The translations under genes were made by a program, and so were the position numbers. Shown piece after piece: positions 1-64,000 of a DNA stretch of 64,000 bases. Source of the stretch: Limosilactobacillus reuteri (GTDB lineage Bacteria > Bacillota > Bacilli > Lactobacillales > Lactobacillaceae); contig NZ_CP059275.1 in the NCBI RefSeq assembly GCF_013694365.1, forward strand, positions 434,001 through 498,000, written 5' to 3'. The notes under the pieces were generated by a model. It was given only the letters and a program-made list of their open reading frames with translations. It ran no database searches and was not told the DNA's origin. Numbering within the stretch: position 1 is the first letter of the stretch; the number at the start of each line of letters is the position of its first letter.

Positions 1-1439
1 CCCATAATGGGCGGGAATTATTTCGGTCGGCAGGTAATAATAATTTACAACAAGTAGTTGCCGCAATTTATGGCGTTCAAGCAGGACGTAAGATGCTTGA
101 GATAAGTGGTGCAGATGATGATTTTAAGGTTAGTGGTTTTGTTTCCTTACCAGAATTAACACGTGCATCACGTCAATATATAACAATCACAATCAACCAT
201 CGGTATATTCGTAATTTTGAATTAACAAAGGCAATTACTCAGGGATATGAATCAAAACTAATGGTTGGTCGTTATCCGATCGCGGTAATTAACATTGATC
301 TGGACCCTGTTTTAGTTGATGTGAATGTCCATCCAGCTAAACGCGAGGTTCGTTTGAGCAAAGAACAGCAATTAATAAAATTGATTGCTGAAACGATTCG
401 GCAGCGGATAGCAGTTGAGAACTTGATTCCGGATGTCGATGCTGACCAATTTATTCCTAATGATGATGAGGTAGCGGACCTTGATCGCCGGTTAAAGGAA
501 GCATCACCTGTTTATCACGCCGCACCGATTTCGGCAGTGCCGGCAACAGAAAAGGCAGCAACTGAGATTTCAACTCCAGCAGCTGATAATCCAGCACATG
601 CTGACGCGCTTGATAGTGAGATTCCAGCACCGATCGTTATCCACCATCTTGAAGATTTAAATACGCCCGCAATGCAAAAATTTGATGAGCGTTATCAAAA
701 TGAAGGTGAAGTTACGCCATTTTCTGCTCCAGTTCCCACTATGACTAAGAAGCCAGTAAAACCTGCAAATATTGAATTGGATGTTCATGATAAACAAGAT
801 CAGCAGCAAAATCGGTTTCCTGATCTTCAATATATTGGTCAACTTCAGGGAACCTTTTTATTAGCACAAGCAGGAGATGGTCTTTACATTGTTGACCAAC
901 ATGCTGCTCAGGAGCGAATTAATTATGAGTATTACCGCCAAAAAATTGGGGAAGTGAGCGCTGATCAGCAAAATTTCTTGGTTCCGCTTGTTCTTAATTA
1001 TTCGACTGTCGACGCAATGACAATTAATCAGCATCTCGATACGCTTGCAGCGGTCGGATTAGAATTAGAGTCATTTGGTCAAAATAGTTTTATTTTGCGC
1101 TCCCATCCAACCTGGTTTAAAGAGGGGCAAGAAGAAGACACGGCCAAAGAAATGATTGATTGGTTAATTAAGAATGGAAAGCTAACCGTCAAAGAATTTC
1201 GAATGAAGACAGCGATTATGATGAGCTGCAAGCGGGCTATAAAGGCTAACCACCACCTTGACGAACGGGAAGCTAAAGCCTTGCTGAAACGGTTGCCGCA
1301 ATGTGAGAATCCTTTTAATTGTCCACATGGGCGTCCGGTAACTGTTCATTTTAATGATCAGGATTTAGAAAAAATGTTTAAACGAATTCAGGATTCACAC
1401 ACCCCATATGCAGACGATTTTGATGATCATGAATTTTAA
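1..1439 (+). CDS. mutL: DNA mismatch repair endonuclease MutL, 3' part only
   Basis: MutL couples MutS mismatch recognition to strand incision. The gene enters the window already open (reading frame from base 3), so the N-terminal ATPase motifs are outside it; about 478 residues are present. The first residues (HNGRELF) belong to the GHKL/transducer domain. A variable linker rich in Pro, Ala and Asp follows, then the C-terminal dimerisation/endonuclease domain with DQHAAQE (from nt 894) and CPHGRP (from nt 1320), the metal-binding motifs of nicking-competent MutL. These show the Gram-positive, MutH-independent type. It precedes ruvA and ruvB, a common lactobacillus arrangement. Confidence 0.96.
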   Translation, partial: HNGRELFRSAGNNNLQQVVAAIYGVQAGRKMLEISGADDDFKVSGFVSLPELTRASRQYITITINHRYIRNFELTKAITQGYESKLMVGRYPIAVINIDLDPVLVDVNVHPAKREVRLSKEQQLIKLIAETIRQRIAVENLIPDVDADQFIPNDDEVADLDRRLKEASPVYHAAPISAVPATEKAATEISTPAADNPAHADALDSEIPAPIVIHHLEDLNTPAMQKFDERYQNEGEVTPFSAPVPTMTKKPVKPANIELDVHDKQDQQQNRFPDLQYIGQLQGTFLLAQAGDGLYIVDQHAAQERINYEYYRQKIGEVSADQQNFLVPLVLNYSTVDAMTINQHLDTLAAVGLELESFGQNSFILRSHPTWFKEGQEEDTAKEMIDWLIKNGKLTVKEFRMKTAIMMSCKRAIKANHHLDEREAKALLKRLPQCENPFNCPHGRPVTVHFNDQDLEKMFKRIQDSHTPYADDFDDHEF

Positions 1440-2039
1440 TTGTACGAATACTTAACAGGCCTTGTAACTGTTGTTGCACCACAATATATCGTTGTTGATG
1501 TTAATGGGGTTGGCTATAAATTATTAGTTGCTAATCCCTATCGTTATCAAGAGGATCGGACTAAGAAGGTCCAAGTATATGTTTATCAAGCAGTTCGTGA
1601 AGATAATATTTCCTTGTTTGGCTTCACAGATCAAAATGAAAAAAAACTATTTATGCAATTAATCAATGTTTCTGGAATTGGGCCAAAGAGTGCTTTAGCA
1701 ATTTTAGCGAACCCTGATCATCAGGGACTTGTTGATGCAATTACTAATAATAATGTTAACTATTTAACTAAGTTCCCAGGAATCGGGAAAAAGACAGCTT
1801 CGCAAATTGTGTTAGACTTACGTGATAAGCTCACTAATGAAAGCAGCAGCTCATTATTTGCAACAACTCAGCTTACCGTTGATGCAACAGTAAATCGTGA
1901 GTTGAAAGATGCTTTGGAAGCATTGGCTGCATTAGGATACAAGGAACGGGATATTAAAAAGGTTCAAAAGACATTAATGAAAGAAGAACAAATGGCAACT
2001 GATGAATACTTAAGACAAGCATTAAGGTTGCTTAACTAG
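1440..2039 (+). CDS. ruvA: Holliday junction branch migration protein RuvA
   Basis: RuvA forms the tetramer that holds a four-way DNA junction and recruits the RuvB motors. At 199 aa it has family length. It has an N-terminal OB-fold (about 1-62), two helix-hairpin-helix motifs ([15 protein letters not shown] near 76-90 and [12 protein letters not shown] near 112) and a C-terminal RuvB-contacting helical domain. The start is TTG, directly after the mutL stop. It is followed by ruvB, as in most Firmicutes. Confidence 0.97.
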
Positions 2040-3056
2040 ATGGAAAATGATCATGGTATTTTATCAGATCACCCATCAGGAGAAGAAGAAAGCCAAGTGG
2101 AGATAACTCTTCGACCACAGAAACTAAGGGAATATATTGGTCAACCTAAAATCAAGCACGAACTAGAAGTATATATTAAGGCGGCCCAATCCCGAGAAGA
2201 AGCCCTTGATCATGTATTGTTATATGGTCCTCCAGGATTAGGAAAGACAACTTTAGCGATGGTAATAGCTAATGAGATGGGTGTTAATATCAAAACAACT
2301 AGTGGACCGGCGATCGAAAAGCCAGGAGATTTGGTTGCTTTATTGAATGAGCTGAAACCAGGGGATGTCCTTTTTGTTGATGAAATTCACCGGTTACCCA
2401 AAGTTGTGGAAGAAATGCTTTATTCAGCGATGGAAGATTACTATATTGATATTGTTATTGGTGAGGGACCGACTGCGCACCCCGTTCATTTTCCCCTTCC
2501 TCCATTTACATTAATTGGGGCAACGACACGAGCCGGAATGTTATCGGCACCATTACGTGATCGTTTCGGAATTGTTGAACACATGAACTACTATACTCAA
2601 GATGAACTGACAAAAATTATTTTTCGTTCTGCCAAGATTTTCCATACTAGTATTCAAAATGAAGGGGCCCATGAACTATCTCTTCGTTCACGTGGCACGC
2701 CGCGAATCGCAAACCGCCTTTTAAAACGGGTACGTGATTTTGCCCAGGTAGCAGGGAAACAAAGCATTGATTCAGCAATTGTTAAGCAAGCATTATCGCT
2801 GCTCCAAGTTGATGATCGGGGCTTAGATGAGATTGATCGGAAAATGTTGTTAACGATGATCAATTTCTACCATGGAGGTCCAGTGGGATTAAAAACAATT
2901 GCAGCAAATATTGGTGAAGAAACTAATACGATTGAAGAAATGTATGAACCATATTTGTTACAGATCGGCTTTATTAGTCGTACTCCTCGCGGCCGGTTAG
3001 TGACACCGACAGCATATGAACATTTAGGAATTGAATATCCAACTGATAGAAATTGA
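2040..3056 (+). CDS. ruvB: Holliday junction DNA helicase RuvB
   Basis: RuvB is the AAA+ ATPase that drives branch migration on RuvA-bound Holliday junctions. The 338-aa protein shows Walker A GPPGLGKT (63-70), Walker B VDEIH (113-117), sensor 1 GATTR (160-164) and the arginine finger RDRFG (173-177), followed by the winged-helix C-terminal domain ending near ISRTPRGR. All catalytic residues are intact and the length is normal. Confidence 0.98.
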
Positions 3057-4145
3057 ATGAGTAAGTTAGAATTTACAATTAATCAAAGCGATGGCCAAGC
3101 ACGAACCGGAATTTTGCAGATTAATGGACGACAAATTGAAACACCGGCTTTGGTTGCCAGTGGAGATGAACTAGCAAAATTATCACCCAACCAGCTTAAT
3201 CAGGCTGGTGTAAGTGCAGTTAAGACAAGTGGATTAAAGCGTTGGCTAAAATATGATTCGATGACTGAAAAATTAGGAGACCTCCACCAACTTTTTCAGT
3301 GGGATGGCCTTTTATTTGTGGATTTAGAAACTGAGGAGGCCTATCACTTAGCAAAGCCACGCGGGAAAAAACATGATGGCGTTCGTTTTCATGATCCGAT
3401 AACGGGACAACTAAAATTCTGGCAACCAGAAACTGCTCTTCAAGTTCAAGAAGCGCTCGGGGCTGATATTTTTCAAAGCTTTGACCAAGCAACAGATTAT
3501 TATGCGCCAGTTGACGATTTAAAAGTAGGGGTAAAACAAACTAATGACTGGTTATCTGTTGTTAAGCCCCAAAAAGGCCAAGCCCTTGGTTCAATTGTTG
3601 GTGGCGGCTTAAAAGATTTACGGACAGCCAGTATTAAGGCGGTCGATGAGGCTGGGTTAAGCGGCTATCGGTTGAGTGGGATCCCTAGCAGCTTAGATGA
3701 TCAAGAGTTTAGTCGAATCATTAATGAAATTACGCCTAAACTAGGAGAGGAGAAACTGCGCTACCTCCCTGCTGCACTTTCTTTTGACCAGCTGATAGAG
3801 GTAATTTTAGCAGGAGTTGATTTAATTGATAGCAATCTAGCAGCTAAAAAAGCGGCTAATGGGATTGCATTAGTTAATCAAGGAGTGACAGTTCTTCATC
3901 TTGATCGTCAACATTTTAGCTTCGATTCACAAGTGCTTGATCGTCAATGTGCGTGTGCAACTTGTCGCGCGGGCTATTCAAAAGCACTACTCCATAGCTT
4001 AATTACCAATCAAAGTTTTTACGGTGAACAACTTTTGCTGCAGCATAATCTGTTTACCCTCAATAAATTAATGAGTAGTCTCCGACAAGCAATTAAAAAT
4101 CATCAAACAAAAAAATTTGTTCAAGAATTATTGCAGAATCAATAG
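3057..4145 (+). CDS. Degenerate queuine tRNA-ribosyltransferase (Tgt) family protein
   Basis: This protein aligns end to end with bacterial Tgt, which exchanges guanine-34 of tRNA for preQ1. The zinc site is kept: CACATC (298-303) and the later His (330, LQHNL). The three key aspartates have counterparts (D89, D143, D258). The surrounding substrate motifs have decayed: the usual DSGGFQ is DLETEE (89-94), the GNTFHL region is KTSGLKRW, IIQG is SIVGG, and DCVxPTR is DSNLAAK (258-264). It sits between ruvB and yajC, where queA-tgt-yajC would be expected, and queA is not present here. It may be an inactive or repurposed Tgt. Family call is confident; queuosine activity is doubtful. Confidence 0.82.
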   Translation: MSKLEFTINQSDGQARTGILQINGRQIETPALVASGDELAKLSPNQLNQAGVSAVKTSGLKRWLKYDSMTEKLGDLHQLFQWDGLLFVDLETEEAYHLAKPRGKKHDGVRFHDPITGQLKFWQPETALQVQEALGADIFQSFDQATDYYAPVDDLKVGVKQTNDWLSVVKPQKGQALGSIVGGGLKDLRTASIKAVDEAGLSGYRLSGIPSSLDDQEFSRIINEITPKLGEEKLRYLPAALSFDQLIEVILAGVDLIDSNLAAKKAANGIALVNQGVTVLHLDRQHFSFDSQVLDRQCACATCRAGYSKALLHSLITNQSFYGEQLLLQHNLFTLNKLMSSLRQAIKNHQTKKFVQELLQNQ

Positions 4146-4610
4146 GTGAATAGTTTGAGTAGTTTTGTTCTTGGTGCTGCTTCATCTAATAATGCAAGTG
4201 GTTACTCAGGAATTATTTTAATCATCTTAATGGTAGCATTAATGTACTTCTTTATGATTCGCCCACAACAAAAGCAACGTAAAGAACACCAAGAGATGAT
4301 GAATGAATTACACCCAGGTGATGAAGTTGTTACGATTGGCCGGATGCATGGTAAGATTGATTCAATCAATAAGGCTGACCGGACAGTTACTTTAGATTGT
4401 GAAGGGATCTACCTTACTTTTGATATGGTGGCAATTGCCCGTGTTATTAAACGAGCAGATGCACCAGCTAGTGAAGTTCCCCAAGATAATAAAGCTGTTG
4501 CTAGTTCTGCCGCTGACAGTTCTGCAGATGCTTCAGCAGATAGTGCTGCTAGTGAACCTACATCTGCAGCGAGTGCTAGCGATGAACAAAAAGGCAGCGA
4601 AGAAAAGTAA
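4146..4610 (+). CDS. yajC: Preprotein translocase accessory subunit YajC
   Basis: YajC is a small single-span membrane partner of the SecDF/YidC translocon. The 154-aa protein has an N-terminal hydrophobic segment (about 21-39, ending in the typical FMIRPQQKQRKEH) and the conserved LHPGDEVVTIGRMHGKI core. The last 50 residues are a low-complexity Ala/Ser/Asp tail (AASSAADSSADASADSAA type), which is common but variable in lactobacilli. It starts with GTG. Confidence 0.94.
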   Translation: MNSLSSFVLGAASSNNASGYSGIILIILMVALMYFFMIRPQQKQRKEHQEMMNELHPGDEVVTIGRMHGKIDSINKADRTVTLDCEGIYLTFDMVAIARVIKRADAPASEVPQDNKAVASSAADSSADASADSAASEPTSAASASDEQKGSEEK

Positions 4611-5570
4611 ATGGCAGATCCATTAACAGCAATTTTTGAACAAATCAAAAAATACAATAAAATAATTATTCATCGGCATCAACGCCCTGATCCAGATGCA
4701 ATTGGCTCACAAGTTGGCCTTGCGGAAATTTTGCGGGCTTCATTCCCATATAAGCAAATTTATGTTGTAGGGAAGCATATTCCAGGGTTTGATTGGATCG
4801 GTGAGATGGATACGATTGACAATCAGACATTCGATGATGCATTAGTAATTGTTACGGATACAGCAAATGCGCCACGAATTGATGATCGGCGCTTTGATAA
4901 TGGGGACGAGCTTATTAAGATTGATCACCATCCTAATGATGAACCCTTTGGCGATATTATGTGGGTTGAACCAGATGCTTCTAGCTGTTCGGAAATGATT
5001 TATAGTTTTTATCAACGATTTGCAAAAGAATTAACGCTTCCCCAGAAAGCTGCTCATGCCTTATACGCAGGAATTATTGGCGATACAGGTCGTTTCCTTT
5101 ATCCAGCAACAACTCCACGAACGATGCTAGTTGCAGGTTCGTTAATGGCAGCCGGCGCAAATGCCGCGGAAATTAGTCAGCACGAAAATGAAATTACCTT
5201 ACCAGTGGCCCGGTTATCAGCATACGTTTATGAAAATTTGCAGATATTAGATAATGGAGCCGCATATGTTATCTTAACCAATGAAATTTTAGAACAATTC
5301 GGATTGACTGAAGCCGGGACATCCGCAATTGTTTCTTTACCAGGTCGAATTCATGATGTTATTGCCTGGGCGATCTTTGTAGAACAAGAAGATGGCCATT
5401 ATCGCATTCGTCTCCGTTCAAAGGGACCAACAATTAATGAATTAGCTAAGCAGCACGATGGGGGTGGACATCCACTTGCTAGTGGCGCTAAGGCTAAAGA
5501 TGAAGCAGAAATTAAACAAGTGATTGATGAATTGGACCAATTAACACAAAGTTATGCAAACCAAAAATGA
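4611..5570 (+). CDS. nrnA: DHH/DHHA1 bifunctional oligoribonuclease and pAp phosphatase NrnA
   Basis: NrnA-type enzymes degrade 2-5 nt RNAs and dephosphorylate pAp in the cytoplasm. The 319-aa protein has HRHQRPDPDAIGSQ (21-34), DTANAPRID, the signature DHHPND near residue 105 and the C-terminal DHHA1 motif GGGHPLASGA. All metal ligands are visible. Its last four bases (ATGA) recur as the first four of the next gene, consistent with a native 4-bp overlap that has been written twice. Confidence 0.92.
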   Translation: MADPLTAIFEQIKKYNKIIIHRHQRPDPDAIGSQVGLAEILRASFPYKQIYVVGKHIPGFDWIGEMDTIDNQTFDDALVIVTDTANAPRIDDRRFDNGDELIKIDHHPNDEPFGDIMWVEPDASSCSEMIYSFYQRFAKELTLPQKAAHALYAGIIGDTGRFLYPATTPRTMLVAGSLMAAGANAAEISQHENEITLPVARLSAYVYENLQILDNGAAYVILTNEILEQFGLTEAGTSAIVSLPGRIHDVIAWAIFVEQEDGHYRIRLRSKGPTINELAKQHDGGGHPLASGAKAKDEAEIKQVIDELDQLTQSYANQK

Positions 5571-6944
5571 ATGAGTGATAAAAAATTTGCTGATTTTCAG
5601 TTACAACCTTATCTGTTAACAGCAATTCAAAAAATTAATTTTCGTCAACCAACACCGGTCCAACAACGAGTAATACCAGTGATTATGGCTGGACGAAGTG
5701 TTGTGGGGCAATCAGCAACTGGTAGTGGAAAAACACATGCCTTCCTCTTGCCGATTTTTTCAAAGATTAATCCAGAAGATCAAACCGTTCAAGCAGTAAT
5801 CACAACTCCTAGTCGGGAATTAGCATACCAAATTTATAATGCGGCAAAGCAACTTAATAAGTATGCTCCTCATCCTCTTACCATTCACAATTATGTCGGT
5901 GGTACAGACAAGCAGCATCAAGTTGACCAATTAAGTCGAAAACAGCCTCAATTGGTCATTGGAACTCCGGGAAGAGTATTAGACTTAATCAAGAGTCAGG
6001 CATTGGATATTCACACAGCAAAAATGTTTGTGGTGGATGAAGCGGACATGACCCTAGATATGGGATTCTTACATGAAGTTGACCAAATTGCCAGTCATTT
6101 TCCTGATGACCTTCAAATGATGGTTTTCTCAGCAACGATTCCGCAGAAACTGCGCCCATTCTTAAAAAAGTATATGGAAAATCCAGTAGTTGAAGAGATT
6201 CCTACTGAAGCAGTAATTAATCCAGATGTTGATAATTGGTTAATGTCAACTAAGGGGCAGGACCGTAACCAGCTAATCTATCGTTTGCTGACTCTTGGTG
6301 AACCATATCTTGCATTGGTATTTGCTAATACAAAAGAACGAGCAGTTGAATTAACCCAGTATTTAGAAAATCAAGGGCTCAAAGTAGCGATGATTCATGG
6401 GGGACTAGAAGCCCGTCGTCGTAAACGGACAATGCGGCAAATTCGTGATCTTGAATATCAATATGTTGTAGCAACTGATCTAGCAGCTCGTGGAATTGAT
6501 ATTGATGGAGTATCACTAGTAATCAATGACGACTTGCCAACTGATCTTGAATATTTTGTTCATCGGGTTGGTCGTACCGGGCGAAATGGGATGAAAGGAA
6601 CAGCCATTACCTTATATGAACCAGCAGAAGATGATTTAATTGCTAAGCTTGAGGAGCGCGGAGTTAAATTTGTACCAAAAGAATTAAAGAATGGTCAACT
6701 AGTAACTACCCATAACCGTAATCGTCGGAAGCATTATAAGCGGCGGCAAAATGAACTTGATCCGTCAATGAAGGGTTACGTAAAAAAAACTAAGAAGAAG
6801 GTTAAACCTGGTTATAAGAAACGAATTAAAAAGGCGATTAAAGAAGACGAACAGCAAAAACGAAAGCTAGAATTACGGCATAAAATTCGGAAAGCTAAGC
6901 GTGCACGACAAAAACAACATCGCCGTGAACGAAATGCCCGTTGA
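5571..6944 (+). CDS. cshB: DEAD-box RNA helicase, CshB type
   Basis: This is an ATP-dependent RNA helicase with likely roles in ribosome assembly, mRNA turnover and cold adaptation. The two RecA-like domains carry Q-motif QPTPVQ, Walker A ATGSGKT (49-55), TPSRELA, TPGRVLD, DEAD (VDEADM), SAT, ARGIDIDG and HRVGRTGR. The last 85 residues are an extremely Lys/Arg-rich tail expected to bind RNA. Length (457 aa) and position next to nrnA and alaS fit lactobacillus CshB. Confidence 0.92.
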   Translation: MSDKKFADFQLQPYLLTAIQKINFRQPTPVQQRVIPVIMAGRSVVGQSATGSGKTHAFLLPIFSKINPEDQTVQAVITTPSRELAYQIYNAAKQLNKYAPHPLTIHNYVGGTDKQHQVDQLSRKQPQLVIGTPGRVLDLIKSQALDIHTAKMFVVDEADMTLDMGFLHEVDQIASHFPDDLQMMVFSATIPQKLRPFLKKYMENPVVEEIPTEAVINPDVDNWLMSTKGQDRNQLIYRLLTLGEPYLALVFANTKERAVELTQYLENQGLKVAMIHGGLEARRRKRTMRQIRDLEYQYVVATDLAARGIDIDGVSLVINDDLPTDLEYFVHRVGRTGRNGMKGTAITLYEPAEDDLIAKLEERGVKFVPKELKNGQLVTTHNRNRRKHYKRRQNELDPSMKGYVKKTKKKVKPGYKKRIKKAIKEDEQQKRKLELRHKIRKAKRARQKQHRRERNAR

Positions 6945-9599
6945 ATGAAAGAGTTAAAGAAGCTAAATAGTGCTCAAGTACGGCGGATGTACTTGAAGTT
7001 TTTTGAAGAGCATGGCCACCAAGTTATGCCGAGTGCATCATTAGTTCCAGTAAATGATCCAACATTACTATGGATTAACTCTGGAGTTGCCACAATGAAG
7101 AAATACTTTGATGGGAAAGTTGTTCCTGATAATCCACGGATGACAAGCTCACAAAAGAGTATTCGAACGAATGATATTGAAAACGTTGGTAAGACTGCCC
7201 GGCACCATACCATGTTTGAAATGTTAGGTAACTTCTCTGTTGGTGATTACTTTAAAAATGAAGTAATTCCATGGGCTTGGGAATTACTAACAAGTGATGA
7301 ATGGTTTGGTTTTGATCCCGAACGGCTATACATTACTTATTATCCTAAAGACCATGACGCTTACAATCGCTGGCGTGAAGTAGGCGTTGCTGAAGATCAC
7401 TTAATTGCTGATGAGGATAACTTCTGGGATATTGGTCAAGGTCCATCTGGTCCAGATACGGAAATTTTTTATGATCGTGGTCAAGAATTTAATAATTTAG
7501 CCGATGATGATCCAGAAAACTATCCTGGCGGTGAAAATGAACGCTACCTTGAAATTTGGAACATTGTCTTTAGTCAATTTAACCATACGCCTGAAGATAC
7601 TTATGAACCACTTCCTCATAAAAATATTGATACGGGGATGGGGCTTGAACGGGTTGTTTCGATCTTTGAAAATGCCCCTACTAACTTTGAAACCGACTTA
7701 TTTATGCCATTAATCAAGCAAGCTGAAGAGTTTAGTGGTACTAAGAAGTATGGTCAAAATAAAGAAGACGATATTCAATTTAAGATTATCGCTGATCATA
7801 TTCGGACAATTACCTTTGCGATCGGGGATGGCGCCTTGCCTTCAAATGTTGGTCGTGGATACGTTATTCGGCGGTTGCTTCGGCGAGCAGTTGTTGCTGG
7901 AAAGAAGTTGGGAATCGATGAACCATTTTTAGCAAAGATGGTTCCAACAGTCGGCAAAATCATGGAAGATTACTATCCTGATGTTCTTAAAAATGCTGAC
8001 TATATTGCTTCAGTTATTGAATCAGAAGAAGACCGCTTTAGTGCAACCTTAAATGGCGGATTAAACTTGTTGAATAACGTGATTGCTGAAGCTAAGGAAA
8101 GTAAGACCAACGAAATTGATGGACGAACAGCCTTTAAGCTTTATGACACTTATGGCTTCCCAATTGAATTAACCAAGGAATATGCTGAAGATGAAGGACT
8201 AACAGTTGATGAAAAGGGCTTCCAAGCAGCAATGATGGAGCAGCAAAATCGTGCTCGTAATGCCCGTGATATGGATAACGGGATGGGTGTTCAAACTGAT
8301 TTATGGACTTCATTCAAAGAAGATAGCAAATATGTTGGCTACACTGATTTGACCGTTGATAATGCAAAAGTTATCGGCTTAGCACATGATGGTCAACAAG
8401 CGGATGAAGCACAACCAGGTGATAAGAACATTGAACTAATTTTTGATGTAACGCCATTCTATGCAGAAATGGGAGGTCAAGTCGCTGATACTGGTGACAT
8501 TATTGATAACTATGGTAAAAAAGTTGGCCGTGTGGTTGATGTCCAACACGCACCAAACCAGCAAAATCTTCATCGAGTAGAATTAACTGCCCCTATTAAA
8601 AAGGGTGCCCGTTACAAACTAGTTGTTGACCATATTCGTCACCTTAAGATTGAAAAGAACCATACAGCAACGCACTTGTTAGACCAAGCATTACGGAACG
8701 TTCTTGGTGGTCATACTCAACAAGCCGGATCATTAGTTGAAGAACATTACCTACGTTTTGACTTTAACCACTTTGGTCAAGTAACTGCTGAGGACCTCAA
8801 GAAGGTTGAGAACATGGTTAATGAGCAAATCTGGAAGGAAATCCCAGTCAAGACAGTTGAAACTGATATTGATTCTGCTAAGGAAATGGGTGCTATCGCC
8901 TTATTCTCAGATAAGTATGGTGATAAGGTTCGGGTTGTTAAGATTGGTGACTTTAATACTGAGTTCTGTGGTGGTGATCACGTTAAAAATACTAATGAGC
9001 TTGGTCTCTTCAAAATTGTTTCTGAAGGAGGAGTTGGTGCTGGAGTACGGCGGATCGAAGCAGTAACTTCTAGTGATGCCTTTAAGTTCCTCCAAGATCG
9101 TGATGACCTCTTAACAAAGAGCGCTGCTAGTTTGAAGGTTGCTCAGATTAAGGAAGTTCCTCACCAAGTAGAAACATTACAAAATGAACTTAAAGAAGCT
9201 CAAAAGCAAAATGAGTCTCTTCAAGCTAAGATTGCTGCTCAACAAGCTAATAATGTTTTTGAAAACGTTCAAGCAACTAAGAATGGAAGTTTAATTGCTG
9301 CCGAAGTTCAAGTTGCTGGAATGGGTCAATTACGGCAACTTGCTGATGCTTGGCGCTCAAAGGCTCTTTCTGATGTTCTAGTTCTTGCTACAGCCAGTGA
9401 TGGTAAAGCAAACTTATTAGTGGCTGTTAGTGATGATAAAACTAAGGAAGGCTTAAAAGCTGGTGACCTTATTAAGGCGATTGCACCAGCCATTAATGGT
9501 GGCGGTGGAGGTCGGCCAAACCTCGCCCAAGCTGGTGGAAAGAATCCAGCTGGAATTAAGGAAGCCTTAAGTCAAGCTAAAGGTTACCTCGATAAGTAA
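6945..9599 (+). CDS. alaS: Alanyl-tRNA synthetase
   Basis: AlaS charges tRNA-Ala and edits mischarged Ser/Gly. The 884-aa protein has the class II catalytic core at the N-terminus (from RRMYLKFFEEHGH, with DTGMGLERV), the editing domain with HTATH (573-577) and CGGDH (675-679), and the C-terminal DHHA1/C-Ala region ending in GGGGGRPNLAQAGG. All four zinc-type ligands of the editing site are present. No leader or T-box-like sequence is present ahead of it because it abuts cshB directly. Confidence 0.98.
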   Translation: MKELKKLNSAQVRRMYLKFFEEHGHQVMPSASLVPVNDPTLLWINSGVATMKKYFDGKVVPDNPRMTSSQKSIRTNDIENVGKTARHHTMFEMLGNFSVGDYFKNEVIPWAWELLTSDEWFGFDPERLYITYYPKDHDAYNRWREVGVAEDHLIADEDNFWDIGQGPSGPDTEIFYDRGQEFNNLADDDPENYPGGENERYLEIWNIVFSQFNHTPEDTYEPLPHKNIDTGMGLERVVSIFENAPTNFETDLFMPLIKQAEEFSGTKKYGQNKEDDIQFKIIADHIRTITFAIGDGALPSNVGRGYVIRRLLRRAVVAGKKLGIDEPFLAKMVPTVGKIMEDYYPDVLKNADYIASVIESEEDRFSATLNGGLNLLNNVIAEAKESKTNEIDGRTAFKLYDTYGFPIELTKEYAEDEGLTVDEKGFQAAMMEQQNRARNARDMDNGMGVQTDLWTSFKEDSKYVGYTDLTVDNAKVIGLAHDGQQADEAQPGDKNIELIFDVTPFYAEMGGQVADTGDIIDNYGKKVGRVVDVQHAPNQQNLHRVELTAPIKKGARYKLVVDHIRHLKIEKNHTATHLLDQALRNVLGGHTQQAGSLVEEHYLRFDFNHFGQVTAEDLKKVENMVNEQIWKEIPVKTVETDIDSAKEMGAIALFSDKYGDKVRVVKIGDFNTEFCGGDHVKNTNELGLFKIVSEGGVGAGVRRIEAVTSSDAFKFLQDRDDLLTKSAASLKVAQIKEVPHQVETLQNELKEAQKQNESLQAKIAAQQANNVFENVQATKNGSLIAAEVQVAGMGQLRQLADAWRSKALSDVLVLATASDGKANLLVAVSDDKTKEGLKAGDLIKAIAPAINGGGGGRPNLAQAGGKNPAGIKEALSQAKGYLDK

Positions 9600-9866
9600 A
9601 TGGCTACAAATGATAAAACGATGTTCTTTGATTTTGGTCAAGAACGTCAAGAAGATATTAAGCAAACATTAAAGACGGTTTATGAATCATTAGAAGAAAA
9701 GGGATATAACCCGATTAACCAAATTGTTGGTTATCTTTTATCTGGTGATCCTGCTTATATTCCGCGTTTGAATGATGCACGTAACTTGATTCGTCAACAT
9801 GAACGTGACGAAATTATTGAAGAGCTTGTTCGGTCATACCTAAAGAATAACGGTGAAACTAAATGA
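9600..9866 (+). CDS. ireB: IreB family regulatory phosphoprotein (UPF0297)
   Basis: This small (88 aa) soluble protein of the UPF0297/DUF965 family begins [14 protein letters not shown] and has the conserved [19 protein letters not shown] core. In Enterococcus the homologue IreB is phosphorylated by the PASTA kinase IreK and tunes cephalosporin tolerance; that role is inferred here only from family membership. It sits in the conserved alaS-ireB-ruvX-yrzB order. Its ATGA end is repeated at the start of the next gene. Confidence 0.93.
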
Positions 9867-10310
9867 ATGAGATTAATGGGATTAGACGTTGGCTCTAAAA
9901 CGGTTGGCATTTCTGTAAGCGATCCTCTCGGTTGGACGGCCCAAGCAGTTGAGATTATTCCAATTGATGAAGAAAACGAAATTTTTGGGATTGATCGTGT
10001 TGCCGAGCTAGTGAAAAAAGAACAGGTAGCTGGGTTTGTAATTGGCCTTCCTAAAAATATGAATAATACAGAAGGCCCTCGTGTTGAAGCATCTCAGCAC
10101 TATGGCAAGCTATTACAACAACGTTTTCCAGATATTCCTATTGACTTTCAAGATGAACGTTTAACGACGGTTGAGGCACACCGAATGCTAGTTGAAGAAG
10201 CGGACATTTCACGTGCTAAGCAGAAAAAAGTTATCGATGAAGTTGCAGCAACATTCATTTTACAAAGCTATTTGGATCGCCATGGCCGCCTTGTGAATAA
10301 GCTAAAATGA
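9867..10310 (+). CDS. ruvX: Putative pre-16S rRNA nuclease / Holliday junction resolvase RuvX (YqgF)
   Basis: The YqgF family has an RNase H fold; members trim the 5' end of 16S rRNA and have been described as resolvase-like. The 147-aa protein shows LGLDVG-type [12 protein letters not shown] (4-15), [17 protein letters not shown] and the final Asp in [16 protein letters not shown], giving the full acidic catalytic set. It has normal length and conserved neighbours. Confidence 0.94.
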
Positions 10311-10607
10311 ATGAGTAAACAAGAAAATAACGAAGACATGATTACGTTAATTGATGAAAATGGTAATGAACAATTATTTAAGGAATTGTTTACGTTTGAT
10401 TCTGATGATTATGGCAAATCCTATATCTTTATCTATCCAGCGGAACAAGAAAATGACGATTCCGTTGACATTCAAGCTTACATTATAGCTGATAATGAAG
10501 ATAACGATGGACAGGACCTTGTCCCAATTGAAGATGATAAGGAATGGGACATGGTTGAAGAAGTATTAAATACTTTCCTTGATAATGATGGCAACTTCAA
10601 GGCCTAA
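10311..10607 (+). CDS. yrzB: DUF1292 (UPF0473) family protein YrzB
   Basis: This very acidic 98-aa protein has the UPF0473 core [19 protein letters not shown] and [19 protein letters not shown]. The function of the family is unknown, but it is nearly always located after ruvX, as here. There are no membrane segments. The first four bases repeat the last four of ruvX, indicating a native ATGA overlap. Confidence 0.92.
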
Positions 10608-11144
10608 ATGATTTTAACAACCTTTATTATTTTGATTTTAATGGGGTGCTTTATTAATGGTCATCGCCGCGGATTATTGACAATGACGTTAATGCTGGGG
10701 ACATATATAGTAGCTTGGATTGTTGCTCGCCAGGGAGCCCAATTGATTGGTGGCTGGTTAAAATCGTTATTACCAAGTATTGGAACCCCGGCAACTTTTT
10801 CCGAGAGCTTGCTTGCAAATGTAAATAGTAATCTTTTCTTTTATAATGGGATTGCATTTATGATAATTTTTACAATTGTTTCAATTCTTTGTCACTGGGG
10901 AATTCGTCAGTTAAACTGGATAAAGAGGATTCCAGTGGTGGGAACAGTTGATAAGATCGCAGGTGGGTTAATCTCATTTTTAATTGGCTATTTGATTATT
11001 TACGTTGTTTTACTAATTATGCAATTATTTCCAGCAGGTTGGTGGCAAATGCAAATAGCAAACTCGGAACTAGCGCGTTTTATGATTAATCAAACACCAG
11101 GAATAGCGCATTTAGTAATTGATACGCTAGTACAGGGAGGATAA
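10608..11144 (+). CDS. cvpA: CvpA family integral membrane protein
   Basis: This 178-aa CvpA/colicin V production-type protein has four hydrophobic segments (about 2-22, 27-45, 81-100 and 115-142), including the family glycine pattern GxxRG (INGHRRGLL). The biochemical role is unsettled. The end of the gene contains GGGAGG immediately before its stop, a good Shine-Dalgarno sequence for mutS2, so this junction may be close to the native one. Confidence 0.88.
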   Translation: MILTTFIILILMGCFINGHRRGLLTMTLMLGTYIVAWIVARQGAQLIGGWLKSLLPSIGTPATFSESLLANVNSNLFFYNGIAFMIIFTIVSILCHWGIRQLNWIKRIPVVGTVDKIAGGLISFLIGYLIIYVVLLIMQLFPAGWWQMQIANSELARFMINQTPGIAHLVIDTLVQGG

Positions 11145-13520
11145 ATGAATAGCAAAATTTTAGAAACATTAGAATTTGATCGAATAAAAGGACAACTGGC
11201 ACAATACCTTGTTTCTGCCGCTGGTCATCGCGAATTGACGCAGCTTGTTCCACAGACTGATTATGAGGCAGTCAAAGAACTTTTGACAGAAACTACTGAT
11301 GGGGCCGATATTTTAAGGTTAGAAGATGGGATTCCTATTCCGCAATTAGCTGATATCAAACCGCAATTGAAACGTTTGAAAATTAAGGCAAATCTGAACG
11401 GCACGGAATTAGCTCAAATTACTAAAGTGCTGCAAACTAGTATGAGTGTAAAAAACTTTTTTGATCAGATGCGGGAGAAAAAAATTAAACTACGGGTTTT
11501 AACTACCCAAGTTGACCGCCTAGTTACAATTCCTTCAATTACCCAGCGGCTAGTTCGTTCGATTGATCCTGATGGACGGATAAATGATGAGGCATCAGCT
11601 AAACTCCATGGTATCCGGCAATTAATTACCCAAACGGAAACAGAGATTCACCAACAAATGGAAAGGTATACTCGTGGGAAAAATGCGAAATACTTAAGTG
11701 ACCCTATTGTCACAATGCGGAATGACCGCTATGTAATTCCAGTAATCGCCCGCTATCGAAATAAATTTGGTGGGGTTGTTCATGACCAAAGTGCTAGTGG
11801 ACAAACATTATATATTGAACCTGCAGCCGTTGTGGAGACCAATAATCGGTTACGACAAGCGCAAATAGAAGAACGGCAAGAAATGCAACGCGTATTAATT
11901 GAGTTATCACAAATGATTGCTCCTTATCGACATGATATTGGTCAGAATGAAGCAATTCTTGGACACCTTGACTTTATTAATGCAAAGGCACGCTGGGCAC
12001 ATGATACTAAGGCAACGCTACCGCTCTTAAGCAAAGAAAATCATGTTTCATTACGGAAAGCGCGTCATCCCCTGATCGATCCCCAACGAGTAGTGACAAA
12101 TGACATTAAGATTGGGGAAGATTACCAAGCGATTATTATTACTGGACCCAACACTGGTGGTAAAACCATTACGCTTAAAACTTTAGGAATTATTCAATTG
12201 ATGGGACAATCTGGCCTATTTATTCCCGCAGAAGAAGGCAGTACAATTGGGATCTTTGATAATGTATTTGCGGATATCGGTGATGAACAATCATTGGAAC
12301 AAAATCTGAGTACTTTCTCTGGTCATATGGATGGAGTAAAAGCCATTCTTGAACAAATTACAAGTCGTAGCTTAGTCCTTCTAGATGAGCTTGGTGCTGG
12401 GACTGATCCCAAAGAAGGGGCTGCTTTAGCAATGGCAATTCTTGATAATATTGGCAGTAAAGGAACCATGGTTGTAATTACTACCCACTATCCTGAACTT
12501 AAAGTTTATGGTTATGATCGTGCTAAGACGATTAATGCTAGTATGGAATTTGACCAAGAAACTCTTAAGCCGACGTATAAATTACTACTAGGGATTCCTG
12601 GGCGGTCAAATGGATTAGAGATTGCTCAGCGATTAGGAATTAGTCCCCAGGTTATTGATGAAGCACGGACATTTGTTAGTGATAATAGTCAAGACCTTAA
12701 CAATATGATTGGTGATTTAGTAGAGCAACGGAAAAAAGCACGTGAAGAAAGTGAAAAGCTAGCAAAACTAGTAGCCAAAAATGAAAAAGTTCAGCGTGAC
12801 CTTGATGAGAAACTCACCCGCTTTAATGAACAGCGCGATAAGCTATACGAACAAGCACGTTCAAAGGCCAACCATCAAGTTTCGATGGCTAAGAAAAAGG
12901 CTGACCGAATTATTCATCATTTGCGCCAGTTAGAAGTTCAGCAGGGCGGAAATGTAAAAGAAAATGAATTAATTGATGCACAAGGGCAATTAAACGCTCT
13001 TCATCATGATAATCCACGGTTGCAACACAACTCTGTATTACAACGGGCTAAGCAAAAGCATGATTTGCATAAAGGTGATGCAGTCTTGGTGAAATCTTAT
13101 GGTCAATATGGAGAACTTTTATCTAAGCGAGGGAACCACAAGTGGGAAGTTCAGATTGGAATTCTTAAAATGGAAATTGATGAGAATAATCTTGAAAAAG
13201 TAGCTAAGAAAGATCTTCCACGAGAAAAAGATGCAAAGCGGCGACCACGAGCTGCTGTGAGAACGACACAAACACGAAAGACCTCGGCTCGTCTTGATTT
13301 GCGCGGTCATCGCTATGAACAAGCAATGAGTGAGCTAAGTAACTTTATTGATCATGCATTGTTGAATAATCTTTCAACGGTAACAATTATTCACGGAAAA
13401 GGGACCGGTGCTCTTCGTAAGGGAACACAACAATATTTGCAAAGCAATCCACGAGTTAAATCATTCTCCTATGCTTCCCCTAATGCTGGTGGGGATGGGG
13501 CAACAATTGTTAATTTATAA
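11145..13520 (+). CDS. mutS2: Endonuclease MutS2 / ribosome rescue ATPase
   Basis: MutS2 suppresses homologous recombination and, in Bacillus, acts on collided ribosomes. The 791-aa protein has the MutS core and clamp helices, Walker A GPNTGGKT (334-341), Walker B VLLDELGAGTDP, a coiled-coil KOW-linker region (about 515-640) and a C-terminal Smr nuclease domain with LDLRGHRYEQA (near 717) and HGKGTGALR (750-758). All motifs are intact and the length is usual. Confidence 0.97.
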   Translation: MNSKILETLEFDRIKGQLAQYLVSAAGHRELTQLVPQTDYEAVKELLTETTDGADILRLEDGIPIPQLADIKPQLKRLKIKANLNGTELAQITKVLQTSMSVKNFFDQMREKKIKLRVLTTQVDRLVTIPSITQRLVRSIDPDGRINDEASAKLHGIRQLITQTETEIHQQMERYTRGKNAKYLSDPIVTMRNDRYVIPVIARYRNKFGGVVHDQSASGQTLYIEPAAVVETNNRLRQAQIEERQEMQRVLIELSQMIAPYRHDIGQNEAILGHLDFINAKARWAHDTKATLPLLSKENHVSLRKARHPLIDPQRVVTNDIKIGEDYQAIIITGPNTGGKTITLKTLGIIQLMGQSGLFIPAEEGSTIGIFDNVFADIGDEQSLEQNLSTFSGHMDGVKAILEQITSRSLVLLDELGAGTDPKEGAALAMAILDNIGSKGTMVVITTHYPELKVYGYDRAKTINASMEFDQETLKPTYKLLLGIPGRSNGLEIAQRLGISPQVIDEARTFVSDNSQDLNNMIGDLVEQRKKAREESEKLAKLVAKNEKVQRDLDEKLTRFNEQRDKLYEQARSKANHQVSMAKKKADRIIHHLRQLEVQQGGNVKENELIDAQGQLNALHHDNPRLQHNSVLQRAKQKHDLHKGDAVLVKSYGQYGELLSKRGNHKWEVQIGILKMEIDENNLEKVAKKDLPREKDAKRRPRAAVRTTQTRKTSARLDLRGHRYEQAMSELSNFIDHALLNNLSTVTIIHGKGTGALRKGTQQYLQSNPRVKSFSYASPNAGGDGATIVNL

Positions 13521-13835
13521 ATGGCTGTAAACGTAACTACAGATCAAACCTTTGAACAAGATACTGCCACTGGTGTCGATTTAATTGATTTTTGGGCAAC
13601 TTGGTGTGGTCCCTGTCGGATGCAATCACCAGTAGTTGATGCATTATCTGATAAGATGCCCGATATTAAATTTTTTAAGATGGATGTTGACCAAAATCCA
13701 GAAACTGCACAAAAATTCCGGATTATGAGTATCCCTACATTAATGGTTAAGAAAGATGGTAAGGTAGTAGACCAAATCATTGGTTACCATAGTGAAGATC
13801 AATTAAAGCAAATTTTACAACAATATGTTGATTAG
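13521..13835 (+). CDS. trxA: Thioredoxin
   Basis: Cytosolic disulfide reductase of 104 aa with the active site WCGPC (28-32), the preceding FWATW, and the cis-proline loop SIPTLMV. It is a single-domain, canonical thioredoxin. The mutS2-trxA order is conserved across lactobacilli. Confidence 0.97.
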   Translation: MAVNVTTDQTFEQDTATGVDLIDFWATWCGPCRMQSPVVDALSDKMPDIKFFKMDVDQNPETAQKFRIMSIPTLMVKKDGKVVDQIIGYHSEDQLKQILQQYVD

Positions 13836-14390
13836 ATGAGTCAGAAATTATATAATCAGTTAATAGCCGGTCATCAAGGACTAGGAGCTGGAACAATGCG
13901 CGACGTGATTTTACCAGCTATCCTGGGTAAAGAGACCGATGAAATGCTATATTGGATTGGTAAAGATCTCGCTCGAGTATATCCTGTTGCTACAGCCGAG
14001 GATCTAGTATATCTCACTAATCAACTTGGCTTTGGCCGTTTAGCTTTACGTAAAAAAAGCAATACTTCTCAAGTTTGGCGGTTATCAGGGGTAATTGTAA
14101 AGGAACGGATTCAAAGAGACGAAGAGGAAACCTCCTTTGGTTTAGAGTGTGGTTTTCTTGCTCAAGAAGTAGAGTTTCAACTTGGAACGGTTGCAGAGGC
14201 AAAGATCTTTGACTGGCACCGTGATTATGTTGATATTTTGATTCAAAACGATCCACAAAGTTCAGCTGATAATGAACGATCTGAGATGGTAACATTCATT
14301 ACTGTTGATCGCCCTGACGAAAAAGAAGACGCCCTCAAAAAAGAAACTCGTCATTCCCTACTAAAGCGACGAAAAAAAGATAAAAAATAA
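13836..14390 (+). CDS. DUF2507 / YslB family protein
   Basis: This 184-aa protein matches the YslB/DUF2507 family: AGTMRDVILPAILG near the N-terminus, YWIGKDLAR, and a core ending LECGFLAQEVEFQLGTVAEA. The C-terminus is a charged Lys/Arg tail. The function is unknown. The family commonly lies between trxA and murI in lactobacilli, which supports the assignment. Confidence 0.82.
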   Translation: MSQKLYNQLIAGHQGLGAGTMRDVILPAILGKETDEMLYWIGKDLARVYPVATAEDLVYLTNQLGFGRLALRKKSNTSQVWRLSGVIVKERIQRDEEETSFGLECGFLAQEVEFQLGTVAEAKIFDWHRDYVDILIQNDPQSSADNERSEMVTFITVDRPDEKEDALKKETRHSLLKRRKKDKK

Positions 14391-15194
14391 ATGGATAAAC
14401 GACCAATCGGAGTTATGGATTCAGGATTAGGCGGCCTATCTGTAATTCGTGTACTTCGTGAACAACTGCCCCAAGAATCTGTAATTTTTGTGGGTGACCA
14501 AGGGCATTTTCCATATGGAACTAAAACAAAAGAACAGATTCAGCAATTAGCATTACGTATTGGAAAATTCTTGTTAGAACAAGACGTAAAAATGATGATA
14601 ATTGCATGTAATACCGCGACTGCAGCAGCTCTTCGACTTCTTCAAAACGAATTACCAATTCCAGTAATTGGGGTAATTAAACCAGGAGCCATGGCTGCTA
14701 CCCAACATCATTATAAAAAAATTGGGGTAATTGGCACTGAATCCACTATTAAAAATGGCGCTTATGCTAAAACATTAGCTAAACTTAATCCTGATCTAAG
14801 TGTTATCAGTTCTCCCGCACAGCCACTTGTCTCAATTGTTGAGCATGGGCAAACAGGAACAAGTGAGGCACAAAAAGCTGTTGACACTGAATTAGAAGTA
14901 TTTGATAACCAATCGATTGAAGCTTTGATCCTTGGGTGTACTCATTTCCCGTTTTTACAAAAAGAAATTCATAATAAATTAGGATCTAATGTTCAGTTAA
15001 TTGATCCTGCATTTGAGACAATCAGACAGGCAAAGGAATTGTTAACTGGCAAAAATCAGTTGAGTGATAATTTAGCGTCAAGTATCAACCTTTATTCAAC
15101 GGGAGATGCTAAAGACTTAGTTGCTGGTGCACAACAATGGTTACCAAACGGATACAGTAAGTGTGCACATATTGAATTAAACGAGGAAGGTTAA
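14391..15194 (+). CDS. murI: Glutamate racemase
   Basis: MurI makes D-glutamate for peptidoglycan. The 267-aa protein shows MDSGLGGLSV (catalytic-region Asp10), IACNTATAA with catalytic Cys73, and LGCTHFPF with catalytic Cys183. The gene ends with GAGGAAGG just before its stop, a strong ribosome binding site for the next start at 15195. Confidence 0.97.
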   Translation: MDKRPIGVMDSGLGGLSVIRVLREQLPQESVIFVGDQGHFPYGTKTKEQIQQLALRIGKFLLEQDVKMMIIACNTATAAALRLLQNELPIPVIGVIKPGAMAATQHHYKKIGVIGTESTIKNGAYAKTLAKLNPDLSVISSPAQPLVSIVEHGQTGTSEAQKAVDTELEVFDNQSIEALILGCTHFPFLQKEIHNKLGSNVQLIDPAFETIRQAKELLTGKNQLSDNLASSINLYSTGDAKDLVAGAQQWLPNGYSKCAHIELNEEG

Positions 15195-15782
15195 ATGAAA
15201 ACAATCGTAATCGCAACAAAGAATACCGGGAAAGCGCGTGAATACCAAGATATGCTTGCTCCCCTAGGAATTGAAGTAAAAACATTAGCCGATTTTGCAC
15301 CAATAACAATTAATGAAAATGGTAAAACATTTGAAGAAAATGCAACAATTAAAGCCACTACAGCTGCTAATCAACTCCAACTACCAGTTATGGCAGATGA
15401 TTCGGGCTTAATGGTTGATGCTCTTGGAGGTGCTCCAGGTGTACACTCAGCAAGATATGCTGGTGATCATGATGATGCTGCTAATAATGCTAAACTCTTA
15501 TTGGCGTTAAAAGAGGTACCGGATGAAAAAAGGACTGCTCACTTTCATACTACCATCGTCGGAATTAAGCCTGATGGAACCAAATTAGTTGCCAATGGTC
15601 GGGTTGATGGCCATATTCTTCATCAACTCACAGGAAAAAACGGTTTTGGTTATGATCCGCTTTTTTATGTTGATGAATTAGGCAAATCAATGGCCCAATT
15701 AACAGCAGACCAAAAGAATCAAATTAGTCATCGGGGACGCGCATTACGATCATTTATGAAGCAATTTAATGATTGGTGGTAA
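15195..15782 (+). CDS. rdgB: XTP/dITP diphosphatase (RdgB/HAM1 family)
   Basis: This enzyme hydrolyses non-canonical purine triphosphates (XTP, dITP) to keep them out of DNA. The 195-aa protein has the family signatures IATKNTGKAREY (6-17), FEENATIKA, ADDSGLMVDALGGAPGVHSARYA in the middle, and GFGYDPLFY near the C-terminus, followed by SHRGRAL. It follows murI, as in many lactobacilli. Confidence 0.95.
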   Translation: MKTIVIATKNTGKAREYQDMLAPLGIEVKTLADFAPITINENGKTFEENATIKATTAANQLQLPVMADDSGLMVDALGGAPGVHSARYAGDHDDAANNAKLLLALKEVPDEKRTAHFHTTIVGIKPDGTKLVANGRVDGHILHQLTGKNGFGYDPLFYVDELGKSMAQLTADQKNQISHRGRALRSFMKQFNDWW

Positions 15783-16307
15783 ATGAAAATACTAGTTGTA
15801 AGTGATAACCATCGAGAAGAAAAAATTTTGACAAAGATTGTTCAAAAAATGGGGAATCAAGTTGACCTAATGATTCACTGTGGGGATTCAGAATTAGCTC
15901 CTGATCAGGAACCGATGAGCAATTTTAAGGCAGTGAAGGGGAATAATGATTATGGTTTGTCGTACCCTAATGAGTTGGTAATTAATGCTGGGCAAGAGCA
16001 GCTCTATCTAACTCATGGTCATTTACAGCGGGTCAATTTTTCTCTGACCCCTCTGATGCTTACCGGCCAAGAAAAAGGTGCCTCCATTGTGTGCTATGGG
16101 CATACTCATCAGTTAGGAGCCGTTTACGATCATCAAATGCTAATAATTAATCCTGGGAGCATCAGTTTTCCTCGTGGTGAATATGCTAAACTCGGGGGAA
16201 CTTTTGCAATTATTGATGCGCAGCCTGAGCGGTTTATTGTTGATTATTATAACCGCGAGATGGAAGCTGTTCCTGAATTACATTGTGAATTCAGGCGTCA
16301 GAAATAA
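15783..16307 (+). CDS. YfcE/MJ0936-type metallophosphodiesterase
   Basis: This 174-aa calcineurin-like phosphoesterase has the metal-binding motifs VVSDNHRE (5-12), HCGDSE, VKGNND and GHTHQLG, with NPGSISFPRGE at the end of the fold. Family members are Mn-dependent phosphodiesterases with poorly defined natural substrates. It follows the XTP/dITP diphosphatase, a pairing seen widely in Firmicutes. Confidence 0.9.
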   Translation: MKILVVSDNHREEKILTKIVQKMGNQVDLMIHCGDSELAPDQEPMSNFKAVKGNNDYGLSYPNELVINAGQEQLYLTHGHLQRVNFSLTPLMLTGQEKGASIVCYGHTHQLGAVYDHQMLIINPGSISFPRGEYAKLGGTFAIIDAQPERFIVDYYNREMEAVPELHCEFRRQK

Positions 16308-16751
16308 GTGATTGATCAGCGTTTGCAGACTTTATTGCTGAAAAATAAGCAGAAGTTTATGATCCCTGCCAGTTTAGTTGCAACAGTAAATCAAAGCAAC
16401 AGTTTAGATCATGCATTTTTAGTCCTTACTAAGGATCGGTACGCTAAAATTATTGTGATTGATAATAAAAACCGTTACTGTGGTCAAGTTTCTTTGGCGA
16501 TGATTACTGACCGATTATTGGAGACAAAACGGATCAATGTGGAGCGCTTAAACGAATTAAAGGTCAGGGATGTGATGCAAACCGATGCGCCAGTTATCCA
16601 AGATCCAACTGATATAGAAGAAAATTTACACCTCTTAATTGATCAGTCATTTTTACCGGTGGTGGACGATCATAATTACTTTTGCGGAATTGTGACGCGT
16701 CGTGAAGTATTAAAGGCGGTCAATTATACAATGCATACTTTTGGGAAATAA
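16308..16751 (+). CDS. cbpB: CBS-domain protein, CbpB-like
   Basis: This 147-aa protein consists of two CBS modules, the second ending in FLPVVDDHNYFCGIVTRREVLKAV. The architecture matches CbpB/YkuL, which in Listeria binds c-di-AMP and, when unbound, activates the Rel synthetase. Binding here is inference. The c-di-AMP cyclase gene cdaA is in the same window (57222-58073). It starts with GTG. Confidence 0.8.
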   Translation: MIDQRLQTLLLKNKQKFMIPASLVATVNQSNSLDHAFLVLTKDRYAKIIVIDNKNRYCGQVSLAMITDRLLETKRINVERLNELKVRDVMQTDAPVIQDPTDIEENLHLLIDQSFLPVVDDHNYFCGIVTRREVLKAVNYTMHTFGK

Positions 16752-17585
16752 ATGAGTATTAAATTAATCGCTACTGATATGGACGGAACCTTTTTACGAG
16801 ATGACCATACTTACAATCATTCTTTATTTGCAAAGGTCTTTCGCCAACTTGAACGCCATAATATCTACTTTGTCGCTGCTAGTGGATCCAGCTTTCCACG
16901 TTTGCAACGAGAATTTAAAGACTACACCGCCAAGATGGGATTTATTTCGCAAAACGGTTCAGTTATTCATTTAGGAAGCAAATTATTTAAATCTTTTCCT
17001 ATTAATCAAGAATCTTTAGCCCGGGTTATTCATGTCCTTGACCGTTTCTATGGTCCACAAGATATTAATCAATTAGTAATCTCTACTAGTGAAAAATCTT
17101 ATGTTGATCAGGGGATGAGTGCTCATGATTTCAATATTGTGAAACTTTTTTATGAAAATGTAGAGCGTATCCCTGATATCCGACAAATTTTCACTCAACG
17201 GCCAACTGAAGATTTTACCAAGATATCGATTAATTTTGCTAACCATATCGATCTAAAAAAAGTTGCAACAACCTTAGATGGTTACTTACCACCATCCTTA
17301 ATCATGGAAAATTCAGGCTTTAATACTGACTTAATCGGTAATGCTGCTGCAACTAAACAAAACGCTCTTTCTCTTTTGCAGTCTCACTTTAATTTAAAGG
17401 CAAATGAAATTGTTACGTTTGGTGACAATGAAAATGACCTCGGGATGTTAGCAATGACGAGTCAAAGTTACGCAATGCAAAATGCTCAACCAATTATTCA
17501 AATGCAAGCTGCCCACACCACAACAATTGATAATAATCATGATGGCGTCTTGCAGACTATTAATCAGTTAATTAAAAATGAATGA
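16752..17585 (+). CDS. Cof-type HAD-superfamily hydrolase
   Basis: This 277-aa class IIB HAD phosphatase has motif I ATDMDGTFL (7-15), motif II AASGSS, Lys in FTKISIN and motif IV TFGDNENDLGML near 223. It probably dephosphorylates sugar phosphates or related metabolites; the substrate cannot be read from sequence. The final ATGA (17582-17585) is repeated at the start of the next gene. Confidence 0.9.
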   Translation: MSIKLIATDMDGTFLRDDHTYNHSLFAKVFRQLERHNIYFVAASGSSFPRLQREFKDYTAKMGFISQNGSVIHLGSKLFKSFPINQESLARVIHVLDRFYGPQDINQLVISTSEKSYVDQGMSAHDFNIVKLFYENVERIPDIRQIFTQRPTEDFTKISINFANHIDLKKVATTLDGYLPPSLIMENSGFNTDLIGNAAATKQNALSLLQSHFNLKANEIVTFGDNENDLGMLAMTSQSYAMQNAQPIIQMQAAHTTTIDNNHDGVLQTINQLIKNE

Positions 17586-18461
17586 ATGATCACTGGTGCC
17601 ACTTCACTTACATCAAAACAAACGGAACAATTAAAAAAAGCTTTTACAGATTTATCCTGGCACGAAATTTCACAACAGCTTTTAAGTAAATTTCTTTTAA
17701 TTATCGTTACGTTTGTCTTATTTTTAATACTTTTATGGGTAGGACGAGTTATCATTGTCCATCTTTTTCAAGAATCAAAAAAATACAATGTACTAAAAAA
17801 TAGCAATCGGATGGCAACGGTAAAAGCCCTTGTCTTAAATATTTATCGTTATACTTGTTATTTTTTCTTATTATACGCCATACTATCAGAAATTGGCGTT
17901 CCAGTAGGGACACTGATTGCCGGAGCCGGAATCTTTAGTTTAGCATTGGGGCTTGGTGCGCAAAGCCTTGTTAGTGATATCGTGACTGGATTTTTCATCC
18001 TCCTTGAGCAACAATTAGACGTTGGCGACACTGTCCAAATTGGGCAAATCAAAGGAACAGTAACTGCTCTTGGTATTCGTACTACACAAGTTACTAGTTC
18101 TGACGGAACACTTAATTTTATTCCTAACCGTAACATTACTATTGTTCAAAACCTTTCACGAAATAATATGGTTAGCAACGTTGATATTCGGATTACTTCG
18201 AAAACCCCTCTTAGTAAGGTAGAAGAAATTATTACGCAAGTTAATAAAAAACTAGTTCCACAAATAAAGGCACTACAATTAAAACCAGTTATTGTCGGAC
18301 CAGTCGTTACCCCAGACGGTGCGCTCGTTTTTCGTGTGACGATAACAGCAGTCAGCGGAAAACAATCAACTGTTGCTAGTCGCTTTTTGGCAGCATATCT
18401 TAAAGAATTACGAACAAATAATATTCCAATTGCCTGGGAGGGAGTACCTAATGAGTATTAA
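17586..18461 (+). CDS. Small-conductance mechanosensitive channel, MscS family
   Basis: This 291-aa channel has an N-terminal transmembrane helix (about 36-58), a second (about 86-104), and the pore-lining helix with VGTLIAGAGIFSLALGLGAQSLVSD, a Gly/Ala-rich pattern diagnostic of MscS TM3. A cytoplasmic beta domain (FILLEQQLDVGDTVQI, then FIPNRNI) follows. It should release solutes upon hypo-osmotic shock. It resembles the short YkuT type in Bacillus. Confidence 0.92.
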   Translation: MITGATSLTSKQTEQLKKAFTDLSWHEISQQLLSKFLLIIVTFVLFLILLWVGRVIIVHLFQESKKYNVLKNSNRMATVKALVLNIYRYTCYFFLLYAILSEIGVPVGTLIAGAGIFSLALGLGAQSLVSDIVTGFFILLEQQLDVGDTVQIGQIKGTVTALGIRTTQVTSSDGTLNFIPNRNITIVQNLSRNNMVSNVDIRITSKTPLSKVEEIITQVNKKLVPQIKALQLKPVIVGPVVTPDGALVFRVTITAVSGKQSTVASRFLAAYLKELRTNNIPIAWEGVPNEY

Positions 18462-18902
18462 ATGACTTTTGGCCAGTTGGCAGGGTTAATTGCGGCAATC
18501 GCATTCTTAATCTTAGTCATTTTTGCATGTATCCTGTTGAATCAATTGAGTAAGACAATGAAAGAAACAAATAAAAGTATTACAACTTTAACGCGGGATG
18601 TTCATTATCTTAGCCAAGAAATGGAGGACGTGCTAAGTAACACGAATACATTGTTAGACGATATTAACCGTAAATCAGAACAACTAGATCCGGCGGTTAA
18701 AGCGGTTGCAGATGTAAGTCAGAGTGTTTCGGAAGTGAATGCCTCACTTCAAGAAATGGTCGAGAAAGCCCGGTTGCACCGCGAGAAGCGACAATTTGAC
18801 CGGAGTATTTTTAAATTTGCAGGAAAGACACTTGTTTTCGATGCTTTCAACAAATTTAGACAGCATCGGAAGCAAAAGAAAGGAATGATAAATAATGAGT
18901 AA
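18462..18902 (+). CDS. DUF948 domain membrane protein
   Basis: This 146-aa protein has one N-terminal hydrophobic helix (about 5-27) followed by an amphipathic, heptad-like region typical of DUF948 (YtxG) proteins (TKSITTLTRDVHYLSQEMEDV, shortened here) and a basic C-terminus. It pairs with a YtxH protein downstream, as in the Bacillus ytxGH stress genes. The native GGA-type ribosome site and start of the next gene lie within its last bases. Confidence 0.84.
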   Translation: MTFGQLAGLIAAIAFLILVIFACILLNQLSKTMKETNKSITTLTRDVHYLSQEMEDVLSNTNTLLDDINRKSEQLDPAVKAVADVSQSVSEVNASLQEMVEKARLHREKRQFDRSIFKFAGKTLVFDAFNKFRQHRKQKKGMINNE

Positions 18903-19361
18903 ATGAGTAAAAAATTACTTGCTGGGATATTATTAGGTGGAGTCGCAACATATGCTGCATGGAAGAAAATGGCGCCGGCTAAAAAAGAGGCATTGAAAGA
19001 AAGCGTTGATGAAAAGATTAATAAGGTTGCTGATTATGTGACTGACTATACCTTAGACGCATTAGACATTGTCGATGACCTTATGAGTGATTCTAACTTG
19101 AATGATAAGGTGAGCGGCGCTGCGGATGCTGTTAATAATGTTAAGGGTAAGGTAAAAGATAGCGCCAATAAAGTAGTTAATCATATGACTAATGATGACT
19201 TTGATAAGCAAACTGCTGATATTCGTGAGGAATTAGCGAAGAATAAAGAAGCAGATGAAGATAATAACGATATTATTATCGATGCTACTAGTGATCAAAA
19301 GCCAGCATCTACTGAAGACGATGAAGCAGATCAAGATGACGCTAATGCAGCCGATAAATAA
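18903..19361 (+). CDS. YtxH-like general stress protein
   Basis: This 152-aa protein has a glycine-rich N-terminal hydrophobic segment (LLAGILLGGVATYAAWK, 4-20), a Lys-rich helical region and an acidic tail (DDEADQDDANAADK). This matches the YtxH family, envelope-anchored stress proteins of unknown mechanism. The first eight bases (ATGAGTAA) duplicate the last eight of the preceding gene, showing a native 8-bp overlap. Confidence 0.85.
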   Translation: MSKKLLAGILLGGVATYAAWKKMAPAKKEALKESVDEKINKVADYVTDYTLDALDIVDDLMSDSNLNDKVSGAADAVNNVKGKVKDSANKVVNHMTNDDFDKQTADIREELAKNKEADEDNNDIIIDATSDQKPASTEDDEADQDDANAADK

Positions 19362-20462
19362 GTGACAAAACTTAATCAATTACAAAGCGCTCTTACTGAA
19401 AAGGGATTAGATGCTGCTTATATTAGTGATCCAATGACCATTAATTACCTAACTAGTTTCTACAGCGATCCAGTAGAACGGGTATTAGCACTAGTCCTTT
19501 TTGCCGACAGTGAGCCATTTCTGTTTGCACCAGCGCTTGAAGTAGAAGCAATAAAGGATACTGGTTGGAAATATCCGGTATATGGGTATTTAGATCACGA
19601 AAAACCTTTTGAGCTTATTGCTGAACATATCAAAAATCATGCTGGTTCACCAATTAACTGGGGAATTGAGGGAGAATCACTAACTGTTGACCGTCTTCGT
19701 GCCTTAGAAGAAGTCCTCCCCAATGCTCATTTTAATACTGATCTCTCTCCTTTAATAGCAAAAATGCGAATGATTAAAAGCGATGATGAGATTACTAAGT
19801 TAAATGAAGCAGGGAAATGGGCTGATTTCGCTTTTAAAGTAGGATTCGAAGCAATTCAAATTGGTAAAACAGAACAAGAAGTTGCTGCCGATTTAGAATA
19901 CGCTCTTAAACAACATGGGATTAATAAAATGAGTTTTGATACGCTAGTTCAAGCAGGTCCTCATGCTGCCGAACCTCATGGAGCTACCTCCAGTAATAAG
20001 ATCCAAAATAATCAGCTCGTCCTCTTTGACTTAGGAACAATTGTTGATGGCTATATTAGCGATGCTTCCCGAACAGTGGCTGTCGGAAAGTTAAATGACA
20101 AACAAAAAGACATCTACAAGGTATGTTTAGAGGCTCAATTGGCCGCTCAAAATGCTGCGAAGCCGGGAATGACTGCTGAAGAATTAGATAAGATCGCTCG
20201 TGATATCATTACTGTAGCTGGTTATGGCGAATACTTTATTCACCGCCTCGGGCACGGAATGGGTAGCAGTGAACACGAATTTCCATCAATCATGGAAGGA
20301 AATCAGCTAGTTCTTGAACCTGGAATGTGCTTCTCCATTGAACCTGGCATTTATATTCCAGGTTTTGCCGGCGTCCGGATTGAAGACTGTGTTCATATTA
20401 CAGAAGATGGTTGCGAACCATTTACGCATACAACTAAAGAATTACTAACTTTCCCTCATTAA
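19362..20462 (+). CDS. pepQ: Xaa-Pro dipeptidase (prolidase) PepQ
   Basis: PepQ hydrolyses dipeptides with C-terminal proline, releasing proline from casein-type or dietary peptides. The 366-aa M24 metallopeptidase has an N-terminal creatinase-like domain and the dinuclear metal site: Asp in LFDLGTIVDG and ISDASRT, His in HRLGHGMG, Glu in SIEPGIY and in RIEDCV. In many lactobacilli pepQ is divergent from ccpA with a cre operator between them; here both are on one strand with no gap. Confidence 0.95.
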   Translation: MTKLNQLQSALTEKGLDAAYISDPMTINYLTSFYSDPVERVLALVLFADSEPFLFAPALEVEAIKDTGWKYPVYGYLDHEKPFELIAEHIKNHAGSPINWGIEGESLTVDRLRALEEVLPNAHFNTDLSPLIAKMRMIKSDDEITKLNEAGKWADFAFKVGFEAIQIGKTEQEVAADLEYALKQHGINKMSFDTLVQAGPHAAEPHGATSSNKIQNNQLVLFDLGTIVDGYISDASRTVAVGKLNDKQKDIYKVCLEAQLAAQNAAKPGMTAEELDKIARDIITVAGYGEYFIHRLGHGMGSSEHEFPSIMEGNQLVLEPGMCFSIEPGIYIPGFAGVRIEDCVHITEDGCEPFTHTTKELLTFPH

Positions 20463-21473
20463 ATGGAAAAACAATCAGTAACAATTTATACGGTTGCCCG
20501 AGAAGCTCGTGTCTCAATGGCCACTGTTTCACGAGTAGTAAATGGCAATCCAAATGTAAAACCAGAAACTAGACAAAAGGTTTTAGATGTAATTAAGCAA
20601 CTTAATTATCGTCCTAATGCAGTTGCACGGGGATTAGCTTCTAAAAAGACAACGACTGTCGGGGTAGTTATTCCTAATATAACTGATCCATACTTTGCGG
20701 AATTAGCATTGGGGATTGATGATGTTGCTTCAATGTATAAGTACAATATCATTTTAACTAATTCTGATTCTGATGATGAAAAGATCCTGAAAGTGGTGCG
20801 GAGCTTGCTTGCTAAACAGGTTGATGGACTTATCTTTATGGGTCATGATGTTTCTGATGATCTGCGAAATGAATTTGAAAGCACAAATACACCAGTTGTA
20901 GTAGCTGGTTCTGTTGTTAATGATGATGCTTTACCAAGCGTTCGGATTAACTACCAAGCAGCCGCCAAGGAAGCGACAGAATTTCTGCTAAAACATGGTG
21001 ATCAACAAGTTGCCTATATTACTGGTCCATTACGATACTCAATTAATGGCGAAGACCGGCTCAATGGATATAAAGAAGCATTGGCAAATAATAATGTGCC
21101 ATTTAATGAATTATTAGTAATTGAAACGGACGGGTCTTATCAGGCTGGATATGCAAAGGCACAAGAAGTTATCGAAAAGGGATTAAAGGCTGCTTATGTA
21201 ACAGATGATAGTTTAGCTGCTGGTCTCTTAAACGGGCTTACGGATGCTGGTATTAGCGTTCCAGATGATTTTGAACTAATTTCTTCTAATGACACCAATT
21301 ATACAAAGGTTGTCCGGCCAACAATCACTTCGATCACTCAACCTCTTTATGATCTTGGTGCCATTTCAATGCGGTTGTTGACAAAACTAATGGATGGCGA
21401 TGACAGCAATGATGATGAAAAAAATGTTATTTTAGATCATGGCTTTGTTGAACGCCAATCAACTCGTAAGTAG
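20463..21473 (+). CDS. ccpA: Catabolite control protein A
   Basis: CcpA is the LacI/GalR-family master regulator of carbon catabolite control, binding cre sites with HPr-Ser-P as corepressor. The 336-aa protein has the LacI helix-turn-helix (TVAREARVSMATVSRVVNG, 9-27), hinge helix RPNAVARGLASKK and a periplasmic-binding-like effector domain (VGVVIPNITDPYF onward). It is of normal length. Autoregulation via an upstream cre cannot be assessed because no upstream DNA is present. Confidence 0.96.
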   Translation: MEKQSVTIYTVAREARVSMATVSRVVNGNPNVKPETRQKVLDVIKQLNYRPNAVARGLASKKTTTVGVVIPNITDPYFAELALGIDDVASMYKYNIILTNSDSDDEKILKVVRSLLAKQVDGLIFMGHDVSDDLRNEFESTNTPVVVAGSVVNDDALPSVRINYQAAAKEATEFLLKHGDQQVAYITGPLRYSINGEDRLNGYKEALANNNVPFNELLVIETDGSYQAGYAKAQEVIEKGLKAAYVTDDSLAAGLLNGLTDAGISVPDDFELISSNDTNYTKVVRPTITSITQPLYDLGAISMRLLTKLMDGDDSNDDEKNVILDHGFVERQSTRK

Positions 21474-22319
21474 GTGACAACCCGAAGTGAATTACGAGCA
21501 CAACGACAAGAAAAAGTTGAGAAGCCAATAGAAGAAACACCGAAAAAGCATCATTTTCTATACTGCTTATGGGGTGTAATCTGTGTGACTTTACTCGGGC
21601 TAACATTACTAATTAATTCGACACTTTTAAATGTTAACTTTGTAAAAGAAGAAGTTACAAATTCGTCGCTTGAATCAGTTATGTTAAACCAGGTTAACAG
21701 TAGTCTAATTCAGTACGGGATTTCAACTTCTGTCTTAAAGAAAAGCGATACTGATAAGCTAATTAACCAGGCAATTGATCAGGTATATGCAGGTGAAAAA
21801 ATTAATCTTGACCTATCACCTATAGTTAATAATGTGGGCGCATCTGTTAATTCCCAATTAGCTCAATATGGTTTGTCTACTTCCATGTTACCAGCAGGCA
21901 GTTCTTCAGCAATTGCTGGTAACATTAATTCGATGGTTAACAGTCAGTTAAATGCTCCCGAAGTTGCACAGTTAATTAATGGGATTAAAATTGCTAAAAC
22001 GGTTGTTAATATTATTTTAGTGATTTCAATTATCAGCCTCGTTATATTGATTCTTAAGGGGTTATGGCAGCATCACTTAATTGGTAGTTTTAGGTGGATT
22101 TGTCTGTGGGGAACTATTTTATACACAGGAATCGTTATGACTATTCATGCGATTGCCCTTCAAATGGGTGCAGGCCAACCAGACATAAGTCCCTTTATTT
22201 CCCAGGTTGCTAATGATTTTCAGCAGACTGGATTTCACGGTTCAATGATGATGATTGTCATTAGTATTGTGTTATTTATTCTGCACTTTGTAAAACGAAA
22301 ATGGCAACCTCGCCAGTAA
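21474..22319 (+). CDS. Unrecognised membrane protein with an internal repeat
   Basis: I do not recognise this 281-aa protein. It has a charged N-terminus, one hydrophobic segment (about 29-50), a predicted external domain (about 51-170) and three further hydrophobic segments (about 173-195, 207-230 and 257-273). The external part contains a clear duplication: VNSSLIQYGISTSVL (74-88) and VNSQLAQYGLSTSML (125-139), 51 residues apart, with a further VNSQL at 155-159. The start is GTG. It lies between ccpA and yebC. It could be a cell-envelope protein of lactobacilli; no function is suggested by motifs. Confidence 0.8.
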   Translation: MTTRSELRAQRQEKVEKPIEETPKKHHFLYCLWGVICVTLLGLTLLINSTLLNVNFVKEEVTNSSLESVMLNQVNSSLIQYGISTSVLKKSDTDKLINQAIDQVYAGEKINLDLSPIVNNVGASVNSQLAQYGLSTSMLPAGSSSAIAGNINSMVNSQLNAPEVAQLINGIKIAKTVVNIILVISIISLVILILKGLWQHHLIGSFRWICLWGTILYTGIVMTIHAIALQMGAGQPDISPFISQVANDFQQTGFHGSMMMIVISIVLFILHFVKRKWQPRQ

Positions 22320-23066
22320 ATGTCAGGACATTCAAAATGGCATAACATTCAGGGACGTAAGAACGCCCAAGATGCTAAGCGTGGTAAGATTTTCCAAAAG
22401 ATTTCACGTGACTTATACCAAGCAGCTAAAGCAGGTGATCCTGATCCAGCGAACAACGCTCAATTACGGCTTGTAATCGATAAGGCACACGCGGCCAACA
22501 TGCCTAAGAAAAATATTGACCGTGCTATTGCTAAAGCTTCAGGTATTGGTGGAGCTAAGTTCGAAGAAGTTACTTATGAAGGTTATGGACCAGGTGGGGT
22601 AGCAGTAATGGTTTCTGCTCTTACTGATAACAAGAACCGGACTGCATCTGCTGTTCGTTCAGCATTTAGTCACTCTGGCGGTTCATTAGGTGCTAGTGGA
22701 TCAGTTTCATACATGTTCGACCGTAAGGGATTAATCGAAATTCTCCGTGATGGTCTTGATAAGAGCGAAGATGATATGTTAATGGATGCTTTAGATGCTG
22801 GAGCTGAAGATATGAAGGCAACTGAAGAAAAGTTCCAAATCTTCACAGATCCAAGTAGCATGACAGATGTTCGTGATGCTCTTCAAGAACAAGGCTACGA
22901 ATTAGATACTGCTGAAGTTACCATGATCCCTCAAAACCGGACAGAGGTACCTGCAGATAAGGCAAAGCAATACCGTCATTTGATTGATGAATTAACAGAA
23001 AACGATGATGTTGCTGATATTTACGAAACTGGTATTTTACCAGACGAAGATGACGATGAAGAATAA
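22320..23066 (+). CDS. yebC: YebC/PmpR family translation or transcription factor
   Basis: This 248-aa protein begins with the hallmark [21 protein letters not shown] and has [14 protein letters not shown] and [13 protein letters not shown]. YebC proteins were long called transcription regulators; type I and II members have more recently been linked to relief of ribosome stalling at proline runs. It lies upstream of the comG operon, as in many Lactobacillales. Confidence 0.96.
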
Positions 23067-24044
23067 ATGCCGAGTTTTGAAGAAGAATTAGCAAGAATGA
23101 TTCGCAAGCAACCGAGTGACCTATATATCTTACCTTATGATAGGTATTATCAATTATCCTTAGCGATAAGGGGGACCCTATTACCTTTTAAACAGGTTAC
23201 GCGTGACTATGGTCAACGTTTTATCTCATATTTAAAATATTGCGCCAATATGGCAGTTAGTGAGCATCGACGACCCCAGCTAGGCGCTTTTAAATTTACT
23301 TATGCTCACCAAAAGATCAATTTACGCTTATCAAGTGTTGGTGATTATCAAGGGAGGGAATCACTAGTTATTCGCTTTATATATCCTCTTAATGATATTA
23401 GGTTTAATTTTTTAGTTCCTCATCAGTGGGAAAGATTACAGAAATACCGTCAACAACGAGGTTTAATTCTTTTTGCCGGGCCAATGGGGGCTGGTAAAAC
23501 AACTACCATGTATCAGCTTGCTCGACAGCTATTGCCGAAACAAATTGTATTAACAATTGAAGACCCCGTAGAAATTGATCATCCGGGATTTATTCAATTG
23601 CAAGTAAATGAATTAGCGGGGATGAACTATGAAAGTTTATTAAAATTGGGATTACGGCATCGCCCAGATGTATTTATCATTGGAGAAATTCGTGATTCAC
23701 AGACAGCAGCTATGTCTGTCCAGGCCGCATTAAGTGGTCACTTAGTTTTGGGAACTATCCATGCTCGAAATGCTTATGGAGTTGTTTCTCGCCTTCAACA
23801 ATTAGGGATAGATTCTTATTACCTTCAGCAAGTATTAACGGCAGTATCTTATCAGCGTTTAATTCCGTTGGTGAATGGAGAACAAGCCATCTTATGTGAC
23901 CTGTTAAATCGACATCAATTTAGTGGTTTGCTTAGTGGCACCAAGAAAGGAGGAATATCTGATGAATGGTCAAAAGCTCTTCAGCAGGCTGTGGAAAATG
24001 GCGAAATTACGGAGAATACTGCACGTCAATACCAACAAGGTTAA
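23067..24044 (+). CDS. comGA: Competence pseudopilus ATPase ComGA
   Basis: ComGA is the GspE/PilB-type ATPase that assembles the competence pseudopilus. The 325-aa protein shows Walker A GPMGAGKT (138-145), the Asp box IEDPVE, Walker B region IIGEIRD and the His box GHLVLGTIHA. Lactobacillus ComGA commonly lacks the long N-terminal domain of GspE, so the length is typical. Its last 47 bases (23998-24044) are repeated exactly as the first 47 of comGB. Confidence 0.93.
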   Translation: MPSFEEELARMIRKQPSDLYILPYDRYYQLSLAIRGTLLPFKQVTRDYGQRFISYLKYCANMAVSEHRRPQLGAFKFTYAHQKINLRLSSVGDYQGRESLVIRFIYPLNDIRFNFLVPHQWERLQKYRQQRGLILFAGPMGAGKTTTMYQLARQLLPKQIVLTIEDPVEIDHPGFIQLQVNELAGMNYESLLKLGLRHRPDVFIIGEIRDSQTAAMSVQAALSGHLVLGTIHARNAYGVVSRLQQLGIDSYYLQQVLTAVSYQRLIPLVNGEQAILCDLLNRHQFSGLLSGTKKGGISDEWSKALQQAVENGEITENTARQYQQG

Positions 24045-24091
24045 ATGGCGAAATTACGGAGAATACTGCACGTCAATACCAACAAGGTTAA
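23998..24091 (+). repeat. 47-bp direct tandem repeat at the comGA/comGB junction
   Basis: Bases 23998-24044 (the end of comGA, from an internal ATG to its stop) are repeated without change at 24045-24091 (the beginning of comGB). The natural operon would carry these 47 bases once, as the overlap of the two genes. Confidence 0.95.
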
Positions 24092-25079
24092 ATTCAATCA
24101 TCAGCAACAAGCAGATTTTTTCCTTTTATTAGCAGATTTATTAAGTGTTGGCTTTTCTGTCAAAGAAGCACTTGATTTTATCAAGGCTGTCAATCCGAAG
24201 CTAGGTCCTTGGATTGCTTCTATAGATAAACGAATGCAAAAGGGAGCGAGTTTTGCCCAGAGCCTGCAGTCAGAAGTAAAAGACGATTTGTTTTATCAAT
24301 TACTATTAGCAGAAAAGCATGGTAATTTAACAAAAACATTGAGTGAAGTAGGAAAGATACTTACAGCACGAGAACAGCAACGAAAAAAATTATTTAGTCT
24401 CCTGCAATATCCGCTAATTCTTTTAGGGATGCTAGGGGTGGTGATTTGTGGGTTAATTTTGTTTGTTTTTCCAGAATTGAAAGTCTGGCAAGGCGAGAGG
24501 CAAACTTTGCCGCTAATTCACATGATTACGTTAGGAGCAACGTATCTTTTTACCGTTATCTTTATTAGCGCTGTATTTCAGGGGCTAAGATGGCATCAAA
24601 TGAATAAGGAACAACGGCTAATTAAGATCTGTACAATACCGATGATCGGAAAATGCTATTGTTATTATTTTCAATATTATTTAACTAGTATATTAGGATC
24701 AATGTTGCAACAAGGATTATCGTTGGCTGAAATTTGTGAAATTACCCAGAGCTTTGATAGAAAATCAATTCTTTATATTTTTGGTAACAAAATAATGACT
24801 ACTATTCAACATGATGGAGATATTTCAAAAGTGGTGGCTACCTACTCTTTTCTTCCTAATGAATTAATTGTTTTTATGAATAAGGGGGCGACCAGGGAAA
24901 ATATGGGACGGGACTTAATTGTTTTCGCGAATTTAAAATTTAAGGCCCTTACAACTGCAATTGAACATTTATTGATTTTTGTTCAACCAGTTATCTTTAG
25001 CATTATTGCAATCATAATTGTTATTTTATATCTTAGTATCTTATTGCCAATCTGTCATTCATTCCAAGGAGTTTATTAA
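24045..25079 (+). CDS. comGB: Competence pseudopilus membrane platform protein ComGB
   Basis: ComGB is the GspF/PilC-type polytopic platform on which the pseudopilus is built. The 344-aa protein has two T2SSF repeats (about 25-145 and 220-335; FFLLLADLLSVGFSVKEAL and ILGSMLQQGLSLAEI are their openings) and three hydrophobic spans (about 118-141, 162-178 and 308-335). The ATG chosen here lies 47 nt inside the native comGA frame, and that stretch occurs twice in this window. Confidence 0.92.
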   Translation: MAKLRRILHVNTNKVKFNHQQQADFFLLLADLLSVGFSVKEALDFIKAVNPKLGPWIASIDKRMQKGASFAQSLQSEVKDDLFYQLLLAEKHGNLTKTLSEVGKILTAREQQRKKLFSLLQYPLILLGMLGVVICGLILFVFPELKVWQGERQTLPLIHMITLGATYLFTVIFISAVFQGLRWHQMNKEQRLIKICTIPMIGKCYCYYFQYYLTSILGSMLQQGLSLAEICEITQSFDRKSILYIFGNKIMTTIQHDGDISKVVATYSFLPNELIVFMNKGATRENMGRDLIVFANLKFKALTTAIEHLLIFVQPVIFSIIAIIIVILYLSILLPICHSFQGVY

Positions 25080-25391
25080 ATGAAAATTTTAAAGAAAAAA
25101 CAATCAGGCTTCACCTTGCTCGAAATGTCAATCGTCTTATTTATTATTAGCCTACTAGTATTGATTATGCTGCCCAATCTCTCTCAACAGCGAAAGCATG
25201 CTAATAGTATTCATGGAAAAGCGATGACATCTGTAATTCAGACCCAAATTGATGCATATGAAAATGAAAATGGAACTGATAATGTCAGTTTAGAGGAATT
25301 GAATAAAGCAAATTATCTGACTGATGCGCAGGTTCAACAGGCCCATCACGAAAAAATTGTAATTGTTGATGGGAAGGCAATTCAGCGATGA
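25080..25391 (+). CDS. comGC: Major competence pseudopilin ComGC
   Basis: This 103-aa prepilin has a basic leader (KKKQSG), the ComC cleavage site G10/F11, Glu at mature position 5 (Glu15) and a following hydrophobic helix (TLLEMSIVLFIISLLVLIM, from residue 12). ComGC is the main subunit of the DNA-uptake pseudopilus. The preceding gene ends with AAGGAG close to its stop, a plausible native ribosome site. Confidence 0.94.
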   Translation: MKILKKKQSGFTLLEMSIVLFIISLLVLIMLPNLSQQRKHANSIHGKAMTSVIQTQIDAYENENGTDNVSLEELNKANYLTDAQVQQAHHEKIVIVDGKAIQR

Positions 25392-25826
25392 ATGAATTTT
25401 CGTGAAGAAGGGTTTACGTTTCTCGAAGCAATTATTGTTTTAGGAATAACGGCCCTCCTTTTACTAATTACGATTCCAAATTTTACAAAAACGCGTCAAA
25501 AACTAGCTGAAGAACAATTTTGGCAATCATTGCGTCAAGATTGGCAGTGGGCGCAATTAAAGTGTGAGAGTAAACATCAATTTGTTGTAATTCGCCACGA
25601 CAAAAATAACGAAATGATTACTTTTCGTATAAATGATCAAACGAGAGAGACAAAAGAAATCCTTATTCCCTCAACACTGAATGTTGAGTGGTTTGGTGAA
25701 CTTTATCTTACGCCAAATGGCTATACGCGCCCCTGTACCCAGCGTTTTAAATCATTAATCGATGGTCACTATTACTACATGAAGATTCAATTAGGATGGG
25801 GAGGATACCGAATTGAGAAACGCTAA
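25392..25826 (+). CDS. comGD: Minor competence pseudopilin ComGD
   Basis: This 144-aa prepilin has the short leader NFREEG, cleavage before FTFLEAIIVLGI (Glu at position 5) and a hydrophobic helix, then a globular C-terminus (GHYYYMKIQLGWGGY). It is a minor pseudopilin of the DNA-uptake machine. It overlapped comGC by ATGA in the native arrangement; both copies are seen at 25388-25395. Confidence 0.87.
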   Translation: MNFREEGFTFLEAIIVLGITALLLLITIPNFTKTRQKLAEEQFWQSLRQDWQWAQLKCESKHQFVVIRHDKNNEMITFRINDQTRETKEILIPSTLNVEWFGELYLTPNGYTRPCTQRFKSLIDGHYYYMKIQLGWGGYRIEKR

Positions 25827-26117
25827 TTGAGAAACGCTAAAGTAAAAGCATTTATGATGGCAGATAGTTTAATTAGTTTATTTATTGTAGCGATGGGGAT
25901 AAATTTATTTTTTATTTGCGAAAAACAATTGTGGTTACAAAATAGAAATCTTCAGCTAAAAATGGCCGCAACGAGGTTAGGAAAAGAGGCTAGTGATTTA
26001 TATGCGGTTAAAAAGCAATCAGTTATTTTAAGCCGTGGTGATTTAACCGCAAAAGCAACGGTCCAAAGGGTGGTTGTTTATAATAATGATCGATGCCTTT
26101 GTCGGGTTGAAAGATGA
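25827..26117 (+). CDS. comGE: Minor competence pseudopilin ComGE-like
   Basis: This small 96-aa protein has a basic N-terminus (RNAKVKAFMMADSL) and one hydrophobic helix (about 13-30, SLISLFIVAMGINLFFI). The position between comGD and comGF and the prepilin-like start suggest ComGE, although the cleavage motif is atypical (A/F, no clear Glu5). Its TTG start and first 14 bases duplicate the last 14 of comGD (25813-25826). Confidence 0.75.
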   Translation: MRNAKVKAFMMADSLISLFIVAMGINLFFICEKQLWLQNRNLQLKMAATRLGKEASDLYAVKKQSVILSRGDLTAKATVQRVVVYNNDRCLCRVER

Positions 26118-26549
26118 ATGAAGAAGGGGGCCTTTACTTTAATAGAAGCGACTTACGCGTTAATTATTTCTTCATTAGTGATTATCAATATAAGTTTAGT
26201 TACTACTAGCATGAGACAAGTAGGTAAAATGAACTTAGAATCAACAATCACTTGGCATTTGTTTTTACGGGAATTAGAATCAGTCAATCATCGTTTTGAA
26301 TTAATGGAGGTTCGTGATAATTGGTTATTACTGTACAGTCAGACAACTGATCAAAAGTATGAATTAAGAGAAAACCATGCTCTATACCTAACGTGTCAGA
26401 ATAAAGGTGGTTATATGCCATTGTTAGATAACATTAAGAATCATGAATACTCGTTTACGCAACTTGATTCCCAACGAGTATTGATTAAGGTGACAAGGAA
26501 GGATGGAGAGAAAGCAAGTGCAATTGTTAAGTTTTATCCACCAAAATAA
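26118..26549 (+). CDS. comGF: Minor competence pseudopilin ComGF
   Basis: This 143-aa protein starts KKGAFTLIEATYALIISSLVI, a prepilin signal with Ala instead of Gly before the conserved Phe and Glu at mature position 5. A ComGF-like C-terminal domain follows. It is the last comG gene seen; a comGG gene is not present between it and the methyltransferase. Confidence 0.85.
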   Translation: MKKGAFTLIEATYALIISSLVIINISLVTTSMRQVGKMNLESTITWHLFLRELESVNHRFELMEVRDNWLLLYSQTTDQKYELRENHALYLTCQNKGGYMPLLDNIKNHEYSFTQLDSQRVLIKVTRKDGEKASAIVKFYPPK

Positions 26550-27347
26550 GTGAAGCCAGAAATTATCCGACAAATTATCCAGCTGAGTTTTTTGAAAGTA
26601 ATTCGAAAAGATGCAATTCAGGCTAATCATCAAATGACTCCTGATACAATTGGCTTAATCATGGCTTTCTTAATTGAAAAGGTTACAAAAATCAAGGAGA
26701 TTAAGACTGTTTTTGATCCAGCCGTTGGGACAGCTAATTTATTAACGACTGTGATGAATCAGCTTAAAGTAAATGGAGATAAAGACATCGTTGGTTACGG
26801 AATAGATAATGACGAAGATATGTTGGGAGTTGCGAGTGTAAATACAGAATTACAACACCTTAATGTAAAGTTGTACCATCAAGATGCTGTAACTGCTTTA
26901 GATATTTCTCAATGTGATTTAGCTATTTCTGATTTGCCAATTGGTTACTATCCGCTTGATGAAAACGCCAAAAACTATCAAACACGGGCTAAAGAGGGTC
27001 ATTCATATGTTCACCATTTGTTGATTGAACAATCTATGAATTATCTTAAGCCCGGTGCATTTGGGGTATTCTTAGTGCCTAGTAGCTTATTCCAAACTAA
27101 AGAATCACAATCATTTGTTAAATGGATTCAGTCTGTTGCCTATTTACAAGGACTTATCAATTTGCCAGCAGAACTTTTTGCTAATCCGAATGCGCAAAAA
27201 TCAATTTTGTTATTGCAGCGCCAAGGTGGAGATAGCAAACAAGCAGTTAAAGTTTTGTTGGGTGAGTTTCCTTCATTTAAGGATAAAGCAAAATTTGCTT
27301 CATTCATGGATGATATCAGTAAATGGGTAACAACGAATTTACGTTAA
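26550..27347 (+). CDS. YtxK-type class I SAM-dependent methyltransferase, N-terminus apparently missing
   Basis: The 265-aa protein has the N6-adenine-methylase-like fold: NHQMTPDTIGLIM, FDPAVGTANLL (SAM motif I) and the catalytic-loop variant SDLPIGYYP in place of NPPY. It resembles Bacillus YtxK, which lies upstream of ackA, as here. Relatives are about 330 aa; the first 60-70 residues are absent and the GTG start opens inside a conserved helix (KPEIIRQIIQLSFLK). The start may be wrong or the gene truncated at the joint. Confidence 0.82.
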   Translation: MKPEIIRQIIQLSFLKVIRKDAIQANHQMTPDTIGLIMAFLIEKVTKIKEIKTVFDPAVGTANLLTTVMNQLKVNGDKDIVGYGIDNDEDMLGVASVNTELQHLNVKLYHQDAVTALDISQCDLAISDLPIGYYPLDENAKNYQTRAKEGHSYVHHLLIEQSMNYLKPGAFGVFLVPSSLFQTKESQSFVKWIQSVAYLQGLINLPAELFANPNAQKSILLLQRQGGDSKQAVKVLLGEFPSFKDKAKFASFMDDISKWVTTNLR

Positions 27348-28544
27348 ATGTCAAAAACAATTGCAGTTAACGCTGGTAGTTCAACACTTAAATTCAAATT
27401 ATTTGATATGCCAAGTGAAGAGGTAGTAGCTGAAGGTACGATTGAACGTATTGGTGAAAAGATGGGCCATGCTAAGATTAAGTATGGTAATGGTCAAAAG
27501 CATGAAGAAGATAAGCCATTTGTTGATCATGCTGCCGCAGTTAATTATTTGTTAGATAAGTTAATTGAATTAAAGATTGTGGCAAGCTATGATGAAATCA
27601 CAGCAGTAGGTCACCGAATTGTTGCCGGTGGAGAATTCTTTAAGGATTCAACAATTATTGATGATGATGTTATTAGCAAGATTGATGAATTGTCAGAATA
27701 TGCTCCACTCCATGAGCCGGCAGAATTGGTTGGTATTAAAGCTTTCCGTAAAGTATTACCTAATGCATTTGCGGTTGCTGTTTTTGATACATCATTCCAT
27801 GTTGATATGCCAGAAATGAATGCATTGTACAGTGTGCCTTATGATTGGTATGAGAAGTATGGTGCGCGTAAGTATGGTGCTCACGGTACCAGTCACCGTT
27901 ACGTATCTGCACGTGCTGCGGAAATGTTAGGCAAGCCAGTTGAAGAACTTAAATTAATCACCATGCATATTGGAGCAGGTGCATCAATCACTGCCGTAAA
28001 GAATGGTAAGTCATTCGATACGTCAATGGGCTTTACGCCTGTTGCTGGAATAACAATGGCAACTCGGTCAGGGGATGTTGATCCATCCTTAATTGCTTTT
28101 ATGCAGGGTAAACTAAACTTATCCTCAGATGAGATGATTGATATTTTGAACCATAAGTCTGGTTTACTTGGTATTTCTGGTATCTCCCCAGATATGCGTG
28201 ATATTCTTGCAGCTGCTGAAAAGGGTGACGACCGAGCACAACTTGCATTAGATATTTATGTTAACCGCATTGTCCGTTACATTGGAGCATATATTGCTGA
28301 AATGGGTGGCGCAGATGCCATTGTCTTCACTGCCGGTGTTGGTGAAAACAGTGTTCCAGTACGAAAGATGATCACAGATAAGCTTGACTACTTTGGCATT
28401 AAGATTGATCAAGAAAAGAACGACTGCCATGGTGTTGAACGTGATCTTTCTGCTGATGATGCAAAGATTAAGACATTATTAATTCCAACTAACGAAGAAT
28501 TAATGATTGTTCGTGATATTGAACGTTTAAAGAAAAATAACTAA
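27348..28544 (+). CDS. ackA: Acetate kinase
   Basis: AckA interconverts acetyl phosphate/ADP and acetate/ATP, giving ATP in the heterofermentative phosphoketolase pathway. The 398-aa protein has NAGSSTLKFKL (8-18), GHRIVAGGEFF, FDTSFH, YGAHGTSHRYVS, HIGAGASI and TAGVGENS, covering both ASKHA-fold halves. It follows ytxK as in other Firmicutes. Pta is also in the window at 50745-51719. Confidence 0.98.
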   Translation: MSKTIAVNAGSSTLKFKLFDMPSEEVVAEGTIERIGEKMGHAKIKYGNGQKHEEDKPFVDHAAAVNYLLDKLIELKIVASYDEITAVGHRIVAGGEFFKDSTIIDDDVISKIDELSEYAPLHEPAELVGIKAFRKVLPNAFAVAVFDTSFHVDMPEMNALYSVPYDWYEKYGARKYGAHGTSHRYVSARAAEMLGKPVEELKLITMHIGAGASITAVKNGKSFDTSMGFTPVAGITMATRSGDVDPSLIAFMQGKLNLSSDEMIDILNHKSGLLGISGISPDMRDILAAAEKGDDRAQLALDIYVNRIVRYIGAYIAEMGGADAIVFTAGVGENSVPVRKMITDKLDYFGIKIDQEKNDCHGVERDLSADDAKIKTLLIPTNEELMIVRDIERLKKNN

Positions 28545-29153
28545 ATGAAGTTTTGCACGTCAGATACTCATTTTTTTCATGATAGTCTCCTTGGTACAAA
28601 TAAATTTGCACCAAGGCCATTCAATAATGTCAATGAGATGAACCAAACGATTATTAATAATTGGAACGATAAGGTTGGTGAAAATGATATTGTTTATCAT
28701 TTAGGAGACATTGCTCTGTACTTTACTAAACCTCAACGAAATGCCTATCAAGCAATCCTTGAGGTGTTATTACAATTACATGGACACTTAATACTGATAA
28801 AAGGCAATCATGATAATCGGGCCCTTTTTAAATATCTAGAAAGTAATAATTATGAGTTTAATGGACTTCCTAAATTTCAGTTTCATGATGTGGGAGTACT
28901 ATTAAAATATAATCACCGTCAGTATTATTTAACTCATTATCCTCTTATGTTAGGAATAGCACCGCAAATTATTAACCTTCATGGCCATATTCACCACTAT
29001 TCTGTTCCCATTAAAGAAAATATAAATGTAGGCGTGGATGCTCCTGAATTAGACTATCTTGAAAATAAGCCTAAATTTGGAGCTCCGCTGAATTTTCATG
29101 AAATAGAAGAAATCGTAGCGCAAAAAGCTATGAAGTATCCAGGACAAAAATAA
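28545..29153 (+). CDS. Calcineurin-like metallophosphoesterase
   Basis: This 202-aa cytosolic phosphoesterase has SDTHFFHDSLLG, HLGDIALY, KGNHDN and HGHIHH, the full set of metal ligands. It resembles the phosphoesterases found in phage and bacteria that start with TSDTHFxH. The natural substrate is unknown. Confidence 0.87.
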   Translation: MKFCTSDTHFFHDSLLGTNKFAPRPFNNVNEMNQTIINNWNDKVGENDIVYHLGDIALYFTKPQRNAYQAILEVLLQLHGHLILIKGNHDNRALFKYLESNNYEFNGLPKFQFHDVGVLLKYNHRQYYLTHYPLMLGIAPQIINLHGHIHHYSVPIKENINVGVDAPELDYLENKPKFGAPLNFHEIEEIVAQKAMKYPGQK

Positions 29154-29690
29154 ATGAATAGAGCTAAGATTCAAGATTATATTGATCAGCGTGAAGAGCA
29201 ACGATCTTTAATCTATCATATTGAAAAAAAAGACCAGACACATTTTACCGTTAATGGACATCCTTACGAATTAGTAAAGGACTACCGTGACGGTTTTAAT
29301 TCAGAAAAATTCGCAGAACGATTTAGCAGTGTTCTGAGTAAATATGACTATATCGTTGGGGATTGGGGATATGACCAATTACGCTTAAAAGGTTTTTATA
29401 ATGATGATAATCCCTTATTTGAACCAGAATTGGGTGCTGATACGATTGAGGATTATTTATTTGAGTATTGTAATTTTGGCTGTGCGTATTTTATCCTTCA
29501 CAATGATGATGTTTGTATTCCACGGCACAGTTACCGTCAGCGTCGAAAGAAAACTACGCCAGTCATTCATGAACGGCGACGGCAGGTTAAACAACCGAAC
29601 GTGCGTCAACGACATAATCAGCGTGCAGAACGTGTAAAAAACGGTCATCGGCAAAAATTTGTGATTCATCAACGAAAAAAGAGGAGCTAA
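29154..29690 (+). CDS. yutD: YutD family protein (DUF1027)
   Basis: This 178-aa protein has the YutD core: HPYELVKDYRDGFN, FAERFSSVLSKYDYIVGDWGYDQLRLKGFY and YCNFGCAYFILHN. The last 55 residues are a strongly basic tail rich in Arg, His and Gln. Function is unknown. It precedes the HAD hydrolase yutF, the conserved order. The end of the gene carries AGAGGAG, a native ribosome site for yutF. Confidence 0.9.
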   Translation: MNRAKIQDYIDQREEQRSLIYHIEKKDQTHFTVNGHPYELVKDYRDGFNSEKFAERFSSVLSKYDYIVGDWGYDQLRLKGFYNDDNPLFEPELGADTIEDYLFEYCNFGCAYFILHNDDVCIPRHSYRQRRKKTTPVIHERRRQVKQPNVRQRHNQRAERVKNGHRQKFVIHQRKKRS

Positions 29691-30461
29691 ATGAAAGATT
29701 ATCAAGGATATTTTATTGATTTAGATGGGACGACTTATAAGGGCAAAAAGCAAATTCCAGCAGCCGGAAGATTTATCAAACGACTACAAGATGCCAAGAA
29801 AGAGGTCTTGTTTGTAACAAATAATAGTACCAGAACGCCAGATTTTGTCGCTGAAAACCTCCGTGAAAATCATAATATTAATGTTACGGCGGAAAATATA
29901 TACACAACAGCAATCGCAACTGCTGACTATTTACGGTCAATGGCGCCGATAAAAAGTAAAATTTATGTTATTGGTGAGTCAGGATTAAAGTTGGCTTTAG
30001 AAAAGCGAGGGTTTATCTTGACTGATGATCAACCTGAATATGTTGTTGTAGGATTAGATACGAATGTTACTTATGAGAAGCTTGAAAAGGCAGTCTTGTT
30101 AATTCGAAATGGCGCTAAATTTATTGGGACCAATGCTGATAGTAATTTGCCTAATGAACGAGGGATGGTTCCTGGAGCAGGTTCGATTGTAAAGCTAGTA
30201 GAATATGCAACTCAAGTGAAACCTGTGATGATTGGTAAACCAGAAGCAATAATTATGAAAATGGCACTTGAAAGAGTTAAATTGCCTAAAGAAAGGGTAA
30301 TTATGGTCGGCGATAACTATCATACTGATATTGAAGCAGCAATTAATGTTGGAATGGATAGTTTATTAGTTTATACTGGTTTATCGCGTCCAGAAGAAGT
30401 TATAAAAGAAAAAATCCAGCCAACATATAAGGTGAATAATCTTGATGAATGGGAAATTTGA
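29691..30461 (+). CDS. yutF: NagD/YutF-type HAD-IIA sugar phosphatase
   Basis: This 256-aa HAD subfamily IIA hydrolase shows motif I FIDLDGTTYKG (8-18), motif II FVTNNSTRT and motif IV MVGDNYHTDIEAA, with the cap domain between them. This matches the TIGR01457 group found after yutD. The substrate is unproven. The last 17 bases are duplicated as the first 17 of the next gene. Confidence 0.92.
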   Translation: MKDYQGYFIDLDGTTYKGKKQIPAAGRFIKRLQDAKKEVLFVTNNSTRTPDFVAENLRENHNINVTAENIYTTAIATADYLRSMAPIKSKIYVIGESGLKLALEKRGFILTDDQPEYVVVGLDTNVTYEKLEKAVLLIRNGAKFIGTNADSNLPNERGMVPGAGSIVKLVEYATQVKPVMIGKPEAIIMKMALERVKLPKERVIMVGDNYHTDIEAAINVGMDSLLVYTGLSRPEEVIKEKIQPTYKVNNLDEWEI

Positions 30462-31115
30462 ATGAATGGGAAATTTGAATTTATTCAGTGGGGAAGAGCA
30501 ATCTTATTGACACTACTTAGTTTAGTTGTTGCAATTAGTATTGCTCTTTTTATCGTTATTAATATCTCACCTTTTTTTATAACAATTCCTAAGCACCTCC
30601 TAGGATTATCTGCCTCTGAATTAATAGCTGATTATGGAAGTGTCATTAAATATATCCAGCTTCCGGCCCAGCGAGTCCTCGAACTAAGATATTTACCAAT
30701 TGCCCCTTCTGCAGTTCACCATTTTGAAGACGTAAAACATTTGATTTTATTGAATGAAGCTGTGATGGTGGTTTCGCTCCCGTTGTTAGTGTTTGGATTG
30801 AAAAAACAAAAACGGCAAAATCAGCTCTGGCGCCTGATTTTACCGTTTCAGATGTTATTTATTTTATTGCTCTTTAGTGGGTTTATGGGGATAACAAATT
30901 TCGATGTCCTTTTTATTAAATTTCATTATCTTTTCTTTAGCAATATGGATTGGCTATTTGATCCACGAACAACGCCAATCATATTGTTGATGCCTGAAAA
31001 TTTTTTTACAGTACTATTTGGATTATGGTTAGGATTTATATTGATAATCTTACTTTTGATCTGGGGATGGATAAAGCTTATGTTAAGCATCTTCTTTAAC
31101 AAAACGCGAACGTAA
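30462..31115 (+). CDS. TIGR01906-type integral membrane protein
   Basis: This 217-aa membrane protein has four hydrophobic spans (about 12-36, 97-111, 122-142 and 182-205), with a predicted outside loop between the first two. It fits the TIGR01906 family found next to yutF and DedA genes in Lactobacillales. No function is known. The start ATG lies 17 nt inside the native yutF frame. Confidence 0.8.
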   Translation: MNGKFEFIQWGRAILLTLLSLVVAISIALFIVINISPFFITIPKHLLGLSASELIADYGSVIKYIQLPAQRVLELRYLPIAPSAVHHFEDVKHLILLNEAVMVVSLPLLVFGLKKQKRQNQLWRLILPFQMLFILLLFSGFMGITNFDVLFIKFHYLFFSNMDWLFDPRTTPIILLMPENFFTVLFGLWLGFILIILLLIWGWIKLMLSIFFNKTRT

Positions 31116-31763
31116 TTGGCAACTCTTATTGATTTTATATTACACATTGATGTTCATCTAATTCAGATTGTTAATCAATTCGGCGATGCAACTTATTTAA
31201 TTTTATTCGCTATTATATTTATTGAAACTGGTGCAGTCATAATGCCATTTCTACCTGGAGATTCCCTTCTCTTTGCTGCAAGTGCACTAGCTGCTGACCC
31301 ACGTTATCATCTTAATATTTGGATTTTTATTTTTATTTTCTTATGCGCCTGTTTGGGTGGAGACTCCCTTAACTTTTTAATTGGTCATAAGATTGGGAAG
31401 AGCCTTTCTAACCACTCACTTTTTGGTAAATTAATTGATAAAGATAGTCTAGAACGTGCCGAAGTCTTCTTTGAAAAGCATGGCGCGCCGGCTATTATTC
31501 TCGCCCGTTTTATTCCGATCATTAGAACATTTGCTCCATTTGCGGCAGCAGGTTCTGGTTTCCCCTACAAGCAATTTATTCGTTATAGTGTAATTGGCTG
31601 TGTTATCTGGGTAGCACTTTGTTGTGGATGTGGTTACTTCTTCGGTAATCTTCCGTTTGTTCAAGAACACTTCTCTGTCATCATTCTTGCAATTATTGTG
31701 GTTACGTTAATCCCAGCCGTTGTCGGAGCATTACGTTCGCGTTTTGTTAAAGAAGATGCTTAA
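31116..31763 (+). CDS. DedA family membrane protein
   Basis: This 215-aa DedA/SNARE-associated-type protein has [58 protein letters not shown] (given here in full family order), and C-terminal membrane helices. DedA proteins are implicated in lipid carrier (undecaprenyl phosphate) transport and envelope homeostasis; the exact substrate here is unknown. It starts with TTG. It is the last protein gene before the rRNA promoter region. Confidence 0.9.
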   Translation: [215 protein letters not shown]

Positions 31764-31843
31764 AAAATCCATGTATAGTAATTACCGTTGTCAAAGCAGT
31801 TAAGTGCTGTTGAGATGTTTAACAAAAAAATTAAAAATAATTG
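31764..31843 (+). other. Non-coding stretch between the DedA gene and the rRNA promoters
   Basis: About 80 bases of A/T-rich DNA after the DedA stop. I see no convincing terminator hairpin with a T-run. It is the first natural-looking intergenic DNA in the window and runs directly into the rRNA promoters. Confidence 0.6.
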
Positions 31844-31872
31844 TTGACATCAACTTGATGACATGATATATT
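31844..31872 (+). promoter_or_regulatory. rRNA operon promoter P1
   Basis: A consensus -35 TTGACA (31844-31849), a 17-base spacer and -10 TATATT (31867-31872), about 270 bases before the 16S start. With the second promoter downstream, this makes the tandem arrangement usual for rrn operons. Confidence 0.85.
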
Positions 31873-31932
31873 AATGAAGTTGCTGATTGAGCTATCAATC
31901 AAAAGAAATTCAAAATTAATTAAATTTTCTTC

Positions 31933-31962
31933 TTGACAAACTGATCTGATATATGTTATAAT
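31933..31962 (+). promoter_or_regulatory. rRNA operon promoter P2
   Basis: A consensus -35 TTGACA (31933-31938), an 18-base spacer and a perfect -10 TATAAT (31957-31962). Transcription would start around 31970 and produce a leader of about 170 bases ahead of 16S. Confidence 0.88.
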
Positions 31963-31999
31963 AAACGTGTTGATTGGCTGCTTGATTAGCCAACGGGTA

Positions 32000-32026
32000 G
32001 ACCTTTGAAAACTGAACAAAGTTTCG
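32000..32026 (+). promoter_or_regulatory. rRNA leader boxA-type antitermination/processing element
   Basis: The sequence CTTTGAAAACTGAACAAAG occurs here. It is the typical Firmicutes rrn leader element containing a boxA-like core, thought to load Nus factors for antitermination. Placement between P2 and 16S agrees with this. Confidence 0.7.
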
Positions 32027-32046
32027 ACGAATCAAATGTGTAGGGT

Positions 32047-32095
32047 CTTCAATCACGATGTGATTTGAAGTAAAACATTTGCGAAGTCAATTCGC
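32047..32095 (+). promoter_or_regulatory. rRNA leader stem-loops
   Basis: Two hairpins are visible: CTTCAATCAC (32047-32056) pairing with GTGATTTGAAG (32060-32070, one bulged base), and GCGAA (32081-32085) with TTCGC (32091-32095). They probably form part of the leader structure that guides 16S maturation. Confidence 0.55.
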
Positions 32096-32142
32096 TTAAT
32101 AACAAAGATAATTGAGAGCTATTCAAGTTCTTGTATGTTTTA

Positions 32143-32484
32143 TATGAGAGTTTGATCCTGGCTCAGGATGAACGCCGGCGGTGTGCCTAATACATGCAAG
32201 TCGTACGCACTGGCCCAACTGATTGATGGTGCTTGCACCGGATTGACGATGGATCACCAGTGAGTGGCGGACGGGTGAGTAACACGTAGGTAACCTGCCC
32301 CGGAGCGGGGGATAACATTTGGAAACAGATGCTAATACCGCATAACAACAAAAGTCGCATGGCTTTTGTTTGAAAGATGGCTTTGGCTATCACTCTGGGA
32401 TGGACCTGCGGTGCATTAGCTAGTTGGTAAGGTAACGGCTTACCAAGGCGATGATGCATAGCCGAGTTGAGAGACTGATCGGCC
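32143..32484 (+). rRNA. Partial 16S rRNA, 5' 342 bases only (duplicated copy)
   Basis: This copy begins TATGAGAGTTTGATCCTGG and ends at GACTGATCGGCC, then the same 342 bases start again at 32485. The two copies appear identical in sequence. It is attached to the natural promoter and leader but stops about one fifth of the way through 16S. It looks like the end of a contig at a collapsed repeat and not a functional gene. Confidence 0.92.
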
Positions 32485-34059
<1,575 letters not shown>

Positions 34060-35025
34060 ATGCACGCCGTGCATGAGTTAGGAAATCAGGTAGCTAAACA
34101 AACTCAAGCAAAAGAACACCAAGCTACTCCTCGCCATATGCCTAAAAATTTAACTATTGAGGGTGATGCCTTTATGATTAAAGGCAAAAAAGAAGTAGGT
34201 CAGCTGACTCTTGTGCACCATTATCGGGTTTATGAGCGAGTAGCTAATCAAATCATTAATCGGCATGACTTTCTCAGTGTTGGGCACCAGGGACGGCTTG
34301 AAGCACGACTAAGTGATTATTTAGACCGCCATTATAAGCTTGCCGGTCAAACGATCTTTTTGGCCAGTGACGCTGGCCCAGGTTACGAACCAGCTAAGCT
34401 ATTAAGTCTAGTTCCTCAAGGTGCACACGGTGAATACTTTCTCGACCGCTATCATTGTTTACAGAAAATTGAACATACTTTAGGCCGGCACAACGAATTA
34501 GCCATGCGAGCAATTAAAGCCGTTCGTCATCATGATCAAGCAGAGCTAACGATAATTTTAGATACTTATGAATCACAAAACTTAACAGAAAAACAAGCAG
34601 ACGACCTAATGCGTTTAAGAAAGTATCTACAGCGAAATTGGCGGTATATCCTCTCGCCACAAATGCGTGGATTTAAGGATATTCATTTAATCGGTTCAGT
34701 CGAAAGTTCTCACCGGGCTTTTACTTACCGAATGAAGAAACAGGGCAAGTCATGGACTGAGCAGGGGGCTAAAGCCATGATTGGTTTAATTGAAGCCCGA
34801 ATGAATGGTCAACTGCAAGCTAGTTTAAATACGATCCTAGAACAATTAACAGTTCTTCCTCGAGTGGCTCAAACCAGCCTATTACAGGAAATGCATATTC
34901 GAACTGGAGAGTTTCTAAGAAAAGCACCGACAAAGCCGTCAATTGGAGCAGTACAAGGAATAATTCCGATTAACACGGCCACAAGTAGACCAATGGGACA
35001 ACTTTTTAAGGCACTAACCCACTAA
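34060..35025 (+). mobile_element. ISLre2-type transposase, 3' fragment, copy 1
   Basis: The 321-aa frame (MHAVHELGNQVAKQ to LFKALTH) is the C-terminal two thirds of an ISLre2/UPF0236-family transposase. Family features are NLTIEGDAFMIKGKK near the start, FLASDAGPGYE in the middle and HLIGSVESSHR with YRMKKQGKSW later. The N-terminal part and both element ends are absent. It begins on an internal Met right after the 16S 3' end, so no native flank is present. It repeats exactly at 35069-36034. Confidence 0.88.
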
Positions 35026-36034
35026 AACTGTATATTTAAAGGCTACCTATGAAAACTTGACAGATACGATGCACGCCGTGCATGAGTTAGGAAATCAGGT
35101 AGCTAAACAAACTCAAGCAAAAGAACACCAAGCTACTCCTCGCCATATGCCTAAAAATTTAACTATTGAGGGTGATGCCTTTATGATTAAAGGCAAAAAA
35201 GAAGTAGGTCAGCTGACTCTTGTGCACCATTATCGGGTTTATGAGCGAGTAGCTAATCAAATCATTAATCGGCATGACTTTCTCAGTGTTGGGCACCAGG
35301 GACGGCTTGAAGCACGACTAAGTGATTATTTAGACCGCCATTATAAGCTTGCCGGTCAAACGATCTTTTTGGCCAGTGACGCTGGCCCAGGTTACGAACC
35401 AGCTAAGCTATTAAGTCTAGTTCCTCAAGGTGCACACGGTGAATACTTTCTCGACCGCTATCATTGTTTACAGAAAATTGAACATACTTTAGGCCGGCAC
35501 AACGAATTAGCCATGCGAGCAATTAAAGCCGTTCGTCATCATGATCAAGCAGAGCTAACGATAATTTTAGATACTTATGAATCACAAAACTTAACAGAAA
35601 AACAAGCAGACGACCTAATGCGTTTAAGAAAGTATCTACAGCGAAATTGGCGGTATATCCTCTCGCCACAAATGCGTGGATTTAAGGATATTCATTTAAT
35701 CGGTTCAGTCGAAAGTTCTCACCGGGCTTTTACTTACCGAATGAAGAAACAGGGCAAGTCATGGACTGAGCAGGGGGCTAAAGCCATGATTGGTTTAATT
35801 GAAGCCCGAATGAATGGTCAACTGCAAGCTAGTTTAAATACGATCCTAGAACAATTAACAGTTCTTCCTCGAGTGGCTCAAACCAGCCTATTACAGGAAA
35901 TGCATATTCGAACTGGAGAGTTTCTAAGAAAAGCACCGACAAAGCCGTCAATTGGAGCAGTACAAGGAATAATTCCGATTAACACGGCCACAAGTAGACC
36001 AATGGGACAACTTTTTAAGGCACTAACCCACTAA
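35026..36034 (+). mobile_element. ISLre2-type transposase, 3' fragment, copy 2 with native flank
   Basis: The 966-bp fragment recurs at 35069-36034. Here the frame stays open upstream to 35027, giving TVYLKATYENLTDT before the shared MHAVHELG, so this copy carries 43 extra native bases of the transposase. It then runs into real downstream DNA. It therefore looks like the start of a contig broken inside an IS. A TTG at 35057 could serve as a start, but the protein is truncated and presumably inactive. Confidence 0.88.
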
Positions 36035-36072
36035 GCATTCTTTTTATGAGTAGTCAATAAACTAGTAGACAT

Positions 36073-36140
36073 GGTATCATTTAAGTGCGTCATTTGACGG
36101 ACATCCTTTCATATAGGTTTGGTTCACTTAATATGATACC
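36073..36140. repeat. Inverted repeat pair near the IS end
   Basis: GGTATCATTTAAGTG (36073-36087) is matched in inverse by CACTTAATATGATACC (36125-36140), with one extra base in the second arm. The 37-base interval contains TTTGACGGACATCC. It could be an operator, a transcript stem-loop or part of the IS terminus. Confidence 0.6.
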
Positions 36141-36146
36141 TGATGT

Positions 36147-36170
36147 CACGCCGAATGGCGTTTTTTATTT
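36147..36170 (+). terminator. Probable intrinsic terminator
   Basis: ACGCC (36148-36152), loop GAAT, GGCGT (36157-36161) followed by a run of T residues. The 5-bp GC-rich stem plus T-run is a short but plausible rho-independent terminator after the transposase fragment. Confidence 0.6.
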
Positions 36171-36218
36171 ACCACCAACTGGGTGGCTAACTTCATTCTA
36201 TAATCCACCAATTTATTT

Positions 36219-36332
36219 ATGTCAGTAAATAAATTAAACGTTTTTAACGTTACCGCTAACTGGAACGAATTAGATCAAGAATGCGCAGCAGCTGAATTAG
36301 CACTAATTAGCGAAAGTATAAATAAGAAATAA
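36219..36332 (+). CDS. Small hypothetical protein, 37 aa
   Basis: Starts ATG after A/T-rich DNA and encodes MSVNKLNVFNVTANWNEL followed by an acidic/alanine-rich end (ECAAAELALISESINKK). I do not recognise it. Its stop abuts the next small frame exactly as the other genes do, so it was probably annotated as a gene in the source. No ribosome binding site is obvious upstream. Confidence 0.45.
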   Translation: MSVNKLNVFNVTANWNELDQECAAAELALISESINKK

Positions 36333-36464
36333 ATGCGTAAAGCACACCCATACGGCGTACAAGGCCGTCGCCCAATCGCTTCAAAGTACAAGCGAGCATT
36401 AAAAGAAAAGAAGATCGAAGCTATTCGTAAGTGGGCTAAGGAAAAGCCAGCTGAAGAAAAGTAA
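36333..36464 (+). CDS. Small basic hypothetical protein, 43 aa
   Basis: Encodes MRKAHPYGVQGRRPIASKYK and continues with a Lys/Glu-rich helix (KEKKIEAIRKWAKEKPAEEK). It is strongly basic, with a patterned helix that could bind nucleic acid. I do not recognise the family; phage or plasmid-type small proteins look like this. It ends directly at the start of the broken transporter gene. Confidence 0.45.
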   Translation: MRKAHPYGVQGRRPIASKYKRALKEKKIEAIRKWAKEKPAEEK

Positions 36465-37685
36465 ATGCTTGAGTTTTTAAAACCAGCTCCAGTGGCGAAG
36501 AAAAAGGTTCCTGCTGATAAGGTTGAAAGTTCGTATCATTGGCATCAGTTAGGAGTATTGCTTGCAATTTGTATCGGTTACATTGGCTATTATATTATTC
36601 GTTTAATTTTCATAACCGAACAAAATGAAATTATGAAGCAGTATGGTTTTACCACGGCTGATATCGGAATGGTACTTTCGTGTTTTGGGATTGGTTATGG
36701 GATTTCAAAATTATTTATGGGAGCATTAAGTGATAAAAGCAATACTAACCGTTATTTAGCAACTGGATTGGTTATTTCTGCACTGCTTAACTTTGACTTA
36801 GGCTCTACCCGTAGCCTATATATGATGATGTTTCTAATGTTAATTATGTCGATTGCTCAAGGGATGAGGGCAGCTGCATGCCAGCGTTCTGTTCAATTAT
36901 GGTGAATGTTTTCAGGTTCCATTTCTACTGCCTTTTATACATCTTCAGTGGTTTCGCTGATTATTGCGGCCTTTGTATTATTAGTGGGTGCTGATCGGCC
37001 GGTGAGTGTTGGGCTGCCAAGTATTTCTGAATATACCGGAGATGAAGTTGTTTTAGAAAACGGAACTGAGTCTGATTCTGAAGAGACGAGTCTGACTTTA
37101 CCGCAAATTTTTGTTAAATATATTTTGACGAATAAAGTTGTGTGGGCCATTACTCTAACATCAATGTCCTTGTATTTGGTTCGTTACGGGATAATGAGCT
37201 GGATTCCAAGCTATCTTGTAGAATCAAAAGGCTTTACGACTAACTTTGCAAAGTGGTTAGTGGGTATTTTTGAACTTGCGGCGGTTCCAGGAGTAATTAT
37301 TATGGGAGCAATTTCCGATGCATTAAAGGGACGTCGAGCTATTGTTTGTATTTTATGTGTAATTGGTTTATTTATTTGTTTGACAACGTATTTCTTTAGT
37401 ACCAGTCACATTTTGATCGTAAGTGTTCTTTTTATTATGGGAACTTTAATTTGCGCCCCATTAACATTAGTTGGATTAATGGTTAATGAAGCAGTTCCTA
37501 AATTTGCAGTAGGTTCATCAACTGGATTTATGGGCTATTTTTGGTGATTGGTAGCTAAATATGGCTGGCTTGCAAGTAATATGGTTTTATATACTGCTTC
37601 AGCGTTAGTATTTATCTTATTAGTTTATATTTTTATTGCTGAGCGTCGAGCTGAAAAGATAGTCGATGCTGATAAAAAAGATTAA
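36465..37685 (+). pseudogene. Broken organophosphate:phosphate antiporter (GlpT/UhpT-like MFS), three fragments
   Basis: Three frames in a row encode parts of one transporter: 36465-36905 (N-terminal six-helix start, with FFxxYGISKLFMGALSDKSN-like sequence, ending RSVQLW then TGA), 36906-37547 (helices 6-11, ending GFMGYFW then TGA), and 37548-37685 (TTG start, KYGWLASNMVLYTAS to the C-terminus). Intact relatives run continuously, with QLWWG-like sequence at the first break, and are about 450 aa. Roughly 50 residues around the first joint and a few at the second are missing. It reads as a gene with two nonsense mutations whose pieces were annotated separately. Confidence 0.85.
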
Positions 37686-38279
37686 ATGAATTTAGTACCT
37701 ACTGTCATTGAGCAATCATCTCGTGGTGAACGTGCTTATGACATCTACTCACGGCTTCTGAAGGACCGTATCATTATGCTCTCTGGTCCAATTGAAGACG
37801 AAATGGCAAATTCAATTGTTGCGCAACTTTTATTCCTTGATGCGCAAGATTCAACTAAAGATATTTATTTATACATTAATTCACCTGGTGGAGTTGTTAC
37901 CTCAGGAATGGCAATTTATGACACCATGAACTTTATTAAGGCTGATGTTCAAACTATTGTAATCGGAATGGCTGCTTCGATGGCCAGTGTATTAGTATCA
38001 TCTGGTGCTAAGGGTAAGCGTTTTGGATTACCACACTCACAAGTTTTGATTCATCAACCATCTGGTGGAGCTCAAGGTCAACAGACTGAAATCGAAATTG
38101 CTGCTACTGAAATTTTGAAGACACGGAAGATGCTTAACGGAATCCTTGCTAAGAATTCTGGTCAACCTATCGAGAAGATCCAGGCTGATACTGAACGTGA
38201 TCATTACTTGACAGCACAAGAAGCAGTAGATTACGGCTTACTTGATGGTGTAATGGAAAATAATTCAAAATTAAAGTAA
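37686..38279 (+). CDS. clpP: ATP-dependent Clp protease proteolytic subunit
   Basis: ClpP is the serine peptidase that works with ClpX/ClpC/ClpE in protein quality control. The 197-aa protein has the catalytic Ser in [10 protein letters not shown], His in [18 protein letters not shown] and the Asp region ([11 protein letters not shown]). It has normal length. CtsR control would be expected in lactobacilli but no upstream DNA is present. Confidence 0.98.
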
Positions 38280-38351
38280 GCGCCCTTAGTGTAATGGATC
38301 GCACGTGAGATTCCGGTTCTCGAGATCCGAGTTCGACTCTCGGGGGGCGCA
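38280..38351 (+). tRNA. tRNA-Arg (anticodon CCG)
   Basis: A 72-nt cloverleaf: acceptor GCGCCCT pairs with GGGGCGC (one T-G), anticodon stem TGAGA/TCTCG encloses loop TTCCGGT with anticodon CCG, and the T arm is CCGAG-TTCGACT-CTCGG. Discriminator base A; CCA is not encoded. It would read codon CGG. A tRNA-Arg next to clpP and the gap operon is a known lactobacillus position. Confidence 0.93.
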
Positions 38352-39359
38352 ATGACTGTAAAAATTGGTATTAACGGTTTTGGCCGTATTGGTCGTTTAG
38401 CATTTCGTCGGATTCACGAACTTAACACAAATGATATTGAAGTTGTTGCAATCAACGATTTGACTACTCCTTCTATGTTGGCTTACTTACTTAAGTATGA
38501 CTCAACTCATGGTAAGTTCCCAGGTGAAGTTACATCTACTGATACTGGTATTGTTGTTGATGGTAAGGAATACCCTGTATACGCTGAACGCGATGCTCGT
38601 AACATTCCTTGGGTAAAGAACGATGGTGTTGACTTTGTTCTTGAATGTACTGGTTTCTACACTTCTGCTGAAAAGTCACAAGCACACATTGACGCTGGTG
38701 CAAAGCGTGTATTGATTTCAGCACCTGCTGGTAACATCCCAACTGTTGTTCCTGGTGTTAACCTTGATACTTTGACTAAGGATGACATTATCGTATCAGC
38801 TGGTTCATGTACTACTAGCTGCTTGGCACCAATGGCTAAGGTCTTAAATGACGAATTTGGTGTTAAGGTTGGTACTATGACTACTATCCACGCATTTACT
38901 TCTACTCAAGCTATCCTTGATGGTCCTCGTGGTAAGAAGATGCGTAACAACCGTACTGCAAGTGTAAACACTATTCCTCACTCAAGTGGTGCTGCTAAGG
39001 CTATTGGTTTAGTTATTCCTGAATTAAACGGTAAGCTTTCAGGTCACGCACAACGTGTTGGTGTTGTTGATGGTTCATTAACTGAACTTGTTTCAATTTT
39101 GGACAAGAAGGTTACTGTTGACCAAATCAACGATGCTATGAAGAAGGCTACTAACCCAGCATTCGGTTACACTGAAGATGAAATTGTTTCAACTGATATT
39201 ATCGGTTCAACATACGGTTCAGTATTCGATCCTTCCCAAACTGAAATTATGGAAGGTGACGATGGTTCACAATTAGTTAAGACTGTTGCTTGGTACGACA
39301 ACGAATACGGTTTCACTAGCAACATGATCCGGACTTTACTTCACTTTGCTACTCTTTAA
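38352..39359 (+). CDS. gap: Glyceraldehyde-3-phosphate dehydrogenase
   Basis: Phosphorylating NAD-dependent GAPDH of 335 aa with the Rossmann start [17 protein letters not shown], catalytic Cys153 in SAGSCTTSC, His in HAFTSTQ and the C-terminal [12 protein letters not shown]. Codon use is strongly optimised (GGT, GCT, AAG), as for a highly expressed gene, yet the ATG sits directly after a tRNA with no ribosome site, which cannot be native. A cggR regulator gene, often upstream, is not seen. Confidence 0.98.
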
Positions 39360-40565
39360 ATGGCTAAATTAACTGTTGAAGACCTTCCTTTAGAAGGCAA
39401 GAAAGTATTAATGCGTGTTGACTTTAATGTTCCAATTAAAGACGGCGTTGTTGGTGACGACAATCGAATTGTTGCAGCTTTACCAACAATTAAATATGTT
39501 ATTGACCATGGTGGTCGAGCAATCTTATTCTCACACCTTGGCCGAATTAAAAAAGAAGAAGATAAGCCTGGACTTTCACTTCGCCCAGTTGCAGAACGTC
39601 TTTCTAACTTACTAAACAAGCCAGTAACATTTGTTCCAGTTACTGAAGGTAAGCAATTAGAAGATGCTATCGACAACATGAAGAATGGTGATGTTTTACT
39701 TGTCCAAAACACCCGTTACGAAGACGTTAAGGATGGCGAATATGTAAAGCGTGAATCTGGTAATGATCCTGAATTAGGTAAGTACTGGGCTTCTCTTGGT
39801 GATGTATTTGTAAATGATGCTTTTGGTACAGCTCACCGTAAGCACGCTTCTAATGTTGGTATTGCTACTAACATGCCAGGCAAAGCAGCAGCTGGTTACT
39901 TGATGGAAAAGGAAATCAAGTTCTTAGGTGATGCAGTAGATAATCCTGAACGTCCATTTGTTGCCATTCTTGGTGGTGCAAAGGTTTCTGATAAGATTGG
40001 TGTTATTGATAACCTTCTTGACAAGGCAGACAAGATTATTATCGGTGGTGGAATGGCTTATACCTTCTACGCTGCTAAGGGAATCAAGGTTGGTAACTCA
40101 CTTGTTGAAAAAGACAAGATTGACGTTGCTAAGCAAATCTTAGACAAAGCTGGCAATAAGCTTGTATTGCCAATTGATAATGTAGTAGCTGATAAGTTCA
40201 ACAATGATGCTGATACAAAGGTTGTTGAAGGTGATATTGACGACGGTTGGATGGCTCTTGATATTGGTCCTAAGTCTGTTGAAGAGTTCAAGAACGTATT
40301 AAAAGATGCCAAGACTGTTGTTTGGAATGGACCAATGGGTGTATTTGAAATGCCAAACTTTGCTAAGGGTACGCTTGAAATTGGTAAATTCCTTGGTACA
40401 TTAACAGAAGCTACAACAATTGTTGGTGGAGGAGACTCAACTGCTGCAGTTAAGGAATTGGGTGTTGCTGATAAGCTTACTCACATTTCAACTGGTGGTG
40501 GTGCATCATTAACTTACCTTGAAGGTAAAGAATTGCCTGGAATTGCCGCAATTTCTGACAAATAA
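39360..40565 (+). CDS. pgk: Phosphoglycerate kinase
   Basis: Pgk makes ATP from 1,3-bisphosphoglycerate. The 401-aa protein shows [37 protein letters not shown], the nucleotide-loop region NGPMGVFE and the GGGDSTAAV phosphate loop. It has full length and a gap-pgk-tpi-eno context. Confidence 0.98.
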
Positions 40566-41315
40566 ATGAGAGTACCGATTATTGCTGGCAATTGGAAAAT
40601 GCATAAGGATGTACAAGAAGCTGTCTCTTTTATCGAAAAAATAAAAAATCAGCTTCCACCTGCCGACCAACTTGAAACAGCAATTGCTGCTCCTACTCTT
40701 TGTTTGGTACCAATGGTTAAAGCGGCTAAAGAATCTCCATTAAAAATAATGGCAGAAAACTGCTATTATAAGAATGAAGGAGCCTATACTGGTGAAACAA
40801 GTCCATATGCTTTATACCAAGCAGGAATCCATCATGTAATTTTAGGCCATTCTGAACGCCGAACTTACTTTAATGAAACTGATGAATTAATTAATAAAAA
40901 AGTGAAGGCAGCATTAGTAAACGGGTTATGTCCGATTGTTTGTTGTGATGATACTATGCGTCGACGAGTTGCTGGAAAGAAAGTTCATTGGGTGGTGAGC
41001 CGAATTCTCGCTGATCTTCATGGATTGACCAATGACGAAATTTGTCATGTTACGGTTGCTTATGAACCTAGTTGGGCGATTGGAACAGGCGAGAGTGCTG
41101 ATCCAGAACAAGCGGCGGAAGGTTGTTACCTTATTCGCCAGACGATTAGTGATATGTATGGCGATGAAGTTGCAAATAATGTTCGAATTCTCTATGGAGG
41201 AAGTGTGACAACATCTAATATCAATGCACTAATGGCAAAAAATGATATTGATGGTGTTTTAGTCGGAGCGGCGAGCCTAAATCCAGAAACATTTTTACAA
41301 TTAGTTCACCATTAG
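40566..41315 (+). CDS. tpiA: Triosephosphate isomerase, divergent form
   Basis: TIM-barrel isomerase of 249 aa with catalytic Lys11 (GNWKMH), His95 (LGHSERR), Glu167 (AYEPSWAIGTG) and the phosphate loop LYGGSV, so it is probably active. The usual CVGETL segment reads CCDDTM (126-131), the flanking RREAGK is RRRVAGK, and codon use is less optimised than in gap, pgk and eno (more CGA, AAA, ATA). The organism's main phosphoketolase route uses little TPI flux, which may relax selection. Confidence 0.93.
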   Translation: MRVPIIAGNWKMHKDVQEAVSFIEKIKNQLPPADQLETAIAAPTLCLVPMVKAAKESPLKIMAENCYYKNEGAYTGETSPYALYQAGIHHVILGHSERRTYFNETDELINKKVKAALVNGLCPIVCCDDTMRRRVAGKKVHWVVSRILADLHGLTNDEICHVTVAYEPSWAIGTGESADPEQAAEGCYLIRQTISDMYGDEVANNVRILYGGSVTTSNINALMAKNDIDGVLVGAASLNPETFLQLVHH

Positions 41316-42638
<1,323 letters not shown>

Positions 42639-44021
42639 ATGAAAAAATCGGCACCAGAACTTAATCGTTCGATGACTGCTGGTCAGATGGAAATGATTTC
42701 CCTTGGTGGAGCGATTGGTGTTGGACTGTTTATGGGATCAACATCTACAATCAAGTGGACCGGGCCATCTGTTATCCTCGCATATGCGTTTGTCGGCTTA
42801 ATTCTATATATTGTTATGAGAGCGTTAGGAGAGATGATTTACATTAATCCTGGAACAGGTTCTTTTGCGGATTATGCAACTGAATATGTTCATCCAGTAG
42901 CTGGATACCTTGCTAAATGGGCTAACGTATTTGAGTATATTGTTGTAGGAATGTCTGAAGTAGTAGCAGCAACTGAATACCTTAAATATTGGTGGCCACA
43001 CCTTCATACTTGGGTAGCTGGAATTGTTATTATTATTTTCTTGGTCCTCGCTAATTTAGCGAGTGCAAAAGCATATGGGTCGCTTGAATTTTGGTTTGCG
43101 ATGATCAAAGTTATTACTATTATCTTTATGATCTTACTTGGATTTATGATTATCTTCTTTGGCTTTGGTAATGGCGGTCATCCAACCGGTTTCAGCAATC
43201 TTTGGTCTCATGGTGGATTTTTCACTGGTGGCTGGAGTGGTTTCTTCTTCTCAATGTCAATTATCGTTGGATCTTATGAAGGAATCGAATTGCTAGGAAT
43301 TTCTGCCGGGGAAGTAGCAAATCCGCAAAAAGCAATTGTTAAATCTGTTAAGTCTGTTTTATTCCGGATTTTAATTTTCTACGTTGGCGCAATTTTTGTA
43401 ATTGTAACAATTTATCCTTGGAATGAATTAAGCAGTGTTGGATCACCATTTGTATCTACTTTTGCTAAGGTCGGAATTACAGCTGCAGCATCAATCATTA
43501 ACTTTGTGGTTTTAACCGCTGCATTATCAGGTGCTAATTCGGGTATTTACAGTTCAAGTCGGATGCTGTTTAAGCTATCTCATGAAGGGGATGCTCCTAA
43601 GATTTTTGGTCGTCTTTCAAAACGGATCGTTCCCGATGCTGCCATCCTTGGTATTTCCGGTGGTATTTTGATTGGCTTTATTATTGATATGATTTCGGCA
43701 ACTTATAGCCATTCAACTGCTGATATGTTCGTGGTTGTCTTCAGTTCTTCTGTTTTACCCGGAATGATTCCATGGTTTGTAATTTTACTAGCAGAATTAC
43801 GTTTCCGTCGTAATAATAAAGACTTGATGGTTGATCATCCATTCAAATTACCACTATATCCATTTTCAAATTATTTTGCATTTCTCATGTTGATTGTGAT
43901 CGTTATCTTTATGTTTATTAATCCTGACACACGGATTTCGGTTATTGTTGGTGCTGCAGTATTGATTCTAGCAGTCACTGTATACCTTGTTCGGCATGGT
44001 TTTAAAAACGAAAAAGCATAA
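42639..44021 (+). CDS. Amino acid permease, APC superfamily AAT type
   Basis: This 460-aa transporter has about twelve hydrophobic spans and the AAT-family signatures: MISLGGAIGVGLFMGSTSTI in helix 1, GEMIYINPGTGSFADYA, and the helix-6 region GSYEGIELLGISAGEVANPQKAI. It resembles AnsP/AapA/YifK-type permeases for neutral or aromatic amino acids; the substrate cannot be set from sequence. The function is secondary, H+-coupled uptake. Confidence 0.9.
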   Translation: MKKSAPELNRSMTAGQMEMISLGGAIGVGLFMGSTSTIKWTGPSVILAYAFVGLILYIVMRALGEMIYINPGTGSFADYATEYVHPVAGYLAKWANVFEYIVVGMSEVVAATEYLKYWWPHLHTWVAGIVIIIFLVLANLASAKAYGSLEFWFAMIKVITIIFMILLGFMIIFFGFGNGGHPTGFSNLWSHGGFFTGGWSGFFFSMSIIVGSYEGIELLGISAGEVANPQKAIVKSVKSVLFRILIFYVGAIFVIVTIYPWNELSSVGSPFVSTFAKVGITAAASIINFVVLTAALSGANSGIYSSSRMLFKLSHEGDAPKIFGRLSKRIVPDAAILGISGGILIGFIIDMISATYSHSTADMFVVVFSSSVLPGMIPWFVILLAELRFRRNNKDLMVDHPFKLPLYPFSNYFAFLMLIVIVIFMFINPDTRISVIVGAAVLILAVTVYLVRHGFKNEKA

Positions 44022-45572
44022 ATGGAGAGTAGAAAAGAGGTATTTCATCGCTATAATCAGTTCAATCAACTAATTCGGGCGATCATTATTGGAATATTGA
44101 CTGGTTTAGTAGTTAGTGTATTTAGACTCATAATTCAACACTTTTTACAATTAGTAACAGCAAGTTTTGCATATTTTCATTCTCATCCATTATGGCTAAT
44201 ACCATGGACAATTGGATCAATTATTTTAGCATTATTATTAGGATGGTTAGCTCAATCCTATCCTGAGATAAAAGGGTCGGGGATTCCACAGGTTGAGGGA
44301 CAGTTGACTAACCAATTTGATGAAAAATGGTGGCCAGTGTTATGGCGAAAATTTCTTGGCGGAGTTTTCGCTATTGGATCTGGATTATATCTCGGACGTG
44401 AAGGACCATCAATTCAACTTGGGGCAACAATTGGGCAAGGAGTAGAGGAAAAGGCCAAAGTAGGGCACCTTAATCGCCAAATAGGGATCGCAAGTGGAGC
44501 AGCAGCAGGATTATCTGCAGCCTTTAATGCGCCAATCGCTGCGACTATCTTTATTTTGGAAGAAGTGTATCATAATTTTTCACCGGTAATTTGGTTGGCA
44601 ACATTTGTGAGTTCGCTTTGTTCTAATATGGTTTCGATGCAGTTTTTTGGCTTACGACCGGTTTTGAATGTTCCTTATAATCATATGCTTCCTAATAATC
44701 TTTATTGGCATTTGATTGCGCTTGGTATTTTATTAGGTATCTTAGGGCGTCTTTACCAAATTGTTATTTTGCATTTGAATGGTTGGACGGCACGGATTCC
44801 TAAACTATCTCCTATTGCTTATCCAATTATTCCGTTTTTGCTGGTTATTCCTATCGCCTGGTATTTTCCAATCACGTTGGGCGGGGGAAATGAATTAATT
44901 ATTATTTTACGTTCCTTGCCATTTTCTTTAGCGCTTTTTGTGGGGCTTTTTGTCCTTCGCTTTGTATTTTCAATGATTAGTTATGGTTCGCAATTACCGG
45001 GTGGGATATTTTTGCCAATTTTAACTCTTGGCGCTATTTTAGGCGCAGTCTATTGTGCGTTAATGGTCCGTTTGGGATTAATGCCAGTTCGATATTTACC
45101 TAATTTTATTATCTATGGAATGGCAGGTTATTTTGCATGTATTAGTAAGGCGCCATTTACTGCTATTTTATTAATTACTGAAATGGTTGGCTCACTTGCG
45201 CACTTAATGCCATTAGCCTTGGTAGCAGTAGTAGCTTATCTTGTTGTGGATGCGTTACACGGTGAACCAGTATATACAGCAATGTTTAACGCCTTTATTG
45301 GAAATAATCCGCAACCAGCACGCCATAAAGAGGATGTTACGATGTCGATTACCATTTATGCTGGCGCCCAGTTGGATGGTTGTAAAATTAAAGATTTTCC
45401 ATGGCCAACTGATTGTATTGTGATGGTTGTCTATCGGGGAGAAGAAAAGATCATTCCGAATGGTCAAACAAAGCTGCAAGCTGGCGATACGTTAATTTTG
45501 CGGGCCAATTCAGCAACTACTAGACAAGTTTACCATGAGATAAGTCGGGCTGCGCATTATGCACAAGGATAG
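44022..45572 (+). CDS. ClC family chloride/proton antiporter with C-terminal TrkA-C domain
   Basis: This 516-aa protein contains the three ClC signature loops GSGIPQVEG (85-93), GREGPS (125-130, with gating Glu127) and GGIFLP, plus an internal proton Glu in FILEEVYHN. The gating Glu and internal Glu suggest an H+/anion exchanger instead of a passive channel. The last 85 residues resemble a TrkA-C ligand domain (DGCKIKDFPWPTDCIVMVV). It may help acid resistance or export fluoride; the usual CLC-F motifs are not evident. Confidence 0.9.
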   Translation: MESRKEVFHRYNQFNQLIRAIIIGILTGLVVSVFRLIIQHFLQLVTASFAYFHSHPLWLIPWTIGSIILALLLGWLAQSYPEIKGSGIPQVEGQLTNQFDEKWWPVLWRKFLGGVFAIGSGLYLGREGPSIQLGATIGQGVEEKAKVGHLNRQIGIASGAAAGLSAAFNAPIAATIFILEEVYHNFSPVIWLATFVSSLCSNMVSMQFFGLRPVLNVPYNHMLPNNLYWHLIALGILLGILGRLYQIVILHLNGWTARIPKLSPIAYPIIPFLLVIPIAWYFPITLGGGNELIIILRSLPFSLALFVGLFVLRFVFSMISYGSQLPGGIFLPILTLGAILGAVYCALMVRLGLMPVRYLPNFIIYGMAGYFACISKAPFTAILLITEMVGSLAHLMPLALVAVVAYLVVDALHGEPVYTAMFNAFIGNNPQPARHKEDVTMSITIYAGAQLDGCKIKDFPWPTDCIVMVVYRGEEKIIPNGQTKLQAGDTLILRANSATTRQVYHEISRAAHYAQG

Positions 45573-45812
45573 TTGTATAACACATTAATGACTTTATTCT
45601 TAATTGATTGCGTTGTATTAATTGCGTGTGTAATGATGCAACCAGCAAAAAACGATAATGATGCAATGTCAGCTTTGACAGGTGGTGCGGGTGACTTATT
45701 CTCACGTCGTAAAGCGCGGGGATTTGAAGCTGTTATGCAGATTGTTACAACAATTTGTGGAGCACTCTTCTTTATTCTGGCATTAGCGATGATTTACGTT
45801 TCGTCACATTAA
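45573..45812 (+). CDS. secG: Preprotein translocase subunit SecG
   Basis: SecG completes the SecYEG channel. The 79-aa protein has two hydrophobic helices (about 2-22 and 54-76) with the cytosolic loop MMQPAKNDNDAMSALTGGAGDLFSRRKARG, abbreviated to its key GGAGDLFSRRKARG part. It uses a TTG start. The secG-est-rnr-smpB order is conserved in Gram-positive bacteria. Confidence 0.94.
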   Translation: MYNTLMTLFLIDCVVLIACVMMQPAKNDNDAMSALTGGAGDLFSRRKARGFEAVMQIVTTICGALFFILALAMIYVSSH

Positions 45813-46589
45813 GTGATAACGTATACTGGTGAGTCTTTTTTCTTTCCCCATAGTGGACGGCATGGAGTTATTTTGCTTCATGCATATACAGGAAATACGA
45901 ATGATGTTCGAATGCTGGGACGTCAGCTTAACTGGCAAGGATATACGGTTTTCGCACCGCTTTTGAGTGGGCATGGTGGTGATCCACGAAAGGTACTAGA
46001 AAGCAATGGTCCAGATGATTGGTGGGATGATACCCGGATGGCAATCTTTCGTTTACGCGATGCGGGAATTGATCAAATTGCAATTTTTGGGTTATCGCTT
46101 GGTGGTTTACTTGCAACAAGAGCTCTTGAGAATGATCCGCAATTATTAGGTGGTGGTGTTTTTGCATCCCCAATTACCACCTGGGGACAATCGAATGTTC
46201 CGGAATACTTCCCTAAAATTGCGGCAAAGTATTATCGTCAGCAAAAAATCAACCCATTAATTACTAAGGAAAAGGTTGCTAAATTGACTGAACGACTCCC
46301 CCAACAACTAGCACAAATTCAAACAATGGCGCATCAAATTTGTGACCAATTAGATCAGATTCATCAGCCATTCTTTATTGCACAAGGAGGCACAGATGAA
46401 ATGATTGATCCAGCGTCTGGACTGCAATTAAAAACAAAATTACAGGAGAATGGGGTTGCAGTTGATTACCATTACTACCCAACCGCTACTCACTTATTAA
46501 CAGTTAATACCGCTCATCGTCAACTATTTGCCGATGTAGAAAAATATTTACAAAATTTATTCGAGGTGCCTTCTAATGACAACAAATAA
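45813..46589 (+). CDS. Carboxylesterase (alpha/beta hydrolase)
   Basis: This 258-aa Est30-type carboxylesterase has a catalytic Ser95 in GLSLGG, Asp in GGTDEMID and His in ATHLLT. The oxyanion loop reads LLHAYTGN where relatives have LHGFTGN. The family hydrolyses short-chain esters; the biological substrate is unknown. It lies between secG and rnr. The last 14 bases (46576-46589) are duplicated as the first 14 of rnr. Confidence 0.9.
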   Translation: MITYTGESFFFPHSGRHGVILLHAYTGNTNDVRMLGRQLNWQGYTVFAPLLSGHGGDPRKVLESNGPDDWWDDTRMAIFRLRDAGIDQIAIFGLSLGGLLATRALENDPQLLGGGVFASPITTWGQSNVPEYFPKIAAKYYRQQKINPLITKEKVAKLTERLPQQLAQIQTMAHQICDQLDQIHQPFFIAQGGTDEMIDPASGLQLKTKLQENGVAVDYHYYPTATHLLTVNTAHRQLFADVEKYLQNLFEVPSNDNK

Positions 46590-48995
46590 ATGACAACAAA
46601 TAATTTAAAAGAAAAAATATTAACACATTTAACAGATAATGCAGGTGTGAGTTACTCAGCAGAAAAACTTGCTCATCAATTAGGGATGGATGATGCTGAG
46701 CAGTTTACACCGATCGTTCAATCTCTTGCTCAATTGGAAAGAGAGAAAAAGGTTCAAGTAACTGATCATGGTGAATTCGAAGCAGTTATTAAACAGCAAC
46801 CACTTATTGGAACTTTCCACGGAAACGATAAGGGGTTCGGTTTTGTAGACTATGACCCTGATCTTCCAGACATGTATATTAATCCTGATCATACTTTGCA
46901 TGCATTAAATGGGGACCAGGTAGAAGTTAAAGTATTACGTCCAGCAAAAGCAGGTAGTGATCAGGGTCCAGAAGGTCAAGTAACCCGGATTGTTGAACAT
47001 AAATATGAAAATGTAGTTGGTGAATTTAAGCAAGCGACTATCGGCGATGATTACATTGGTGAAATTTTGCTTAAAGATAAGAAATTATCGCAGTATCATT
47101 TCTATGTAACGGACAAGGGATTAAAACCACTTGACGGCCAAGTAGTAACAGCTACTGTTGAGACTTATCCTAGTGATGAGGCACCGGAAGTAATGACGGG
47201 TGCCGTTACTGAAGTGATTGGTGATAAGGATGAGCCGGGTATTGATATTATGTCAGTAATCTATGCTCACGACGTCCCTCATGAATTCCCTAAAGAAGTG
47301 ATGGAACAAGCTAATAAGATTCCGCTTCATGTTCTCCCAGAAGAAAAAAAGGGTCGGGTGGATATTACTGACCAACCGCTTGTTACCATTGATGCAATTG
47401 AATCAAAAGACTTGGATGATGCGGTGGTAGCTTGGAAGATGGACAATGGGCACTACCACCTTGGGGTTCATATTGCGGATGTTACTCACTATGTAAAGCC
47501 AGGTACACCGCTTGATCAAGAAGCATTTAAGCGTGGTACATCTGTTTATCTAACTGATCGGGTAGTTCCAATGCTTCCTAAGCGGCTTTCTAATGGAATT
47601 TGCTCTTTAAATCCTAATGAAGAACGCCTTGCTATGAGTTGCGAAATGGAAATTGATGAGCAAGGGAAAATTGTTAATCACCGAATCTTCCAAAGTGTTA
47701 TGAAATCACATGCCCGAATGACTTATAAAGCAGTTAATAAGATTCTGGAGTCGCATGATGCTAAAACGATGAAGCAATATGAAGATCTTGTTCCAATGTT
47801 TGAAACAATGGGGGAGATTCACAAATTACTGCTTAAGAATCGGAAAAAACGTGGTGCTATTGACTTTGAAGCTCCTGAAGCAAAGATTATTGTGGATGAA
47901 AAGGGTCACCCAACTGATATTCAACTACGAGATCGGGGACTTTCTGAACGGATGATTGAATCCTTTATGTTAGCTGCTAATGAAACAGTTGCTGAACACT
48001 ACTTTAAGGAACACGTTCCATTCCTTTACCGGATCCATGAAACACCAGATAGTGAACGTATTAAATCATTTGTGGACTTTTTAGCTGTGTTTGGAATTGA
48101 GGTTCATGGTGATATTAAGAATGTTAAACCAGGGATGCTTCAAAAAGTATTGAAGGATGTGGCTGGTACTCCTGAAGAGCAAATGGTTCAAGTGATGATG
48201 TTACGTAGTATGCAACAAGCTAAATACTCGGATAAAGAGCTAGGTCACTTTGGCTTAGGCGCTAAATACTACACTCACTTTACTTCACCAATTCGGCGAT
48301 ACCCTGATGATACGGTTCACCGTTTGATTAAGTGGTACGAAGAACATGGTAAAAACGAACCAGCTAAGGACCATTGGCGTGATAAGCTTCCAGAAATTGC
48401 TGAACATACTTCGGTTACCGAACGGCGGGGAATTGATACCGAACGTGATGTTGATAGTATGAAGAAAGCCGAATACATGGAAGACCATGTTGGCGAAACC
48501 TTTGATGCCGTCGTAAGTTCAGTGATGAAGTTTGGTTTGTTCGTCGAATTGCCAAATACAGTTGAAGGGTTAGTTCATATTAGCGTCATGAATGATGATT
48601 ATTATGAATATTCAGAAAAACACATGGCCTTAATTGGACGAAACTCTCATCGAATTTTCCAAATGGGACAACCTATTAAGGTTAAGTTAGTTCGGGCAGA
48701 TAAAGATCTTCGTGAAGTTGATTTTGAAATTGTTAACCCTGAAGAAGCACCAAAGACAAAGATTCGGGTCCCACGTAATGATGAATATCGGGGTCGAGGT
48801 CGTGGCCGCAAAGGACGTGCCAATAATAATTCCCGTCATGAGAACACTAGCGGTAATCATTACCGTAATACTCAAGGAAAATGGCGTCGAACTCACCAAG
48901 AAAATGGTCGTCAAAATAATCGTCAAATAAATCGGGGACAAACTCGTCACCACAATAATTCACGTGATCATGAAGGCGTTCGTCGCCACCATTAA
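46590..48995 (+). CDS. rnr: Ribonuclease R
   Basis: RNase R is a processive 3'-5' exoribonuclease that degrades structured RNA and works with SmpB/tmRNA in quality control. The 801-aa protein has an N-terminal winged helix, cold-shock domains (GTFHGNDKGFGFVDYD), the RNB catalytic domain with DAIESKDLDDAV and HTxxTSPIRRYPD, an S1 domain (VGETFDAVVSSVMKFGLFV) and an 80-residue tail rich in Arg, Asn and His. All catalytic Asp residues are visible. Confidence 0.97.
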   Translation: MTTNNLKEKILTHLTDNAGVSYSAEKLAHQLGMDDAEQFTPIVQSLAQLEREKKVQVTDHGEFEAVIKQQPLIGTFHGNDKGFGFVDYDPDLPDMYINPDHTLHALNGDQVEVKVLRPAKAGSDQGPEGQVTRIVEHKYENVVGEFKQATIGDDYIGEILLKDKKLSQYHFYVTDKGLKPLDGQVVTATVETYPSDEAPEVMTGAVTEVIGDKDEPGIDIMSVIYAHDVPHEFPKEVMEQANKIPLHVLPEEKKGRVDITDQPLVTIDAIESKDLDDAVVAWKMDNGHYHLGVHIADVTHYVKPGTPLDQEAFKRGTSVYLTDRVVPMLPKRLSNGICSLNPNEERLAMSCEMEIDEQGKIVNHRIFQSVMKSHARMTYKAVNKILESHDAKTMKQYEDLVPMFETMGEIHKLLLKNRKKRGAIDFEAPEAKIIVDEKGHPTDIQLRDRGLSERMIESFMLAANETVAEHYFKEHVPFLYRIHETPDSERIKSFVDFLAVFGIEVHGDIKNVKPGMLQKVLKDVAGTPEEQMVQVMMLRSMQQAKYSDKELGHFGLGAKYYTHFTSPIRRYPDDTVHRLIKWYEEHGKNEPAKDHWRDKLPEIAEHTSVTERRGIDTERDVDSMKKAEYMEDHVGETFDAVVSSVMKFGLFVELPNTVEGLVHISVMNDDYYEYSEKHMALIGRNSHRIFQMGQPIKVKLVRADKDLREVDFEIVNPEEAPKTKIRVPRNDEYRGRGRGRKGRANNNSRHENTSGNHYRNTQGKWRRTHQENGRQNNRQINRGQTRHHNNSRDHEGVRRHH

Positions 48996-49469
48996 ATGGC
49001 AAAAAAATCCCATCAAGAAAATAATGACAATTTAATTGCACAAAATAAAAAGGCACGTCATGATTATTTTGTCACGGATACTGTTGAAGCAGGATTAGTT
49101 TTAACGGGGACGGAGATAAAATCTGTTCGTGCTCACCGGGTGAATTTGAAAGATGGATTTGCCCAAGTTCGTAACGGTGAAGCTTGGTTAATGAATGTGC
49201 ATATTAGTGAGTATGATAATGGGACTTACTTCAATCAAGATCCATTAAGAAATCGCAAGTTGCTATTGCACAAAAAGGAAATCAATAAGCTTGTAGGAGC
49301 TTTACAGGATAAGGGAGTTACGCTTATTCCCTTGAAAATGTATATTAAACACGGCTATGCAAAAGTTTTATTAGGACTAGCCAAAGGTAAACACCAGTAC
49401 GATAAACGTGAAGCAATTAAGCGTCGTGAACAAAACCGTGAAATTGAACGAGTTATGAAACATTATTAA
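48996..49469 (+). CDS. smpB: SsrA-binding protein SmpB
   Basis: SmpB carries tmRNA to stalled ribosomes for trans-translation. The 157-aa protein has [57 protein letters not shown] and the basic C-terminal helix [16 protein letters not shown]. It follows rnr, its functional partner, as usual. An ssrA (tmRNA) gene is not found in this window. Confidence 0.97.
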
Positions 49470-50054
49470 GTGCGACAATTATATATTCGCGATCGTTCAA
49501 GTGATTTACATGGAACGACCGTCATTCGCGATAAGAATGGTAAATCGTGCTATCTTCTTGTCGGTAAGTGGGGAATGAGGTACGATGCCCTATCATTGTA
49601 TGCAATTGATGGAGCCTTATTAGCTGAAGTAAAGCAATTAACTCTTGGACTGTTACCCAAATTCGCATTATATGTTAATCGACAACGCGTTGGAACAATT
49701 GGGAAAGGTCTTGGATTTGTTCAACAGGTTATTTATATTCGCGGTATTAACTGGATCGTTGTTGGTTCACCATTAACAAGCCGTTACCGTGTTTTTTCCG
49801 GTAGTCACTTAGTTTTTTCAATTCAACCCGTTAAACTATCAAGCGGATATTGTCATGAATTAAAGATAAATAAAAAAGAAGATGAACCTTTAGCAATTCT
49901 AATCGCTAGTATTCTTAACCATTGGGCTCGACGAAGTGAACAAGAACCTTTATTAGCACGATTAATGAAGCGTTCCCCTAATCTTAATACCAGCATGTCA
50001 TTTTCAATTAGCAATCAGTTAAACTTAAACTGTAAAGAACGTAGAAACAAATAG
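49470..50054 (+). CDS. LURP-one-related family protein (probable)
   Basis: This 194-aa soluble protein is rich in beta strands: MRQLYIRDRSSDLHG, CYLLVGKWGMRYDALSLYAIDG, LLAEVKQ and INWIVVGSP. The start and strand pattern resemble LURP-one (YxjI-type) proteins of Firmicutes, which adopt a tubby-like barrel and have no established bacterial function. It starts with GTG and lies between smpB and ung. Family call is moderate. Confidence 0.6.
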   Translation: MRQLYIRDRSSDLHGTTVIRDKNGKSCYLLVGKWGMRYDALSLYAIDGALLAEVKQLTLGLLPKFALYVNRQRVGTIGKGLGFVQQVIYIRGINWIVVGSPLTSRYRVFSGSHLVFSIQPVKLSSGYCHELKINKKEDEPLAILIASILNHWARRSEQEPLLARLMKRSPNLNTSMSFSISNQLNLNCKERRNK

Positions 50055-50744
50055 GTGAAACAATTAATTCATAACGACTGGTGGGAAGTTTTAAAGCCCC
50101 AGTTTGAAAGTGCATATTATGCGCAATTGCATAATTTCCTAAAAGAAGAATATACCCATCAAACGATCTATCCAGAAATGCATCATATTTTTGAAGCATT
50201 TGAATGGACTCCTTTTAGTAAGGTTAAAGTTGTTATCCTTGGTCAAGATCCTTATCATGGACCAAACCAAGCTCATGGGTGTAGTTTTTCAGTACTGCCT
50301 GGGGTACCGGTCCCGCCTTCATTACAGAATATTTACAAAGAATTGCAAAGTGATTTAGGTTGTACACCGGTAAATCACGGCTATTTGAAGAAATGGGCTG
50401 ATCAAGGTGTCCTGTTGTTAAATTCGGTTTTGACAGTACGAGCAGGGCAAGCATATTCTCACCGTGGACATGGCTGGGAGCAATTAACAGATGCGGCGAT
50501 TCATGCTTTATCTGAACGTCCTAAACCAGTGGTGTTCATCTTGTGGGGACGAGCTGCTCGAAATAAGAAACAGTTAATTAATACGAAGACAAATATCGTT
50601 CTCGAATCAGCTCACCCGAGTCCATTATCTGCTAACCGTGGATTCTTTGGGTCTCGACCATTTTCTAAAACAAACGAAGCACTTCAGGCAATGGGAGAAC
50701 AGCCAATTGATTGGCAACTGCCTGCCGAACCAAATTATCGTTAA
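50055..50744 (+). CDS. ung: Uracil-DNA glycosylase, family 1
   Basis: Ung removes uracil from DNA. The 229-aa protein has the catalytic motif GQDPYHG (63-69, Asp65), the uracil-pocket CSFSV, and the Leu-intercalation loop HPSPLSA followed by FFGSRPFS. It starts with GTG, directly upstream of pta in this window as in many lactobacilli. Confidence 0.97.
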
Positions 50745-51719
50745 ATGGAATTATTTGATGAGATTGCTGCAAAGATTAAGGGACAAAACAAGACCATTGT
50801 TTTCCCTGAAGGTGAAGATAAGCGGATTTTAGGAGCTGCTGTCCGTTTAAAGAAAGATAATTTAGTAGAGCCAATTTTACTTGGTGATGAAGAAGCGATT
50901 AAAGAAGTTGCAAGTAAAAATGGTTTTGATCTTGCTGGCCTTCAAATTATCGATCCAGCAACTTATCCAGAAGACGATAAGCAAGCAATGTTTGACTCAT
51001 TAATGGAACGGCGCAAAGGGAAGAATACTCCTGAAGAAATTCAAAAGATGCTTGAAGATGTGAGCTACTTTGGAACGATGCTTGTTTACATGGGAAAGGC
51101 TGATGGAATGGTTTCTGGTGCTGTTCATTCAACTGGGGCAACTGTTCGGCCTGCATTACAAATCATTAAGACTAAGCCTGGTGCCCATCGAATTAGTGGG
51201 GCTTTCCTCATGATTAAAGGCGATCAACGTTATATCTTTGCTGATTGTGCAATTAATATTGAATTGGATGCGCCAACAATGGCTGAAGTGGCAATTCAAA
51301 GTGCAGAAACAGCTCGCTTATTTGAAATTGATCCTAAGGTTGCGCTTCTTAGTTTTTCAACTAAGGGTTCTGCTAAGGGCGAAATGGTTACCAAGGTTGC
51401 GGATGCTGCTAAGCTAGTTCATGAATTGGATCCCGACTTACCAGCTGATGGTGAACTACAATTTGATGCTGCTGTTGTCCCATCAGTAGGTGAACTTAAA
51501 GCCCCTGATTCAAAAGTTGCTGGTCATGCCAATGTCTTTATTTTCCCAAGTCTGGAAGCAGGGAATATTGGTTACAAGATTGCGCAACGATTTGGCGGGT
51601 TTACAGCAGTTGGTCCTATTCTTCAAGGACTTAACGCACCGATTGCAGACCTTTCACGGGGATGTAGTGAAGATGATGCTTATAAGGTTGCAATGATTAC
51701 CGCAGCACAAGCATTGTAA
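50745..51719 (+). CDS. pta: Phosphate acetyltransferase
   Basis: Pta interconverts acetyl-CoA and acetyl phosphate, linked to AckA (27348-28544). The 324-aa protein has IVFPEGEDKRIL, GMVSGAVHSTGATVRPALQI, AFLMIKGDQRYIFADCAIN and FPSLEAGNIGYKIAQR, the phosphotransacetylase fold. It is the short bacterial type without the N-terminal regulatory domain. The ung-pta-tsaE order is conserved. Confidence 0.97.
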   Translation: MELFDEIAAKIKGQNKTIVFPEGEDKRILGAAVRLKKDNLVEPILLGDEEAIKEVASKNGFDLAGLQIIDPATYPEDDKQAMFDSLMERRKGKNTPEEIQKMLEDVSYFGTMLVYMGKADGMVSGAVHSTGATVRPALQIIKTKPGAHRISGAFLMIKGDQRYIFADCAINIELDAPTMAEVAIQSAETARLFEIDPKVALLSFSTKGSAKGEMVTKVADAAKLVHELDPDLPADGELQFDAAVVPSVGELKAPDSKVAGHANVFIFPSLEAGNIGYKIAQRFGGFTAVGPILQGLNAPIADLSRGCSEDDAYKVAMITAAQAL

Positions 51720-52178
51720 ATGGAGAGCTTAACGTTAACGAATCGTGACGCAACAATTGCCCTTGGAAAGAAAATTGGTCAGCAATTAGTTGCCGGGGAT
51801 GTGCTAGTCTTAGACGGTGATTTAGGAGCAGGCAAGACTACTTTTACCAAGGGATTGGCTGCAGGGTTAGAAATTCCTGATATCATTAAAAGTCCTACTT
51901 TTACAATTATTCATGAATATCAAGATGGACGTCTCCCCTTATACCATATGGATGCATATCGCTTAGAAAATGGGGGAGCAGAAGATCTCGGACTTGAAGA
52001 ATACTTTGATGGTGATGGAGTTTCAGTTGTTGAATGGGCTGAATTTGTTGAAGATGAATTGCCAGCTGACTTTTTAGCTATCCACTTCAAGCGAACAGAT
52101 GATGATAATACTCGTGTTCTGGAATTTGAACCCCATGGACAGCATTTTGACCAAATTGTAAAAAGCGTGGTGGGATAA
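51720..52178 (+). CDS. tsaE: tRNA threonylcarbamoyladenosine biosynthesis ATPase TsaE
   Basis: TsaE is the ATPase partner of TsaB/TsaD in making t6A37 on ANN-decoding tRNAs. The 152-aa protein has Walker A GDLGAGKTTF (33-42), SPTFTIIHEY, LYHMDAYRL and VVEWAEF. Full family length. A GNAT gene follows, an arrangement common in Lactobacillales. Confidence 0.96.
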   Translation: MESLTLTNRDATIALGKKIGQQLVAGDVLVLDGDLGAGKTTFTKGLAAGLEIPDIIKSPTFTIIHEYQDGRLPLYHMDAYRLENGGAEDLGLEEYFDGDGVSVVEWAEFVEDELPADFLAIHFKRTDDDNTRVLEFEPHGQHFDQIVKSVVG

Positions 52179-52688
52179 ATGGCAGATGACATTTCGATAA
52201 AGCTAGCAACGAGTGAGGATGCCGGGGCTGTTTTGCAATTTTTACGGGTAACTGCAACTGAAAGTGACGCGGTATTAGTTCCGCATTTAAATGAGATTAG
52301 TGAAAAGACAGAAGCAAAAAATATCGATTTAATAAATCAATTTGATGATTGTGTTATTTTACTTGCGATGCTCAGCGAAGAGATTGTGGGGATGGTTACT
52401 GTAATGGTATTAGATCATCAACCGACAACCGGTGAATTAGGAGTCGTGGTACGGAAAAAGTATTGGCGAAACGGAATCGGTCGCTTATTAGTCGATGAAG
52501 CAGAATATTGGTTTAATACTTATAGTAGTTTAGAAAATTTGGTCCTGACAGTTTTTGAGGATAATATTCCGGCAATTAATCTTTATCAGCAATTACACTT
52601 TGTTACAATAGGAAAAACAGTTGAGCAGGGTCGTAATGTCCTGCAAATGCAATACGATAATAAAAAAGAGGAAACAATGGAAAAGTAA
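52179..52688 (+). CDS. GNAT family N-acetyltransferase
   Basis: This 169-aa protein has the GNAT fold: the acetyl-CoA-binding loop RKKYWRNGIGRLLVDEA and the C-terminal NIPAINLYQQLHFV. It acetylates an amine of unknown identity. It lies after tsaE, but lacks specific features of RimI. Confidence 0.85.
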   Translation: MADDISIKLATSEDAGAVLQFLRVTATESDAVLVPHLNEISEKTEAKNIDLINQFDDCVILLAMLSEEIVGMVTVMVLDHQPTTGELGVVVRKKYWRNGIGRLLVDEAEYWFNTYSSLENLVLTVFEDNIPAINLYQQLHFVTIGKTVEQGRNVLQMQYDNKKEETMEK

Positions 52689-53111
52689 ATGACAGATATT
52701 AATCTTAAAGGTGGAAAACTAAGTATTGAACAACTTAATACTATTTTTGAAACCATCCCCGTAGAATTCGATTTCATTGATGAAAATGATATCATTCGCT
52801 GGTCATCAGCTAATCGGCATCGTTTATTCAAGCGAACGGATGCAGACTTAGATAAACATGTGCTTGAGGTTCATCCCGGGCATAGTCAAGGCCATGTTAA
52901 GCAAGTACTTCATGATATGCATAGCGGAGACCGTGATTCAATTAGCATTATGATCAAGCATCATGGTCAACCTGTAAATATTGCTTTTTATGCCTTACGT
53001 GATGATCAAAATAAATACCTTGGATGTGTAGAGGTAACGCAAGATGTTAGTAAACAGCAAACAAAGGGATCCTTCTGGCGAAACATTATGCAAGTCCTAC
53101 ATAAAAAATAA
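52689..53111 (+). CDS. PAS domain protein (DUF438/PAS_10-like)
   Basis: This 140-aa protein is a stand-alone PAS module: LNTIFETIPVEFDFIDENDIIRW, LFKRTDADLDKHVLEVHPGHSQGHV and LGCVEVTQDVSKQQ (each shorter than the family block). It resembles the C-terminal PAS of DUF438 proteins, where HP-containing motifs like VHPGHS are conserved. No kinase or effector domain is fused. It might sense a small ligand or redox state; the partner is unknown. Confidence 0.75.
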   Translation: MTDINLKGGKLSIEQLNTIFETIPVEFDFIDENDIIRWSSANRHRLFKRTDADLDKHVLEVHPGHSQGHVKQVLHDMHSGDRDSISIMIKHHGQPVNIAFYALRDDQNKYLGCVEVTQDVSKQQTKGSFWRNIMQVLHKK

Positions 53112-53648
53112 ATGAATTTTATAGCAATGGACTTTGAAACTGCTAATGGTAAGCGTTACAGTGCATGTTCGCTCGCACTCACAATCGTTCGGAATGGACA
53201 AATTGCCGACGAATTTTACACCCTAATTAATCCTCATACTAAATTCTTTTGGCGTAATACACAGATCCACGGTATTCATGAACGTGACGTCCAAAATGCG
53301 CCTGATTTTCCAGAAGTATGGGAACATATCAACCAATTCTACACTCCTGATAAATTAGTTATTGCCCATAATAATCGATTTGATAATAGCGTTTTAAGGA
53401 ATACGTTAGAACATTACAATATCGAAGTCCCCGCCTACCAGACGCTCGATACCGTTGCTTCAAGCCGCCAGTTGATTCCAGGATTAACAAATTATAAACT
53501 TAATACTGTTTGTGACGCGTTAAATATTGACCTTCATCACCACCATAATGCTCTTGATGATGCCCAGGCTTGCGCTAACATTCTGCTTTATCAAAGCAAG
53601 CATTTTACCCCACAACAGATTCAGCCCTTTATTAATTTAATCGGCTAA
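53112..53648 (+). CDS. DEDDh 3'-5' exonuclease (DnaQ-like)
   Basis: This 178-aa exonuclease has Exo I MDFETAN (6-12, Asp7 and Glu9), Exo II NRFDNSVLRN and Exo III HHHNALDDAQA, with His and Asp typical of DEDDh enzymes. It is the stand-alone epsilon-like type, not fused to a polymerase or a helicase. It could function in DNA repair or RNA turnover. Confidence 0.9.
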   Translation: MNFIAMDFETANGKRYSACSLALTIVRNGQIADEFYTLINPHTKFFWRNTQIHGIHERDVQNAPDFPEVWEHINQFYTPDKLVIAHNNRFDNSVLRNTLEHYNIEVPAYQTLDTVASSRQLIPGLTNYKLNTVCDALNIDLHHHHNALDDAQACANILLYQSKHFTPQQIQPFINLIG

Positions 53649-54545
53649 ATGGCTAATTTGATGAACGAATTTCCTGATATTGAAATTAAACAAGATGAAC
53701 CATTAATGAATTACACCTATACTAAAACAGGAGGTCCAGCTGACTGGTTGGCTTTTCCCGAAACGATTGACCAGGTAAAAGAATTGGTTGATTATGTTCG
53801 TGAGCATAAAATGGGCTTAACGGTTTTAGGAAACGCCAGTAATTTGATTGTTGGCGATGGCGGTATAGATGATTTAACAATTATTCTTACGCGGCTTAAT
53901 AAAATTGAAGTTCATGATAATAAGGTAACGGCACAGGCAGGAGCATCTTATATTGCAACAACCGAGGCAGCCCGTGATAGTGAACTTACTGGATTAGAAT
54001 TTGCTGCTGGTATTCCGGGCAGTATTGGTGGGGCTGTCTTCATGAATGCCGGTGCATATGGTGGTGAAACTAAAAATGTTGTTTCTGAGGCTACCGTAAT
54101 GCTTCCCGATGGAACGATCAAACATCTTACGAATGAAGAATTAGACTTTGGCTATCGGCATAGCAGTATTCAAGATAATAATGGTGTCGTGTTGGATGCT
54201 ACGTTTGCTTTGGAACCGGGTAAGTATGATGATATCAAAGCAAGGATGGACGACCTAAATGAACGGCGAGAGGCTAAGCAGCCATTAGATCTCCCATCTT
54301 GTGGAAGTGTCTTTAAACGGCCAGAAGGATATTATGCCGGAAAGTTGATTCATGATGCTGGATTGCAAGGATATACTTCAGGTGGAGCGCAGGTTTCGAC
54401 TAAGCATGCCGGCTTTATCGTTAATATTGACCATGGAACCGCAGCAGACTACGTAAATGTTATCCATCATGTCCAAAAGACAGTTAAAGAAAAATTTGGT
54501 GTTGATCTTGAAACCGAAGTAAGGATTATCGGCCGGCAAGATTAA
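53649..54545 (+). CDS. murB: UDP-N-acetylenolpyruvoylglucosamine reductase
   Basis: MurB reduces enolpyruvyl-UDP-GlcNAc to UDP-MurNAc. The 298-aa type IIb enzyme binds FAD through [34 protein letters not shown] and YRHSSIQD. The proton donor Ser lies in CGSVFKRP and the final Glu in ETEVRIIG. It has normal length and intact motifs. Confidence 0.97.
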
Positions 54546-55469
54546 ATGAGCAATAATGTAGTTGTTTTAGGAAGTATTAACGTTGATACTACTTATCACG
54601 TTGATCGCTTCCCTCAACCTGGTGAAACCATTTCAGCAGTAAGTAAGAGTTCTGCTCCTGGTGGTAAGGGTGCCAATCAAGCAGTTGCAGCAGCCCGCTC
54701 TGGTGCCAAGACGGCTTTTATTGGGGCAGTTGGTTCTGATAAAGAAGGAGCTTACATGCTTGAATCATTGGCTGATGATCATATTGATACACGCCATATC
54801 ATGACTGATAAGTTACATGGCACTGGTAGTGCTGCGATTACTTTAGATGCTAATGGTCAAAATGACATTATGGTATATGGCGGTGCTAATCAAGCAATGA
54901 CCACTGATGTTCTTGCAGGTATTGATGATGTTTTAGAAGATGCTGACTTTTTAATTAGTCAATTTGAAACACCACAAGAAGTGGCTTTAGATGCATTTAA
55001 GCAAGCTAAAAAATACGGTGTTACTACTCTTTTAAATCCAGCACCAGCTCATGAGATTTTACCAGAGTTATTAAAATATACAGATGTTATTACGCCTAAT
55101 GAAAGTGAATGCGCCTTATTAACAGGTATTGAAATTACTGATGAAGAATCAATGTTAAAGAGTGCTGATTACTTCCGTGAACGGGGAGTTAAGCACCTTT
55201 TGATTACTTTAGGCTCAAAAGGAGTATTTTACTCTACACCTACAGCTCATGGATTAGTTCCAGCATTTAAGGTTAAGGCAGTTGATACTACAGCAGCTGG
55301 TGATACATTCCTTGGGGCATTAAGTTCACAATTAGAAAAGGACTTATCAAATGTTGACAAGGCACTTGTCTACGCACAACGAGCATCTAGTTTGACTGTC
55401 CAACAAATGGGAGCAATGCCTTCTATTCCAAACCATGATGCGGTTATAAAAGCATTAGCAGAAAATTAA
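54546..55469 (+). CDS. rbsK: Ribokinase
   Basis: RbsK phosphorylates ribose to ribose 5-phosphate, which enters the phosphoketolase pathway. The 307-aa PfkB-family kinase has VVLGSINVDTTYHVD, GGKGANQAVAAAR and the catalytic DTTAAGDTFLG. With rbsD and an MFS transporter next to it, this is a ribose utilisation module. Confidence 0.95.
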   Translation: MSNNVVVLGSINVDTTYHVDRFPQPGETISAVSKSSAPGGKGANQAVAAARSGAKTAFIGAVGSDKEGAYMLESLADDHIDTRHIMTDKLHGTGSAAITLDANGQNDIMVYGGANQAMTTDVLAGIDDVLEDADFLISQFETPQEVALDAFKQAKKYGVTTLLNPAPAHEILPELLKYTDVITPNESECALLTGIEITDEESMLKSADYFRERGVKHLLITLGSKGVFYSTPTAHGLVPAFKVKAVDTTAAGDTFLGALSSQLEKDLSNVDKALVYAQRASSLTVQQMGAMPSIPNHDAVIKALAEN

Positions 55470-55865
55470 ATGAAGAAAACAGGGATTATTAATTCAGAAG
55501 TTTCAGCTGTCGTGGCTAATATGGGACATATGGATTGGTTATCAATTGGTGATGCCGGAATGCCCGTTCCATTTGGTACTAAGAAGATTGATTTGGCTGT
55601 TGATAAGGAATTGCCAAGCTTTATGGACGTATTGAATAATGTTCTTAAGGAAATGAAGGTTCAAAAGATTTACTTAGCTGAAGAAATCAAGGATCAAAAT
55701 CCAGAACAACTTGAAAATATTAAGAAGGCATTACCAGATGTTGAGATTGCATTTATGCCTCATAGTGAGCTTAAGAAGAGTCTTGCTAAGACGCATGCCT
55801 TTATTCGGACAGGGGAAATGACGCCATACTCAAACATTATCCTTGAATCAGGCGTAACATTTTAA
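55470..55865 (+). CDS. rbsD: D-ribose pyranase
   Basis: RbsD converts beta-pyranose ribose to the furanose form used by RbsK. The 131-aa protein has the conserved [34 protein letters not shown] (catalytic His in GHMD) and ends with [19 protein letters not shown], both shortened family blocks. Normal length. Confidence 0.96.
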
Positions 55866-57221
55866 ATGGAAAATGAAGTAAAAAAAGATAAGGGACAAAG
55901 TTGGGTTCAACTGTCAGACGGTTATTTAAGTCGGACACCAATGTTCCAATTTGTTATTTTATGTTTAATCTTCCCATTATGGGGAGCAGCGGCCAGTCTT
56001 AATGATATTTTGATTACACAATTTAAGACGGTTTTCACCTTAAATGATACTGCAACGGCCTTTGTTCAAAGTGCCTTTTACGGTGGTTATTTCTTAATGG
56101 CAATTCCGGCTTCAATTCTTATTAAGAAGACATCATATAAGTTAGCAATTCTTATTGGGCTATTATTTTATATTATTGGTTGTGGAATGTTTTTCCCAGC
56201 TTCACATGTTGCTACTTATAGTATGTTTTTAGTTGCTATTTTTGCTATTGCTATTGGTTTGAGTTTTCTTGAAACTAGTTGTGATACGTATGCAACGATG
56301 TTTGGACCAAAAGAAACTGCTAACAAACGGTTAAACGTTGCTAATGTTTTGATTCCTCTTGGTGATATCATGGGAATCGTTCTTGGTAAGTACCTTATTT
56401 TCGGTGAAGGTGGAAACATTGCCGACAAGGTTGCTAAGATGTCAAAATCTGAGGCAGAAGCTTACAATGAACACTTGCTTCAATTGACTTTGCAGCCTTA
56501 TAAGTACATCTTGATTGTTTTAATCATCATCTTTATCGTTTTGGCAGTTACTAAGATGCCTCGCGCTAAGGCCTTCTCAACTGGTTCTGAAACTAAAGAA
56601 GACCAACCATCACTTGGCGAAACTTTCAACTACTTATTCCACAATAAGCGGTACATGAAAGGGGTTCTCTGTCAGTTTATTTATGCTGGTATGCAAACGA
56701 CTGTATGGTCATTCACTATTCGGTTAGCATTACGCCTTGATTCTCATATTTCTGATGCAGCTGCTTCAACTTTCATGATCTATAGTTACATCGCTTGGTT
56801 CTTTGGTAAGTTAGTTGCAAACTGGTTCCTTGACCGTTACTCAATTACTAAGGTATTAACTTGGTTCTCATTACTTGGAACAATTTCATTAGTAATTACC
56901 TTTACTGTTCCTAACATCACAGCGGTAATTGCGGCAATCGCAACTAGTTTCTTCTTTGGACCAGAATGGCCAACGATCTATGCTCATACCCTTGATCAAA
57001 TTCATGAAAAGAAGTACACCGAAACTGGTGGTGCATTTATCGTTATGTCCTTAATTGGTGGGGCAATTGTTCCAACAATTCAAGGACGGGTATCAGATTT
57101 AACTGGTTCAATGCAGTTATCATTCATTGTCCCAGCAATTTGTTTCGCACTTATCACTATTTACTTCTGGACTGAGCACCGTTGGGAAAAGGCTCATCCA
57201 AATGAAGTGCAAGAACACTAA
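55866..57221 (+). CDS. FucP-type MFS sugar transporter, probable ribose:H+ symporter
   Basis: This 451-aa protein has about twelve hydrophobic spans and FHS/FucP-family features: ATAFVQSAFYGGYFLMAIP, GLSFLETSCDTYAT and NVLIPLGDIMGI. The cell location next to rbsKD suggests that it imports ribose, instead of fucose or a polyol. Substrate is inference from context. Confidence 0.85.
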   Translation: MENEVKKDKGQSWVQLSDGYLSRTPMFQFVILCLIFPLWGAAASLNDILITQFKTVFTLNDTATAFVQSAFYGGYFLMAIPASILIKKTSYKLAILIGLLFYIIGCGMFFPASHVATYSMFLVAIFAIAIGLSFLETSCDTYATMFGPKETANKRLNVANVLIPLGDIMGIVLGKYLIFGEGGNIADKVAKMSKSEAEAYNEHLLQLTLQPYKYILIVLIIIFIVLAVTKMPRAKAFSTGSETKEDQPSLGETFNYLFHNKRYMKGVLCQFIYAGMQTTVWSFTIRLALRLDSHISDAAASTFMIYSYIAWFFGKLVANWFLDRYSITKVLTWFSLLGTISLVITFTVPNITAVIAAIATSFFFGPEWPTIYAHTLDQIHEKKYTETGGAFIVMSLIGGAIVPTIQGRVSDLTGSMQLSFIVPAICFALITIYFWTEHRWEKAHPNEVQEH

Positions 57222-58073
57222 ATGCAATTTATAATTTCGCTTCTAACATGGCAGAATCTGATTCACTTAATTGATATCTTAGTAATTTGGTTTTTAATCT
57301 ACGAGTTATTAATGTTGATTCGTGGTACAAGAGCTGTCCAACTATTTCGTGGTATTCTGATCATTATTTTGGTTAAGATTGTTAGTTGGTATGTTGGTTT
57401 AAGTACTGTTTCGTGGGTAATGGACCAGATTATCAACTGGGGTGTTATTGCAATTGTCATTATCTTCCAGCCAGAGATTCGGCGCGGACTGGAACACCTT
57501 GGTCGAGGAACTTTCTTTACTCATAATCAAACAGCAAATGAGAAAGAAGAAGATATGATTAAGCAATTAGACCAAGCGATTCAGTACATGTCAAAGCGAA
57601 GAATTGGTGCTTTAATGAGTATTCAAATGAAGACTGGTCTAGAAGAGTATATTGAAACAGGTATTCCACTCGATGCTGATATTTCAGGGGCATTACTTAT
57701 TAATACTTTTATTCCTAATACGCCCTTACATGATGGAGCAGTGATTATAAAAAATAATCGGATTGCAGTAGCGGCTGCTTATCTTCCTTTGTCTGATAGT
57801 AAATTGATTCCTAAAGAATTAGGGACACGACATCGGGCTGCTGTCGGAATTAGTGAAGTGACAGATGCATTGACAATTGTTATTTCAGAAGAAACCGGCG
57901 AAGTTTCAATTACGAAAGATAATGAATTAATTCGAAACATGTCGCGAGATGAATACCTAAAGTTCTTACGTGCTCAGTTGTATACGCATGAGCCTCAACA
58001 CGAAAACTTGGTAACAGAACTTTATGCTAAGTTTCAACGTAAAGGAGGTGGCCGTCATGGGCAAGGACACTAA
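57222..58073 (+). CDS. cdaA: Diadenylate cyclase CdaA
   Basis: CdaA makes c-di-AMP from two ATP molecules, controlling potassium, osmolyte and cell wall homeostasis. The 283-aa protein has three N-terminal hydrophobic helices (about 12-26, 41-60 and 68-82) and the DAC domain with DGA (171-173) and RHR (203-205). The end carries GGAGG eight bases before the native CdaR start (58057). The last 17 bases are duplicated in cdaR. Confidence 0.97.
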   Translation: MQFIISLLTWQNLIHLIDILVIWFLIYELLMLIRGTRAVQLFRGILIIILVKIVSWYVGLSTVSWVMDQIINWGVIAIVIIFQPEIRRGLEHLGRGTFFTHNQTANEKEEDMIKQLDQAIQYMSKRRIGALMSIQMKTGLEEYIETGIPLDADISGALLINTFIPNTPLHDGAVIIKNNRIAVAAAYLPLSDSKLIPKELGTRHRAAVGISEVTDALTIVISEETGEVSITKDNELIRNMSRDEYLKFLRAQLYTHEPQHENLVTELYAKFQRKGGGRHGQGH

Positions 58074-58090
58074 ATGGGCAAGGACACTAA
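58044..58090 (+). promoter_or_regulatory. Native ribosome site and duplicated start at cdaA/cdaR
   Basis: GGAGG at 58044-58048 stands eight bases before ATG 58057, which opens ATGGGCAAGGACACTAA (58057-58073). The same 17 bases recur at 58074-58090. The ribosome site therefore serves the first copy of the start codon, not the second. Confidence 0.85.
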
Positions 58091-58973
58091 AGGCTTCTTT
58101 CGCCGGAAATGGTTTTTGAGAATTATTTCGTTAATCCTAGCACTCTTTCTATTCATGTATGTAAATGGGAGCAAAAGCGGCTTCCTTCGTCAAAATACTC
58201 GGAATAATAACCAGAGTAGTGCTTTAATGTCGAATAAATCCGTTACCCTTCGAATGCCCCTTGATGTAACAATTGATAATAATAAGTATATTGTCAGCGG
58301 GTATCCTCAATATGTTAAGGTTAAGGTAACCGGTCCTTCCGCATTGGTTACAACTACCTCTAATACTCAAAATTTTAAGGTGTATGCGGATTTGTCTGAC
58401 TTGACTCCTGGTAAACACCGAGTAAAGTTAAAAACGAGTGGGTTAAATTCAGAATTAACTTCTAAAATTGAGCCACAATATATTAATGTTAATATTCAAC
58501 CACGCAAGACGATTACAATGAAAGTAACTATTCGTTTGAGTACTAGAGATTTGGATAATGGCTATAAGCTTGGACGTCCACATAGTGATATTCAGACTGT
58601 CCAAGTTACTGGTTCACGAGATGAAGTTAATAAAGTAAATCGAATTGTTGCTTTTGTAGCAATTCCGCACGATGCAAAGGATAGTATTGCACGACAGGTA
58701 ACACTACAAGCAATTGATCGGAATGGTCAAACACTTAATGTTGTGATTTCACCAACTACTACTAATGTTTCTATTCCTATTTCTGCGGGTTCACAAAGCA
58801 GCAGTTCAAATGATAGTTCATCAAGTAGTAGTGGTAGTGAAGAGAGTGAAGAAGCAAAGAGTAATTCAAGAGCAACATCGCGAAATGACTCTTCAGATTC
58901 TTCATCTGAAACATCCCAATCTTCAAGCAGCATAAGTAATGAAGATTCAAGTTCAAGTAGTCGAAATCAATAA
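58074..58973 (+). CDS. cdaR: CdaA regulatory protein CdaR (YbbR-domain protein)
   Basis: CdaR binds CdaA and alters its cyclase activity. The 299-aa protein has one N-terminal hydrophobic segment (about 12-27), a string of extracellular YbbR repeats (SGYPQYVKVKVTGPSALV; KPHSDIQTVQVTGS-like second repeat) and a 55-residue low-complexity Ser tail starting near 237. The cda operon order cdaA-cdaR-glmM is conserved. Confidence 0.93.
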   Translation: MGKDTKGFFRRKWFLRIISLILALFLFMYVNGSKSGFLRQNTRNNNQSSALMSNKSVTLRMPLDVTIDNNKYIVSGYPQYVKVKVTGPSALVTTTSNTQNFKVYADLSDLTPGKHRVKLKTSGLNSELTSKIEPQYINVNIQPRKTITMKVTIRLSTRDLDNGYKLGRPHSDIQTVQVTGSRDEVNKVNRIVAFVAIPHDAKDSIARQVTLQAIDRNGQTLNVVISPTTTNVSIPISAGSQSSSSNDSSSSSSGSEESEEAKSNSRATSRNDSSDSSSETSQSSSSISNEDSSSSSRNQ

Positions 58974-60329
58974 ATGAAGTTAAAATATTTTGGAACTGAT
59001 GGAGTTCGTGGAGTTGCAAATCAAGATTTAAGTCCAGAATTGGCGTTCCGTGTTGGTCGCGCAGGTGGATATGTCCTTACTCGGCACTCAGAACGAAAAC
59101 AACCTCAAGTATTAGTTGCTCGTGATACACGAATTTCAGGTGAAATGCTAGAAAATGCATTGATTGCTGGATTATTATCCGTTGGTATTGAAGTTTTACG
59201 GCTAGGGGTTGTCACTACTCCCGGGGTTGCTTACCTTGTTCGGGCACAAGAAGCTGATGCTGGAGTTATGATTACTGCTAGTCATAACCCAATTAAATAT
59301 AACGGGATTAAATATTTTGGTGGTAATGGATTTAAATTATCCGATGAATTGGAATATGAAATTGAACAATTACTAGATGCTGAAGAAGATACGTTGCCAC
59401 GACCATCTGATGCAGGCTTAGGAACAGTTGCTGATTATCATGAGGGAGCATTAAAGTACACTTCATTCTTGGAACAAACTGTTTCAAGTGATCTTGAAGG
59501 ATTAAAAGTGGTAGTTGATGCTGCTAATGGTGCAACAAGTGGCTTTATCTCTAATCTTTTTGCTGATATGAATGTGGACTTTATTCCAATTAATGATCAA
59601 CCAGATGGCTTAAATACTAACCTAAATTGTGGATCAACTCACCCAGAGAGCCTCCAAAAAGCGGTTGTGGGAAATAATGCTGATCTTGGAGTAGCATTTG
59701 ATGGTGATGGTGACCGTTGCATTGCTGTTGATAATGAGGGAAATATTGTTGACGGTGATAAGATTATGTATATCTGTGGTAAGTACATGGATAAGAAGGG
59801 ATTACTTAAGAAAGATACAGTAGTTACAACTGTGATGAGTAATCTGGGAATGTACAAAGCTTTAGAAGCGCACAACTTAAAGAGTGTTAAGACTAAGGTG
59901 GGTGACCGGTATGTTGTTGAGGAAATGCTGAAAAATGGTTATAACCTTGGTGGTGAACAATCAGGACATATTATTTTCTTAGATCACAATACAACTGGGG
60001 ATGGAATGCTTACCGCACTGCAACTCTTGTCTGTAGTTAAAGACTCTGGGAAGACACTCGCTGAATTGGCAAATGATGTAACAACTTATCCACAAGAGTT
60101 ATTGAATATTAAGGTAGCAGATAAAACTACTGCAATGGAAAATCAAAAATTAAAGGAAATTATTGCGCAAGTCGAGAAGGAAATGAACGGGGACGGACGG
60201 GTTCTTGTTCGTCCTAGTGGAACTGAACCTCTTTTGCGCATTATGGCTGAAGCAGCTACGCCAGAATTAGTTCATGAATACGTTGAACGGATCGGTGATG
60301 TTGCCCGCGCGGAATTAGAAGTAGAATAA
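58974..60329 (+). CDS. glmM: Phosphoglucosamine mutase
   Basis: GlmM converts glucosamine-6-P to glucosamine-1-P for UDP-GlcNAc synthesis. The 451-aa alpha-D-phosphohexomutase has [10 protein letters not shown], catalytic Ser103 in TASHNP, the metal loop DGDGDR near 241 and the phosphate loop [12 protein letters not shown]. It also binds and inhibits CdaA in some Firmicutes. Confidence 0.98.
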
Positions 60330-62150
60330 ATGTGTGGAATTGTTGGAGTTACAGGAACTGACAAGAGTTTGTCAATTCTAATTGATGGATTAAAGCGTCT
60401 TGAATATCGTGGATATGACTCTGCAGGAGTTTATGTTAATGATCAACAAGGACATGATTACCTTGTAAAGCGGCCAGGTCGGATTGCTAATCTAGAAGCG
60501 GCTCTTGGAGAAGAAGTCCATGGTTTAGCCGGTATTGGCCATACCCGGTGGGCTACTCATGGTGAACCAAATGAAGCCAATGCTCACCCTCAATACTCTC
60601 AAGACGAACGGTTCTACTTAGTTCATAACGGTGTAATTGAAAATTATGCTGACTTAAAGAAAGAATACTTATCTGACGTTAAATTTGTTAGTCAAACTGA
60701 TACAGAAGTAATTGTTCAATTAGTTGATAAATTTGTAGTTGAATCTGGAATGTCAACAGAAGCAGCCCTTCTTAAGGTTCTTCGTTTAATCAGCCCAGAT
60801 TCTTCATATGCATTTGTATTGATGGATAAAGAACAACCAGATACATTATTTGTTGCTAAAAATAAGAGTCCATTATTAGTTGGGATTGCTGATGGTTACA
60901 ACATGGTTGGTTCTGATGCAATGTCAATGATTAAGGAAACTAATACCTTTATGGAAATCGGTGACCACGAGTTGGTAATCGTTAAGCCAGATCACGTTAC
61001 TGTTAAAGACTTTGATGGTAATGAGATTGATCGGCCAACATTTAAGGTTGATATGGATGCTAATGCCGCAGATAAAGGTGCTTACCCATACTACATGTTA
61101 AAGGAAATTGACGAGCAACCAGCTGTTATGCGGAAGTTAGTTCAAGAATACTTTGGTGACAATGATGTGGCACAGATTAATGAAGAGATGTTAAAAGATA
61201 TGGCAGATGCTGACCACCTTTACATCGTTGGTGCCGGTACAAGTTATCATGCTGGCTTAGTAGGTGCGCGCATTTTTGAAAAACTTTGTGGAATTCCTAC
61301 ATCTGTTCACATTTCATCAGAATTTGCTTATGAGCAACCACTCCTTTCTAAGAAGCCGTTCTTTATCTTCTTAAGTCAAAGTGGTGAAACAGCTGATAGT
61401 CGGGAAGTACTGGTTAATGTTAATAAGCATAACTGGCCAAGCTTAACAATTACTAATGTTGACAAGTCAACGCTTTCTCGTGAAGCAACTTACACTGAAT
61501 TACTTTACGCTGGTCCAGAAATTGCCGTGGCTTCAACAAAAGCCTATACTGCCCAAATTGCTGTCGAAGCTATTCTTGCTCAAGCATTAGGCGTTTACAT
61601 GGATAAGCAAGCAGCTAAAGACTTTGATGTTAAGCACCAATTAGGATTAGTTGCTAATGGTATGCAATCAATCACTGATAGCGAGAAGAAAGTAGAAGAA
61701 ATTGCTTCTCGTTATCTCTCTAAATCTCCAAGCGCCTTCTACATTGGCCGGGGAATGGATTGGTCAGTTTCACTTGAAGCTGCTTTGAAGTTAAAGGAAA
61801 TTTCATATGTTCAAGCAGAAGGCTTTGCATCTGGTGAATTAAAGCATGGAACAATTGCTTTAATTGAAGATCAGACTCCAGTGATTGGAATCATTACCCA
61901 AGACCGGACTGCTGGTTTAACACGGAGCAATCTTGAAGAAACGCAGGCTCGTGGGGCCAATGCAATTACAATTGTTTCACGGCACCTTGCAAAAGAGGAC
62001 GATACATTCGTTCTTCCCGATGTCGATGAACTGTTAACACCACTTCTTAGCGTAATTCCAGCACAATTGTTGGCTTACTACACTAGTCTTGGTAAGGGAC
62101 TTGATGTTGATAAGCCACGTAACCTCGCAAAGTCTGTTACAGTTCAATAA
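60330..62150 (+). CDS. glmS: Glutamine-fructose-6-phosphate aminotransferase
   Basis: GlmS makes glucosamine-6-P from fructose-6-P and glutamine. The 606-aa protein has the N-terminal glutaminase with nucleophile Cys2 (MCGIVG), RYRGYDSAGV-type RLEYRGYDSAG and HTRWATHG, and two SIS domains (SQSGETADS; ASTKAYTAQ). No glmS ribozyme is seen ahead, as the gene abuts glmM, so its absence is not informative. Confidence 0.98.
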   Translation: MCGIVGVTGTDKSLSILIDGLKRLEYRGYDSAGVYVNDQQGHDYLVKRPGRIANLEAALGEEVHGLAGIGHTRWATHGEPNEANAHPQYSQDERFYLVHNGVIENYADLKKEYLSDVKFVSQTDTEVIVQLVDKFVVESGMSTEAALLKVLRLISPDSSYAFVLMDKEQPDTLFVAKNKSPLLVGIADGYNMVGSDAMSMIKETNTFMEIGDHELVIVKPDHVTVKDFDGNEIDRPTFKVDMDANAADKGAYPYYMLKEIDEQPAVMRKLVQEYFGDNDVAQINEEMLKDMADADHLYIVGAGTSYHAGLVGARIFEKLCGIPTSVHISSEFAYEQPLLSKKPFFIFLSQSGETADSREVLVNVNKHNWPSLTITNVDKSTLSREATYTELLYAGPEIAVASTKAYTAQIAVEAILAQALGVYMDKQAAKDFDVKHQLGLVANGMQSITDSEKKVEEIASRYLSKSPSAFYIGRGMDWSVSLEAALKLKEISYVQAEGFASGELKHGTIALIEDQTPVIGIITQDRTAGLTRSNLEETQARGANAITIVSRHLAKEDDTFVLPDVDELLTPLLSVIPAQLLAYYTSLGKGLDVDKPRNLAKSVTVQ

Positions 62151-62462
62151 GTGGAAGAACAACACGAAACGTTAACATTAATTGAGGAAATTACCCGTAA
62201 TGACGGCTCAAAATATTATGAAATTGGTAATATGGTTCAAAATGGGCGTGCAGAATTAGCAGCTGAACGGGATTTTATTAAAGAGGTTCGTATTTTAGAA
62301 CTAAATATCCCTCATTCTAAAAATGTTATTAAATATGAACACTTTATAAATACTCACTATAAGATGCAAACTGAAGCAATGGATCATTGGGAAGAATGGA
62401 AACGTCCCCCAGAGATTGAAGAGGTTGTTCAAACGATCTTAAAAGAAAATCATATTGGGTAA
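62151..62462 (+). CDS. Unrecognised small protein, 103 aa
   Basis: I do not recognise this protein. It is soluble and acidic, starts with GTG (MEEQHETLTLIEEI) and has the segments YYEIGNMVQNGRAELAAE and HYKMQTEAMDHWEEWKRPP. There are no cysteines and no membrane segments. It lies between glmS and an O-acetyltransferase gene. Confidence 0.7.
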   Translation: MEEQHETLTLIEEITRNDGSKYYEIGNMVQNGRAELAAERDFIKEVRILELNIPHSKNVIKYEHFINTHYKMQTEAMDHWEEWKRPPEIEEVVQTILKENHIG

Positions 62463-64000
62463 ATGAAGCCAAATTTTAATCCATCACAGGGGATGAAGTC
62501 GCACTATTTCGTTACAGGGATAGACGGCTTACGAACATTAGCTGTCTTAGGAGTTATTATTTACCACCTATTGCCCAATGTTTTAATGGGTGGTTATTTA
62601 GGAGTGCCGCTTTTTCTATTAGTCTCTGGATATTTTGTAACCTATCAATTTAGTCGGCAGCTTAAATATGGTGGTCATATTAATTTAGGGCACTTTTATC
62701 TAAAAAGGTTTCGGAGACTATATCCGACATTAATTGCGATGTTAATTTTAACAACAGCGTACATTACATTATTTGCACGAGAGCTACTCCATAACATTCG
62801 GGCGGTAATTGTTACTAATTTAACTTGGATATATAATTGGTGGGAAATCAGTCATGGCCAGTCCTACTTTGATCAGTTTGGTGGCGTTTCACCTTTTACC
62901 CATCTTTGGACATTAGGGGTTGAAGCGCAATTTTACCTTTTGTGGCCTTTGATTATTACGTTGTTATTTGTGGTTTTTAAAAAGCTACAGAATGTGCGAC
63001 GGGTAGTTTTCATATTAGCTGTATTGTCAGCAATAGAAATGGCTCTTCTTTACGATCCGGCAAATATCAACCGGGTTTATTATGGAACCGATACACGGGC
63101 CTTTTCACTTTTACTTGGCTCATGGTTAGGGCTTGCGTGGCCATTAAATCGACTTCGACCTAATTTACAGGCAAGTAGTCGCCGTTTACTTAATATTATA
63201 GGAATTATTGCAACAGTATTGACTATTGTTGGCTTTTTCTCATTGAATGGGCAGTCCACCTTTACCTACCGTGGGGGAATGTTTCTCTATAGTTTTATTG
63301 GAATGATATTAATGGCTACTATCATTCACCCAGGTGCGGGGATGAACAAGTGGTTTACAAATCCGATTTTTCATTGGGTTGGGCAGCGTTCTTATGGGAT
63401 TTATGTTTATCAATATCCTGTTATGGTTTTTTATGAACGATTAATCAATGTCGGCAATCATCCACTTCTCAATGCATTCGTGGAAATTATTATTATTTTA
63501 GTAGTAAGTGAAGTTTCTTACCGGTTAATTGAACGACCATTTGCCCAGTATCAGTGGTCAAAATTACCGGCTGATCTTCAGCATGTGTTAGAAACGCATC
63601 ACTTTAGTTGGCAAAGCGGGGCTAAAATGATGGTAAGTGCATTAGTTGTTGTTGTTGCATTTATTGGTTTTTGCCAGCCAAATCGTGCACCAAAGAAAAC
63701 AGCGGTTCAGCAACGGATAGAGCAAAATCATCAGGCTGCTGAAGAACACAATAAGAAGATTGCAAGGGGTGATAATGTTGCAGAAGCTAGTGGTAATACT
63801 TCTAAGCTTCAGAAACAGTATGATTTAACTCCGGCGCAAATAAAAGCAGCGCAGAAGTTAAAGGTAACGGCCATCGGTGATTCGGTGATGGCTGATGCCG
63901 CAGATAGTATTCAGAAATTAATGCCAAATGCTTATGTTGATGCACAAGTTGGGCGTCAAGGTTCTGCGGCTCCTGATGTTATCAAACAATTAAAGGCAGA
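62463..64000 (+). CDS. oatA: OatA-like peptidoglycan O-acetyltransferase, 5' part
   Basis: The frame is open to the end of the window (512 codons) with no stop. It begins with the acyltransferase-3 signature GIDGLRTLAVLGVIIYHL, and has LGVPLFLLVSGYF, FYLKRFRRLYPT, HLWTLGVEAQFYLLWP and about ten hydrophobic spans. A linker and the opening of a C-terminal SGNH esterase domain follow (AIGDSVMADAA). OatA acetylates MurNAc and gives lysozyme resistance. OatA versus another acyltransferase is decided by the SGNH domain. Confidence 0.88.
   Translation, partial: MKPNFNPSQGMKSHYFVTGIDGLRTLAVLGVIIYHLLPNVLMGGYLGVPLFLLVSGYFVTYQFSRQLKYGGHINLGHFYLKRFRRLYPTLIAMLILTTAYITLFARELLHNIRAVIVTNLTWIYNWWEISHGQSYFDQFGGVSPFTHLWTLGVEAQFYLLWPLIITLLFVVFKKLQNVRRVVFILAVLSAIEMALLYDPANINRVYYGTDTRAFSLLLGSWLGLAWPLNRLRPNLQASSRRLLNIIGIIATVLTIVGFFSLNGQSTFTYRGGMFLYSFIGMILMATIIHPGAGMNKWFTNPIFHWVGQRSYGIYVYQYPVMVFYERLINVGNHPLLNAFVEIIIILVVSEVSYRLIERPFAQYQWSKLPADLQHVLETHHFSWQSGAKMMVSALVVVVAFIGFCQPNRAPKKTAVQQRIEQNHQAAEEHNKKIARGDNVAEASGNTSKLQKQYDLTPAQIKAAQKLKVTAIGDSVMADAADSIQKLMPNAYVDAQVGRQGSAAPDVIKQLKA

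Follow-up and report, generated by a model that had tools for sequence, protein, structure and literature searches.

The window analyzed here, a 64,000-nucleotide stretch covering positions 434001-498000 of a 2,085,667-bp single contig, is almost certainly part of a single-contig "genome" joined from extracted annotation features rather than a natural chromosome. Intergenic DNA is missing, the strands have been normalized, gene overlaps stand twice, the RNA classes that were not kept are not found, and the same layout extends across the sampled assembly. Nothing was found in favor of a natural layout. The features would have come from a Limosilactobacillus close to L. reuteri and L. balticus that had been annotated as a draft assembly. 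They would have been taken in chromosomal order and joined without spacers, each written on its own coding strand except for the repeat regions, which keep the orientation of the contig. The feature table may have been of the RASTtk/PATRIC kind (CDS, tRNA, rRNA, and repeat region), and a feature FASTA may then have been mistakenly submitted, or else parsed, as a single sequence.

The plus strand of the window is tiled by open frames, and each start codon abuts the preceding stop codon. Zero-spacing junctions were counted where a stop codon is followed, with no base in between, by a start codon and the frames to either side are both 60 amino acids or longer. The window was found to contain 66 such junctions on the plus strand and 0 on the minus strand, or 10.3 per 10 kb. 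The same script applied to 80 loci of relatives returned 44 junctions in 1,549,863 bases (0.28 per 10 kb), with at most 4 in any one locus, and thus the density in the window is approximately 36-fold higher. In five stretches of L. balticus that are syntenic with the window, 1 zero junction was found in 83,787 bases. A Shine-Dalgarno-like motif was located within 20 nucleotides before the start codon for 5 of the 69 coding sequences in the window, versus 42 of the 69 orthologues in L. balticus. The original prediction that all genes lie on the plus strand with next to no spacing is therefore borne out by the junction counts.

In the region of ruvB, blocks of the window align at about 93-96% DNA identity with L. 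balticus BG-AF3-A and L. reuteri WF-AA1-C; the blocks aligned with L. caviae and L. caccae are less similar. The alignment blocks in this region end at the gene ends, where each relative carries a longer spacer. The gene order of the window is shared with L. balticus over all of the stretches compared and with L. reuteri WF-AA1-C around ruvB, the only region compared for that strain; unlike the window, both of these genomes have ordinary intergenic DNA. The reference for the junction test was the set of L. balticus draft contigs rather than a complete L. reuteri genome. The window was split by hand into 79 features with 78 boundaries, and 75 of the features have an orthologue in the syntenic L. 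balticus stretches. These 75 follow three L. balticus contigs without rearrangement. The four features with no L. balticus orthologue are the 16S rRNA, two element pieces, and the piece at 36035-36217; among the matches listed for the L. balticus draft there is no full 16S match, and contig C53 of that draft terminates inside the rRNA leader. Placement succeeded for 72 of the 78 boundaries; five of the other six touch the four features without orthologues, and one falls between two contigs. The comparison used feature ends at 36218 and 36334 in place of the proper ends at 36219 and 36332, and the gaps next to 36465 are approximate due to merged matches, neither of which affects the sign of any gap.

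At 59 of the 72 placed boundaries, L. balticus has intergenic DNA that is absent from the window, with lengths from 1 to 450 nucleotides (median of 90) and a sum of 6,711 nucleotides; at 9599|9600 and 6944|6945, for example, the L. balticus spacers are about 0.27 and 0.26 kb long. The remaining 13 boundaries are gene overlaps in L. balticus, and none of the 72 is exactly zero. Both strands are in use in L. balticus across the span of the window, whereas the window uses the plus strand only, and 10 of the 75 placed features, including the tRNA-Arg, read from the opposite strand in that relative. The alignment proposed in the original prediction as a check for missing DNA and flipped genes thus came out as anticipated.

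The 13 overlaps provide a further and stronger test, one that the original prediction did not name. If features are cut out singly, the bases common to two genes must appear twice. All 13 of the L. balticus gene overlaps were found to stand twice in the window, base for base and at the same length: 47, 33, 17, 17, 14, 14, 11, 8, 4, 4, 4, 1, and 1 nucleotides, for 175 bases, where the two 1-nucleotide overlaps have no evidential weight alone. At the 59 non-overlapping boundaries, which served as the control, a match of 4 nucleotides was found at two and a longer match at none. The longest case is at 23067-25079 on the plus strand, where the last 47 nucleotides of 23067-24044 are identical to the first 47 nucleotides of 24045-25079 (47/47), and the L. 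balticus orthologues overlap by 47 nucleotides. At 30462-31763, also on the plus strand, the features 30462-31115 and 31116-31763 each end in 33 nucleotides that are reverse complements of one another (33/33); the L. balticus orthologues of these two features are convergent and overlap by 33 nucleotides. The two genes that share the 11-nucleotide overlap are both encoded on the opposite strand in L. balticus, and the shared bases recur at the outer ends of the two window features. We know of no natural process that yields such doubled overlaps. Together with the missing spacers and the flipped features, they support the proposal, made previously, that annotated genes were extracted, oriented, and joined. 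The segment from 23067 to 26549 is a run of overlapping coding sequences in which the natural overlaps of 47, 1, 4, 14, and 4 nucleotides are each doubled; 24045-25079 within this run has a T2SS F domain, and we take the run to resemble a competence pilus (comG-like) operon.

All of the features in the window are written on the plus strand. Positions 1-31763 hold 40 joined coding sequences, the first of which is cut by the edge of the window, in the order of L. balticus contigs C55 and C53; the natural order is kept, strand and spacing are lost, and 5 of the 40 are on the other strand in L. balticus. These are followed by an inserted repeat piece at 31764-32484, composed of 379 nucleotides of the rRNA leader and the first 342 nucleotides of the 16S rRNA, with stops in every frame. 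The complete 16S rRNA at 32485-34057 (Rfam SSU model 1-1533, placed at 32482-34057) repeats the preceding 342 nucleotides, and 34058-34059 probably belong to the piece after it. The coding fragment at 34060-35025 (321 amino acids; Pfam UPF0236) comes from a repeated, putatively transposase-like element. A second inserted repeat piece at 35026-36218 contains the same 966-nucleotide fragment again at 35069-36034, with 43 nucleotides before it and about 184 nucleotides after it. The joined coding sequences at 36219-38279 consist of 36219-36332 (which L. balticus has in reverse orientation), 36333-36464, three pieces of an MFS transporter, and 37686-38279. At 36465-37685, a single MFS transporter gene appears as three coding sequences; the intervening DNA, which measures about 96 and 40 nucleotides in L. 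balticus, is absent from the window, so the gene has probably been disrupted in this strain and annotated piecemeal. The tRNA-Arg (ccg) at 38280-38351 has zero spacing to its neighbors on both sides. The remainder, 38352-64000, holds 27 joined coding sequences in the order of L. balticus contig C66, the last of which is cut by the edge of the window; L. balticus carries those at 49470-50054, 52689-53111, and 53112-53648 on the opposite strand. The window was originally read as genes only, and it does consist mostly of genes, but that description leaves out the repeat pieces inserted at 31764-32484 and approximately 35026-36218.

The pieces that are not in the sense orientation of a gene look like "repeat region" features written in the orientation of the contig. 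All four of those examined have other copies in the assembly, and three have a partner with the same ends to within a few bases; in the three same-ended pairs, both copies are flanked by zero-spaced features. At assembly positions 1306186-1307758, a 16S rRNA in the sense orientation is followed, at zero spacing, by a 721-nucleotide piece of leader and 16S in the antisense orientation (1307759-1308479) and then by other DNA. This piece has the same length as the one at 31764-32484 of the window, with one end exact and the other within 1 nucleotide. At 1199031-1199334, a 159-nucleotide piece with two tRNAs on the minus strand precedes the same two tRNAs on the plus strand; its partner at 2023380-2023538 (98.7% identical and of the same length) lies between zero-spaced tRNAs. 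The third pair is formed by a piece of approximately 180 nucleotides at about 1714878-1715057, with tRNA-Leu and tRNA-Gly on the minus strand, and a 177-nucleotide partner at 2016484-2016660, again between zero-spaced tRNAs. For 35026-36218, no same-ended partner was found in the assembly, only shorter copies, and three more copies of the rRNA leader (at assembly positions 1547171, 1474526, and 1918279) are shorter as well, at 230-345 nucleotides. The first 144 nucleotides of the assembly form a perfect inverted pair, a partial gene followed by the reverse complement of the same DNA.

Several other origins for these pieces were considered. A real tandem duplication of the 5' end of the 16S rRNA (32143-32484 and 32485-32826) was rejected, as was one of the element fragment (34060-35025 and 35069-36034); in each case, one copy looks like a repeat feature and the other like a gene feature drawn from the same DNA. 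Spurious coding sequences were rejected for 31764-32484 and for the piece at approximately 1714878-1715057, both of which contain stops in all three frames of the strand as written. Whole short contigs fit parts of the assembly tail but do not account for the same-ended pairs, and thus repeat regions are preferred. No single sorting rule was found for the placement of the repeat pieces among the genes that they overlap: the gene comes first at 34060 and at assembly position 1, and the repeat comes first at 1199031.

The join extends well beyond the window. Eighteen stretches of 20 kb were sampled from the assembly, two of which overlap the window. Each of the 16 that lie outside the tail contains between 10 and 29 zero junctions, every one on the plus strand, and the two tail stretches contain 3 and 2. 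The earlier conclusion that genes had been joined in the window thus stands, with a wider scope that takes in repeat regions and affects the whole assembly.

Coding sequences, tRNA, and rRNA are retained in the assembly, and other RNAs are not. The class B RNase P RNA was not found in the assembly; it was found in 11 of 13 other members of the genus (9 of 11 and 2 of 2), and the two without a match are drafts. A full-length tmRNA was not found either, the best match being 22 bits and under the cutoff, versus 9 of 11 other genus members above the cutoff. Given that RNase P RNA is missing from 2 of the 13 and tmRNA from 2 of the 11, each of these absences is weak evidence alone. For the T-box, the assembly has one weak match (40.6 bits, with a cutoff of 93), compared to 21-32 matches (E ≤ 0.001) in each of 11 other genus members, and 26 and 24 in the near relatives G020 and G016. 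This sole match at E ≤ 0.001 is at assembly positions 1768127-1768277 and spans a 38-codon open reading frame, zero-spaced between two coding sequences; it probably survived only through having been called as a coding sequence. The seeming lack of RNase P RNA, tmRNA, and T-boxes from this record is most likely false. There are 81 tRNA matches in the assembly versus 39 and 44 in the two near relatives, which are drafts; the surplus may reflect duplication here, loss from the drafts, or both. Many of the tRNA genes abut at zero spacing, for example those at 2016265-2016337, -2016410, and -2016483.

As for the annotation that supplied the features, the record shares with a concatenated feature FASTA (.ffn-like) the ordered features on their coding strands, the zero spacers, the doubled overlaps, and the lack of unannotated DNA, but differs from it in also holding repeat pieces in contig orientation. 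As tabulated in PMC11602494 and PMC11171008, RASTtk annotations list CDS, repeat regions, tRNA, and rRNA, and their rows for partial CDS and, in one of the two papers, for miscellaneous RNA read 0. The feature classes in the record, with CDS, tRNA, rRNA, and repeat regions in and RNase P, tmRNA, and nearly all T-boxes out, suggest a match to a RASTtk-style table. Counting against such a table are the lack of a same-ended partner for 35026-36218, the three shorter leader copies, and the placing of the repeats among the genes, for which no rule was found. A join from another source, such as a Prokka or NCBI PGAP gene list, is rather unlikely. That reading draws on the missing sorting rule and on the fact that only the feature classes are visible and not the history of the record. 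Prokka annotates tmRNA, and PGAP annotates it together with RNase P and SRP; neither RNase P nor a full-length tmRNA turned up in the assembly, and the repeat pieces are present, both of which argue against these two sources.

The tail of the assembly (2045001-2085000) contains many short element fragments that occur twice, frequently as adjacent pairs, in direct or inverted orientation, with repeated lengths near 125-129 and 253 nucleotides. These lengths suggest contigs with k-mer overlaps from a short-read draft. The abundance of repeated and variant element fragments in this region (2.045-2.085 Mb) could also be accommodated by a pan-genome or species consensus, in which the genes of several strains were joined for a reference database. 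Such an origin is very improbable since the 75 placed features are collinear with three contigs of one natural genome, that of L. balticus, and the contamination is listed as 0.96. The tail pieces that were read, in which a contig-like piece is followed by a gene fragment located on it, are better explained by a draft that includes short repeat contigs. A natural chromosome so compact that it lacks intergenic DNA and carries every gene on a single strand, which takes the zero spacing and single strand as the literal sequence, can be dismissed as virtually impossible, given that the overlaps of neighboring genes are doubled (one as an inverted copy), that no RNase P RNA was found in the assembly so that the tRNAs present could not mature in the ordinary way, that Shine-Dalgarno-like motifs precede so few of the starts, and that spacing is ordinary in relatives about 95% identical to the window.

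With a joined feature list as the preferred explanation, no biological inference can be drawn from the record's spacing, strand use, gene overlaps, promoters, riboswitches, adjacent duplications, or copy number of elements. The warning in the original prediction that strand and spacing are unfit for inferences about operons or regulation is upheld by the doubled overlaps, the missing spacers, and the flipped features. The marker-gene completeness is listed as 100 (with a contamination of 0.96), and such a measure is blind to the removal of intergenic DNA. It is conceivable, at somewhat less than even chance, that this record belongs to a wider class of joined feature lists deposited as public prokaryote assemblies, which pass marker-gene checks as complete single-contig genomes and put false signals of zero spacing, one-strand coding, and missing RNA into comparative data sets. 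A search of the literature, covering titles and the openings of abstracts, found no described case of such a joined record, and one may still be in print. The number of zero-base stop-start junctions per 10 kb provides a simple screen for records of this kind. The single gene sequences are usable one by one, and their order agrees with that of a natural relative.
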